A stretch of DNA of 64,000 nt from Polytrichum commune. Taxonomy: Eukaryota > Streptophyta > Polytrichopsida > Polytrichales > Polytrichaceae. The notes under the pieces were generated by a model. That model had not been told where the DNA came from. It did no database searches and saw only the letters and a list, made by a program, of their open reading frames with translations. The stretch spans positions 35,652,001 through 35,716,000 of the forward strand of contig OX485806.1 of NCBI GenBank assembly GCA_950295325.1, given 5' to 3'. How positions within the stretch are numbered: position 1 is the first letter of the stretch; each line of letters begins with the position of its first letter. Shown piece after piece: positions 1-64,000 of this stretch. The position numbers were made by a program, and so were the translations under genes.

Positions 1-2333
1 GTTGGACACACAATGACCAAGAGGACCAAGTCAAAGAGGGAGCAAATTAACAAGAGGACCAAATTACCAAGAGGCAAGCGATTACCAAGAAAGGGAGATT
101 CACCTTGCATTCAACCACATCCCACATTATATCAACAAAATTCATAAGAACAACAACAAATCACAGCAAACCAAACACAAGATAAAACATAGACGAGGGA
201 GGGTTTGAGCTTCCATGTTTGGCTAAGGCGGATGCGTGCAAACAAGGTATTAGCCCTTGAATCCATTCCCCATAATCACACAAGTTCCAACAACTTCGAT
301 CATGACCACTGCATGACAATTGCTCACCACTCCCCCAACTCCAGTGTAGCGTGAAGTGTACATGTACGAACTCTCCGTCAAGGAACATAAACTCGGCAAG
401 TTGGAACTAGAGTGTAATCAACATTAAGACTTGTCACTAGTCACTGCAATTACCAACACTAAGCACTAATGACCAATGCACATTCATCATGGGCGATGAA
501 ACCATACACAAGGGCACTATCAAAGGCAATGGTGGATTCGCAATATGTGATTGCTATGGTAATGAAGAGCTTAGAGGCAATGATGAAGTGGTGATGAAGA
601 GTTGAGGGAGGGGAAAATAGATGCAGGAGACCTCACATGTGGTGATGGGACTCAAATCCGTTGGCAAGGGTGTGACGTTGTTGGCTACATGTAGAAGAGG
701 ACAATAACCGAGAGAAAACGCCTAAGGCATCTAGGTTAGTAGATGGTGCCACTTATTGAACTTTGTGGCTCTAGACAAGTGGCGACCATAATAATGATGA
801 TCCCTGCCTCTATGTGAACCCAAATATTTTAACACATGTTTTTTTTGGTCTCCAAAATTGTTTTGATATTTGACCCCATTTAGCTCTCAGAAGAAAGGTT
901 GGTGGCATACTTAACAAATATACTAGGGTGGTAGATGAACTCACGGGGAGTGAGAGGGCGACAATATTTATTTCCTACATCGTGTGAAAAGGCAAGAATT
1001 GGTACAAAGGCATACCATTAATTTACCCATATTTACAAAGACATGGCGTGATAAGTTCCGTATGCTCATTAAAGAAGTCTTGTACCTAGCCACACTCACT
1101 AGAGCCACCTGTTTGTCCGGCACCTTCCTCATCACTAACTTCCCCAATAACTTATATGGTTTGTTGGAATGGACCTATTGACACAGTACATATCTAAGTC
1201 ACATTCATCCAAAATTATCTAACATGATGTTTCTTATGGTAATACACCCATAATCGATCTTGGAATTGGAATTGGTGACACTAAATATCATAATTAGTGC
1301 AGCAACCTCTCCTCCCCCCAAATGAAAATAAGATAAAATCAAACAAAAATGAAACTCACTGACAGTAATGGAACCATGCGCCTCTATAAATGATTGGCCA
1401 TGCTTTTGCGTGGACATTGTGTCATTCTTGCTCTACATTGTGTTACATGTATTCTATGTGGAATATGGGTGTAGGGGAGGATCTCAAGGAATTATGCTTA
1501 TTCTCAAGCCCATATTACTTGGGGTGAAGGCTTATTGATGTTATAAAGAATTGATAACCACAATATTATTTATTTATATTAACAAATTATGATATTTTTA
1601 GCAATTCATTATTAGCAACTATCAATGGCTCAACACAATTGATAAGAAATCTAAGGGCATTTGACACTGAAATTGGAACAAAGTGAGGGTTTTTCATATG
1701 TGATGAGATGGCCGTCACAAATGACAAAAAAATGGATTATTATTTTATGAAAAAAGAGGTTGACTCTTAAAAATCAAATCTGGTAATTTTTCTTTCGGCA
1801 TGTCAAGCACATGGTGAGCCTGGAAGTTGATATGAAGTGGTGTTATTGATTCATGTTTTGTCTTTTCCTAGTAGACAATTTGAGATTAACCTTATTATAG
1901 CAAGTATCTTAATTTCATGTACTCTTGTGGATGCAAGGGATCTTCTTCCAAACCCTTGCAGTATGTTAATAGGTGCCATCTTCTTTGTGAGAGGGTTTGG
2001 AGGAGAGAGCTTGGCCAAAGCAAAGTTTGTGGCCAATGGCAAGAGAGATGTGGAGAGTGTGTACTTTGCACTAAATGGTCGTTACCTTAACTAGGGTAGC
2101 TTTATATAATACTAGGTGTTCAACAAGTGACTTTCTCTCCTTGAAGGAGGCATGTGCCTAATAAAGGTGTTGTTTGCCTCCAAAATTACCTACCCTTAAG
2201 AACCATCTCCACGTGCTTCAAATGCTGATACTTTCTTATATTCTTGGTTGTTTCTTACAATCAAACATTCCATCTTATAGAACTCTATGAGCTTTCTCCA
2301 TAGACATGTCCTTACTCTTAGCCATTTGGGTAG
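1..2333. other. Gene-free AT-rich flank
   Basis: I see no supportable gene here. Open frames are short (up to about 85 codons), lack recognisable motifs and overlap on both strands. The first 100 bases contain a loosely repeated AAGAGGACCAA motif. No TIR or TSD pair was found. Confidence 0.5.
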
Positions 2334-2341
2334 TGACCATT

Positions 2342-3823
2342 CACGGGGAGGTCACTTAGTGCATTTTAAAAACGACGTGCGGCATAATATAGGGAGGATT
2401 AAAATCATTTGACATAAAAATTATAAAAGAATTCCAAATAATGAAGGGTCCATTAAAAGTACATAAGCCCATTACAAGTAAAATAGATAAGTATAAAATA
2501 TGGGCCATTCCCTTTTAGTAAAAATAATATAGGGGCTGAAAATAAGGATCTTAGGATGTATGTTTAGTAGAATCAATTTCATACACATGCCTCACGAGGG
2601 ATGGATGAAAAATTACTCATCATTCACCCAAAAATGGATGAAATTGGAAGCCTCAGTACAGAGAACCGTAGAAGTTGATGGGCATTCCATTTACAAGTCA
2701 ACGTTTGTTTCGCAACTCAATGGTAATGTTTTTCTATCCAAAGATAGATTAGCAAGAATTAAACATAGTATTCATTTCAACAACCATGATAATTGTCTCC
2801 AAGCAAGATCTTCATGTGGATCAAGTTTGTTATCTATAGGATCTGATTGTGGGGTGCATTTTGTCCAACGGAGCACAACAATGCTATTGTCAACTGTAAA
2901 ATCCGCTGCCAAACGAAAAAAGGGGACGTTCAATGACTGATGTTAAAGCTGGAAATGCTACTAACATATTGAACGGAGTAGATTCTAGTTCATGGTGGGT
3001 GGGTAGGGTGCAGGCTATGCGGCGGCGCAATGGGAAACAATTTGGAGTACTTAGGCAAGCGGTTGACCTCCTTGCTTGAACGGAGGAATCAGGGAGGAGA
3101 AATCCTAATAATCCCCACATCGAAGTAATGTTGCAATATTATAGAAAATATCCAGGCCGTAACAAATTTAAGTATGATCACACGGATAACAAATGGATTG
3201 ATGTAGATTGCATTATATCTACGGTAACCATGAGCTACAATTCTACAAATGAGGTGTATACTCTTGATAGGAATGATTCAGAGCAACTGTCCAAGTTTGT
3301 GACAGAACAACCTATATAAGATTCATGACCAAGCTTAAAGTGTTTCACACTATATGGTTTTGGTCTTCACTAGCATGTAAAGTGATTTTGAATAAAGGAT
3401 TTTTATGGAGCGGGTGTTGTGTTTGTGAATACACACACAATCTTGTTGTGTTTGTAAACACACACTCAATCATGTTGTGTTCCATCCTAAGTCTTCTTTT
3501 TGTATTTTCACTTTAAGTTTTTGTACTTGGTTTTTGCAATGGTACATTATTTTTTTATTTTTTTATTGCCATGCTTTTCCCATCACTTTTGCATTGCATA
3601 CATTCTTAAATCCAGTTTTTTTAATTAAAAGGAATATAGACTACAAAAAATTTCAATGACATGGGCATTATAAATAATGGTAGGGTACAAAAAATAGGCC
3701 ATTTTAGAATATTATGTAATTATAGGGAACTTTTAATTCGTGCCTTGGAGGTAAATAGCCCCTAAACAAATACCCCTCCACCGCACGTGGTACACAAAAA
3801 TCCTACTAAGTGACCTCCCCGTG
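2342..3823 (+). mobile_element. TIR DNA transposon copy A, 8-bp TSD, ACGTGC subterminal family
   Basis: Both ends carry the same 19-bp inverted repeat, CACGGGGAGGTCACTTAGT (2342-2360 and, reversed, 3805-3823). Flanking it is a perfect 8-bp target duplication, TGACCATT (2334-2341 and 3824-3831). An ACGTGC motif lies in inverted orientation about 35 bp inside each end. Both ends are closely related to the 561-bp copy at 40249-40809, so that copy is a deletion derivative of this kind of element. The 8-bp duplication fits hAT, P or some Mutator-like elements, but the termini do not match a superfamily I can name. Internal ORF remnants are listed separately. Confidence 0.9.
2560..3319 (+). pseudogene. 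Broken ORF inside TIR element A, unrecognised protein
   Basis: I do not recognise this protein. A 126-codon frame (2560-2940) contains FVSQLNGNVFLSKDRLARIK and then GSDCGVHFVQRS. Frame changes and an in-frame stop near 3078 interrupt it. The reading continues in another frame with SSWWVGRVQAMRRRNGKQFG (about 2983-3042), and a 63-codon frame (3128-3319) contains NKFKYDHTDNKWIDVDCIIS. The three pieces lie in order on one strand, and codon-like composition returns after each break, so they look like one decayed gene. No DDE or RNase-H-like triad is visible, so it may be an accessory or captured protein rather than the transposase. Confidence 0.5.
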
Positions 3824-4201
3824 TGACCATTCGAAGATAAGTTGCTCTTCATGTTAATTTTTTACATTTTCTTCCTTCATTCTTGGACTTAGGAAGTAGA
3901 ATTGGGCATTTGGATTCACACTCTCAATACATTTCCTTTGAAGCCTTACTCAAAACCAAAAGTAGAAGAATGAGAACATAATGAGTGGTTGAAGACTCGG
4001 AAGTACAATGACTTCAAGAAATGAGTCTATGAGGGTATTTGATTTAGAAAAGTAACAATGTAGAGAGTATGAAGAATCAAAGCAATAAATTTTGAACATG
4101 AAAGTTTGAGAGCATGAAGTAACTGACAACCTCAAGAAAATTGAAAAGAAATTGCCACTAGATTAAAAAAATACATAGTGCCAAAGTTGACTATGTACAT
4201 A

Positions 4202-5363
4202 GACTCATTTTTTGAGGTGTTATATACAGAGTGGTCAAAATCTTGTCCACTTTCCACAAGCAGCCAAAACAACTCAAATTCGATCTGGCATGCTAGCATA
4301 CAATCTCTCACATTGCTCTGTAGTGATCGTCTTATAAGTCTCCTCCACACGCTCCCATAATTGCAAAAGACCTACAGGAGGAGTTGGATAGGAATTCAAA
4401 CGATGTGATTTAGGTCTGGGGATTGAGCTAGCCACTCTAAAATAGTGAATGGCTGCTCTAAGAACTATTTTTGAACAATCTTTGCTTTATGTATAGGAGC
4501 ATTATCATGCTGGAAAATGACGTTATTGAGGTTCAAGTATCCTAATCTCTCTAAACTCAAGTACAAATCTCCATGCAAGATTGAAATATAGTCCTTCGCA
4601 TTTAAACGCCCATCCACCTTTTGTAAATCACCTATACCTCTTGCTGTCATACAACTCCATAGCATCAAAGACCCTCCACCATGCTTCATTGTTTGCTTCA
4701 CCGCACGATTAGGCAAGCTTTTTTGGGTCATTGACCCAGCACCAAGTCCTCCCATCTGAATTGAAACGATTTATCTTCGTTTCATCACTTAATACAACTC
4801 TCTTCCAATCCTCTACTGTCCACTCTTTATGAATTCTTGCAAATCGTAGCCTCTCTCGTACATTTTTCTGTGACAAACAAGGCTTAGGAATCTTCTCACA
4901 AGCACTCAATCCAACATCTCTCAAAGCGGACCGCAAAGTGTTATCACACAAACCCACTTCTCTACCCTCTCTCAACACTTTTGTTGCATGTATTGCCGTT
5001 TCCAACCCTCCAACCGTGACCAAACGCACTGCACGTCGTCTCTCTGAAGTGGTAAGAATCTTTGGAACACCTCGTTTTGGCAATTCTAAGTTACGACAAT
5101 GTTTCTTCCTCACTCTATTCACCGTCCTCTGTGAGAAACCCAAAGACTTTGCAACCACTCTTGTACTCTCACCTTTCATCAAAAGAGCAACAATATCTCT
5201 CACTTTGTCTCCTGAAATTGGCTTCATCATGCCAATTCTAATTCCTATTCTCCACAAGAAGGAAGAGAAGAGAAATCACAAAAAAATTCATCAAAAAACA
5301 CAAATTTCTCTATGTTCTACACTCATCTGAAGTTGCTCCAGAAGCCACCTCAAAAAATGAGTC
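4202..5363 (-). mobile_element. Tc1/mariner-superfamily (Tc1-like) transposon
   Basis: Perfect terminal inverted repeats, GACTCATTTTTTGAGGTG (4202-4219 and, reversed, 5346-5363), are each flanked by a TA dinucleotide (4200-4201 and 5364-5365), the hallmark target of Tc1/mariner elements. The 1162-bp interior encodes one minus-strand transposase with several breaks. A sequence close to the right end plus its flank, AAATGAGTCTATGAGGGTA, also occurs just outside the element near 4020, hinting at an older related end in the flank. Confidence 0.92.
4230..5257 (-). pseudogene. Tc1-like transposase, inactivated
   Basis: The amino-terminal frame (5257 to about 4709, 182 codons) has a helix-turn-helix DNA-binding region (KGESTRVVAKSLGFSQRTVN), a second basic domain and the first catalytic aspartate in VVLSDETKINRF. 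After a one-base frameshift near 4715 the next frame gives KHGGGSLMLWSCMT and the second catalytic aspartate in VIFQHDNAP. A stop codon follows near 4464, then LAQSPDLNHI in the same frame. The position 35 residues after the second aspartate, where Tc1 enzymes carry glutamate (DD34E), falls on a valine codon beside another disruption. Further stops follow. The family cuts and pastes DNA at TA sites; this copy cannot make a working enzyme. Confidence 0.9.
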
Positions 5364-5365
5364 TA

Positions 5366-6035
5366 TAAGGGTACATGCACATTTGTGATCGTAACTCACA
5401 ATGTAGATATTATTTAGGCCAAGCGCCATGTGGTATGTGTTAAGAGTGCATTAGGCTCAATAAAAAAAAAATTAGGCTTCAGCCGCCTTAAGGTTTCCTA
5501 GCTGGCCCTCATTAATGCTCCCTGACAGGGGCATTGACTCATTTGTTGAGGTCGTTGTAGTTGTGTTGTTGAGAGAGCTTGCCAGCACAAGATGCCACCT
5601 CACATTCTAATTTTAGATTGGGGCATTTGGACTAAGTAAGTGGAGTGGAGCTTAATTGAACAACTCAACATTACTAACATAACACCATTCACTCATATTC
5701 TAATCCCAATACAACCACTCCAAATGAGCTTCACACATTGTAGAACTACAATGTTCATTGAATTGTCATCGTTGGATCCTTCTTTGAACCCAAAAATTCC
5801 TCTACTCAAGCACTTCATGAGTAACACTTAGCCCACACCTAATCATAAAGAAAATATTTCTTTAAATTCCAAAATATTGTGAGGAATATCCCATAACACA
5901 TGGAGCATAAAAGACCATGCTCAGTCATGTCATGGAATGAGGTACCTTAAAAACTTTAACTTAACTTAGTATAAGTTGAGGTAGATAGCATGTGCCTTAA
6001 GGTTGGGTAGGATGCTAATGCATATAAGTGTGCAT
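5366..6035. other. Intergenic, no gene seen
   Basis: AT-rich DNA without supportable coding sequence. A TIR-like string, GACTCATTTGTTGAGGTC at about 5537-5554, resembles the end of the neighbouring Tc1-like element and may be a remnant of a related copy. Confidence 0.4.
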
Positions 6036-6038
6036 CTC

Positions 6039-6143
6039 CACTAGTAGAAATGTGGTAGTTTCACGATATGACTCGGGCTTGTGTCATGATGGTCACTTTG
6101 TGTCGAATTGTTGTGTCATGAAACTACCACATTTCTAGTAGTG
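6039..6143. mobile_element. CACTA-type MITE (105 bp)
   Basis: The ends are CACTAGTAGAAATGTGGTAG and, reversed, CACTACTAGAAATGTGGTAG, about 25 bp of near-perfect inverted repeat beginning with CACTA. A 3-bp target duplication, CTC, lies at 6036-6038 and 6144-6146. TIR type and TSD length both match CACTA (En/Spm) elements. There is no coding capacity, so this is a miniature non-autonomous copy that would fold into a hairpin. Confidence 0.85.
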
Positions 6144-6146
6144 CTC

Positions 6147-7789
6147 TCATTTATTTAGCAAAACGCTTTGAAATAATAGTTATGTCAGAGGCTAGTTTTT
6201 AAAGGCAACTTAACATCAAAATTAGCTTCAAAGACCCTATAATAGTCTAGCATGACACATTTGAATGATTCCACCACAAATATGTAGGATGTAATTGTCT
6301 TAACATGGATGGATGAGATGTATGCACATATGCAACAATTTTGGCTCGTCCCTTAGACAAACGAGTCTAATGCATTTATTTATCTTGATTGGACATCTAC
6401 ATTAGAGTGATATGTACCAAGTGCTTATCTAAGAATGGAAACTGAACAAACACGCGTTTAAAAGGGATCACACTATATGCTCAAATTTTTAACCACTCTA
6501 AGCTCAATAATGGACATAACTGAGAAGGGATGGGTGGGGGGTAAATACATCCTGATAAATGATAGAGAATCTTCACTTTGATGAGTAATCATGTAATTAA
6601 AGGTGTACAATTTCAATCCTCTCTAGCTTCATTTTAGACTATTATGACTGTGTACAAATGCCACTGGCATGAAAGGGGAATCTCTGTGGCACATACGACG
6701 ACTATCCTCTGTAACACAATTGGGATCCACTAAGAATGGGTTCATTAGTGTCCCAATCTAAGAAATTTGGGGTTCTGAAACACCCTTCTTGGGCCTCACT
6801 TGTGCACTGAAGATTAGTTTCTCAAACGAGGAGGTTAATCTATTAAGTTGGAGCCATCAAGATTTGTGAAGACACGATGCCATATTATCGCCCCTTCATT
6901 TTTCCATGCTTTGAACCTGGACCCTAGTGGGAAGTCTTTGAATCCAAAATTATGCTCTCGACCAAGAGGATGGCTTGAGTTTTGGAGTTTCTTTGGTCTT
7001 TCACCCTAATGTTAACCCATCCTAATATGACAGTAAGAACATACCGCCTAGATCAAGACCTTCACGCATAGTCTTTTTCTTTTTCTCTTCTTTTTTGGGA
7101 CAATTTAAAATTTCATTCTATTGTCAAATTCCTCTTGGGAGCACCCGGTGAAACCAAAACAACCCAAGTTGGGTAAACAACCTAAACACATATAACTAAG
7201 ACTATGTTAGGCACTCTTGTGTTCTAGTGCGTGGTTCTAGTATTATCTTGACTAGGATTTAAGTATATTTGGATTTATGCATGAATTTTGGACAAATCCA
7301 ATTGCCAATATGACGTACCTTAAATCGCAAAACTAGACAATATATGGTGGTTGGCACATATGGAATACAAACATATAAAGTTGTAGTTGTTATGTTGTTT
7401 TTGTTGTTTTTGTTCAAATTGTTTGTCCCCACAAATGCGCACAACCCTCATTAATTCTAGATAAGTGGTTTGTTCAAATATACTTAAAGGTCAGTTTCTT
7501 GATGCTAGAGGATCTCGTTCCCTCTCAAATTTGATCAAGTTTCCTAAGCATGTCGTCGTAGTTGGTTGCTTTGTCAACTTCATTGCAAGCAATGTCCCAT
7601 GCAATTCTAGCTTATTCAAAGATACCTTGCCAAATCAATTGTTGCAGTTAATTATTATCCCATTTGGTAGTGTTGAAGGTAAGGTCATTCTTTTAAATCT
7701 AAATGGTCCTTGACGAGATGCCTTTGCAAGAGCCACCAAACTCTAGAGAGCTTACTAAGTGTGCATAGTTCCCCCCCCCCCCCAAAAGA
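6147..7789. other. Intergenic, contains a dispersed repeat and a C13 run
   Basis: No gene is supportable. About 6340-6680 is recognisably related (roughly 70 percent by eye) to about 14380-14620: both read CAATAATG(G/A)ACA and share further blocks, so this is an old dispersed repeat. A 13-base C homopolymer lies at 7771-7783. Confidence 0.45.
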
Positions 7790-8640
7790 TCCCATGTTGC
7801 TAGTCAAGGGGTCTCCAAGGTCCCTTTTGCCCTAGTTTTGCTTTCATGACATTGACTACTCCAACGGTGAAACCCATGCCCTACGGGCAATTCTACAATC
7901 CCAAAATCTATGAACGATGGTTTTCAGAAAATCAGCACAACACATGGGACATTTGTCATTAACGACCACAATGAATCTTGCTCTCCAAGAGTTGACCGCA
8001 ACTGCTTTGTTCTAGATTGACCAAATGAAGGTTCCTTCTTTCTTGCTTTGAGTTCTATTCCACACATTTCCATGTTTCAAGTTGAGTTTTGGTGGTAGGA
8101 TGCCATGCCATTCAGTGAAAATTGATTGAGGTGGTGGATTAGAAGTTTGTAGCAGGTTTCTGCCAATGGCAAATGTGTAACTTAAAAAGCCATCTCCCGA
8201 CTTCCATTTGAGGCATGTGGGATCCATACATAGCATGTCTCTTTGTCCAATATAAAGGTCAAAGGTAGGTTTTTTCTTTTTTTTCTTTTTCTTTCTCCTT
8301 TCATGATGGTGCATACTCTAATGAGCCTAAACTATTTTGCTTGGATGGTAATCTACCCGTCCTTACATGTGTTCATATTGATCATACGACTGTTAAGCAT
8401 GGTAACATTTAAGTCTGAGAGGAGGTAAGGGAGCCCATGAGCATTCAACAAGGATAGGTCTAAAAAGTCTACAACTTTGGAAGATGACCACCGAATGGCC
8501 ATCTTGCCTTTCGCTTTCAAAGCATCCTACCTAGTTCCCAATAGGTGCTGATAGGGGTTGTGAGGCCAAATCCACCACCCTTTAGCGTCCTAGTCCGGGT
8601 GATGACTTTGAGAATCACATTTATCTATTACAATATTGAA
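7790..8640 (-). pseudogene. LINE remnant: 3' zf-RVT-like part of ORF2
   Basis: Read on the minus strand, frames give SGDGFLSYTFAIGRNLLQ, then FTEWHGILPPKLNLKHGNVW, TFIWSI, and on toward the end a cysteine/histidine region (KCPMCCADFL, then IVHRFWDCRIARRAW). This order matches the region after the reverse transcriptase in plant LINE ORF2 proteins (zf-RVT-like). Several frameshifts and stops break it. The upstream part of the same protein probably lies at 10190-11480, separated by an insertion. Confidence 0.65.
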
Positions 8641-10190
8641 CCATGTGCAAGGTAATTTTCATGTTCAAATGAATACACATTGTCTCACTCATTGTGCTTT
8701 ATTAATGTTGGCCTCTTGGCTTGTGCTAGAGTTGGCTTTCTCAAGAGTCCAACCCGCGGCTTTAGCCGCACATGCCCTTACGGACATTCCCCTCACTCTT
8801 TTGATCTTCACCCCATTTCTCTTGCCATTGCAAGAGTCCTCCACATTCTTCATTAATAATGCAAGTGAGTTATTTTGACCAATCGGTGCAAGTGTTGAAA
8901 AACACTTTTATCAATGGTTAAACACACTCATACAAACCCACACGTGGTACCAACTAGCCCAATGAATCTAACTATTTAGCCACCCCTAAAATGGCCTAAT
9001 GTGATTTAGTTTTTTTTTTATGTGCTAACACTTACTAATTGAACTAGCCTTGCTAACCCCTAGATGGTCTAAAATGATTTGTTGCTAAGCCTCGCGGCTG
9101 CAGTCTAGCCATGGTCTCGGTGCAGTCGGCCACGGTCTCGGTGTGGTCTAACCCCCCAGCAGCCCAGTTGCAGTCTGCCACAGTCTCGGTGTGGTCTAAC
9201 CCACCAGCAGCCCAGCTGCAGTCGGCCACGGTCTCGGTGTGGTCTTACCCACCAGCAGCCCAGCTGCAGTCGGCCACGGTCTCGGTGTGGTCTAACCCAC
9301 CAGCAGCCCAGCTGCAGTCGGCCACGGTCTCGGTGTGGTCTAACCCTCCAGCAGCCCAGCTGCAGTCTGCCACGGTATCGGTGTGGTCTTACCCACCAGC
9401 AGCCCAGCTGCAGTCGGCCACGGTCTCGGTGTGGTCTAACCCACCAGCAGCCAGCTGTAGTCTAAGTCCATGGAGTTACAATACCCGAATGGGTAACCCA
9501 GCTACTAGTTGCACCTTAATACACACCCTCTCATTCCCTAATCACATGTTTTCTAAGTCTTTCTCCTCCTTTCCTTTTTCTTGCTCCTAAGTAATGAACT
9601 AATCTAACACGCTAATTTCACTAACTACTAACTAATCAACACGTGCAATCTTAAACTCTAAGAGCTCCCCCACTTGGGAGGCATTGAGAGAGAGAGCTTA
9701 ACTAACTCCTTCACTAAAAACTAATAACCCACCCACGTGGCTCAAGCTCTTAAGAGCTTGCTCCCTTGAGAGCACTTGATGGAGAGAGAGGAAAATGAGA
9801 GAAAAAACACCTTAAGTAGCAAAGAGGGAGAGAGGGAGAGAGGGAGAGAGAGGTGAGGATAGGGTGAGAGGATTAGCACCCCCAATCACAATCCTTTAAC
9901 CTTCTCCTCCAAAGTAGGGACTAATCCCCATCCACCAAGCTTCCTTCTTCCTAAACTACCAAGGTGGATCCAAAAGTGGGCATTTAACCCGCGGAGCTCA
10001 CCTTGCTTCACCTTACCCCCTACTCACATCATCAAGGCATACTCCTATTGAAATCAAACCTTGAAATAACCACACAACACGTTCGAATGCCTAAACTTAA
10101 ATCCACACCACACTTCACTCTTTTTATATTTTGTGAATAATCATAACACATCAAAGTCAAACAAAAATTGGTTTCGAAGAGTTAATCACC
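8640..10190. other. Probable insertion splitting a LINE remnant
   Basis: The LINE reading stops at about 8640 and resumes, further upstream in the protein, at about 10190. The 1.55 kb between shows no LINE similarity. It holds the 48-bp minisatellite (9099-9457) and a purine-rich GAGAGAGGG stretch near 9780-9860. I found no TIR, LTR or target duplication, so the insertion itself is not classified. Confidence 0.35.
9099..9457 (+). repeat. 48-bp minisatellite, 7 units, open in frame
   Basis: Seven units of 48 bp start at 9123, 9171, 9219, 9267, 9315, 9363 and 9411, with a partial unit upstream from 9099. Because 48 is divisible by 3, an ORF from the ATG at 9111 to 9590 (159 codons) runs through the array, giving a 16-residue repeat, QSATVSVWSNPPAAQL. 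By my count unit differences are 7 synonymous (for example TCG/TCT, ACG/ACA, GTC/GTA, CCA/CCC/CCT) and 2 nonsynonymous (AAC to TAC, units 3 and 6). A one-base deletion in the last unit shifts the frame. No signal peptide or known domain is seen, so expression as protein is uncertain. Confidence 0.85.
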
Positions 10191-11480
10191 ACATGTGGGC
10201 ACCATTTTGGGCTCACAGGGGTTGTGTTGGACAAGCTCTTTTCCATTTGTTGGGAATGGAGTTAGGCATAGTTTCAATTGCTCTAATTACCCTTTGATTT
10301 AATTTGGAATTTTGGGCGATTTCCGGTTCTTGATAGAGTTGGTTGTTTTCAAAACCCCAAATGTTCCAAATATAAATGAGACCATTTTTATCAACTTGAG
10401 TGGCTATGTTTCCATAGAACCCATATCCAATCCCTTGAATTTTAGGTGGCCATCATATTCAAGTATTGGGGACTTGATCCCTATCTCTAGGAGGCATCAT
10501 AATCACATATGTGAGCATGTTTTTTCAAGCTTTCCCAATTCTCTCCCATATATTGGACCTTTGTGAATGTAAGTGATGTTGGAGGAACATCCGACCTATT
10601 TTTGTACTCCATTTATTCTTCCTATATGGGTGTGCATTTTCAAGTCTAATATGGATAAGTAAGTGAAGATTTGATTTGCCCCCCTCAAAGGCCTTGATTA
10701 CCCATTTGACCAACAAGACCCTAGTAATTGCCTATGGGTTGACCTGGGTCTTCGTGCTTAAGTTTAGCACAACACTCATTCCATGTTGCCCTTGTTGGTA
10801 ACATGTCCTAATTATCCACCCCGGATGCAAGTCCCTAGGTAGTCCTTTGATGTTTTTAATTGCTTTCCATGTTCCTGCCCAATTTGTAACAAAGTGCCAG
10901 AGAGTTGATGCTAGAACTTGGTTTACAATTAACCTTCTACCTGCAAATGAAAGTTGCCTCGACCCCAAGTAAATAATCGTTCTTTAAATTTTGTTGAGAA
11001 GAAAGTTGTCAACGTCTTGAATGTCAAAAGATAGACCAAATGTCGTTCATAGTAATTTGGAGAGGTCACCATCTTGTGCCCATTTCCACTGAAAGTGTCC
11101 AATCAAGTTGGCTTAGCCATAAAAGGACTTTGCTAGTAAGCAATAGACTCACTCCAATTGATGCTTGAGACCTGAGTCCAATAGACATATGTCAAGGCAT
11201 GGGGATGAGCTAAGAATATTTAGAAGATTAACCAAAATTTTCCACCATCTTTTCTTCTCCTTCAATGGTGAAGGAGGTGTCATCTGCATACTGAGCTATG
11301 ATCTATTAGTAGGTTTTTATCAGGCATAATAATCAGTTTGACCTCGTGGTTGGTTGTTGCTTCCTTAATCATGACATGCTTAAGGACTTCACTAATGATC
11401 AAGAAATGGTATATATCCATGGTGCTAAAGAAATCCTTGCCTTACCCCGTGTGACCCTCACACATAGCCCCCTGTCTACG
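10190..11480 (-). pseudogene. LINE remnant: reverse transcriptase and downstream region
   Basis: On the minus strand from about 11430 the reading contains FLIISEVLKHVMIKEATTNH, then TSFTIEGEEKMVENF following the position of the RT catalytic YADD box (here degenerate). Next come RQLSFAGRRLIVNQVLASTL (about 10957-10900) and WVIKAFEGGKSNLHLLIHIR (about 10702-10645). These blocks and their order are those of plant non-LTR retrotransposon ORF2 between RT and zf-RVT. Many stops and frameshifts show it is dead. Confidence 0.75.
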
Positions 11481-13634
11481 AACAGGGCGAGCTGACGGCT
11501 ATTTACAAATGAGCCAGTTGAGTTTTGAATGACCAATTCAAGTTCAAAACTTTTGTCAAATTGTCGACCATTTTAGAAGAACATATTGGATATATCTTAG
11601 ATTGATAAGAAAAAAACGGAAAGGAAGCAAAATGTCACCGGTAGGACTTGGAAATACTTGGATCTTCACCAATTTATAGCAAATTCTCCTCCTTCACTGG
11701 GGCTTCATGTACCGGAATGCCTCTAACCCAAACTCAAGACATTGCCAGTAAGAGTACCTTAATAATCCTACTTTCTAAAAGGGTTTGTTGTTGTGAGTTA
11801 GAGACTACACTTTTCACACCTATTCATGTGGCCAACTATGAATTTGACATACCATGATAATTTTGGTCCATGTAATTTTTAAAATTTGCTAATGTGCGTT
11901 TGAAACTAGGAATATGGAGTCAATGTTATTCTTACAAATTAGGAAGTACTATGGGTTGACAAATGAAGCATCAGTATTATATCGACATTGTACGAAATTT
12001 AAATACATCATCATCATCTTATCATTTTATATATGAATATAAATATGCATATTTATTTCATAAGCCACCACATGAAATGTAGTGGGTCATTGTATTTTCT
12101 ACCCATGACAAGTTTCAGGCCCCAATACTAGGGCGTGAGTAGCGTAGATTCTTTTGTTATAATTTAGTTTTAAAAAATCACTACTTTACGAACATTTTTG
12201 ATAGTTTGGGGTGTCCCTTCAAGTTGAAGGGTTTCTTTTCCCCATACCTACCATCATGAGTGCAGTTCAAATTAGCCCCTATAATTTAGTTGTCTATTCA
12301 TACTAAAATAACCCCATTATACTAGTTTTAGGTCTTTGACCTCGATATAAGTGTTAATCTGGCTACAAATAATATTCCTCGGCTTTACACAAATCAACGT
12401 TCTTGCCCTCCCCAATCGTAAGTGTTGTCAAATGTGTCCAATATCTGATTGTGGAATTATTTTCTTAGCTAGGATAGGGTTAGAGTACCACATCCGAATC
12501 TCTGAAGCAAACCACGTGATGTTTTCAAAGGTGAATGAATGTAAACACATTACTTCAAAGAAGGTATTGAATCCAATATTTCTTTTGGCGAAAGAAAGCT
12601 AGATATTATTCTACAAACAAGAATGAAATATTCTGTCATTTTGTCATGAATGAAATGACCATAATCTTCCCCCAAAATCATAAAACTTGAATGAATGTGT
12701 CCATATGTGGATGAAATTTTGTAATATCATCCACATGTGGCTTCATCACTCCAATGAATGTTGTCAACTCGGCTTTCTTGACAACTTGGAGAAAGAAAAG
12801 GAAGGGGGGGGGGGGGTTGAGTCCATGGAGGCACACGTGTAAGAATCCCGTATGACAAACAAACATGGTTAGGATAGATAGGTGTGAAGGATAATGAAGC
12901 ATTGAATGCCATGGAAGGACTGACACAACACATTTCAAATCACATATTATATATATTTCCATCCTCGTGCTTGTAATCTAGGCTATGCTCTCAAATGGCG
13001 GCGGCTATGTCAATAGTATTATAAACTAAAAATTTAGCTAGTTGTGAGTACGCTATGAATTTCCTCGTTTTTAAACTTATTTGGCAAATCATAGCTTGCA
13101 TCTTCATCATTGTTGATACAATGGATGTGGCTAAAAATAGATTGTCCGTTGTTCATAGTCCATTTGGAAGGTGACAATATTATGCAGTAGTTTATAGGTT
13201 ATATCTTTAACTATATTTTGATCTTCAAAATAGAAAGAAAAAAAAATTAATCTAGTTATAAGTATTTAAGGTAGGAGCATCTTAAATCAAGAAGTTAAGG
13301 TATTTGGCATACATATGGTAGGCATATGAACCAAAATAATGTATTCTTAAGTAGGAAAAAAGAAACCATATGTATTGTAAGTTTTTCTTTTTCTTTTTCT
13401 CTTTTTTCCTGCCCAACTTTGAAATAAATATAAAATTTTGAGGTGAAAATTGCGTTGGCACCCAAAACCATTGGGGGGAGGGGTTTGACATTCACATGGT
13501 GAACATTCTTAAACTCAAAACGTACTTATTATCCAAGATTTTGAGGGTGTTGATTTTGGGTGATGCTTCTTCAATTTGTAAGGAGGTGACATGCACACCT
13601 TCATCCTCATCACTTTCTCTTTCACAAAGTTACA
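11481..13634. other. Intergenic, no gene seen
   Basis: AT-rich DNA with only short unconvincing frames. It holds a 13-base G run (12804-12816) and a block at about 12280-12430 related to 14860-14990 and to 57550-58040 (shared TCTTTGACCTCGAT-like string). Confidence 0.45.
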
Positions 13635-13960
13635 ACTTATGTCAATCCAATGTCAGAGGTAGGTCACCTCAATGACCCACTTGTTGCCAATAGATTAGGC
13701 GACTACATTCAAGGAATGAGACCTCAAATTGACGTCCTATGCTTACAAGAACACAAATTGCAAGGTATGAACCTAGAAACTAGCCCATTTAGAGTTTGGT
13801 CTAGAGCTAGCATATGGGCTAGGGATGCATCCCCATGTTACTCTGCAACAAATCCCATGGGTGGAGCAAGCAAAGGTGGTAATTGCTCTCCTTGTTCACC
13901 CTAATTGGTGTAGTCAAGTGATAGACTTTGGACATTGTGCAAATAATGGAGCAATATAGA
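13635..13960 (+). pseudogene. LINE remnant: AP-endonuclease start of ORF2
   Basis: The plus-strand frame at 13650 reads LGDYIQGMRPQIDVLCLQEH KL. The block ending LCLQEHKL is the characteristic catalytic-glutamate motif of LINE AP-like endonucleases, preceded by the usual start resembling NVRGLNDP (here GHLNDPLVANRL). After a frameshift near 13875 the reading continues as ALLVHPNW then runs into stops. Only the first 100 or so codons remain. It is on the opposite strand to the LINE at 7.8-11.5 kb, so it is a separate copy. Confidence 0.75.
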
Positions 13961-15000
13961 TTTGAATTTGTTAACCATCTTGTATTATTTTCGCATTTCA
14001 TACATCTTAGGAGAACTGGACTAGTTGGAAAAAACCCAACCATTTAAGATCCATTTACCTTACTTACCTTAAATTGTGAAGGAAACTAGTGCAACTTACA
14101 GTTCTTGCATGATGAGAATATTTTTTGGCCTTAGGGTGGTTTGCAAAAGCGAGGTCGTGGCAGGAGGCTTAACTTGGTGAGACCCAAATTTTGTGATATT
14201 ATGTAATAAATGTGTGTCATGGAATCCTTGTTCAAGTGCCTCCCTCATTCAACCATGTTCCCTTTTACAATATAAGTTATGGTAGATGGGTTTTAAGTGG
14301 CTCATTTTCTTTATCAGACCCCTATATTTGATTGGAATGTGATTCATTGAGGATCAAAGAGCAAACAACATAAAGACACATGTTTAGAAGAGATTGGACT
14401 ACGTCTTCAAATATGAATGACTATTCTACATTCAATAATGAACACAATTGGGAGGACCTATGTATTCAGTTAAAAAATCAACAAACATGCACTTCCGATA
14501 ACCATAATTAAATCAAGGGGGGTTTAATTTTCAATCCGATTTTGGCAGATGTTTCATCATAGATTCTCTAATGCAACACGAGTTTTGTTGTGTGAACCTG
14601 ATTGGTAGAAGTTGGAGAACATGAAAAATGAACCAACTAACACCCACATACCTTAAAGTTAAGTTAGTCAGACCATTTTTATTTTTACTCTACCAGCACA
14701 CCTGACCGACTGACCACTCGGCAACCGCAGACTCACCTACTTCTTTATTAAATAATGGCCCACTATTTACAGCCTACCCGGTACATGTTTTTAACCTTTG
14801 TAAATCAATCTATGGACCCATACCGGTTTGGTTCCTTAATAGGGCTAATAGTGAAAACTGACCCCTCATGAGTTGGTTGTTTTTTCATCCCATTTTACGT
14901 TCCATCCAATAGACTAGTTTGGGGGTCTTTGACCTCGATTTAGGAGTTAATTTACTTGGAATGTTTTCGTAGGTATGTGAACATTCCCTCGTGAATACCA

Positions 15001-15411
15001 CACTGACTATCTCAATTAGTGAGGGATGGCTAACATTGCATGTGGGAAATCAATGAAGGTAGTATTGAATTTCTTTACGCTATGAAATTAACGCCACCAA
15101 CAAATCTAGAAAGTATAGTTCACCATGACATTATTAACTGAAAATACTATTGAAAGCGACACTATTTCTTATTCATCATGGCACTATTCACCGACAAGCA
15201 TGTGTTTGCATATTATTTTTATTGTCTTTTTATCGCTCTACAAGCACCTTAGAACATGCACTAAGTTTCTTGAAAGGTATGATAAATGAGCATGCATTCA
15301 TGGACCTAGTATCACTCAGTAAAAACTTCCACCCTCATTAAATTTTAGACTTGGCAAAGTAGTGCGTGTGTTGGGAATTAATAGCATACGCATGAATTGG
15401 AATAATCAGTG
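15001..15411. mobile_element. Short TIR element, copy 1 of a pair
   Basis: The left end CACTGACTATCTCAATTAGTG and the right end reversed, CACTGATTATTCCAATTCATG, form an imperfect inverted repeat. Blocks throughout, such as CAAGCACCTTAGAACATGCA and the GCATTCATGGACCTAGTAT region, match the copy at 37687-38136, while the central parts differ. No clear target duplication was found. No coding sequence of its own is visible. Confidence 0.55.
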
Positions 15412-18400
15412 TCACCCACACTAGGAATATATATACATACATACATATATATACATATATTTTAGAGAAAGAGAGAAAAGGAGCATTGTCGTTTGGCATG
15501 GGTAGGTAGTTGTTTCCGGAGGTCGAAGTGTGTGTGTCGGCAAACTAGCATAGCCTAGTCTAGCCCAACGGTGACGTCACTTGGGGCTGGGCATTAATGA
15601 GGAGAGTGAGGACAAAGCGAGGGAGGGGTTGCGGGACTCTCTCACCGCCTCATAATTGCTCTCCCCAAATCCATGGGGAATGTTGGGTTTCTTGCGGCCA
15701 TCGGATCCAACTATCATCCTAGGGTGAATTTTCACAACACTTGCTCAAGACAAAGGGAGGACGGTAAAAACGTACATTACTATTGTTGAGTATGTGGATT
15801 GTTTGTTGTAATTTATTTTATTTTCTCATAGCAAAGTAATTCTTTAATCAAGGTTAGGGATCTTGAATTTATCTAGTGAGTTTAGTTAGGTTGAGATGAA
15901 TCAACCATCAAATTCATAAGGGGTTGGTTTCTGATTATTACCCCCTCGGCAGATGGTAGGAAACCAAACTGCGAATCCTCTGGCGAGAGATAATTATTGC
16001 CTATGAGTGTGCACCTCTCATCCATCCAACAACAAAGTTTGAGTTCTTATAGGTTTGTTGTCAAAAAAATGTCACGTGACTTGGACTAACTAAATTCAAG
16101 GTCTTTTATGTTGACTTAGGTGTCAAATCAACTAAAAGAGATAACTTCTAGTTTGCATACATCATGATGATATTGAGGGTTTATTTCCAAGTCATGTTCC
16201 ACATGTAAGTCTTTTGGAAATCTCGGAGTCTAGAGGGTGGGAAGGGGCGGGGGGGGGGGGGGGGCTATTGAAATAATGGGTGATCACACTAGAATAATGG
16301 GCAAGTGATACCACTTTACACATGAAAACCCGCCACATTTTAGTGGTTGTTAGCAATTGATTGGTGGATGGCCATTGCATGCATGGAAATAAAATGAAAC
16401 GGAGTTTAAGTCCAGGAGGCCAAAAAGCTAATGGGACTAAAAGTACATTAGGACACTAAGCACAATCCTCAAAACGCATAAGCTTCGAATCATGGGCATG
16501 TCTAAGAAAATAAAACAACTTGCAATAAATTTTCTAGATACAAAGGGTTTGCAAGCACCTAATTGTACCCTTTGTCAGATGGAAAAACAATGATGACATG
16601 GTAGCAATTCCTTTATGTGTGTTATTGGAAGTCATCTAAACCATCAAATCAAAGAGAGTGCACCTCTGTGCTTAACGAGGTAACACTAATAGTAATAATT
16701 ACTCAACATTCAACTCTCGTTCTGTGGGCCCTCATAATATAAGAGTGAGATGCTCGAAAAGTTGTGCCGGGAAACTTAGATTCAAATTAAACGTATAGCA
16801 TCTCAATGTTATATACTAAGGGCTCACATTGCAAAATATTGGTATGAATAAATGGTACCAATTCAAAGGAAAAAATGCCACTAAATGCAAAGGAAATAAG
16901 CAATCATTAGACTCTTCTATTGCATGTCAAGCATGCACACATACCCCCCCCCCCCCACACATCCCCACCCCCCAAACATACACTTATTGTAGGCCACAAA
17001 GCATGTTGAAGAAGCGTGGAATATGGATTTTGGGACCCTAATTAGTGTCCTCTCATTACACATATCAATATGGGCTTCAAAATAACCCATTTGGATTCAA
17101 AAACCCTTGCTTAGGGATTTAAAAGCTTTAAAATCAATGGTAGCGAAATAGTTGTCCTTGACTTGTGGAGTTGCTCCAGCAAGAAAAGAAAAGAAAAGAA
17201 ATGTCATTGAAGTATTAGTTTAAGCCCTTGTTGTCCTAGCCCATTGCACATGTGCATGTGAATTATTGTCCCATATTGTCCTTGCACCGTCCACTGAACA
17301 TTTTATTAATGACGGCCAACCGTTTAAGACTTTGAAATGACAATTGCGCCACCACTTGTCCATAGTCTATTGTATGGTAGATGTAGAATGAAGGTAGTGG
17401 CCGTATATGTGCCACCAAAGAATTGAGAAGAAAGAGAGGGTTCCGGACGATGGACTCTTCATACCATGTATGAATTAATGTTAGTGTAAGGAGTATTCTT
17501 TGAGGTATTAGCATACATAGTATACATAAGGGAGAGGTATATTTATTGCAATGTGTGGGCAATAAGGTTCACAATTTTTTTTTGACAATAGATGTGTTAG
17601 TGTCATCCACTTCACATTTTCATCCCTTGTTTTCGTACGGTCATAGTCCTCAATGACTACTAGGTGTTTGCTTGTTAGGGTTTGCATTTGGGTTTTAGGA
17701 TTTACAAACTAGAGGCTCTTGGAGTTCTCATGTGCTTCCTTTAGTTTTGCTCTCTAAATTTGTGGCTAAGTTATTGTGCTCTTATGTACGTTTATTGAAT
17801 ACAATTGTTGAGTTGCATGCTATGGATGAAAAACATTCAATGACTTTCTCTTTGGAAAGTGAAAGTGGATTTTACATGTAATAAAGGACTATTTAAATTC
17901 ATGATGTATAATTTGTATATGTAACGGAGGCTTTTATAGCATTAAATTGAAAAGCTTAGCGTAAATACATCAATTCATCTTTTTTAGCATGATGTTAATA
18001 TATGTACATTTTTTTTCTCCTTATAAAACCCTCGTACATAAGGGGTTTGACTTCATAGTGACCCACACACATCATTTAAATTTCCAATGAAAAGTCCACC
18101 CCCTAGGGAGAGGGCAAATATGTTGGTGCCAAGGCGACCTTCCACACCAAGCTTGCCATAGGATTGGGATATAAGGGTAGACCTTTCTATGCGAGTTGGT
18201 ACTTGGGTACTTATAAACCTAAAACTAAGGAAAGGACCAAACCTAAACCCAATTGCCATTTCCCTCTTGTCTCCCTAGTGTCCACACCCCAATTTTGGCC
18301 CTAAACATAAATTAAGTGTGCTTTCACATCATCCCCTTGAAATGTCCCTACCCGTTTGTTACTCCCAAGATGAGCCAACATTACAACATTTATGCTCACC

Positions 18401-20549
18401 AAGCTAGGGTTTTTTCAGGTAGCATGTTCTAACACATACACTTTCTTATGGATTAGGTAGACTCATAAAATTATTAAGCATTGTGAGTTCGTTCATGTGG
18501 ACCCCGAGAATATAACCATGGGATGCCGCAACTAGTGTTCATCTAGACTTACATATTTCAAGATTGAAACACAAATGAAAATATTGTAAAGATGAAAAAC
18601 GTAGCTTGGCAAAAGAGAAAAAAAGTCAACACTCAACATTGTTTGTTTGGGGGAGGGGGAGGGAGAGGAAGCTATTTAACCAACTTAGATCATAAAGAAA
18701 CATTGACTATTATCAATGATATCTAATTCACATGATCTCAAAATCACATAATTTCAATTGCATTAACATATTTATGTATGTGCTAATTTTTATAATAATA
18801 AAATACTACAAAACATTTTGAGCATGTTAAGGGTCTTAAGTGCTCAAATTGTCTACTATAGACGCTCTACCCCCCCCCCCTCCCTTCTCTATCCGTTAGA
18901 GAGTTTGCTTGGACACTCAAAGTCTTATACACATTTAGTGTGCACCTCAAGTAAAACTTGCCCACATGTTAGCTACCTTTGGAGCAGCTTGGGGTTAGCT
19001 TTAAACTTAACTTTGTATCAAGAGCCCCTTGATTGCTTCAGCCTTGCACTATTTTCCCCACATTAATCCATGTGGACAATAATGAAGTTAGATCATCCAT
19101 GCTGCGTTTGTATTTGTAACATGCTCAATGATGTTCAATGCCTTCATGTCTTCATCCAAAACACCCGTCAATCAATTTACATTGTCAAAAGCAATTGAAA
19201 TGTAAAGGAAGTTTGGAAGAAAAGAGGGTTGGGTCTCTTTAGGAGTAAAAAACTTAAACTTGCAAGTGAGTCCAAAGGTTTCTTGAAAGTTGTATTTAGG
19301 AAAGGCCTAAGCGTTTGTTGTACCTTGGTAAACTATATTCAACCAAGTTCTCTTGCTAGGCTCCTGCAAATCTCAAATGATATTTGTTCAGGATTGACAA
19401 AAAAATGTGAATTGGGAGGGGGGAGGGGAGTTGCTACTTTCTATAAGCTATGAGACTATAGAAATTATAACCTTTAAAGATTACTACTATGTGCAACCCA
19501 CAAAATAGTTTCTTCACAACATAACAAAATACAATATTGGAGAAAGTGAGAAAATATACTTACATATAGTAGATCCAAACATTGAGTCCCGTTACATATA
19601 GTCTATAGGTAGTTAAGATAATGAAGAAAATTAACTTGATATTTGTGTCCTAGTTGTGCCTAAATGCCAATATGAATAAGAGTATGTTTGCATTAATCAG
19701 ATCATGGGTTCAATTCACCCCATTCAAGTGAGGAGCTTTGTCATGCCCCTTATATGAATTGCTCATTTGATACACACAAGTAAGTGATGGCCAAAAAAGA
19801 CCTTGCAAAGATTTGAAAATCACAATGAGTGTTTCTTATAAGGCATGTGTGCCTAGAAGTACCAGTGGTTGCTATAAAGTAAAACGCAACATGTCTATTC
19901 ATTTTAGTATGCAAGTCTAGCAATATCGCCCATCTATATGCAATGTAAGTAGTGGTGGTGGTGGTGATGAGGCAATTGTCCAGTTGTTCTTCCCAAAATC
20001 AATTGATTTTCTAAAAAAACTAATGTGGATGATTATTATTTCGGTGCTACTTTTGATTTAAGGTGTTAGTTGAAAATCTCAAAGGAAGATTGAGGGGAAG
20101 ACCCAAGGGTCTTGAACCCATGTTGATTCCACCTCGACTAGAGAATTACAATGGCCCACACTAATTATTTCCATGCTCATTTCCACCCATGATAATAGGA
20201 CTAGTTCTCTTTCACTATCTATGGATTTATGACTGACGAAGGTGTTAGGGTGGCAACAATGAGGTTTGGACTAATGAGAGCTTGCCACATGCAGTAAAGG
20301 ACCTTGATTCTTGGAGTTTTAACAAAATTTAGAGAGAAATTATGGTTTTAAAATACTTTGAACTAAAAAAATTGGTGATATAACAACTGATAGAAATCGA
20401 TGTGCAAGGGCCAATTCACATGGGGTCCCAAGTCCCAAGTCCACTCATATTAGTAACTCCGAACATGGAGGCAAAGTCCCAACTTTTGAGCATCAAGAAA
20501 GCAATAAAATATGAATGATTGTCATTAAAGTCGGATCTTGATTATTTTA
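15412..20549. other. Intergenic, no gene seen
   Basis: No supportable gene. The stretch starts with a TATACATA microsatellite (about 15424-15462). It carries G16 (16249-16264), C13 (16944-16956) and C11 (18870-18880) runs and a fragment at 16385-16440 that recurs at 28448-28510 (shared GGGACTAAAAG and CCAAAAAGC). Small ORFs are unrelated to known motifs. Confidence 0.4.
16249..16264. repeat. G16 homopolymer
   Basis: Sixteen consecutive G, the longest of seven G or C runs of at least 11 bases in this window. The others are at 7771-7783, 12804-12816, 16944-16956, 18870-18880, 23814-23826 and 26266-26276. All lie in gene-free DNA. Confidence 0.95.
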
Positions 20550-20637
20550 TGTAGAGATATTTGCACGACTTCCGTGTCATTATGGTCACTTCGTATTAGG
20601 TGGTCGTGTCGTTTTGATACATTGTTTCTACTTGTGA
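20550..20637. mobile_element. Decayed relative of the CACTA MITE
   Basis: The block GTGTCATTATGGTCACTTCG and the closing TTTCTACTTGTG resemble the interior and right end of the CACTA MITE at 6039-6143 (GTGTCATGATGGTCACTTTG and TTTCTAGTAGTG). The left end is degraded and no target duplication is visible. Confidence 0.45.
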
Positions 20638-21611
20638 AAGAACAAGAGTTTAGAAATTTGTCCAACTAACAAAATTTGAGAAATCAATCCTTCTTCCACC
20701 TCCAACAAGTTTTGTGTCAAAATAAGTCTTTATGCAAAAGATATGGACAAAACATTGCAGCCGTGTAAAGATCAAAAAATTAAAATGCGTTCATAACAGT
20801 TTTTCGGAGCTCATTTGTGCATAGAAGATCAACTTTTTTGGAATTTTGTTGGTCTAAGAGAAGTTTAGAAATCAAGTAATCTTTCACCTCCAACAAATGT
20901 TATGTCATTTGAAGACTCTATGCAAAAGTTATGCGTGTTATAAAAATGAAGTCTAACTCGGTGCTTCACCTCAAAGTTTACATATCCCATATGCATTGTT
21001 GAACACAACTCCACTCTACTTGCATAAAGACAACTCATAATACAAAAACTTTCGAAAGAAAACACAAAAAATCAAAGGTTCATGTGGCAAAATAGTGGGG
21101 AGGCCAAGATGCAAGTGGGCATGTTGGGTGGCGGTTGGCTATACGATGGCCCATATATGGTTGGGTATGAGGGGATCATGTCTGGGAGGGGCATATGTTG
21201 GCTTAGGCTAGGGAATGGGTTGGTCTTAGGTGGGGGTTAGGGTAAGGGAAGAAAGGCAAAAATAGAAAAGGACGAAGCCAATTTTCAACCACAAAAACTT
21301 TGGTTGTTAGGAGGCGGACAATGCATGTTTAGGAGGTGTGAGGATGTAGGATGCGATTCCATGTGAGGTGATCTCCATTGTTTGTGTAAAATCAACTTTC
21401 ATAACTTCTCCTTTCTTGTGAATGAGTCTTGGATCTTTTCTTGTTTCAATACCTCAACTTTCTTCATCCTCCACATGCCATGGATTTTTGGCGGTCATTC
21501 AAGCTTCTCCCACTTGCCGTGAAAATCCAAACTCTTTTTGGATTGCGCCCGCCATGACTGAGTTTCCTTGTCAAAGCAATGAATTTAGGGGAAAAAAAAG
21601 GTTACTTTTGT
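20638..21611. other. Intergenic repeat-like DNA
   Basis: Two related sub-blocks (around 20670-20740 and 20860-20930) share CACCTCCAACAA and TATGCAAAAG with about 150-200 bases between them, suggesting an old internal duplication. No gene is supportable. Confidence 0.35.
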
Positions 21612-21826
21612 TGTTACAAAATGCTATATCTTTTTACTATTGATTTAATTTTTTTCAAGGAAGTGTTAATGTTCCATAATGTTCCAACAACCAATTTGAC
21701 TTTTGTTGGCAAAAAGCAAGATGTAGCATATGTAGTTATATCGTTGCGTAATTCCAAATAGTAAGTGACACACTAAATGCAATATTTAGTGTAATATAGG
21801 CCACACTAAATCAGGTGTTTAGTGTA
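21612..21826. mobile_element. TA-target MITE, degraded copy
   Basis: The right half is clear: CGTAATTCCAAATAGTAAGTGACAC followed by CACTAAATGCAATATTTAGTG, the same terminal arrangement as in the copies at 24257, 35544 and 57678. The interior shares CCAACAACCAATTTGAC and TTTTGTTGGCAA with them. The left end is degraded, and a second CACTAAAT...TTTAGTG palindrome follows the right end. It abuts the GGACACCC element at 21833. Confidence 0.65.
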
Positions 21827-21832
21827 GCACAT

Positions 21833-22304
21833 GGCATAAAATTGACACCCTGGGGGGCGTATTTTGCTTCCTAGAGTGTCCTAGGACACCCAAATCTCAA
21901 ACAGGGTGTCCCCAAGGACACCCAAAAATCCTACAAGGGTGTCCTTTTTACACCCAAAAAAAATTCAGGGTGTCCCCTGTACTTGTAGAGTTGCAATGGC
22001 AAAAATCCCCATAGAGGCCATTGACTTTGAACAAGTATGGGTAAAGTGGTGTGCTATGAAAGGCCGCCGCTTGTAGTTTTGATTTGCATTGCAAGTTATG
22101 ATATGTAGTGATTTTTAAAAAAATTAATTGAAATTTTGAAATGATATTATATATTTTTCAAAATTGTTCCTATTTTGACACAAAAAAAAAATTTAAGAGA
22201 AATTTATGAGGACACCCAAAAATTGGAGCAGGGTGTCCTTGGGACACCCAAAATTTGGGACAGGGTGTCCCCAGGAAATTTGGCTAGGGTGTCAAATTTA
22301 TGGC
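21833..22304. mobile_element. Non-autonomous TIR element full of GGACACCC hairpins
   Basis: The ends GGCATAAAATTGACACCC and, reversed, GCCATAAATTTGACACCC form an inverted repeat of about 18 bp. A near-direct repeat, GTGTAGCACAT and GTGTAGCATAT, flanks the element and may be an old target duplication of 10-11 bp. The interior holds about ten copies of GGGTGTCC or its complement GGACACCC, many facing each other, for example the perfect palindrome GTGTCCTAGGACAC at 21876-21889. A 9-11 bp duplication would fit Mutator-like elements. No coding sequence is present. Confidence 0.7.
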
Positions 22305-22630
22305 TTGGTGTAGCATATTAAAATGAGCCACTGAATTGGCAGTTAAACTGCCATACTTTTATTTATTTATTAAGGGTGTGTTGGAACCTCTGGCAATGCC
22401 CACCACTGTAAATAAGAAATTAAGAGATTGAATGGCATGTAGGTGCTCCTAACATTCAGCCTTCCTTAGAATCTACACGTGGCTGACGGATACTGAACCA
22501 ACTTACTTCCAAACCACACAAAGAAACCTCACCAATATATTATTATGACTGAAACAAATAAGTTAAATGATAATTTATTTTACCTTATTTACCCCCTCTG
22601 ATGAGAGAGTGAAAGGGGTTTGGTTTTATA

Positions 22631-23154
22631 AAGCCTTCAGACCTTGGACAACTAACCAACTATTTCAACTATTAGTTATCTAGTTGCCTCTCGTAACTAC
22701 AGTTGTTTGCGATTCAAAAAATAGAGTTAACTATAGTTGTCTTAATTCGGTCTGTCAAAATGTCTAGTTAAATATAGTTATATCTAGTTAACTGAAGTTG
22801 AGCGCAGCCTGTTCATGGAATTCTGTTGTAGTGTTGTAGTGTCATTATTGTGTTATTTGTGTTGGTGGTGTACATGGAGGTTGTTTCGAAGCTCAACAAT
22901 GTGAGTGATCATATGAAGGCGTTTCCTGATGATCTTCAATGGCCTGAGCATATTAAAGACCCTTCACTGAAGCCAACCAAGAAGTAAACTTCTTCGAATA
23001 TATAACAACACTTAGAATTTTTTTAGTTAACTATAGTTGTTCTTGAACCCGGTCTTAAATTTTCCTACTTAACTATAGTTGTTCCCTAAAATGTATAGAA
23101 AAAAATCTAGTTAACTATAGTTATTTTGGCAGTTGTCCAAGGTCCGAAAGCCTT
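22631..23154. mobile_element. TIR element with AGTTAACTATAGTTG subterminal repeats
   Basis: Ends AGCCTTCAGACCTTGGACAACT (left) and, reversed, AGGCTTTCGGACCTTGGACAACT pair over about 23 bp. Inside both ends the string AGTTAACTATAGTTGT recurs with small changes (near 22725, 22780, 23022, 23065 and 23110). Repeated subterminal motifs of this sort are typical transposase-binding arrays. I could not identify a convincing target duplication, so the superfamily is open. Confidence 0.65.
22874..22987 (+). CDS. 37-codon ORF inside the TIR element, unknown
   Basis: I do not recognise this. The frame starts ATG at 22874 and ends TAA at 22985. It encodes a mixed-composition peptide that begins MEVVSKLNNVSDHMKAF and ends KDPSLKPTKK, with coding-like residue use and no low complexity. 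Upstream codons in the same frame are open and hydrophobic back to a stop but have no ATG. It could be a fragment of a host gene captured by the transposon, an accessory peptide, or chance. No ribosome-context or splice evidence decides this. Confidence 0.25.
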   Translation: MEVVSKLNNVSDHMKAFPDDLQWPEHIKDPSLKPTKK

Positions 23155-23470
23155 GACTCAAAGTTTCCTTTTGGTAAGAGCGGGCGTCTTACACAACGTA
23201 ATTTCCTTGCTGTGGATGAAGTTGGGACTTCAAACATAATGGCATACGAATTGTGAGATCCTGGCACGCATCCAACGGCGGGAATGTGATGTAGGACTTT
23301 ACACTCGATACCTTGGAACATGGCTGTATGTGAATATATAGTAACGGCCTTGTCCTCAGGCGGGTCAGTGTTCGTGGGATGCCCTGGCCGTCGAGTGTTG
23401 TCTATCACATAACACCCATCGAGGGAGGTAATAATAAAAACCAGCCTCTTATACACAAAATTGTTGATTC
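23155..23470 (-). pseudogene. Coding-like fragment truncated at a TIR element, unknown
   Basis: A minus-strand frame of about 100 codons (from a stop just above 23468 down to the TIR-element end near 23155, continuing into it) has varied residue use, including YSHTAMFQGIECKVLHHIPA and SHNSYAIMFEVPTSST. I do not recognise a family. The nearest in-frame start is GTG at 23456, not ATG. The frame closes inside the neighbouring element, so the original 3' part may have been displaced by that insertion. It may also be a random open frame. Confidence 0.25.
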
Positions 23471-23496
23471 ATCCCCATTTAAATGCATTGCACTAA

Positions 23497-23661
<165 letters not shown>

Positions 23662-24059
23662 TAACCAATCATTGTAGAGGATTTGTTGATTTCGCAATTT
23701 CCAGTCTTCAATTATCGGGTGTTTCCTTAAGCCCAATTTTAAGAGTTAAATTAGTTGAGAACTCTACATTAGAAATCTACGTTTTCACCCTCCCCCTCTC
23801 CCGGGTAGGTGTTGGGGGGGGGGGGGTTGGTGGGGGTGTTGCCACCAAAATCTGGCGTCAATCAGCCTAGGAGCTGGAAAAGTATCAACTGCTCAGTACT
23901 AACAAATTTACTTTGGTGGAAGAGCCGGCCACGCTCGGACGGGACTCCCGGCTCGCTTTTACATGCCCCTGCCTCCCTGCCTCCCTCTCACTCACTTTTC
24001 ATGTAACTAATTAAGTCTATATATTTACTCTACCACTGTCAATGGCCTTTCTCCACCAT

Positions 24060-25090
24060 TTACTCTCTTTCACAACCTCATTTTCATTATTAGTATTATT
24101 AATTTTTCCTTTATTTATGCATGCACGCACTCTGGAGGTAGATATATGTAGTTGAGTCCGAGTTTTTGAGCCAATTGCTTCGTTGGTGGGAAAGCTGCGA
24201 GAGTTGGCCCTGGGTGTTGTACCCCCCAAGGTCAATGGAGTAACTTTATGTATAACTACACCGTTTATGGTATTTACTGTATGTCATTACTATTTGGAAC
24301 TACGCAATGCAATAACTGTTCCTACTCTTGGCTTCAATTTTTACTCACGAAAGTTGGGGAGGTTGTTTGGACATTATTCAACATAAATGACTTTTCTTGG
24401 TAAAAATTTACAGTCTCAATAAATAGTTCTAGCATTGTGTAACTCCGAATAGTAAGTGACAGTAAATACCATAAACAGTGTACTGGGAAACTGTCAATGA
24501 GCTTGAACAGCAAGTCCGATTTTGAACCCTTTACTTTCTTTGACAACCTTATATTACATATTTTGTTTGTGTTGGAGAATCTTTGGGTCATATATAGTTG
24601 GGGAGAGTTTTTTTTGGACCTGGGTGTCAAAACTGCATGACTCGATTCTGTACCTCAAGGTCAAGGGGAGTAACTTTACACATAATTGCTACAAAATTGT
24701 CAATGAGCTCGTATACATACATATATAGCCTGAACAGCTCTTGTGAGCATTAAACTTCTTTGACAACCTTTTTATTTGCCTCCACTGTTGCCGATTCTGG
24801 AGTCAGAGTTTGGAGGGAATTTTTACTTGGGTATGAGAGCCATGTGAATCTACCTCGAGGTGAATATATAGGAGGAGTGTAAAAAATTAGATAATAATGA
24901 ATGAGCACATAAAATTGCGAATGAGCTCGAAAAGAGCTACATAGACTTGTGAGTTGTAGCATTTAATTGGAGTTTGACAACCTAATTATTGGATTTATGT
25001 TGGAGACTTTGTGGTCCGAGTTGGGGAAATTGAATGCACAAGTCAACCCACCGTTTCACGGTGTAAATTTAAAATCTCCCGGTGGAAATT
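24060..25090. repeat. Degenerate tandem array, about 220-bp units
   Basis: Four units begin with a TTTGACAACCT-like string near 24066, 24538, 24763 and 24971. Each continues with TTGGAGA/GAGTC-type sequence, an ACCTCAAGGTCAA-like block, AGTAACTTTA, and TGTCAATGAGCTTG. The first unit is lengthened by a MITE (24257-24482). Units are old and partly diverged, and the fourth is incomplete. No coding function is seen. Confidence 0.6.
24257..24482. mobile_element. TA-target MITE (226 bp) inside tandem array unit 1
   Basis: The ends TACACCGTTTATGGTATTTA and, reversed, TACACTGTTTATGGTATTTA continue as about 50 bp of inverted repeat to CGCAATGC / CACAATGC. TA flanks both ends. The neighbouring array unit supplies a paralogous site without the insertion: AGTAACTTTACACATAATTGCTACAAAATTGTC (read around 24670-24700), so the insertion point at TA can be seen directly. 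TA targets and long TIRs suggest a Tc1/mariner-related miniature element. Confidence 0.85.
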
Positions 25091-26019
25091 GATGTGGGAG
25101 AAATTAATTACAGCCTGCAGAGGCCCAAGTAACAACTGCTGCTGCTGCTGCTTGCAGTTACACTACTACTACTACTAGCGGTCGGGCATGGGGTTCGAGA
25201 AATATATATAGGAAGAGGCGAGTTTGGGGTCCAAGAAATTGAGCCCCAGTTATTACGTGAGGTGCTGCATGACACAGCCCAATTGGGGAATTAAGAAACA
25301 TATATAGTTAATTTAGTTGGTTTCCCCCATTTGACCCTTTCAAACTGAAGGCCAGGAAATATTCCTCCGCCGTCCTTGCGCATTTATTGCCCCCGAAGGC
25401 AGCCCACGACATTCCGCTCGTAAACATTATTAGCGCATAAAATAACTGAAGAAAGAGTTTTAAAATGGGGGGACTTAAGGGAGGCGGGGGAGGTTGGGGG
25501 CTGGGCTCCCTCACACCATGCCAAACACATATGGACAAGACCACATGCCACGCCCAGGGCCGTTTGGCAGCCTTCCCCCCGCCCCCGTACGCCCTGGGGA
25601 CGGACGGAGGGATGGATGGATGATTCTCATCCTCCAGCCAAGTGGAGAAAAAGAACAAGAAGAAGGAGAGCCACCGGCCTCATCCATCCATCCGTCCGTC
25701 CGTCCGTCAACGAAACCCAACATTTGGTTTCCTGCACTTGAGCACTTGGCTTCGCGACCAAGTTTTCAAAATGAACGAGGGGGTACCTCCTACTTACTTA
25801 CTTACTGTATGGGAGCCCTCAAAATGGACCACACCCATGAAGTGTGTTACAATTTTCGACCGTACTCACCTTTCATTTCGGAATTCAAATATGGGGAGTG
25901 AGGTATATATATTAGGTGACCTTTTAACAGATTTTGCCCATTTTAGGCTCACATCTCTTTCCATGAGTAGGGTTTGTCAAACTACAAACCACAACAACTA
26001 TTCTCCAAGCACTAACGAC
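25091..26019. other. Intergenic, simple repeats only
   Basis: Holds CTG and ACT triplet runs (about 25138-25180) and a CATC/GTCC repeat (about 25680-25710). Overlapping frames on both strands here arise from this low complexity. No gene is supportable. Confidence 0.4.
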
Positions 26020-26216
26020 TACACTAAATATGGTATTTAGTGTCACTTACTATTTGGACTCGCACCGTGCTCTATCTTTTCCCTATTGATATAATAAACT
26101 CTCACCAAGTAAAGGTGTTAACGTTCTATCATGTCCAAACAACCAATTTGACATTTGTTGACACAATCTAAGATATACAATAAATAGGTATAGCATTGTG
26201 TAATTCCAATTTGTGA
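26020..26216. mobile_element. TA-target MITE, right end lost
   Basis: The left end TACACTAAATATGGTATTTA is intact and followed by GTGTCACTTACTATTTGGA. The interior CACCAAGTAAAGGTGTTAACG and CCAAACAACCAATTTGACA matches the other copies. The right side stops at CATTGTGTAATTCCAATTTGTG, short of the terminal palindrome. Confidence 0.7.
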
Positions 26217-28519
26217 AAAAAAACCTTCATGTACTCAATACGCCTTGAATGCCTATGGGATCCGTGGGGGGGGGGGTCCCAAGTTGTGTCAAATGAAAAC
26301 CTTATACGTTGACTCTATTGGGATTCCAAATGACGTGCATGGGTGACTAGGAAATTAAAACCCCTACATTTGGAGAATTTATATAGGAAATCAACAGTTT
26401 ACGTGCTTATCGTATACTAGGCTTGTGCATTTATACAAAAGATCTCAATTTAATGTGATGAATGCCTCCACTTCATGCACAAAAATATAGATCATGAAAT
26501 GAATAGGCTTTTATTGCACATGGATTTTGCTCACTTTCCTAACTAGAAAGTTAATGGAGACTTTTTTTTAATCACTAGGATGTAATTCAAGATAATCTAG
26601 CCCTAGAACAAACGTCATGGAAAATGTAAGTGGGATGAAACTTAACACATTTATGTCACTTGTTTTCTCTAAACCTTAGGACCCCCTTTCATACATCTAT
26701 CTATGGCTTAAAATTCTCAAAACCCTTATTATTTGAGAGGTAGAGAGAGAGAGAGAGAGAGACCCTTATTTTACTACTAGGTTGGACCCGTGCCGTCATG
26801 GCTTGTGGCACCTGTGCATATGAATTAATAGTATGGCAAGCCTATGTCCATCTTGCCCTGTTTCACCCCTGCGTGTGAATAATTATTCCAGCAACTCTGT
26901 GTCCATCCCTACTTGTTGCACCCTTTGCAAATGAATTAACATCCCGAGTCAAACCCACCCTATACACCCATGCAACCATATGCCCCCGTGCCAATATGTC
27001 AATGCCCATATGGCCTCCATGCCCATGCGAATCTGCCATATACATGAATGTTCATGTTCACGCCCATAAGCCATGCCTTGACCTCTCATCATGCCCCTCA
27101 CCCATGTCATGTCCGCCACCTTGGCTCCATGCCCGCCACCTCCCCTGTGTTTCCTCCACCATACCCACCTTCCACCTTTTTATTCCCCCTTCTCCTTTTG
27201 GTCACATGTCTCTTTTGAGGGTGAATTTGTAGAATGTGACACTTTCTTTGGGATTAGTTCTTATGCATAATTTTCAAGGCAAGAACAGCGGGGAACGGTG
27301 GGGCAATGGCCTCCCCACTTCTTTTGGGCCTCTTAGGCATTTAGTGGTTAAATTCACGTGGCTTGAATGGGAGTAGGTGTTCAAGACACTTTTGGTGAGA
27401 ATTGGATCATGATCGGGTACATTGAGTGCATTGCTCTCATAACGACCATAGTCATAGATAATTTTCAAAGATAGTGTAATTAATTCCTCAAGAGAATGAT
27501 TGACCTTTTACCTTAGAAATCTCGAACATGGTTTCAATTGACCCTTGGTACATTATAATCACATGTGATACTGACAAAGTATGCAATTGCATCCAAAGGC
27601 ACCCAAGTTGTGTTATCGAAACCAAATCTTCAATTACATTAATGTATTTGGCTGATTTATAAAGTGCACTTGATGATTAAAAATAATAATTTAAACATGG
27701 GCATAACTAGCAAAATGAAATAGGTAGTCTAAATATATGTTTTTGTTTTTGTGCATGTTGAGGTCCAAATAGGACCCATTAGGTGCTTAGGGGTCAAGCA
27801 AAAGTAAAGGGTGCCCAAACCAACATGTCCACCAAAATCGACACCCTAAAATTTTGCATTCCAAATACATATTGATTTTTAGGACATCCACCACCTTGAC
27901 ATTTAGCTCTTGCATTATTGGTTTTGAGTTTTGTATCAATAAAAATTTGAATCCTTATAACTTTCGCATAGGCAATTCAAATAAGATATACTTTGGTGTG
28001 TTGAGATGCCCTTTCAATTGCTAACATAATAAACCCTCTAAAATATTATTAATTCAATAATCATAGATGCAATCAATGCTTGAAGTGAGGGTTAAAGTAC
28101 CATTTAAGCGTTGAGTATAGAAAAATATGATTATATTGATAAAAATTTGAAATGTTTCTTGTTAGCAAATCAAAGTGGGTTCCATCTCACCAAAGTATGC
28201 CTTCTTTGGATTCCGTATGCAATAGTTATAAGGGGTCAAAGTGTTTCTAGTAAATGACCCTAAACCAACACGAGCTTTAATTTTAAGGTGGATTTTCTAA
28301 ATCAACATGTACTTAGAATGCAAGAGCTTTAAGTTTAAGGTGTTGCTTTTGGGTGGGGTGCTGGTTTAACCACCCTTTGCCTTATAAGATGGTGTGTCTA
28401 AGAGCCTTTCAAGGAAGAACACTACAGATGAAGCCTGGAGGATGGACAATGCAATGAAATGAAATTGATTCTAAAGTCTAGGAAGCCAAAAAGCACATGG
28501 GACTAAAAGGTTACGAAGA
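26217..28519. other. Intergenic, no gene seen
   Basis: Contains a G11 run (26266-26276), a GA repeat (about 26742-26762) and a pyrimidine-rich stretch with repeated CATGCCC (about 26960-27160). Around 27900-28260 two blocks share AAAAATTTGAA and GCAATAGTTATAAGG-like strings, an old internal repeat. No gene is supportable. Confidence 0.4.
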
Positions 28520-30854
28520 TGGTGTCAAACAATAATAATGTAGGGGAGAAAGGAGTGGTGAATTATAGGGACAAACGTTGGATGAGACAGATGTTCCAGT
28601 TTGAACTGCCCAATGACTCACTGAATTCTAGTAAAACTTCATTCCACCGGAATCCCAGTCTCATATGGGGAACAATAATGTCCAGAGGCCCGAAGCTTCA
28701 CATGCTTGCCACACAGTGCCTTCATTCTTGGTATCATCTGCCAGTAAATTCTGGCAGGAAAAAACAGACACATCTGCCGGTGAGAATCTCTCATATTCTA
28801 AATTAGGCTGCTGTTGAATTATTAAGTTCTATCCCTCCAATCTTCAATCCTGGCTTAATTTCCAGAAATCTGAATTTCCACGAGGGTGAACATTTTCCCG
28901 CCCATGAACACTTAAGTACATGGATTTTAATTGCAGAGTTTCTTATTATCTTCAAGTTCAGTATCACTAAGACACCTATTTATAATATCCGACACACACA
29001 TGATGTCTATGGTTCTCACAATATCACTGCAATCCATGAATGAATGGTCTCCCTTACAAATGAGCAGAAGACAAATCACAATTAAGCTTGTTAAAAAACA
29101 AAAGAAAGTGCCATGCTGCTCCAACACAAAGCCACGCAACAGGTTGATTAGGGGAAAAGGATTCAACCGATCTGCTTTCCTCTGCAAGCATGATCACAAT
29201 GCATGTCCCATGGCTGCGTAATTGAATTCTTCATGCAAATTCAGACTAACACAAGACCTTTCTTTCACAACAGGAAAAGTGATGTACAACTGAACATAAA
29301 TGCACTACCAGGGCCTTGACAACAATCCAAGCAGCAAGAAGGCAACAAGTTAATTGTGTAAAATTCACCATATTGCAGCTCCAATGGGTAACTCAGTGCC
29401 TGCATTGTACATTAAGAAATGGGTATGGTCAGCCTGGAAGAAATTCCTGAATCCATGAAATACTGTCACAAATGGAGAAAAGCTCTGCCCGTATACAAGT
29501 TTCGTATGTTGGAAGTGTGACTGAGTTTCCAGCATCTTTGTACTCTCCCATGCTCATCAAAATGAGTGGCTACCTTTTAGTCCCTCTGCCAATATAGATT
29601 ATATTATATAAACAGTACCATGCTTCACATTCTAGATAAACAGGTCTTGGGTTATCATAGACACCATCTAACACACTGTTGATGTTTTACCAAACCCTCT
29701 GTAGCAAAAAATCAAATGTAGTGATTTGAGGAAATATTTTAGAGATTACAGAAAAGGGGTATAAGATGATTATTGAGATCTTTGCTTGTAAAAAACTAGC
29801 ATCAAATTCTCTTACAACTGTATGAAAAGTTGCCACAAATCCTTATGCCGTGGTTCAGGTCCATTGCTCCTTCCTCAAAACTTCTTGCATTTTGAAGCAC
29901 CTGTGGCCATCATTGTTCCCTCCCTTCATTGAATTTCTTTTCTGATAAGTATAAAGTTTCTTATTTCCAAGTCTGTGAGCATGCCAATGCCATACAACCT
30001 AATCATTTCAGGTGTCATCAGAAAAGTGACAAATCATCATTAGATTTGTGACAGACAGAAAGCCCAAAATTGCAAATTCTCAGAAGCGTTAACAGCGCAC
30101 ACTATCCCCTTCATGTGCTCTTGTTGTCACAAAATGGCTTTCCAGCCACATCACCCACTTAATTGATCAAAAGGAAAAGTACGTCATAACCTAGCAGGCT
30201 GACCTCTATATGGAGCATCTCACTTCAAAAATAGTGGGCAGAAGCAGCATCAGGATTGAAGCTGCTAAAAATTGGGATGAATGATATACAGTATTATCAA
30301 TCATTATGATAGTCAGGCAGAATGTGGTCCTGATTGACATTGGAACAAATGATTTCCATAAAGAATTGCTAAGCATCCTACGTATGTATAATATGTACAA
30401 AGCGCCTCATTCATGCTGTAGGTATACACAACACATCCCCATCTTCAGAGTGGCTTCTAGTATTTTCTCTTCACTCTCCCCCTTGACAAGACAGTGTGAG
30501 CATGCCAACTTACAATAACCACCTGCTCCTGCAAGAAGTTGATCTGGAATCCACTGAAAACTCGGCGCTATCACAGATGGACCAGAAACACTTGCTGGCC
30601 ATGGAGGGCCCTTTGCAAAATTTGTATGAAGGGACTAGCAGGAGAAGAGATACAGTCTATGTTAGTCGTCAAAGTATCAATAGTGTGCAGAGGAATCAAT
30701 CATTAGATAGCAGCAGCATAAACATGGTTGCAAGTTGAGCTCACACTTGTTCACCATACTCTGCTGCAATACTCGGGCGCGCGTTAGAATGATATATTCT
30801 AACCTGGAATGTTGAGTTTCACCTGGTCATTTTGGACAACCCAGAAACTCCCAG
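28520..30854. other. 3' flank of the APS kinase gene, no separate gene seen
   Basis: Mostly unique-looking sequence without recognisable coding blocks on either strand. Part of it, next to 30854, must be the 3' UTR of the minus-strand APS kinase. A clear poly(A) signal could not be chosen from sequence alone. Open frames at 28931-29221 and 30496-30738 lack motifs and are not called. Confidence 0.35.
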
Positions 30855-32542
30855 TCATAATGGCGCTGTCAAGAAACCATGGTCTTCTAAGTAAGCCAAA
30901 ACTTTAGCTGCCATTTCTTGTGGCGAAGCATACTTCCCATCCACGTCCCTCAATACAATTTCAGCCTCCTGGGGGCCCTCGTAAGGATCATCTATGCCTG
31001 TGAACCCCTTGATTTTCCCAGCACGGGCAAGTTTATACAAGCCTTTTGGATCTCGTTGCTCACAAACTTCCAAAGAAACATCCAGGAACACTTCAATAAA
31101 GTCTCCAGGAACCATAAGGCCCCGGCAGCCGTCTCGATCCTTCCGATACGGAGATATGAAGCTGGCAATACATATGATCCCCGTATCTGCATACAGTTTT
31201 GCAACTTCTCCAATCCTACGAATGTTCTCTGCACGGTCCTCTGCACTGAATCCCAGGTTATTGTTTAAGCCATGTCGTACATTATCTCCATCCAACACAT
31301 AACTGAGTTTTCCTCTATCCAAGAGGGCATGGTCCAGCGTGCACGCTAGAGTTGATTTTCCAGATCCACTGAGACCTGTAATCCAGATCACACAACCCCT
31401 TTGGTTTAATAATCGTTCTCGTTCCTCCCTCTTCACCATGCACCCCTGCCACAGGATGTTTGTTGATTTTCCAACAGTTGTCACTGATGGGTAAATTTTA
31501 CCTGGGAATCACAAACACACCTCATTAAGCACAAACACACTTGCGATGCCGAAGATTCAATACTCACCAACAGCATGATGCACAATTTTATAAGATACAG
31601 TTGGTTCATTAAGGGAGTGACTGCCAACTGAATGCTGTGAAATAGGGCAAGTGAATGGAGACAGAACAGGGGAGGAGACTCTAAAAGAGACCTAATCATA
31701 AAATTGGGCAAGTACCAAATGCAAGAAGGATATTCCTTGACATTTCATGGTGCAGGTTAGGCCCCCAAGTTTAGTTGGTCTACACACTAAACCCCGGAAC
31801 AGGTATACGAAAAGACACAAAGACACAATATAATAGAAAACCAATCTACATTCTGTTCCCGACTACAGAGTTGAGGAATCAACACAGAACGCCTCGACAT
31901 GGTGCAGGTTAGATCCCAAGTTCATTTAGTCTACTTACTAAACCCCCGAATGGATTTATGAAAAGACAATAAGACACAATAGAACAGAAAACCAATCTAC
32001 ATTCTGTTCCTGACTACAGAGTTGAGGAGTCAAAACACAATACCTGGAAGCTCCTCAGTATTTGCTGGTTTTGTGGCGTCCCCATTTACACACTTATAGG
32101 TCTCATCTCGCACGAACTCATGTTTGACTTCATCCCTCGCTGATCCTGGGCTTCTTGCAGAGGCAACACAAATGGAATAAGACTCCCTATACCTGGGCCC
32201 TTTGAACCCTACTCTGACAGAGACTCCACCACCATAGATTCCACTTCCATAACCCTTCCCCATTTTAACGGATGAATGTGAAATATTTGCAGACTGACTT
32301 TGCCAATGAAATCTGCACACTACTGTACTCGGTCCCCCCATTGTGCTATTCTTATTTTGAGAAGCTGCGGCCTTTATGCTTTGGCAACTCCCTGCTACAC
32401 ACTTCCACTCGATTGCCCACAAGGCCTGCATGTTCTTTCCAATTTGGGCGCCTGAATAAAATTCCACATGGATTGGTATCACTCCTGGAAACCCCTGCAG
32501 GAGTTCAACATACTTGCTGAATGTACGAATTGCACAAAACAT
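30855..32542 (-). CDS. APK: Adenylyl-sulfate (APS) kinase, plastid-type
   Basis: Makes PAPS from APS and ATP, the sulfate donor for sulfotransferases. Exons: 32542-32044 and 31501-30855 (381 aa); the intron is GT-AG with phase 1. The core shows the P-loop GLSGSGKST (about residues 209-217), LDGDNVRHGLN (236-246), FISPYRKDRD (281-290) and GLYKLARAGKIKGF (320-333) ahead of DDPYE. Two cysteines 33 residues apart, in LWQGC and STLAC, match the redox-regulated Cys86/Cys119 pair of Arabidopsis APK1. The long Ser/Lys-rich N-terminal part fits a plastid transit peptide. An in-frame TAA lies just upstream of the chosen ATG. The entire kinase core is in one exon, fewer introns than usual in seed-plant APK genes. 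The intron contains a tandem duplication. Confidence 0.95.
31746..32049. repeat. 152-bp tandem duplication covering the APS kinase 5' splice site
   Basis: Copy 1 is 31746-31897 and copy 2 is 31898-32049; both start CATGGTGCAGGTTAG and share CCAATCTACATTCTGTTCC. Copy 2 contains the used donor (minus strand CCAG|GTATTG, intron starting 32043). The corresponding place in copy 1 reads GAGGCGTTCTG, with GT changed to GC, so it is a silenced duplicate of the splice site inside the intron. Confidence 0.85.
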
Positions 32543-33902
32543 GGCGATTTAAGAGTGGTGAAGACAGAGCAGGAAGTGTTAGGCAAATAATGGGATGATG
32601 TCAGTGACAAGTAAGAGGATAGCAGTGACCACGTGCCTGTGTAAGACTGTTTTCCTAAGTCTGTAAAAGTCACCAATAATGACAAGCATTACCTTTCAGA
32701 CACATGTACAATGACAATATACAACAAGGATAAGTAAAACAGAATACTCATGTCTCCTACTACCAGAATGTAGCAGTATGTGAATTATCCATGTGCAATA
32801 CTCTGAATCGAGCAATGACAAAATTACTTATGTAGGCTCACAAAAACAGAAACGGATATCTCTAAATTATTTCCCTTCAGTCATGTGGTACATTATAAAG
32901 GACCTTGAGTTACCCAGTATTACTGAAAACTAGCACTAAAGGTGATAGTAACAACGACTTGTGCAGAGAAGTTACAAGTTGCAGTGCTCAATAAGCATAA
33001 ACATAACTTTTTGATGATATGATGCACTCACACTACAAATGAATGTACCCCAAGATGTGTGGAGAGGAAGTCTGATTTTGGGATACACTTGCTCAGAAGT
33101 AAATGGTTCTAATCAAGTCATAATGTCCAAGATATGATATGTACCAGAATGTAAGCGCCATTATATATTTGTTGGAGCAAATTTACTTGCAAAATTGTCT
33201 CTGGTGCTGTGTGCAGGATGAAAAGCAATGTGGTCTGAGCTTTTCGCATCAATAATGCAACATTTCTTCTGCAAGTTTCATCTTGTGCTGTCACCACATG
33301 TAGGCCATTACACGCAACTCAACATGCAATGTCGTAGGCAATTCCTTTGTTTGCACCCACCACTACTGCTACAGTCTCAGTTGAGCACCGCCTGATGTAG
33401 CAATTACACCAGTACCATCCCCTGTCCAGATAAACTTTTGCAACAGAAGAACTTTATCTGCATACTCTGCAATTTACACATGCGCTGTTTATTATCTTCC
33501 ATCAATGGCCTACCTGAAAACCAGTGGACTTTGTGCAAACAAATGTTATTTGGAAAGGATGACAACCCACAACACTCTCCTCGCAGTAATCGGTCTACAG
33601 TTTGAAATACCACCTCACACCTTCAGATCACAGAGCCTTTAAAATTCCAGAAAATCACTCAAAATACAAGCATACAAGCTAGCCACCACGTAACCCTAAC
33701 CCTCATTGAAGAATAAAACCAAGAAGAAGGACCCCCCTGTCATTAACATACAATATTTCTAGTTCAAGATGTACTCCACTCACGTGCATGGACTTCATCA
33801 TCTTGATGCTAGCCAAAACCATTCCACACAGTGATTCTTAGATACTCATCCTGCTGATGGGTACTATGATGCAAATACTACTACGAAACTTAAATGGTCA
33901 TA

Positions 33903-34003
33903 GAACGCACTTCCCATTTGTCATACAACCAACCGATTATCCATCTCTCTGTAAAGGCTTCTGAGATTGAAATAACCGCCCTTGTCAAATGGGAAGTGTG
34001 TTC
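33903..34003. other. Candidate hairpin, 18-bp arms
   Basis: GAACGCACTTCCCATTTG (33903-33920) and CAAATGGGAAGTGTGTTC (33986-34003) are complementary except at one position, with a 65-base loop. Size and arm length are within range for a plant small-RNA precursor, but pairing does not extend well beyond the 18 bp. It sits in the APS kinase 5' intron. Confidence 0.35.
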
Positions 34004-34790
34004 TACAGGAATATCTCGAACATGTTGTTATAAAATCAAAGAAGGTAGCTACATCACTTTTCCCGGAAGCGAAAGAAAAGACACTGCAATTTGCAACCAC
34101 TTATCTAACCTTGGCATATCCATCTCAGCTCTTCCCAACCGAACTTGATCATATAAAGGCGGTTTCCAGCATTAACCCTAGCTACTTAAGATACAACAAA
34201 CGGTCTTCTACTCAAAAATAACAAGCTCATCAGTAACCCATCATCACAATCACATGGTATACATAAAAAATGAACATCACGATGAATTAGCCTGAGATGT
34301 GAAGTGCAGACTGAAGAGCAGAAAGAGAAATTTGGCCGAGCACAGAAAGCAGAGGCAGTGCTGCATCATCATCATAATCATATTCATATTCATGGGAAGT
34401 GCATTCTATGGGATGATCTCGAGCATGTTGTAATCAAAGAAGCTAGCTTCATCACGTTTTCCAGAACGGAAAGAAACGACATTGCAATTTGCAACTAATA
34501 ACCTTGACACATCCATCTCAGCTCTTTCCAAACGAACTTGACTATAAAAAGGCGGTTTCCATCTTTAACCCTAGCTACTAAATATACAACAAGCACACTC
34601 TTCTTCTCACACCTCACAAGTTAAGCTCCCTCATCAGTAGTAACTCATCATCATCACTTTCACATGGTGAACACCAAGATGAACTAGCCCGAGCTGTGAA
34701 GTGTAGATTGAGGAGCAGAAAGAGATTTTTGGACAAACACAGAAAACTGAAGCAGTGCTGCATCATCATCATCATATTCATATACACATT
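33991..34790. repeat. 403-bp tandem duplication with promoter-like plus-strand modules
   Basis: Copy 1 (33991-34393) and copy 2 (34394-about 34790) align over their length, starting GGGAAGTG(T/C)(G/A)TTCTA. In each, the plus strand reads a TATA box (TATAAAGG at 34152, TATAAAAAGG at 34543), then GCGGTTTCCA, then TTAACCCTAGCTACT (a telo-box-like element) and a pyrimidine-rich leader in copy 2. That layout resembles a plant core promoter pointing away from, and antisense to, the APS kinase. No long ORF follows. Confidence 0.7.
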
Positions 34791-34851
34791 TCATTCATCA
34801 TATTGTGTGAAGCTCAAAGTGCAATACTACATTATTTATTTATTTACTTAC

Positions 34852-35121
34852 CTGGCTGGAAAGATTTGGCGATGCAATGATGATGATGACTTGTGCAAGA
34901 AATGGCGAGAATCAGAGTGTGGAGAGATCTAGAGTTTGAATCGTCTAGGGTTTCATCTCATTCAGGGTTTCAGGGTTTCAATACGTCCTAGTCCAGCCAC
35001 TCATCATCCGAGTCATGCTTCTGACATCAAACCTCATAATGGACATGGCCCTCCTTTTCTGACGTGGCATGACATGTCATCATGCTATTCACAACTCGTG
35101 TCTAATTTAGGCGTTCAGTGA
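34852..35121 (-). promoter_or_regulatory. Probable 5' UTR exon and promoter of the APS kinase gene
   Basis: Read on the minus strand there are telo-box-like elements (AAACCCTGAAACCCTGA, then AAACCCTAG at about 34946-34954) followed by a short pyrimidine-rich stretch with no long ORF, ending in the donor at 34852/34851. Upstream, CCACGTCAG (about 35061-35069) has the ACGT core bound by bZIP factors. No TATA box is obvious on this strand. A short hairpin, TTGCAATTA/TAATTGCAA, lies near 35184-35206. Transcription start is not determinable here. Confidence 0.5.
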
Positions 35122-35543
35122 GGTGCGGCGTAACTAGTAACTTAACTTCCAAGGTGCTCCGAAGTTACTTCCGAGCACATCCTTTGCAATTAGTCACTTA
35201 ATTGCAAACTCAAGTGACCTCCTTCCAATGAATCTACCTCACCTGATAAGCTTGTGTAATTTATACCTTCCTAAAGAAACACCGCATAGGTATATATGAC
35301 AACCCCATTTTGTAAGGTTAAAAAACATAACTTTACACTTCTAAATTTTTAAATTGAAAAAAAAAACCCGATTTCTTATTGTTTTCATGGATGAAATCTC
35401 CACATCTAGATTATATCTCCAACTATTGGATGAAGAAGTCCATGGGTGGATGAAAACATGCAAAATCATTCATATGCGGCTTCGTCACTCCGAACATTGT
35501 CGCCATTTCGGCTATCTCAAAAATGTGAGGGGGAAAAAGGCAC
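35122..35543. other. Intergenic, no gene seen
   Basis: Short stretch upstream of the APS kinase promoter without supportable coding sequence. It includes the TTGCAATTA inverted repeat mentioned for the promoter. Confidence 0.4.
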
Positions 35544-35771
35544 TGCACTAAATATTGTATTTAATGTCACTTACAATTTGGAATTATGCAATACTATAAC
35601 CAATTATTGTGTATCTCATCTTGTTGCCAACAAAGTCAAATTGGTTGTTTGGACATCATAGAATAATAACATCTTTGCTTCATTTACATTAATAGAAATA
35701 GAAATTTTTAAAAAGATTTAGCATCGTGTAACTCCAAATGGTAAGTGACACTAAATTCAATATGTAGTGTA
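35544..35771. mobile_element. TA-target MITE, complete copy (about 228 bp)
   Basis: The left end GCACTAAATATTGTATTTAA and right end reversed, ACACTACATATTGAATTTAG, continue into paired CACTTAC(A/C)ATTTGGA(A/G)TTA. The interior AAATTGGTTGTTTGGACATC is the reverse complement of the CCAAACAACCAATTTGAC block in other copies, so this one is inserted in the opposite orientation. Confidence 0.8.
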
Positions 35772-36490
35772 GTATATGGGGAGTTGTTGTAAGCTCCACA
35801 ATGATCCATAGCCATAGGCCACTGAAGAAGAACTATTGTTACTTTCCTTCCCCGGGTGGAGAAGCATGAGAAAGGCCAAGTCACAGTGTTGAACATGCAC
35901 CTAAGTAGTGCATAATTAATTACATGGCCAATTTGAGAGTGAATGTGAGTTTGACATCCATCTCAACAAGCCTACCAGTTGTTGGTCCATAAATGGCTGT
36001 CAAAATGGTGTGAAACGGGTTCCCAAACCCAGCAGGAGCGGAGCATGCAGTGGCTTGGTGAAGTGAGGAGTAGGGAAGCAGGTGCCACGCATGCACCTTC
36101 TTAATGGGGTTGGCATAAATAAGTTAAGGATGTCGAATGGAGGCCGGCATGCATGCACCGGTATTTGCGGCCTGCATTGACCACATTCAACTGCCTCATG
36201 CTTCCGTTTTTGTCTTTGGGGGAGACGGCATCAAACAAGCTTGTCGTTCTGTGTTCATTGCATGCCCTCTTCCCCATGATGCTTCCCTTCTATTTTTTAT
36301 TTCCAAATTTGCACATACACACACGCACGCACGCACACACATGTATGTGTGGGTAAGGTAGATGGGTCTTCCATTGCGACTACTTTTCCTTGACTAACTA
36401 GCCCAACTTCTCCTAGGATATGAGGTCCTACCTATTTTTCTCATGAATTATGGAGCTCGTATGAACGTTTCTTGGTTGAAGTCTAACACC
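35772..36490. other. Intergenic, no gene seen
   Basis: No supportable gene. A CA/CG-CA repeat lies at about 36309-36346. Short frames overlapping it (36137-36361) are low-complexity artefacts. Confidence 0.4.
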
Positions 36491-36501
36491 TATGCATTTA
36501 T

Positions 36502-36911
36502 CACGGGGGGTGCACTTCATTGTCAAGTTGAACACCACGTGCAATAAAACAAAATCTACTTTTTACATAAAGCATCACCAAAATGGTTCAAAAGTTTATG
36601 AATTTTTTTTCATGAGTAGATATACATAGTATCTATTACATAGTAAAAATTGGTAACCAAATTTGATGATTTGTTTTTTTTATAAAACATACCGTTTCTA
36701 ACTAGAATGACGCAACATTGAACTAAACAAATTACTACAAAAAATGAAGATGACTAAAAATTTCAAAAAAATATACAAAAGATATTATCAATGGTTATGT
36801 GTATGTAGAAAAAATATCATCATTTTAAAAATTATCTATGGCATGTAATATAGGGTAGCAAACTTTTATCGCACGTGGTTATGAAATGTAAGGGGGTGTG
36901 ATCCCCCCGTG
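36502..36911. mobile_element. TIR element copy C, 8-bp TSD, ACGTGC family (410 bp)
   Basis: Ends CACGGGGGGTGCAC and, reversed, CACGGGGGGATCACAC. Perfect 8-bp target duplication GCATTTAT at 36494-36501 and 36912-36919. Subterminal CACCACGTGC and, on the right, GCACGTGGT mirror each other as in copies A, B and D. The interior is AT-rich and non-coding, so it is non-autonomous. A decayed relative sits at 45757-46160. Confidence 0.88.
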
Positions 36912-36919
36912 GCATTTAT

Positions 36920-37680
36920 TCATCCAAAATTGGGGGTTCTAACACCACCACATCAACGCTCCTTGAACATTATAAATTTTCAAAAGTGGGACGAAACTCC
37001 CTACCAAAATGTGAGTTTTTGAGAGACTTTTCAAGAATAGCTCTAATGAACTTTACTTTTATGTTCAAGATTGGATCTGAACTCAACAACTGGTTTCTCA
37101 AACTAAGAGTAGGTTGACATAACGATCCAAGACTTACCAAATAAAATAAATAATACTTTGAAATCGAGCAATCTTATTGCATGGGAGCAATCTTTTTGGA
37201 TTTAAGGAGTTCATTCTATCATTTGTTGGACTCAATCCTAAGGGACTATTTTTTTAAACCATCCATTTGAAGTGTACTAAATACTCTAAATATTTAATTT
37301 AGTACAAAAGTTTAATTAATATGCCAAGCTAATTAGAAAGCTCTTTGTCATGCAGTACCAAGTGCCATGTGATATTCTTTTTAGTTGCCATGCAACAAAG
37401 GCATTTCATGATAAAATAATGACTACCTATTAGGGTAATAATAAGGTAAGTATCATTTGTAATGGAGGAGTGGTGTAGAACTCCTTTAACTATTGGAGTT
37501 GTAAACAATTGGAGTTGTCAACGGGACATTCCAACATAAATTGTGTTGCAATTTTAACTAACTTATGTTAGGAAGAAAAAAGAAAAAAAAAGGCAGCAAA
37601 TTTTGCCGTTTTTTGGGATTGGGATAGTTGACCATCAACCATTTTCGATCAACAAAACATGATACCCGCACGACAATGAT
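36920..37680. other. Intergenic, no gene seen
   Basis: AT-rich DNA without motifs or supportable coding sequence. Confidence 0.4.
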
Positions 37681-37686
37681 ACACTA

Positions 37687-38136
37687 CATTGATTATCTCA
37701 TTTAGTGAGGGTGAGTTAATAGTACATATGGGAAACTAGTGAAGGTGGGAAATTAGCGAAGGTGATACTAAAATTCTATATGCTATGAAATTGGTGCCAC
37801 AAGAAGATCTAGGGTTTCGGGAGCCCACAATGTCAAAGTGTTGGAAACTCTCAATGCAAGCTCTCTTGAGTTTCTTAGTGATGGGAGATACCTCATGATT
37901 GGGTGACACCGACTGAGAAGAAGAAGTAACCTCTTCTAGCTCACCTAAAAGCAATCGTGCACTCTACAAACACCTTAGAGCAAGCATTGTTTTCTTGAAA
38001 TGTATGGTAAATGAGCGTGTATTCATGAATTTAGTATGACTTAGTAAAAAAATCAGCGCTCATTAACTATTGTGCGATTTGGCAAAATAGTGCATGTTTT
38101 GGGATTAGTACCACACGCGCTAAATGAGATTTTCAC
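37687..38136. mobile_element. Short TIR element, copy 2 of a pair
   Basis: Left end CATTGATTATCTCATTTAGTG pairs imperfectly with the reversed right end AGTGAAAATCTCATTTAG. Outer blocks match the element at 15001-15411. The centre (about 37800-37950) is unrelated to copy 1 and has a minus-strand open frame containing LEEVTSSSQSVSPNHEVSP, which might be a captured fragment. I do not recognise that peptide. Confidence 0.5.
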
Positions 38137-38466
38137 TAACTTACTTACCCTATGCGCCTCAAATATTCTCAAATATCACACTCTACAAGCTCTCTTGATA
38201 AATGCTCAGAAGTACAAATTCCTCCATAATATTTTCTAACATAAAAACTTGCCCACGAAGTTCAAGTTCAACCACTTTTCTTTGAACAACATGAATGGAT
38301 TTTAACTTTGAAATAAAATAAAAATAAAAATAAAATCTTTGTTCTTCCAAAATGTTAGATGGATAGATAGATATAAATGCCAACTCCACATGGAGAAAGC
38401 ACGAATGAAGAGTCTCTTTGCCCACAGGTTACTTACCCCTTGTGGACTCTATCCAAGGTAACCATG

Positions 38467-39872
38467 CTCGGGGAGGTGACTATCGGAAATTTAGAAACCA
38501 CATGAGATTTAAAAAAATAAAAAAATCAATTTAATTTGTTGAGAGTAAAATTATAAATTCATTAGATCTACCATAGCATTGGAAATATGTCCCCTACATG
38601 ATTATATGTAAAATAGGGTGGTGAATAATTCCTTCATTTTAGTAATCAGTACAAAAAAAAATAGGGTTATAGATATTCGATCCCCTTAAAAGTGTGTAGT
38701 AGGATCAATACAATAATTATGGCTTTTGTATTTAGCTTTCTTGTATTCGAATGTAATTTTTTTTTTGGAGTAGGTAGTTGTGCAAAATTCTATGTCTTGT
38801 CACAACTGATTGTAATTCTTGTTTTGTTCTATCCATGTTTACAACTTGTCTATGTTAGCTTGTATATTTTATTATCTTTATGTTTATTGATGACCCTTTA
38901 ACTAGTACTCAAATGCTATTGGTTGTGTTTTGAATGGTACTTTGAACGATTTAGGATTGGTATAACTAATTGAAACCAATTGAATGACAAGATGGATGGT
39001 ATGTAATGTTTGTTGCTCACATAGTCGATTTTGCAATGCTATAGTATTTAGTCCACTATTTGGTACTTGTACGATTTATAATAAAAATATGATGCCAAAA
39101 ATTAGCCTCTCTAAATAATTACAAATAAACATAGGGTGCTAAAAAATACGTCCAAGTAGCTTTATATCCCGGGTACGCAACTCCCGTATTATATGGTCCT
39201 GATTATAATCACTTATAATGCGTTTTAGTCCAATATTGAGTGATACAATTTGTTTTAATGTAGGAAACCCTTGTAGCCCTTCTAACAAGGAATCCAAAAA
39301 TGTAATTAAATATAGGAAATGAATATATTTTGAAGCATATAATTGCATTAAAAACCTAATTATATGATTTTTTTAATACAGGTACCATAGGTCAAACTAC
39401 CCAACTTTTTGGACTTTTTAATAAAATTTCAACATTGTGAATGAATTATAATTTTAATGGGAGGCAACTATTCGTGGCTTATAATTTTAATGGGAGGCTT
39501 AATAAATATGCAACCCAACTTTTTTTTCATCTCATTTATTTAATTTGGTCTTCACCCAACTTTTTTTTCATCTCATTTTATTTAATTTGGTCTTTACCCA
39601 ACTTTTTTTCCATCTCATTTTATTTAATTTGGTCTTCACCCAACTTTTTGATCATTTTAATTTGATATAATTTGATATAATTTTTACAAAAGCCGTCCTC
39701 TAAGCCGTTTTAAGTACGATGCCCCCTGCGTATAATATGGGAGTTGCGTACCCGGGCTTTATATCTACAAATAGGGTAGGAAAAAATATTGAGAAGTGCA
39801 TAAATATCCCCCCATTAAATACCCCATTATTGCACGTGGTTACAAAACATAAGGGGGTGTGATCGCCCCAAG
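38467..39872. mobile_element. TIR element copy D, 8-bp TSD, carrying a nested element
   Basis: Left end CTCGGGGAGGTGAC and reversed right end CTTGGGGCGATCAC, with a perfect 8-bp duplication TAACCATG at 38459-38466 and 39873-39880. The right subterminal GCACGTGGTTACAAAACATA resembles copy C (GCACGTGGTTATGAAATGTA). Without the nested insertion and its duplication the element is about 809 bp. Near 38680-38705 it has AGTAGGATCAATAC, similar to the start of the ORF remnant in copy A (AGTAGAATCAATTT). A hydrophobic 69-codon frame at 38692 has no recognisable motif. Confidence 0.85.
39168..39756. mobile_element. Nested TIR element F, 8-bp TSD (589 bp)
   Basis: The terminal repeats CCCGGGTACGCAACTCCCGT and, reversed, CCCGGGTACGCAACTCCCAT extend to 26 bp with one mismatch. 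The target duplication CTTTATAT is perfect (39160-39167 and 39757-39764). The element lies wholly inside element D, so it inserted later. Its interior has three or four copies of CCCAACTTTTT...CATTTTATTTAATTTGGTCTT (about 39510-39650). There is no coding capacity. Confidence 0.92.
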
Positions 39873-39880
39873 TAACCATG

Positions 39881-40240
39881 TCAAAATGTTCCGTAGATCG
39901 TATATGAGGACTTATTATGTGTTGAGGGGCATGTGAGAATATTCTTTGTCACCATTCATGAAGCAAAGATGCAGCACATGGGATTCACATGGCATCCATA
40001 ATAACCAAATGCATCCATCACGTCAACATTGACAAATCACTTACCAAAAATAAATAATTGTAAAAAAATTTCCATCCAGTATTGTACTCTCTCCCTAATC
40101 ACTTCAAGTTGACATGATCAGAATTTGGTTGAATGTAAACATTATGAAGTTGAATCATATAAAAAGTAATATGTGATGAAATTTTATTTTATTTTAATTT
40201 TAATTTTAAATTATGATCAACTTTGTATAAAGGAAGAAAC
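39881..40240. other. Intergenic, no gene seen
   Basis: AT-rich spacer between two TIR elements, with no supportable gene. Confidence 0.4.
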
Positions 40241-40248
40241 ATCACGTG

Positions 40249-40809
40249 CACGGGTAGGTCACTTAGTGCATTTTAAAAACGACGTGCGGCATAATATAGA
40301 GAGGATTAAAATCATTTGAAATAAAAATTATAAAGGAATTCCAAATAATGAAGGGGCCATTAAATGTAGACAATCCCATTATAAGTAAGTTAGTGGACAT
40401 AAAATGTGGGCCATTATTTTTTTGTAAAATTAATATAGGGGCTGAAGATAAGGATCCTAGAAGGTATGTTTAGTATGTTTGCTATGGTCTCCTATGTGTT
40501 TTCTTCATAACTTTGTTTGCAATGATATTACTGTTTGGCACCCTTCTTTGTTTCCATGGTTTCCCTTAACACTCGTCAATGCGTTAGGAAGTAGATTAGC
40601 TTTTATTGCTTAAAAGAAATATAGAGTACAAAAAATTGCAGTGACTTGGACAATATAAGTAATGAAAGGGTGCAAACAAATGGGCCATTTTTGAAATTTA
40701 AGTAATTATAGGGAGGCTTTAATTCAACCCTTGAAGGTAAATAGCCCCAAAACAAAAAACCCCTAGCCGCACGTGGTGCACAAAAATGCCTTAGAGTGAC
40801 CTACCCGTG
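40249..40809. mobile_element. TIR element copy B, 8-bp TSD (561-bp deletion derivative of A)
   Basis: Ends CACGGGTAGGTCACT and its exact reverse complement. Perfect 8-bp duplication ATCACGTG at 40241-40248 and 40810-40817. The first 220 and last 190 bases match copy A closely (for example AAAAACGACGTGCGGC near the left and CCGCACGTGGTGCAC near the right), but the ORF-containing middle is missing. It must have been mobilised by an enzyme from elsewhere. Confidence 0.92.
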
Positions 40810-40817
40810 ATCACGTG

Positions 40818-41440
40818 GCCCTTGGAAGTGAATTGAACCAAAAAGAAAAGAAAAGAAAGAAGTGAAAGTGAAGTTTGGAAGTGAATTGAATAAAGTGCCC
40901 AAAATAAATAAAGTGAAAGTGAATAAATAATGTGAAAGTCAAAAGTCAAAAAGAGGTGGGACTAATGTAAAACTAGGGACCGTGGCAAGCAATTAAATTG
41001 CCATAGACTCTTATATATAATATATTGCCATGGTGGGATCACATACTACCTATTATTTTGGATCATTCATAAAATATGTTGTAGTCCCTCAACATGGTCC
41101 ACGTTCACTTTACACTAAGCTTGAGGGCCCATCAATTCAAACCTGGATGTCTATTTCCCACGATACGGCCTATGGGTGATTTGGAAGGGCCCTTAGACTT
41201 TCAAGGGCATGGCTCCTGGTCCATGTGTAAAACGGCCCTTACTCACCTTTTTTGGCCCCCAGCCAAGATCCAAAACAAGATCCCCCATGAGCATGTTATG
41301 AAGAGATGCTGGGCCTCAGCATTTCTGGGGAGCAGCAATGGCATCCATAGCACAAGCATGAATGGTGCGTGTGGGTCCATTAACTCACTCGTCACTCGCA
41401 GCCTAATTCTTCAACCTCCATCGATCACTCTGTTTGCAAC
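40818..41440. other. Intergenic, no gene seen
   Basis: Starts with repeated GTGAAAGTGAA/GAATTGAA strings (about 40830-40960). A 116-codon open frame at 41094-41444 has no recognisable motif and I do not call it. Confidence 0.35.
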
Positions 41441-42240
41441 CTAAGGTACTGAAATTCTATCAACACTATTAGCGTACAAAACTTGGCCGGGTTAACTGTA
41501 TATTGACAGTGTGCATGTTGTTGCTTTAATTTGCTCATAGTTTCGCCTGGTCTAAGTTGATGGACTTGGAGACAGAATTTGGCATTGCACTTGCGATATG
41601 CGTCAGAACTCAAGTTCAAGGGTAATATATTATTCGTCACGTGTAGAGTAGAGTATGGCAGAGCGCACATTCCATTGCAGGGCTTGCTTGATTCAAGAAC
41701 TCGGGCAAAATACTGGATCGACATTTTCAGCACACAAATTTAAGTCGATCGGGTGTTGGTGTGCACATTGTTGCTCCCTGGGATCTCATTGCAGCTGATC
41801 CCAGTTTCTGGCCTAAATTGGTGGATTTGGTAATGTAATTTGCAGTTGCACTTGTTTCTGTCGAAATTGAAGTGCAAGGATAATATGTTCATCATTTGTA
41901 GTGTAGAGTAGAGTAGAGTAGAATAGAGTAGAGTGCACATGAATTGATTGCAGGGCTTGCTTGATTCAACACCTGGCAGGGCAAGGTACTGGATCAACAT
42001 ATTCTTCATAAAAATTAACTTGGACTGGTAGCATGTGCATTAGTGCAGGTAATATTTTGCTCACTCGTGACCTCGTTGCAAGTGCTTATAGGTTAGGCTG
42101 GTCTAAGTTGATGGATTCTGATGCAGAATTTGGAGTTGCACTTTTACCTGCCGAAACTGACGTTCAAGAAATAATCTATTCATCACATGTGGAGTGGAGT
42201 AGAGTGCCCATGAATTAGCTGCAGGGCTTATAAAGCAATA
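41441..42240. repeat. Three-copy tandem repeat upstream of the SSL gene
   Basis: Units begin near 41441, 41707 and 41984 with AAGGTACTG(A/G)A-like sequence and share GTCTAAGTTGATGGA(C/T)T, GAATTTGG(C/A)(A/G)TTGCACTT and a GTAGAGTAGAGT run followed by TTGCAGGGCTT. Periods are about 266 and 277 bp. The copies have drifted substantially. They lie about 0.7 kb before the start codon, so they may be promoter or 5' UTR sequence. Confidence 0.7.
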
Positions 42241-42957
42241 GCTTGGGGCTCTAATCTAGTAGTATTGTGTGAGCCTCCTGCACATTCTGGACTTTTAAGA
42301 GAGAAACAGTGTGCCATGTTGCTCTGGCAGCAATCCGACACTGGTAGATTTACATATTTTGTAGTGCCACAGGTCAATTTTCATCAAAAGAGAACATGTT
42401 ATCCAAGTTTCATATGCTTGTAGTGTGAGGAGTTTCAGCAAAAGTGGAGAATCTCAACAATATGATTAGATTTGAGCCCATACTACTTTGACCTGACACG
42501 GTGACACTAAGTCTTGTGTGATTCAAAAGTACATAAGATATCGCAAGCTCAACCCTTGTCTACCTCATTTGAAAGGCCCCCTTCAGAAATCGGGAGACCA
42601 AATGGGAAAAACAAGTGGTGTTGAAAAGTCTTATGCCCATGTGTGGTTGACCTTGAATTTGACATTTCAACAAGTGGCTTGTTGAAATGTCCAAATTAGG
42701 TTGTGAATGATGCAATTGAACAAGATTTATTGTCACTAAAACCAGGATGAATATGCCTTATAATCAAACCTGGCAATACCACGGAGCTGGCTGAGCTAAT
42801 TCATCCATGGATTTCTTTGATGTGCAGATGATGTGGACAAGTGGCCATATTCATCACTTCATTACTGCCCTTATTGAATTGATGAAAAAATCCATGCAAC
42901 TCTTGTAGGTTTAGAGGCAGTGAGTAGCTTGGCCATTCCCATTGATCCTGTTATCGC
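42241..42957 (+). promoter_or_regulatory. Upstream region of the strictosidine-synthase-like gene
   Basis: Non-coding stretch that must include promoter and/or 5' UTR. A possible UTR exon ends CTTGTAG|GTTTAG at 42908, with an acceptor TTGATGTGCAG at 42829, but neither is decisive. It contains one copy of TTTCATATGCTTGTAGTG (about 42409-42426), which recurs in intron 3. Confidence 0.35.
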
Positions 42958-43924
42958 ATGATGCGGGATTGCAAAGCACCAGTGATGTGCACCATTGACA
43001 ACAATCCAGTGACAAGGACTCACATCTCACCATTGAAGCTACCTTCAAGCAAGCCACCAAAAACTAGAATTGCTCGACGAACCAAGCCGGCGAATCAACA
43101 ACGAAATCCATCCAAGCTAGGTATTAAGTGAATCTACACTTATGCATGGATTTTGGACATATTGAAATCGCGTACATGCAGTTCTATCCCCATTGCATTA
43201 GCAGATCTTATGATAGAGGTTGCATAAATTACTCTATATTTAGATGTGATTGCAATTCTTGTTGTCAATACGTTTTAGTTACATGCACAGAGTGTTATTT
43301 GTAAAAACACACATCTAGAGTGATGATTTGACCACCTAACCTTGCTTTAGAATTAGAGTTTTCATCATATTTTTTGGATAAAATGATTGTAAATAGTTTC
43401 TTTTGCAATGTGCATGTATGAACAACACAAATGATACTCTCATATGTGTTAATGATTTTGGTCAAGCCGTTTGTCCATATTCACCTAAATTCTAGCGTCC
43501 AATGCAGCCACTAAGTCTTCCGGGTATGTCCCCCTGGAGGCATGGATTCTGGTGTTGGCGGCCACATTTACGGCCGCCGGGGTGTTGGCCACCTTCGTGG
43601 TGGCCACGTCTCCCATTGACCCCGTGCCGCTTGTGCTGCCGGAGTTCCGGGCAGGGCCAGCCAACCGGAAGCTCGAGTGCGTTGAGAAACTGGGGGAGGG
43701 GGGACTAGAGGGGCCGGAGGATATTGCGGTGGCGTCCGATGGGAGCGTGTTGGCCACCACCCGCAATGGGTGGGTGAAGAAGGTGTGGCCGGGAGACAAT
43801 GCACGTGTGGATGACTGGCAATATGTCGGGGGCTACCCATGCGGACTCGCACTCGGCATCCACGGGGAGGTTCTTGTTTGTGACCCAGCGCAGGTGGGTG
43901 GGTTTCATTTTACAATGCTCCTTA

Positions 43925-43956
<32 letters not shown>

Positions 43957-46900
43957 TCTGATTTTTGTGAGGAGGTAAGTGTGAGTGTAGTGAATGAAGT
44001 GTTTCTTTGCTTGTAGCCTACTGCCACCTTTCGATGGGGGGCACTATGATTGCTAACTATTATTGACTGAGATGGGGGTGGGGTGGGGAGGTCCCATTGT
44101 GAGGGAGGGGAATACTACTTCCGAGTTTGTTGCACACTTTGCATGATGACATGTGGGGTAGATTATGCCATGTTGTGAGCTTGTTGTGAGGTATTTTATG
44201 GGGAAAACTTGCCAATAATGGAGGAACAACGATTGAATGGTGATACAAAATGATCTATTACATAAATTGGATGTACGGTTGGCCCTACCCCAATCTTGAC
44301 GCCAAGGAATGGGATGCTCCGGACCCTTTACAACGACTTGGTTACAATTGTTAGAAAGAGTCCACCTCTTAAATGAGGCAATGACATGTGAGTGAGAGAG
44401 ATACTATAATTTATGCTAGTGTTGTCAAACATGGAATATTTTCTTCTTCTTTTTTCTACTTCTTCTTCTCCTTTTATTTGTTTTGTTTTGTTTGTATTTG
44501 CACATTCAAATCCTCAACACTGCAATCTTTCCCAAGAGGATTTTTCTTTTGTATTCTTTCCATGTTCTCAACACATGCCCATTGTTGAGGGTTTTGTGCA
44601 TGCGCCTATGGGGTTAATTTTCTATCTTCAGAATTGTCCACATTAATCACAAATTCATCTTTTTCCAATCCTTTGTAATTGTTGTTCCAATTCCTCCTCC
44701 ACCACCATCACAACGCATTTGGTTCATACAATTGTCATGTATGAATTTATTTTTTATTTTTTATTTTTTTTCTGGAGGGGACTCTAAGCAAACATATCAT
44801 TGTTTGTTATGTGATTGATGCTAACTTAGAAGGTAGCTGCCCCCGTTGGGTCATGCCATTGTTGTGCAGGGATTACTAAATGTTACTGAAGATGGAATGC
44901 ATGTCATCACCAATACTGTGGATGGCCTCAAATTCCAGTAAGATTCTAAATTTTATGACACATGTGGGTTTTAGTTTGACATAAAAATTGGATGATAAGA
45001 AATCAATAATCCTCTTGGACTTCAAGTTATAATAAGCTTCAAATAGTGTTGATTTTTGCACCTGTCAAAAACCTATCAAATGCATGTCACACCTGTCAAA
45101 TATACGTATTGTATACATTTGGGGTGGTGATTTCAAACATGTCCAGGTTTGTGAAAGGTGCAAAAAGCAACCCTGGTTTCATAGGATATAAACTCAAGGT
45201 TCGAGGGACAATTAATTACACTCTTTATATCATGGTATTATCAATACAAACATTATCAAGCCAGTTTAATAATAGGCTTGTAGAAGTCAAAGTGTTGAAA
45301 TGGACTACAATCTCCTTCATCCAAGGCGCCTCTCTGTTATGATTTACAATGTTTTAGACTACCGTAGATTGATGTCCGGTCAAACACAAAGTAATTATCT
45401 GAAATCATTTTGCCACTTGTACTATCTACATTCACTGCAAGCATGTGAGACCTAGGCAACATGTCTTACATCGATGAAAATTGTCACGCATCACTCAAAA
45501 ATCTGTAAATCTACCATTGTGATAGGCTTGTAGATTCATTCATTGACGCATGACATATCGTTCAAGTTTCATATGCTTGTAGTGATTGATGAAGACTGTG
45601 TTTTGATCACTTAACTTGAAGCATTTAGGTTGATCCCTTTAATAGCTAAAACTATGCGTGTTGAACTTAAAGTGTTGAACTAGGCAACACTCTACCAACA
45701 TTAGGTCACAATCAACTTCATCATGGGTTCTTTGTTATGATTTCTTTTTGACTCCTAGGGGGTTCACTTCATTTGTCAAGTTGAAGACCACATGCAATAG
45801 AATAAAACTAATACTTCTAAGATGCATCACCAATATGGGTCAAGATTTTATCACCTTTTTTCTTTGAGTAGATGTACATGATACCTATTACATAAGAAGA
45901 ACAATAAGTGATCAAATTTGATGATCTATCGTTTGTATAAAAACATATTGTTTCTAGCTAGAATAATTCAACTTAGATATTTGTTGCAAAAAATGACGAT
46001 GAAAAAAAAGAGAAAAAGGAGAAAAATATGTTGTCAATGATTTTACATCTCTAGTTTTTTTTTTTTAAATCATGACTTTTTCAATATTCAAGTCATATAA
46101 TATAGGAATAGAAACCTTTTTATCGCACATAGTTTTCTAATGCACACAGAGCAACCCCAGGTTTTCACTACCAGTATATTAGTCATGAGCAATCATCTTG
46201 TGTCGGCAAAAGAACAATAAAAAATCTAATATTGTGGTAGACTTGCCAATTATCCAATGACGAGGGACAAGTTTTGAATGATGCATGATATTTTGTCCAG
46301 GTATCATATGCTTGTAGTGTCTGCTTTTATGACGATCACGATTACTTCATCACCACTACCTAATTATCATGTGTGGGGGCATGATTGATTCAGCTTTGCA
46401 GACTCTGTCGTGGTGACGAGAAGTGGGCAAATCTACTTCACAGATGCAACGAACGCACACACATTGCACCACTGGCATTTCGATGTCCTCGAAGCCCGTC
46501 CACGAGGCCGCGTTTTGCACTATGACCCGATGACAGGCCACACCCGGGTTCTAATCGAAGGCCTCGCTTTCGCAAATGGGATTGCCCTTTCACCCACTGA
46601 GGATTACCTTGTCGTGTGTGAAAGCTGGAAGTAAGAAGACAGTGTGAATTTAAGTCAGCTGCTGCAGGCTACCGAACAATGTTTAATTTCATTCCTATAA
46701 TCCACACAGCAAATCTCTGATTCTTTAATTCTGAGTGACGGCCGAGCATTGATGAACCCAAATAATAAATGGGATATCCTGTAAGTAAGTAGTGGACCAC
46801 CATTTCCTCAGAGAGATACCGAACTGACTTTAGATCTTCGGCCATGTACATGCGCCAGCCAGTGACTGCCACTGTGGGTTTTCCAGAAAACAATTGCGAT

Positions 46901-47924
46901 TTATCAACACCTAATGTAACTTACAACCGTCATACGAAAATTGTGTGGCATGATGATAGCAGGTATGTAGACGTGAACCCAATAATTAAGTTTGAATATG
47001 GACTTGTCATATGCAGGTATCGGTGTTTGAGGTACTGGCTGGAAGGTGCTTCGCAGGGGTTAACTGAGATCTTCATAGACAATTTGCCTGGCCTTCCTGA
47101 CAATATACATCTCCATGGGGCTTCACGAACTTTCTGGATTGGAATTGTAGGGGTAAGCATTCACAAGGCCACAACAAGAAGAATGGTGGAATATAATGTT
47201 CATTTGTGCCACTATGGGAATTACGTAGCCTTACTATAATGAATTATCACTCCTTAATTATCTAAATACAAATTATGAAGTTAGATTATAAATTTAGATC
47301 TACCATCATAGCAGATCATAAAACTAGCAGGCATGGGTAGAAGGGGGGGAGGGTATCTTAGAAGCTGGTGAATAGGAATCACACATTAGTGTATTGCATT
47401 GACGTTCCTTTTTCTTTTCTTTTTTTTCCATAAAACCATCTAATGAAAGAGAACTTGTGATCCTTGTAGTGTGTAACGAGATTTGACTAGCATAACTTGC
47501 ATGCGACTTATGTATATTTCATGGAAGACAGTGTCGCGAAGTATTGAATCTCACATTGTATTCAAATTGGCTAGTTAGTTCTATGTGCAATTAAATAACT
47601 AGCTTGGATTTGGTGCAGGGGCGATCATGGATCTCCGATTTGACCCACAAGACTTTACTCTTGAAACACATATTTGCAAGGATTTGGGGACACTACCAAT
47701 TGTTGAATGTGAAGCGTGCGGAGTTGATAGCTGTGAACGAGAAAGGAGAGATAGTGGCAAGCTTCCAAGACCCCACAGGCTCACAAGTTTCTTTTGCCAC
47801 TGGGGCTGTAGTGCAAGGTGATTATTTGTACATCTCCTCATTGACCCAAAACTACATAAGCCGCATCAACCTAAACTTACAAGAGTGCTCTCTCCCAAAG
47901 TATTCCCACTGGCCACTCTACTAA
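42958..47924 (+). CDS. Strictosidine-synthase-like / APMAP-like protein (SSL)
   Basis: Exons 42958-43120, 43496-43893, 44870-44937, 46394-46630, 47017-47152 and 47619-47924; all introns GT-AG, frames join, 435 aa. The start is the first ATG after an in-frame TGA. A basic N-terminal tail (KTRIARRTKPANQQR) is followed by one membrane segment (about residues 71-90) and PLVLPEF, so it is probably a type II endomembrane protein. Beta-propeller motifs: LEGPEDIAV (about 125-133), FADSVVV (211-217), IYFTDAT (223-229), LEARPRGRVLHYDP, NGIALSPTEDYLVVCESWK, FIDNLPGLPDNI and SFATGAV near the end. Plant SSL proteins of this type are not alkaloid synthases; some resemble esterases or lactonases, and the substrate is unknown. 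It converges with the DUF707 gene. Confidence 0.93.
43926..43956. repeat. GTA microsatellite in SSL intron 2
   Basis: About ten GTA/TAG triplets, 30 bases after the exon 2 donor at 43893/43894. Likely length-polymorphic. Confidence 0.9.
45757..46160. mobile_element. Decayed relative of TIR element C in SSL intron 3
   Basis: Shares with copy C the order GGTTCACTTCATTTGTCAAGTTGAA, ACATGCAATA, TGCATCACCAA, GTAGATGTACATG, TGATCAAATTTGATGAT and ending TTTTTATCGCACATAG. The terminal CACGGG has decayed to CTAGGGGG and CAACCCCAG, and no target duplication remains. It lies inside intron 3 (44938-46393) of the SSL gene. Confidence 0.75.
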
Positions 47925-49604
47925 CGTGTGGACGGGATGTGCTTATCCCACCTAAGGTATTTGTGGTCACTCTTCGTCATCGGACACCTATATTCAAGTA
48001 ATATTTGGCAAGACTTGTTGTTATAAACAAGCACCCAAAAGACAAATGTGACAATGTGATCGGAATGTGTGGACACCAATCTAGGTTCCATTGTGGGAGG
48101 CTTATGTGATCGTTTAATAAGACAGGGAATCTTCACTTTGACCCCTCATAATTTGTGCATCTCAACTCTGTCTCTGAAACTTGAACGAAAAGGGAGAAAC
48201 AGTGTGGGTGACTTGCAATTTGCATATTAGCCAGATGAGACAACTCCTGATCCAATCCAACGATTGAGAATTGTGTGTGAAGTTGTGAAGGATGGCCAAC
48301 TCAGAGTTACAGCTGGGGACGTCTGAAGCTTTGTATGTGAGTAACAGATGCTGGAATTGAGGAATTCTGTCCCTACCTCCACGAAGCTTTTCCTTGTTTC
48401 GGAAATTTATGTGACTTTCTTGTATGAAGGTTTTGCGTATTTGGCAACCACACGCCTTTAGTCACAAAGGATGCATGGCTAGCACTGTAACTCCAGAAAT
48501 AACACAATCAGCACCCACACTGGTCTTTCAAAGTTTCTGAGCACTTGTCACTACCCTTCGGCAATTGAGACAAAGATGAAGGAGATGAGTAAAAGCTACA
48601 TGTGAGGCACGCAGGCCTTAATCGCACATTATCTAGTCTTGCGCGGACGCCCATCTTGGAGTTGTTCATGGCAAGGTATGTAGTTAAGAACACACACCAA
48701 AAAGACTCCAGTATGATGTGACTGAATTAGGTACTCAAAATAAGGACACCATTCTCCGATTTTGAATCTTGAAACTACAATTGCAAAACGTGATTCACAA
48801 TTGCTGAGCAGATCAGACAATTTCAGATCCCATTCATCGGCCATATGTGTTTTTGGAGTTGGAAGTGTCCATTATTTAAAGGCCCGAAATACATCGAGCA
48901 AAGACATACCCCCTAAAAACATGTGAGATTTGTCCTAGTCCCCGTTGCAATTCGCCCAAGTTGTGGTAACCCCACATTTGCTGAGTGTAAGAAAATATGG
49001 TGAATTATGAGCAGAGTTTGTGAAGAAAGATGAAACATTGCAAAATGTAAATCGACAAATATACTTACACAGCTTCACATGCACGTGTGCTTTCCAGATT
49101 CGTGTACTCCTTCAGCTATATATACAATTGTACGTCCTGCCAATCAACAAGGGGGAAGCATAGATCTATGAGTTAAGAACCTACAACCCCCCACCTACAT
49201 CAATTGCTGTAATGTTACATCAGTTGCACCACGTTACAACAACGCCTACATGTAATGGAAACCGCCCTAAAACTGTGCCCCCAAAAAACTGATCATTCGC
49301 CAGGGTGGGCCGACCACAAGAAAAAATATCTCAGCCATCTATCTGCTCTTGTGAGGTATTGATGTTGGCAGCTTCTTCCGAAGCAATTTATTTGGAGCCG
49401 GTGTGAAGGTCACATCGAGTCATTTGTGCTCCTCAGAGAACCCTAAATTTTAAATTCTAAACACTAAACCCTGCCTCCTCTTCTACTCTCCATTTGAGAG
49501 CACCGCAATGGTTGTCGCACCTTGGAGATCAGGGTGCAAAGTTGATGATGATGAAGTGGTTGAAGAATTCCACTAATGGCAAGTGGAGAGCCCAAATCAT
49601 GTTG
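47925..49604. other. Convergent intergenic region between SSL and DUF707 genes
   Basis: Must contain the two 3' UTRs, running toward each other. No further coding sequence is supportable. Poly(A) sites were not resolved. Confidence 0.4.
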
Positions 49605-52600
49605 CTACCTCACAAGGTGATAATTCCCTGATGAGTCGTTCATGGGTTTGTATGGATCCTCCCATGTTGCATCTTCCTCCACCGCTTTCTTCCACCTCCT
49701 TAAAAATGAAAACATCTCCTGACCCGACCTTCTCCGGACCTCTGAGCGCAAGTCATATCCATTCTGTGAAGTACACAACCAGAAAGAAAAAAAACAAGGT
49801 TCAGTAAAGATGGCAATGATGCCATTGAAAGCCCATTAGGTCAGAAATTTTAGAGAGATTTCTGAAGTAGCTTATTCTGTGAGCTATTTAGAGTTATCTT
49901 CTACCTCAGCATGAGTTTTGGTCTGGAGGTGGTTGTTTTGCATACAACACCTGCCATGTTCGGACTCTATATCAGTTTAGAGGAGGTCAAACCAATTTTG
50001 GCATGCCAAGAGATGGAAAAATGGTTTTGGCCCTCAATGAACCGAAACAGGTTACTCTTCGTGTAACTCCAAACACGACCCGAGCATGCACCACAAGTGG
50101 AAAGAAATTGTTGACGTTGCATGCATAACAACCAACAGAAACTCACAGGGAATCAACCGCTGACGAAAATATTACTCCCATTGAGTTAAAAGGATAACTC
50201 TATTGTTTCTTGGAGATGAGAGAAAAGATGGAGATGGGCGGGAATCATGTACCTCATTCCGACCACGCTTCTTGGGTGTGTCATTGCTCTTCTTAAGAGT
50301 GCTCTGCATGCGACCAAGAAAAGCTCGTGAGCAATACATCATCTCTGCCATCATTACAAGCCCGTCTATATCCTCCATAGCCAAAACAAGGACAAGAACA
50401 ACACTTGGGTTAAGTTGCAAATCATCACGTCATGGTTGACTACAATGTTGAGAAAGGGTGAGGACATGTCACATACTTTGGTGATATGAGGGCCACCGAG
50501 AGAAGGGATCCCTTTGTGCAACACATACTCTGCGTCGACTACTCCTACTTTCTCACTTCGCACACCCTGATTGATGAAAACAGATACATTCATGTGCTCA
50601 GAAACGAGTCCTTGATTCTTAGGGTTAGCTTCTGCCTCGCATTGCAGAATACCTCTGAATATGAGTAATGGGGCATAATCCGTGTTCAGATCCAGTGCAA
50701 CATGTCTCATTCAGTTTTTACGAATTTGGTGACCTTGGAGGTTTATAATAAGTACGTACCTGGGCACAATATCCAATTTTGAAGTCGATGCCCCAGCCAT
50801 GGACCAGATCATTCTGTGTTGGCACCACCAACAGGTTGACAACAAATTTAGCATGACCAACCATATGTGGCATCAACAAATTTAGCATAAATCATGATAT
50901 TGCACAAGATCAATTAATCTTTCACAAATAAGGATGGATGGATGGCTGTGAATTCATACCTGAATCATGTACCAGATGCAACGCCAAGCAGCCCTCGAGA
51001 AAACGGGTGCCATCACCTCCACAAACCTGCACAAGGCATTGAAGACTTTCATTTAAGATCACCCTGCATTTTCATAGTTGCAAATTCTCGGAATAGGGTG
51101 CAAAACCAATCCAATTAAGATGTTGAATTTGGCTTTATTTTTATTTCAATTTTGATGCCTCACCCTGTACATGGAGGACCATTGCTCTCCTTGGTGCACT
51201 TCGTTGTGCCACGTCTAACTAGGTATCTCCTGCATCAGAGAAACAAGGCACGCCACTTGTTGAATCAGCGGATGAGAACTCATTGTCAAGATTGATTGTG
51301 ATGATGAGGAAGATATAATTCCCTAACTCCACACATTTAAATCAAAAATTTAAATTAAAAAAGATGATGAAAATAATACTTGTGTGCAGAGGAGTGAGAC
51401 CGACGGCGAGTGATTCCATGGTGAATATCTTGGGAATTAGGATCAAGAGCCGGCTGCGAAATCTCCAGACCTGCAGCCTCCATGACCTTCAAGTATCTGT
51501 CCATCCACAAATCCCATCATTACATCAATCAATGCTAAGTAATGTCGGAAGATAAGATTGAACATCGAATCGCAATACAGTCTCAACCCCCGACATTATT
51601 TGCAAGAACAGAAACATGAAATCCATATTCTTGGGAGGAGTGCAAAATCAAGAAACTGCACCTTTCGGCATGGAAGTTTTCCACTCCCAGATCCTCGTCC
51701 CACAAAAAGACATAATTGTATTGAGCAACAATGTCAGGGTGCATAAACCGCTTAGCAAACCACCTGCAATGAAAAATGATGATGCAATTTGAAGGTTCAG
51801 CAACAGATAGAAGTGCCAAAAACAGGTGTTCTATGGGAGGTAAGATTTAGGGTTTAAAGAAAAATGAGTTTTGCAAAGCGTACCACTTGGTTTGCTGCAA
51901 GGCGACGATGTGAATGGACTGATTGCTCCAGGGAAGGTCATTCCACTGCTCAACGACTCCGTCATAGTGGAACAGCATGATTGTAAAATTGGTGAGAGGA
52001 AACTGCAGCACACAAGTGGATTGCTTCAATTTAACCCCAAAACTTTGATGTACTTGTTCGGTGTATCAACAAGATCAAACTGCGCAGCAAAAAACATTTA
52101 GGATTACCACTCAAATTAAATTCAGAGGGCATCACCTAACCTTTTGGACAATTTTGTCAACGACTTCCTTTTGCTTGATGCCCACCGCCATCGCCAGCAG
52201 GTTTTTGGTCATCTTCTTTTGAACCTGGATTGCAGACAAAGCACCGACATGGGTGTCAATACCTAATATAACCTCCCCAGCAGTGTGGGATTTCTTCACC
52301 TCAACCCTTTCTCTCGCACACCATCATATTTAAGGATTTTGAAGGATTCAGCTATGTATCTATCCTGGTGCAGAGTTGCGTATATTTGTGAATGAGGATT
52401 TGCAACAAGGATTTGGTGCTGGCGAGTTGGTTAACTGATTGCCTGGTTACCCACTTGCCAAATCCCTAACCCTCCCACATCTCTGTGGAATTTCTTCACC
52501 TTGACTCTCCCTCAACACCAGAAAGGATTTTGAACGGTTCAGCAATGTATCTACCCTGGTGCAGAACTAAATGCACTTCATGAATGAGGAATTGGAACAA

Positions 52601-54254
52601 GGATATGGTGCAGGCCAGTAGGTTAACGATTGATTGGATCCCCACCTGGCTCTTCATTCTTTACGACATGGGTGTCAATACCTAACCTTCCCACATCTGT
52701 GTGGGATTTCTTCACCTTAACCCTTTCCCATCACCAGAAAGGATTTGGAAGGATACAAATATACTTGTGAAAGAGGATTTCGATTGAAAATTTGGTGCAC
52801 CGACATAGGTGTCAATACCTAACCTCCCCACATCTGTGAGGAAACACGTCACCTTAACCCTTTCTCTCTCAACACCAGAGAGGGATTGGAAGGGTTTTAG
52901 CTATGAATCTAAACCTGGTACAGACTTTGATATACATCCTTGTGATTGAGGATTTGGAACAAGGATTTGGTGCAGGAGAGTAGGTTAATTGATCTGATTG
53001 ATTGATTGATTGATTGGATACCCACCTGGCTCTCATTCTCTACGGCGAGAGATCGCATCTGCAGGTCGGTGGTGGGCACAACCATTCCCTTTGGTAGCTC
53101 TTCCCCGCCCCGTGTGCATTGCTCCCTCGTCACATAACAAGGCTCTCGAGTCGCATTATGGCATTTCTCCGTCGTCGACTTGAATTCCCTTACTAAAGCA
53201 GAAGTCTGCATCATCCATCACAAGGGACAAGATTCAGGTTCAAGTTCAAGATAGAGAATCATGGATCATCCATCCAGCACTTCACATGATCAAGAATGGT
53301 TGACAAATGGTTGACAAATCTACGAAGGTTGACAAATGGTGCGAGGAATTGTCAGATTCGTACCTTGAATGAGCCAGTTATCCTATCAATGAATGAGCCC
53401 TGCAAAACAAACAAACAAACAACTTTCAGGATTCAGATTTGCGGCCGAATGGATGTAAATATAGGGACTTTATTTTCCCATTACCGGGCCTGAAGAAATT
53501 TTGAGCCATGATGGTGATGAAGAAGCGGGAAGAAACTTGAAGAACTCTTACCATACGCGGCTGCTCGCTCAGTAACACGCTGCTTAGAAGGAATGAGAGT
53601 GCGATGGCCATCGCACCAAAGTACAAATATTTGGGTTGCTTGCATAATTTGCGAAACCCGCCGGTGATTGGTGTCTTCTCCGACCCCTGCAGCAGCAGCA
53701 TCAATAGGCAGACAGAGAAACCAAGAAAATGTTAAACACAATTATTTTCTTGGAAGCTAAACGATCATGCTTAAAAAAAATCCATCTTGCTGCTATCCGC
53801 ATTTTGCAAGTGCCTGTCTGCTGGCTCCAACATCAACGTCGTCATAACGAATAAGCATCAGAGCATGTTCTCTTCAAACAAGTCAGATTTAGACTGTTTG
53901 ACTCGATCCCTGTGCAAAGATCAGATTCTTGCATGATCCAAATTATGCGGCCAGAACCGAAATCTCCTACGACCTATTCAATCAATCCATCCCCTAAGGA
54001 CACACATGGAAATTCTTAGGCACGACACGCGCTCCGGAAAGATTGAATGCGCTCCCCGAAAATCTGCTGCTGCTAACTACATAGAAAAATAGGATTGGAA
54101 GGCAGATGAGAGAGATTTGAGATGAACTGACCGCGACATCGGCAGCAGTGAGGCAGTTGAGGTTCGACGAAGAGTGGAGGCGCTTCAAACCACCTAACAT
54201 GATGATAATGCCTTCAACAACTTCTTCCCCTAACCCCTTTCCCAACTTCGCCAC
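49605..54254 (-). CDS. DUF707 family protein, membrane-anchored
   Basis: Fourteen exons (minus strand): 54254-54132, 53686-53552, 53399-53364, 53205-53026, 52224-52141, 52002-51884, 51763-51662, 51496-51380, 51229-51164, 51026-50960, 50813-50760, 50566-50477, 50303-50253, 49763-49605; 1383 nt, 460 aa, all GT-AG and frame-consistent. A single membrane segment lies at about residues 61-80. Family blocks follow: LAMAVGIKQKEVVDKIV, FTIMLFHYDGVVEQW, KWWFAKRFMHPDIVAQYNY, VFLWDEDLGVENF (244-256), LEISQPALDP, MAPVFSRAAWRCIWYMIQ, NDLVHGWGIDFKIGYCAQ, VGVVDAEYVLHKGIPSLGG and a final EVRRRSGQEMFSFLRRWKKA. DUF707 proteins are glycosyltransferase-like, probably Golgi; their reaction is unproven. Old annotations calling them lysine-ketoglutarate-reductase-related rest on naming only. 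Confidence 0.93.
52225..53040. repeat. Tandem repeat array in DUF707 intron 4 including splice-site copies
   Basis: About four diverged units of 130-220 bp share GACATGGGTGTCAATACCTAA, CACATCTGTG, TTCTTCACCTTAACCC, CACCAGAAAGGATT and AACAAGGATTTGGTGC. Unit boundaries lie near 52244, 52461, 52665 and 52800. The last unit includes the used donor (CCAG|GTGGGTATCC, exon end 53026), and a near-identical copy of the exon end and donor (CCAG|GTGGGGATCC) lies at 52646/52645 within the intron. Confidence 0.8.
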
Positions 54255-55300
54255 CTCTGATCAGCCTGCAGATACTCAACTCCTGTCGGGGTAGCTGCTC
54301 CCGAACTCCATCTAAGTTACTCTACCATCATCAATCCTTCCTTCCTGTAACTCCCAATCTGCGGGAGACGCGCACCCCTGCACCAGTCTGTAATCCTCCT
54401 GGCTCCAAATCAACATCCAAATCCCACCATTTCAGCGTCCGGTGCGAGCGTTACCCCCTGTCAACAAGTCCTCCTCCTCTCCCTCTCCCTCTCCCTCCTT
54501 CGTTCCTGCTCTTTTGCAGAGTAAGGTACAGCATTCGACCGTTAACTTCAGCCAGTATTTCCCTAACTTCGTGGCTGCAACGGAATGGACTTGAATCGAA
54601 TGAAGGAAGTGAGTGAATGCGGGATTGGGCGCATGTGCAGGCTTATGAGGATGAGGACGATGATGATGATGATGATGATGATATCGTTGCCGCGTTTCCT
54701 AGAGTGGCACCTCGGTGCACAGGCAGCTGATAATAATGGTACCGAGAAGTATAAGGTGTTGCCTCGAGAGGAAGGTTAGGGTGTTGTGATGATATTGCGG
54801 AAGAAGAAATGGAAGAAGCAGCAGCTTCACCTGCTGAACCTGATGATGATCAATTCAAAATTGCGTTCTGGCCGCTGCTCCATCTGCAGGAGGAGGCAGG
54901 TGCACTGCTGGCGATGATAATGGTTCGTCGCTAGGCCCACCCGCACCGCATGAACTCGCTCAATGAATGAATGACTCGTCCCAGGCTCACCCGATCTCTC
55001 ACACTCTCTCCCCCTCAGCTTTCTCTCTCTTTCTCGCAGCCTAGCCAAGCCTGTCCAGCCTCACCCTTCCCCACCTGCACCCTCCCACTTCTCCTTGCAC
55101 ACTTTCTCCTCAGTTCTCCCTAAACCTCTGCACCACCTCCCTCCTTCAAACTTCACACTCCAACTCTCCTCGATCTCGCAACCTCGCTCTGACTCCTCCC
55201 AAAACAACATCATCAACAACAACACTGGGATGTGCAGATCCAGTCACTCCCTGATCTGGATCTCGGCCTCTCAGTTAAGTCTTAGCTGCTGGATGCTCTG
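54255..55300 (-). promoter_or_regulatory. Promoter and 5' UTR region of the DUF707 gene
   Basis: A non-coding stretch directly upstream of the minus-strand start codon. It includes purine-rich (minus-strand) runs near 54474-54500, a GAT microsatellite (54658-54682) and, beyond 54980, a pyrimidine-rich plus-strand stretch that could be the leader of something transcribed rightward. No TATA box or second gene was supportable. Confidence 0.35.
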
Positions 55301-57345
55301 ACCAGTTGTTTCAACTCTCTCTCCTCGAGATTCCAATTGCGAGTTTCGAATTATTTGTAAATACACCGGCAATCGGGGCACACCAAATTCCCTTTTCTGG
55401 TTGGTTTACGTTTTCTGGTGAGTAAATTGCCAGGCCTTTCTTTCCGGGACCGATGTTGAGTAAGTGAACAAATGACGCCGTCACGAGATGGTTGCCTCTC
55501 ACACACTTGGCATGGCACATGATGATGAGTGAATTTCTCTCATTTCCTTAGCTGGCCGGCTGTTGATGTGTGAAGTTGAATCGAGAGGCTAGGCTTATAC
55601 GGTGACTTGGCTCACACCACGCACCTTTCGGAGCGTAAGTTTGGGCACACGGATGGAATCTGTCTCTCAGACTGTCTGCCTGCCTGCCTGTCTGTTGGGT
55701 TGGGTTGTTACCTCAAACTCATGATCCGTGACACACGATGATAAATGTATATATGTATGTACTTTATTACCCAACTTGAACTTATTACTGCCCTTGTGTA
55801 TGCGACCAAGTTCTTTCCCACCATCATCATGCCCATTTCTTCCTCCCATTTCTTACCATTCCTAAACCCAAATCTTTCATCTCTTGGAATCTTCCGTTTC
55901 GTTCAAATACACCCTAAAAAACAAAAAAACGAAAGAAAAAAAATCTCTATTCACCTTCAATCCGTTGCCATCATGTCCTTTTCAACTTCACCTTTGCTTA
56001 TACCTTATTCCTCCCAATTCTTACCAACCAACCTCATGCACCCCAATCTTTTGATTCAAATACAGATAAATCATTCGCCTTTGCTTGCCATCATATCCCT
56101 TCCAGTATGACCCTTGACTTATACCTCCTCCTTACCATCATCGGCATGTCCTTTCCAATTCCTTCTTACCAACCAACCTCTTCAGGCACCCAAATCTTTC
56201 GCCTTTGCTTGCCACCATGTTATACCTACCTTCTTCTTCCCATTTTCTTCCCTAAATGTTTCACCTTGGTGGACAACTGCTGAGGCATCTGCGGAGGTTG
56301 AGGTGGCCTGTAACTTGTACCTTCCATAAGTTCTTTCCATTTCTTTCTCCTCTCCTCAACTCTTCCATTTGATTCAAAAGAAAAACCAAATCTGTCACCT
56401 TCGCTTTTAGTTGCCACCCATCGTCATGTAAGAGTGTACGTACTTTGTTCTCCTACTTACCTCCTATTTGTTACCCAAGTGTTTTCACCTTGCGTTGACA
56501 ACTTGCTCGCTGGACTCTGGAGGTTGCAGGCGGCATGGTGAGCGACTCCTCCTCCTTAAGTTATCACCTGAATCTAGTTCGTCAGATTTCCTTTCCCAAC
56601 AGTCTTCTCTTTCTATTCCCAGGATCATCATTGATCAGGTTCACCTTTAGCCCTGTATTGGGGGGTGTGCGGCGACTAATTTCATCTTCACCGAGTTGCT
56701 AAATTCGACTTCACAAACTTACCGTTTTTCCGAATTGCAAAGGTTGGGAACTGTTCGTGCAGGATCAAGGGAAGGGTAATTCGAGAGAGGCAATGGGGGA
56801 TATCATCAGCATTGGGCGGTTATGCATGGATGAGAGGTAGGGCTTGATGAGGCAGGGCATCTAAATCATTAATGACTTTACCACCAGCAGCTGAGCAATG
56901 TTAAGGTAATAATTCTGCCGGTAACAAGGGATTATGTGGCATCCGAGAATGGAAATATCTAGCGGAACAGTGATCATGTAATGCATTACTATTCTCGACG
57001 AGTCTGCATGTTCGATGCATCTGCAGGATGATTACCTACTCACTGCAAGAATCTAAATTATGGACTGGTCTACATAGGTTGGTAACTCACGATACGCCCG
57101 AGCGGGGTTACCGGACATAACCATTTGAGTGCCATCTCCTCTAAAGCATTTGATCAAGGAGATCTAATAAGGCTTAGATTGAGGGCAAAGGGGGACGAGG
57201 ATTATGAGTTAGTGGAGTGATTCCTCTTCTTCAATCATGGACTGTCACCTCATGTGTCAAATGATTATGTGTAATTAAATGTTTTTAACTCGTGAAGCAA
57301 AAATTGTTTTCACACAACGAGCGCAATGGTTGGATTATTGAACTC
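55301..57345. other. Intergenic, degenerate repeats, no gene seen
   Basis: From about 55800 to 56420 a loose repeat recurs (TTCTTACCAACCAACCTC, TCGCCTTTGCTTGCCA, CCAAATCTTTC), spaced about 130-150 bp, giving long but motif-free open frames such as 55745-56110. The rest is unique-looking without coding signal. Confidence 0.4.
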
Positions 57346-57351
57346 GTCCAC

Positions 57352-57539
57352 TACACCACATATGGTATTTAGTGTCGCTCGCTATTTGTAGTTACACATC
57401 CTTGTTATTTTTGCTTAAAATATCATTTTTACCAAGTAAAGTCATTTGTGTTGTATGATGTCCATACATTTTATTTGATCGTTGTTGGTAAAAAAATTAA
57501 TCCAAATATGAAGTGACACAAAATTCCATAAACAATGTA
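57352..57539. mobile_element. TA-target MITE, shortened copy (188 bp)
   Basis: Left end TACACCACATATGGTATTTA, reversed right end TACATTGTTTATGGAATTTT, TA at both ends, and interior TTTTTACCAAGTAAAGTCAT. Some of the interior and the right subterminal block are lost compared with the 226-bp copy. Confidence 0.75.
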
Positions 57540-57677
57540 ATTTCATTGTTGGACTACGGTCCATACAATTGTAATCTTATAACCTAAACTGCCAATATGG
57601 TTTCCTAATTGGGGTAATAAGTAACATTGACCCCCTTGTAGCTTGATATCCTATTATCCCACTTTAAGTCATCGGAC

Positions 57678-57896
57678 TACACCAAATATGATATTTAATG
57701 TGACTTACTATTTGGATTTACACAATGATATTTTTTTTACTATTGAAATATTTTTTTACCAAGTAAAGTTGTCAATGTTTTGTAATGTCCAAACTACCAA
57801 TTTAACATTTGTTGGTAAAATATGAGATGTATAGTAAATAGATATAGCATTGCATAATTCCAAATAGTAAGTCACACTAATTATCATTTTAGTGTA
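57678..57896. mobile_element. TA-target MITE, complete copy (219 bp)
   Basis: Left TACACCAAATATGATATTTA and reversed right TACACTAAAATGATAATTAG, with matching inner arms (GACTTACTATTTGGA and its partner) and interior TACCAAGTAAAGTTGTCAATG. It splits a dispersed repeat: the flanks GACTA...CTAATTTGTGGTCTTTG correspond to the uninterrupted AGACTAGTTTGGGGGTCTTTG at about 14912-14933. Confidence 0.82.
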
Positions 57897-58454
57897 CTAA
57901 TTTGTGGTCTTTGCCTCCGATTTACCACTTAACTTGGCTAAAGGTAGTAATCTACATGTTACGCAATAGCCATCAATGTTTTCGCCCTTCCTCATGCAGT
58001 TCACCCTCCCCTTTCAATAAGTGTTGTGAACATTCACCCATACATCGCCCTCCCAACATTTGTTGTTACTCTTTTGCACGGAGTCTTATTAGAATTAGGG
58101 GTCAATTTGACTTTAAATAGATAATTCTTGTTGTATGATGTGTCTTTACATTTTGACCGGTCCCCCTCCATGGTCAATGTCACTAAACTTTACCCAACTT
58201 ACATATTTGTTGAGTTGTCTTGGATTGCAAGAGTGTTTAAATCTCTCATAACTTGATGCATCCCATGGTTATATTCTTAGGGGCTTCATGAACAAACACA
58301 CACAATTGCTTCATAATGTTACAGACGTGGGTGCAGAGAGAAAAAAAATCAAATAAAAATCCATCAGAGGCATGTCTATCTTATAGAGAGGAGATTCTTA
58401 CTGTACCCCCTCAACTTGGTTGCCCTACTTCGGGGATAATGAGGTCAATTTGTA
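57897..58454. other. Intergenic, dispersed repeat, no gene seen
   Basis: About 57897-58040 continues the dispersed repeat seen at 12280-12430 and 14860-15000. No coding sequence. Confidence 0.4.
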
Positions 58455-58858
58455 CTTGTTTGCAGCGTATATGTTTGACAAAGTTTTTGCAAGTTTTTCT
58501 CTTTTGACACGCAAAAACTTGCACAAAAAAAAAATGCACGTCAATTGACACGCACAATCTAGAAATTGACACGTACTGTGACTTGTGAAGAAAAAAACCA
58601 CACGTCAATTGACACACTAGAAATTGAAATGACACGTATTACTTGAGTACTATAAAGTGCAGCTCAAATATCCGGAAAACATAACCCATAACAGTAGGAG
58701 AACTTCCTACACTCACTCACATACTTAAGTTCAACTTTGCTCTTGCAATTTCCTTTGTAACCGGGAGCTAAGACGGTGATCGGAGAGCGAGACTAACTAG
58801 GAACATGGCAAGGCAAATGTTTGTATCACCGTGGTGCTTGCACATCCTCCACTCCATA

Positions 58859-58942
58859 TGAGTTTTTTCTTGCTTCCAACAAATGTGAGTTTTTTCTTGC
58901 TTCCAACCAATGTGAGTTTTTCTTGCTTCCAACCAATGTGAG
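58859..58942. repeat. 30-bp tandem repeat, 3 units
   Basis: Three units of GAGTTTTTTCTTGCTTCCAACCAATGT with minor changes, in the 5' region of the hAT element. Confidence 0.8.
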
Positions 58943-59112
58943 GCCAAAATTACCAAGGCGAGTCAATATACTTCAGAGTTTTCTAGAGGCTACATTGCAT
59001 GAGAAGGCAATCATTCAGTTCCCAAGACAAGATATTGTGTTTCTTGTTTTTGGGGAGCAATGTCGATTTTCTGTCATGAAATTGTGGTTCTTCGTATTCT
59101 GAAGTAGTTTGT

Positions 59113-59520
59113 TGCAAATGGGCACACTTGATGGTGGAGTAGTTGGTTGTATAGACTAATAAAACAGCTTCTGAGAGTGACATAGGATACAGTAATTCGC
59201 GTAGTCGAGTCTCTGCTGGTTTGAAATGATTTGAGGTCAGGGACCTTGATTTTTATTAAGAAACACATAACTGGCCTTGACTTTTGATATAGTTTCGCAC
59301 TTTGTTCTGATACAATTGCAAACGGGCACACTTGATGGTGGAGTAGTTGGTTGTATAGACTAATAAAGTAGCTTCTAAGAGTGACATAGGATACAGTAAT
59401 TCGCGTAGTCGAGTCTCTGCTGGTTTGAAATGATTTGAGGTCAGGGACCTTGATTTTTATTAAGAAACACATAACTGGCCTTGACTTTTGATATAGTTTC
59501 GCATTTTGTCCTGATACAAT
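59113..59520. repeat. 204-bp tandem duplication in the hAT 5' region
   Basis: Two nearly identical units, each starting GGGCACACTTGATGGTGGAG (59120 and 59324) and including GGTCAGGGACCTTGATTTTT. The high identity indicates a recent duplication within the transposon upstream of the transposase. Confidence 0.9.
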
Positions 59521-60214
59521 TTGTTATGATACAGTAGCGCACTTTGTTCTGATACAGTGGAAAGGCTAGTTTTCCCCCTTCAGTGTTGTATATGGTTTGG
59601 TGGAGCTTTTGTGGAAATTTCACTTTGAATTGTGTAGTTTTTATGATTGTGAATAAAGTTAATCACTATTTTCCTAATTTGTCTTTGTAATTCGATGCAC
59701 TGGCGGGATTTCACTCAACATCTGCATATTGAAATTCACATAAGTAGGGTTTTTTTTTCTATAATGTCAAGCCTTCATGAAGTTGGAAACATAACTTGTG
59801 AATAGGAATGCCAATTTTGTTTGAAGCTTGTTTTTCCTTGGCTAGATTCATGATGGATTCAATACATAAGTTGGGGTTTATGATTTGTTTACAAAATTCA
59901 TGTTTCTTAATTTATGAATTGTTTACAAAATTCCACTTTGCATTGTGTAGTCTTTGTGACTGTGAATAAAATTAATCATTCTATTTTTAATTTGCCTTTG
60001 TGATTCTACATACTCAAGGGCGTCACCAACATCACATTGAAATTAGATTGTTCAGGATTCTTTTCATGATGTAAAGGCTTTGTGAATTTGAAAACATATT
60101 GTAGGGGAATTTTCACTGACTTATTATTGGATAAGAATGAAATTTGAATGTTGTTTGTTGATGAGTGTATTAAATTTATATGATTAGAATTGAATTATTT
60201 TGCAGATATAACAT

Positions 60215-62451
60215 ATGGCTTCTGAAAGTAACAACAACCGTGGAAGAGCTCGTCAACTTAATTTGAATGAGATTTTTGGTGGAAGAGTGTCTTCTCAATC
60301 TTCATTTCAGTCATCTCAACAAACTCCAGGATTTGAACATGAAATTTATTCTCTCAACATGAATAATGAGAGTGAATCTCAATCAGATGATGATGTTGGA
60401 AATGATGTAATTCGAGAACCTGCTCATGTCATTCCCAATCAACAATCAATAATCGAAGAGTTTTTAAGGCTTCATGGAAAATTGGTAGGCCATGGTTATT
60501 ACATTATAGACCAAATGATGGGCCAGCAACAGGTTTTATGAAATGCGTTGCTTGCCAAGAAATGCGTGTTGAATCCAGATGGGGGACAGGCATTGGTTGC
60601 AAAAGTTTACAAAAATCAGCTGTCAAGGTTCATGAAAAGAGTGTTGATCACAAACATTCGGTAACTCGTTGGGAGGATATACATTTTCCTCAACGTGCAA
60701 ATGCACCTCCAGTGATTCAAGGGTTGAATGTCATGATAGATAGAGAACAATCAAGAATCATCACTGTGATGAAAGTTTTATATTTTACAGTATGGAATGA
60801 TCGTTCAATATTGACTTATCAAGATACATGCCAATTGCTTTCACTACTACAAACTCCAAATATGCCTGTCAATGATGAATATGGTTCATATACTTCAGGA
60901 TATGCAACATTGGAATTTTTATGGGCAATTTCAAAATATCTCAATGATAAACTTTTATCAGAGGCGCAATCCTCTCCAATTTTTTCTTTGATGATAGATG
61001 AAGCCACTGATCGAACTCTTGAACAACATTTGATTGTTTATGTTGTTTATTTATCAAATAATGGGAAAGGACCTCATGTTACAAGATTTGTTGAGCTTTT
61101 GGCTCTTCGAGATGGTACAGCTGAATCTATGTATCAAATTGTTACTGGATTATTGGAGAAAATGCATTGGATGCCTCTAAAACAAGTAGCTCTAGCCACT
61201 GATGGGGCTTCTAGTATGACGGGACATCGTACAGGACTAGCAGCTAGAATGCGTGCAGAGGTTCCAACTCTCATAAATGTGCATTGTATTGCACATCGTG
61301 AGGCTTTAGCTGCAGGAGATGCAACTAGATCTTTTCCAGATTTTCAAATGTTGGATCGTTTTGCCAACAAAGTTTATGAGTGGGTGGGCCGTAGTACAAA
61401 TCGACGCAATGAGCTGAAACGATTGTTGAAAGATGTATTTGAAGAAGATTATGTAGTGGTTTTACAAATTCATACAGTACGGTGGCTTTCTCGAGGTAAT
61501 GTTATGACCCGCTTACTACAGTGCATGCCGGCATTATTGGAATTGTTCAGAGATGAAGAACCACATTGGTATGAGATTATGTGTTCTTTCAAATTTCATT
61601 TTTATTTGAACTTACTTGTGGATGTTTTACAAGAGTTGAATAAATTGAATATCAAATTTCAGTATGATATGGTTGATATCACAACTATTAGTGCAACCAT
61701 CGATATCACCATTTCAATTTTATCACGTCATTTTTTATCCGGGAATGGACCTATGTTTGGTCGTACAAGCAAGAATTTGGGAAAATTCTTGAGAGAATCT
61801 GCAGAAAATCTTCAATTGAGTTATGAAAATAATACAGGAGATCGTATTATTCATGCATTGGCAATTGATGGGCCCAATGAATTACAACAATGTGTATTGT
61901 TGGGTGCATCTTATGTGCAAAGAGTTGTTCATGCTTTGAACGATCATTTCCCAGACCTTCCAATATTCAGTGCGGCCAAACTTTTCAGCCCTCGTAATTA
62001 TCCAAGCAATGATAGTGACCGAATCACAAATACCGAATTGTGGCTCGAAAGAATATTGTTGAAGTTTCAATACACTGAAGAAGAGAGTGACATGTGTAAG
62101 GGAGAACTCTGGGAATTTACGGAAACACTTCGACATGAGTGTGAGAACAAAACGATATTTGAGGCTTGGTGCATATGTGGTAGCAATTTGGAATGGCATA
62201 CAAATTGGCCTAAACTTATGCAACTTTGGCAAAAAATTATACTCATTCCATCAAGTATAGCTATTTGTGAGAGAGGATTTTCCAAACAAAATGCAATCAA
62301 AAGCCACTTGCGCAATAGGTTGAACTTGAAGACCCTTGATGCTCTTATGCGGGTTTCTCTCTGTGGGCTTGAAGTGGATGCAATGGATTGGGCTACCATC
62401 TTCAACATTTGGAGAAACACGCGAGACCGAAGGATACTTACGCTCGATTGA
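60215..62451 (+). pseudogene. hAT transposase (BED zinc finger, ZNF862-like), one frameshift
   Basis: An N-terminal frame (60215-60541) starts MASESNNNRGRARQLNLNEI; the main frame runs to 62451 and opens at 60367, so one frameshift between about 60440 and 60470 separates them. Before its first ATG (60538) the main frame already reads SWKIGRPWLLHYRP, the start of the BED-like domain, followed by CVACQEM and HEKSVDH (Cys/His pairs). Catalytic-domain blocks include FSLMIDEATDRT and LATDGASSMTGHRTG, then INVHCIAHREALA. The C-terminal hAT dimerisation region is complete: SIAICERGFSKQNAIKSHLR and LRNRLNLKTLDALMRVSL. No stop interrupts 637 codons. The family excises and inserts DNA at 8-bp targets. 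A sequencing error or a very recent mutation could explain the single break. Confidence 0.9.
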
Positions 62452-62667
62452 TTTTTATTATTTTTGTTACAAATCAAGTTTGTTTTATTATTATTCAAAA
62501 TATTAGTTTTCTAAAATATTGTGTAAGCCAAAAATTGAGGTGACATTTTGAAATAAAATGTAGATGTCAATTGACATTCATTTATTTTTTTGAAAACGTC
62601 ACGTGACACTTTGGATTTGAGGTTGAACGTCACATGAAATTTGTCAAACATACACCCTGCTTGTTTG

Positions 62668-64000
62668 TATTCCACTTTTATACATTTATAATGTTATTGA
62701 AATGAAATAGAAATTGCCGTTGCAAGGAGATAAAAGGACAACCAAAAGTACAACCGAGAAGCAACTTTTGGCAATGCTTCATGCTCCTGAAGAAGGTTCC
62801 CCACACCAAAGAGCATTCTCGAGAGGTGGGGTTTACATTACGCTCCAACACTGAAGAAATTCCAAAAACATTGAGAGCAAAATTTTGGATCCAAGGAGTT
62901 TATAGCATGATCTGAGTTCAAAGCACGAGGAAATGAAGTGGCATTTACATGGCATCACTTTCTTAATCAAATTGCATCAGTCCCAACTTGAGAAAGTACT
63001 CCGTCCAAGTTGAGAGCTTGGGTGTACATAAGTAGGGTCCATGAAGGGGGTGTTTTTGACCACTAGGTTATTGGACCCAAACCCTAATGTCAACCCACCT
63101 TAATTATAACAAGTGACCACACTTAAGGTTCTATTGCCAACCCCAAGAGCAATCACTGAATTAGAATGTGCGATTAGTGGGGATCTCATTAAAAATAATA
63201 AAATGCACAATAATTTGAGCGTTTGACATAATGTGCACCACTCACATTTTCTACCTTCAAAATTAACATGGATGATATATACCTAGTCATTTAAAGTGGA
63301 TACCTAGGATGAAAAATATAAATTGTGGTAGTTCATGATAATGGGATCTTGAAGAATAATGGACATATGTCAAGGTTTTCACTTTCCATTTCTTATACAA
63401 AGGATAAAAATTAAAATTCTACAAGAAACCCAAAGTAATTGTCACACGTTATTTCCTATCCTTATTAAGTTCCCAATGCCTACTAAGGGGAGAGAGGAAC
63501 CAGGGCAGGGGAGGATGAAAATGTAGATTAAAATTTGAAAACTTAATGTTGTAATTGATGATAAATTAACATGTAAATTGGGATAAGAGACCATGCATTA
63601 ATCTAGTGAACTTAATTTGTAATGAACCACAACCAACCTATAGGTGCAATATTGTTTACTATTACTCGAAAAATGTTAAGGAACCAAATTGATATGTCCC
63701 AATGCCGCAATGCATCCTTAATGTGACCAAAAATTATGTGACACAAATGATGCAATTTAATAAATAAATAAATAAATAAAACTATACCACACAATCACCT
63801 TCATTTATCGAACAAAGGACTTTCAAAAATCCCACTCCACGCACTCCTCATTCCTCCCACAAAGAACAATTCCAAGCTCCCCAAAGCTTGGCAAATTGAG
63901 TGACACTAACAATCTTGATTGATGAGTATTTTCTTGAAATTGGCAACACGCTTACCGACGCTCTACCTATATGGAACCAATGAAGCATCTAGTAGGTATC
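62668..64000. other. Intergenic, no gene seen
   Basis: AT-rich, with an AAAT/TAAA repeat near 63757-63780. CCCTAATGTCAACCCACCTTAAT at about 63090 resembles 7010-7030 and marks another dispersed repeat. No gene is supportable to the window edge. Confidence 0.4.

Follow-up and report, generated by a model that had tools for sequence, protein, structure and literature searches.

Some MULEs make target-site duplications (TSDs) of 8 bp, as do Novosib elements, which occur in green algae, and Merlin elements make TSDs of 8-9 bp; hAT elements have ends of the form YARNG and a transposase with CxxH after the second catalytic aspartate, and the transposase of P is about 750 aa long. Among the catalytic residues of P, in the account drawn on here, are D303, D339 and E531, a spacing of 36/192 (PMC8230255). 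Dada belongs to the C/DxxH clan, and its description gives elements of 4,666-10,979 bp and a Cys at residue 1359 of Dada-U6_DR (PMC3706591). For land plants, a list in one review comprises six TIR superfamilies (Tc1-Mariner, hAT, Sola, MuDR, PIF-Harbinger and CACTA) and does not include P (PMC9033089), and in another study, covering 207 plant genomes, TSDs and TIRs served, by its outline of the classification, to divide MITEs among five superfamilies plus one special group (PMC12550479). Such sorting rules would probably file under hAT a group that has 8-bp TSDs and a transposase of its own, such as the one described here from Polytrichum commune.

The window, a stretch of 64,000 bp, contains four elements, A to D, all of which have exact 8-bp TSDs, C[A/T][C/T]GGG ends and a CACGTGC-type subterminal motif; the original prediction of TIR elements with CACGGG-type ends and 8-bp TSDs was exact in all four coordinates and duplications. 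Within the window, a regular expression (C[AT][CT]GGG ... CCC[AG][AT]G, 200-2000 bp, with no fewer than 7 of 8 TSD bases) recovered exactly these four, each with 8/8 TSD bases; 200 first-order Markov random windows held a mean of 0.055 such pairs and a maximum of 1. Element A (1,482 bp; 2342-3823, plus strand) lies between two copies of TGACCATT (2334-2341 and 3824-3831) and has perfect 19-bp TIRs (2342-2360, plus strand; 3805-3823, minus strand) and a left subterminal ACGTGC at position 34 from the end (2375-2380, plus strand). Element B (561 bp; 40249-40809, plus strand; TSD ATCACGTG) has perfect TIRs of 15 bp, and element C (410 bp; 36502-36911, plus strand; TSD GCATTTAT) has a 9-bp TIR, CACGGGGGG, at both ends. 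Element D (38467-39872, plus strand; TSD TAACCATG) has a degenerate TIR (CTCGGGG / CTTGGGG) and a right end resembling that of C (86% over 43 bp); it had been taken for one copy, and its coordinates and TSD hold, but its 1,406 bp include a nested, different TIR element of 587-589 bp (39169-39755; CCGGGTACGCAACTCCC ends; flanking duplication of 8-10 bp) that is foreign to the group. The decayed relative proposed at 45757-46160 is C-like (45758-46160, plus strand), with 74% identity to C over 298 bp (45758-46042) and a right part recognised by eye.

Counted from the end, the subterminal motif begins at position 34-36 in 8/8 arms of the four elements; on the left side it reads ACGACGTGC in A and B and, mutated, CCACATGAG in D. 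The expectation of a motif about 30-45 bp inside the ends is borne out for A-D but fails for the group at large: at the motif position, L015 and L018, two full-length relatives, show sequence resembling AGGTGMGAACAA or ACGTGAGACC, and a scan of their first 70 bp found neither CACGTG nor ACGTGC. For C and D, the link to the group consists solely of the ends, the motif and the length of the TSD.

A and B are stripped-down, internal-deletion derivatives of large elements, and both parents have 8-bp TSDs of their own. Positions 1-312 of A correspond to L034 452-763 (97.8%) and positions 323-1482 to L013 4688-5847 (97.1%), the parent-like element being 8,496 bp long (C5:40490851-40499346; TSD AAAGGTGC) with a frameshift; the left 231 bp of B are 97.4% identical to L033 and the right 333 bp 92.2% identical to L014, and its parent-like element of 9,703 bp (C3:23844933-23854635; TSD CATAGACT) has an intact frame of 1,491 aa. 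With the further full-length elements L015 (6,351 bp; TSD AAAGAAAC) and L018 (5,802 bp; TSD TCTAGATT), the four that could be delimited span 5.8-9.7 kb; the search for the longest autonomous copy, advised at the outset, thus yielded full-length copies and their transposase. No frame longer than 138 aa was found in the long 5' parts of the A and B parents. A parent of C or D was not found, and the sequence resembling C that lies upstream of the L017 gene has no left end. A terminal-pattern search for an autonomous copy gave, among the best 100 of 607 places, two copies of A: L011, which contains a nested MULE-like element with a 9-bp duplication (TGGGAAAAG), and L012, which carries an insertion.

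B is young. Its copies differ from their consensus by a mean of 0.54% (21 copies), the TSDs of sampled copies are exact in 17/20 and have one mismatch in 3/20, and the genome holds at least 41 matches among those listed of 1,910 candidates, 40 of the 41 spanning the element at 98-100%. Such near-identical copies suggest present or very recent activity. An empty site is preserved among copies of A: in L006, a sister element of 271 bp has duplicated GTAATGGG, which is single at that place in four of five other A copies (L005, L007, L009 and L010), an exact probe being without match in the fifth, L008. The 36 TSDs compared (three mismatched B copies left out) are 8 bp long and mixed in sequence, with no base exceeding 36% at any position and no Kolobok-type TTAA. 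TIRs and a TSD of fixed length made on insertion, the marks of a cut-and-paste TIR transposon, are both present, and A-D are likely to be non-autonomous (MITE-like) TIR copies of one group that moves by a cut-and-paste DDE mechanism.

The transposase, of about 1,490 aa, is encoded without interruption by one frame in those intact copies that were read; seven genes read from ATG encode 1,490-1,509 aa, and among 80 matches listed (76 of 293 candidates scored) nine fall within frames of 1,490 codons or more and have no stop in the match. In 12/12 relatives, the most distant of which is 33% identical to L026, D696, D817, D862, H865 and E1057 (numbered as in L014) are unchanged; L026 carries N in place of D815, which leaves both D815 and D817 as candidates for the second catalytic residue. 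From the conserved order D, D, DxxH, E, with spacings of 119/47/195 (D815-D862-E1057 = 47/195), a central DDE nuclease of RNase-H type is predicted, although the model of the catalytic domain is poor (pLDDT 39.4), below what a fold search needs and of no use for recognising a GTP-binding insertion like that of P. The catalytic region is under purifying selection in the one measurable pair, the A parent versus the B parent (dN 0.073, dS 1.277, ratio 0.06; 563 codons); of the other pairs among the five compared, two are saturated and two nearly identical (dN/dS 0.41 and 0.61). Clusters of Cys and His near the N-terminus are probably zinc fingers that would bind the subterminal motif. No Pfam transposase model, including the MULE domain PF10551, matched in scans of four proteins, of eight proteins, of L010 and L018, or of seven pieces of L060, L061, L062 and L063, and the window's hAT and Tc1 proteins, the positive control, did match; Merlin was set aside on this ground. 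NCBIfam gave no match for the two proteins tried, searches of PDB sequences gave nothing or one chance match, and no relatives were found in viral and prokaryote contigs.

The C-terminal domain of the transposase, to which Pfam has no match, may be a BAH-like chromatin reader. In its model, which has pLDDT block means of 63-78 over residues 121-230 except for 48 at 151-160, the structures ranked 1-4 are the BAH proteins EBS, AIPP3, Rsc2 and SHL (Z 6.7-7.2, all below 8), tied with other chromatin readers (chromodomain of MSL3, Z 6.7); in Foldseek the best E was 0.03, no match reaching E <= 0.001, and norovirus proteases, which are unrelated, took ranks 7-10. The protein remnant noticed in A without being recognised is this domain, retained in two broken frames on the plus strand: the first part of the C-terminal region (2533-2940; 84% to L014 residues 1272-1361 over 2656-2925) and, interrupted by one TGA, the possibly BAH-like domain itself (2900-3319; 85% to L014 residues 1360-1491 over 2921-3316), relatives of which were modelled. 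Among five A copies dN/dS is 0.33-1.08 (9/10 pairs measurable), indicating no clear selection on the C-terminal frame. A tentative reading of these observations is that an undescribed DDE superfamily in a land plant uses its own BAH reader for the choice of target chromatin or for escape from silencing, and that the A family (1.5 kb) disperses a separate frame for this reader alone, whose product could act in trans on full-length elements, like the truncated proteins of Drosophila P.

In the mechanism that we propose, a full-length element would encode the transposase of about 1,490 aa, with its N-terminal Cys/His clusters, putative central DDE nuclease and possibly BAH-like C-terminal domain; the enzyme would bind at the motif, some 34 bp in from either end, pair the ends, cut at the CACGGGG termini and join them to the target with an 8-bp stagger, giving the 8-bp duplication. 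A and B, having kept the ends and lost the catalytic part, would have moved in trans, and the same enzyme would presumably serve C and D.

In layout this transposase comes nearest to P. A highly divergent branch of P, in which the THAP domain was exchanged for other zinc fingers and a C-terminal domain gained, is a possibility of some substance but not a probable one. The 8-bp TSD agrees with that given for P in one source (PMC7776569), the D-D-DxxH-E order is common to both with spacings of 47/195 against 36/192 in P, and by eye the first aspartate reads AEDETKV against AFDEMKV in P, and QDPLHVGKKLRN in L060, a distant lineage, stands against SDTPHLIKLVRN in P. In block profiles of the first aspartate and of the glutamate, the catalytic D230 and E531 of P rank first among all P positions, but the blocks of the second aspartate and of DxxH miss the residues of P, and the block test was not blind, likeness to P being known beforehand. 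The whole ordered block score against P was 27.0 (p = 0.26), compared with 26.6 for reversed P, 29.9 for Hermes and 27.4 for the window's hAT; for Hermes the best positions for the first aspartate and the glutamate were 41 and 121, not D180 and E572, which we take to be its catalytic residues. Alignment to P with hhalign scored 17.1 against 18.1 +/- 2.7 for 60 shuffles, and 21.0 in another run (one P sequence, shallow profile); the two aspartates are 119 residues apart against 73 in P, and no member scanned matched the Pfam models of P or THAP. A genome search with the P model PF21787 gave no match, as did its control, so that nothing follows from it.

A divergent hAT group, the assignment that annotation pipelines would make from the 8-bp TSD, is improbable: the TSD fits, an E-x-FFS close to the final acidic residue is reminiscent of hAT, and the N-terminus of L063 resembles zf-C17orf113, a finger also found in the window's hAT, below the cut-off (E 0.0016; 18.7 versus 29.5 bits), but the hAT dimerisation domain PF05699, found by the same scan in the window's hAT, has no match in the transposase, DxxH stands in 12/12 aligned relatives in place of the CxxH of hAT, and hhalign with Hermes and with the window's hAT stays at noise level. 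A MULE group with short duplications can be given almost no weight, for although some MULEs have 8-bp TSDs, of the at least 142 genomic places matched by the MULE model PF10551 (with 150 of 271 candidates scored) none of those listed lies, by eye, in the fetched elements, and the MULE-like element nested in a copy of A has a 9-bp duplication. Placement within a described hAT, MULE or P family, which the original prediction had named as evidence against itself, was found neither with Pfam or NCBIfam, in the profile-HMM search that it called for, nor with profiles, and its opinion that no superfamily fits clearly stands, the comparisons with P and Hermes profiles being at noise. It is unlikely that the group belongs to a known superfamily, above all Novosib, or to an unpublished Repbase family; Novosib, a Repbase superfamily by the mentions consulted (PMC4455052, PMC9587614), was set beside it by description.

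The chances appear evenly balanced that the group is a new superfamily-level lineage, nearest to P in layout, as judged against Pfam and NCBIfam models and P and Hermes profiles; it probably belongs to the hAT/P/MuDR clan. The order D, D, DxxH, E places the transposase by signature among known DDE enzymes, which suggests that it is probably a deep relative rather than mechanistically new. No paper describing the group was found among the titles and abstracts of the published articles listed. If real, it would add to land plants a superfamily-level lineage with near-identical copies, and the combination of a transposase with a possible histone-mark reader would make chromatin-guided DNA transposition testable.

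Compared with known systems, the group shares with the P superfamily (Drosophila P, THAP9 and Galileo) the 8-bp TSD, subterminal sites, the D-D-DxxH-E order and a DxxH-E distance of 195 versus 192, and differs in its extra C-terminal domain, CACGGGG ends, length of about 1,490 aa and distance of 119 versus 73 between the first two aspartates. With hAT it has in common the 8-bp TSD, short TIRs and many small non-autonomous copies, whereas DxxH, the lack of a dimerisation-domain match and ends other than YARNG set it apart; with Novosib, as described, it shares TSDs of 8 bp and a presence in the green lineage. Like MuDR/MULE it is a TIR element, probably of the C/DxxH clan as that clan is outlined in one source (PMC9587614), but its TSD is 8 rather than 9 bp and no MULE model matches. 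Dada resembles it in probable clan, large element and long transposase; in contrast to Dada's 6-7-bp TSDs and small-RNA-gene targets, the TSDs here are 8 bp, with no common target in 36.

The four short elements with terminal inverted repeats (TIRs) and 8-bp target-site duplications (TSDs) of the original prediction are borne out: A (2342-3823), B (40249-40809), C (36502-36911) and D (38467-39872) alone were found in a scan of the window, random windows averaging 0.055 each. C and D probably belong to the group, to which they are tied only by the sequence of their ends, the position of the motif and the length of the TSD. Nested in D is a TIR element of another kind (39169-39755; ends CCGGGTACGCAACTCCC, duplication of 8-10 bp), and D also contains a 79-bp near-repeat (39513-39589 / 39596-39674). 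Elsewhere the window holds a chloroplast-type APS kinase exon; a fragment of a Tc1-like transposase (HTH_Tnp_Tc3_2; 4709-5275, minus strand); a hAT-type frame of 681 codons with a zf-C17orf113 finger and a hAT dimerisation domain (60406-62451, plus strand); and a coding-like tandem repeat of SATVSVWSNPPAAQLQ units with several frames open (9078-9590).

The genome searched comprises 408 Mb in 64 contigs (window at C4:35652001-35716000), and genome-wide counts are lower bounds because scoring and listing were confined to the best candidates. Among the places listed for plant-type TTTAGGG repeats, all on contig C1, the repeats start at its first base. These repeats and the APS kinase exon of the window mark the host as a plant; seven large contigs and the Tc1-like and zf-C17orf113 hAT transposases might hint at a moss. 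Counts per strand for the terminal pattern CACGGGNAGGTCACTNA are 294 and 313, compared with 0 and 1 for its control. Of 41 matches listed for B (1,910 candidates), 40 span the element to within a base at 98-100% identity; the mean distance from the consensus is 0.54% (20 fetched copies and the window copy), the listed copies being the best-scoring and therefore the youngest-looking. Duplications are exact in 17 of the 20 fetched copies and have one mismatch in the other three, as located by an end finder slightly biased towards matches, since it gave preference to ends of the form CACG/CGTG and to the best-matching duplication around the expected position.

The inner 821 bp of A gave 40 listed matches (356 candidates) at 95-100% identity, and all six fetched copies L005-L010 have exact duplications. 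One of these, L006, contains a 271-bp sister element flanked on both sides by GTAATGGG, which is single at the corresponding place in L005, L007, L009 and L010 (an exact probe for the site has no match in L008); this is a direct empty site. Another A copy, L011, contains a large MULE-like element (348-7053) with a 9-bp duplication and a SWIM-like finger below the cut-off (E 0.026), and a further copy, L012 (C1:46628100-46630600), carries about 0.7 kb of additional sequence containing reading frames.

The C-terminal frame of L010 yielded 153 matches (147 of 1,637 candidates scored), some within frames roughly 1,500 codons long. Among full-length elements, the closest to A, here called its parent, is an 8,496-bp element (C5:40490851-40499346; duplication AAAGGTGC) with a transposase frame broken by an apparent frameshift; the closest to B, likewise called its parent, is a 9,703-bp element (C3:23844933-23854635; duplication CATAGACT) whose 1,491-aa frame is intact. 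Two other complete families measure 6,351 bp (L015) and 5,802 bp (L018, matching ends CTCGGGGGGGTCACTCCTCATAAAAA). With the catalytic region of the relative L026 as query (76 of 293 candidates scored), 9 of the 80 matches listed contain no stop and sit in frames no shorter than 1,490 codons; seven such genes read from an ATG (1,490-1,509 aa), and the most distant relatives (L060, L061) retain 33% identity. Three copies of one lineage of the transposase gene, L024, L025 and L026, seem to be interrupted at the same point, close to L015 residue 1135, by an intron or insert some 0.1 kb long; L023 has a longer gap there. Transposase copies at C5:50061133 and C5:50082851, about 22 kb apart with equal scores and open frames, may have arisen by tandem or segmental duplication.

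The protein remnant in A matches the L014 transposase over its residues 1272-1491, with 84-85% identity, and the C-terminal frame is open in 12 of the 33 matches listed in the L010-frame search that cover all 258 residues. The dN/dS values among five A copies give no clear sign of selection on this frame. A model of this domain from 14 sequences has a pLDDT of 52 overall and block means of 63-78 over residues 121-230, but 48 at 151-160. Foldseek finds nothing at E <= 0.001; DNMT1 fills its top rows (E 0.03), the ORC1b BAH-PHD comes 6th and the Ash1L PHD-BAH 20th, with norovirus proteases ranked between BAH rows. The top VIA-align chains are EBS, AIPP3, Rsc2 and SHL (Z 6.7-7.2 over 84-86 residues, Z < 8 being common according to the tool's note), a chromodomain tying with the BAH proteins at Z 6.7; EBS and SHL are presumably aligned over their BAH domain. 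The C-terminal domain may read chromatin.

No Pfam transposase model at E up to 10 matches the eight aligned members (1,554 columns) or pieces of L060-L063; the few matches listed are to unrelated families or, at the N-terminus of L063, to zf-C17orf113 below the cut-off (E 0.0016). A Pfam scan of like kind, as control, recovers the hAT and Tc1 domains of proteins encoded in the window. The L014 and L015 transposases have no NCBIfam match, and a search of PDB sequences gave none beyond chance. Conserved blocks (L014 numbering) are AEDET (D696), ASDGDSRRR (D815, D817), DQDxxHxxKKxxNP (D862, H865) and DSCExFFS (E1057); all 12 aligned relatives share D696, D817, D862, H865 and E1057, and L026 has N at D815. 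Between the catalytic regions of the A and B parents, the sole informative pair among five, dN/dS is 0.06, indicative of long-standing functional constraint. We infer a catalytic fold, DNA binding and mobilisation in trans for this transposase group.

In a poor model (pLDDT 39.4), the predicted secondary structure runs from a strand that ends at D696 through more strands and one helix to a strand before D815; DxxH lies in a helix, and after a helical stretch E1057 lies in another. This order agrees with that of P and THAP9 as described in PMC8230255, but as evidence it is weak. The same paper gives the P catalytic residues as D230, D303, D339 (of its DxxH) and E531, spaced 73/36/192 versus 119/47/195 here. 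Profile blocks for D1 and E place D230 and E531 as the top P positions; those for D2 and DxxH do not rank the corresponding residues first, the total block score against P does not reach significance (p = 0.26), similar totals being obtained for reversed P, for Hermes and for the hAT of the window, and hhalign comparison with P and Hermes is at noise level. A land-plant review has six TIR superfamilies, P not among them (PMC9033089), and plants reportedly lack THAP domains (PMC7776569). Because neither P, THAP, hAT or MULE model matches nor profile similarity is found, the group is, judged on sequence by the models and profile comparisons applied, not a member of P, hAT or MULE. On its anatomy it works like P or hAT, with which it has in common an 8-bp stagger, short TIRs, subterminal sites and non-autonomous progeny.
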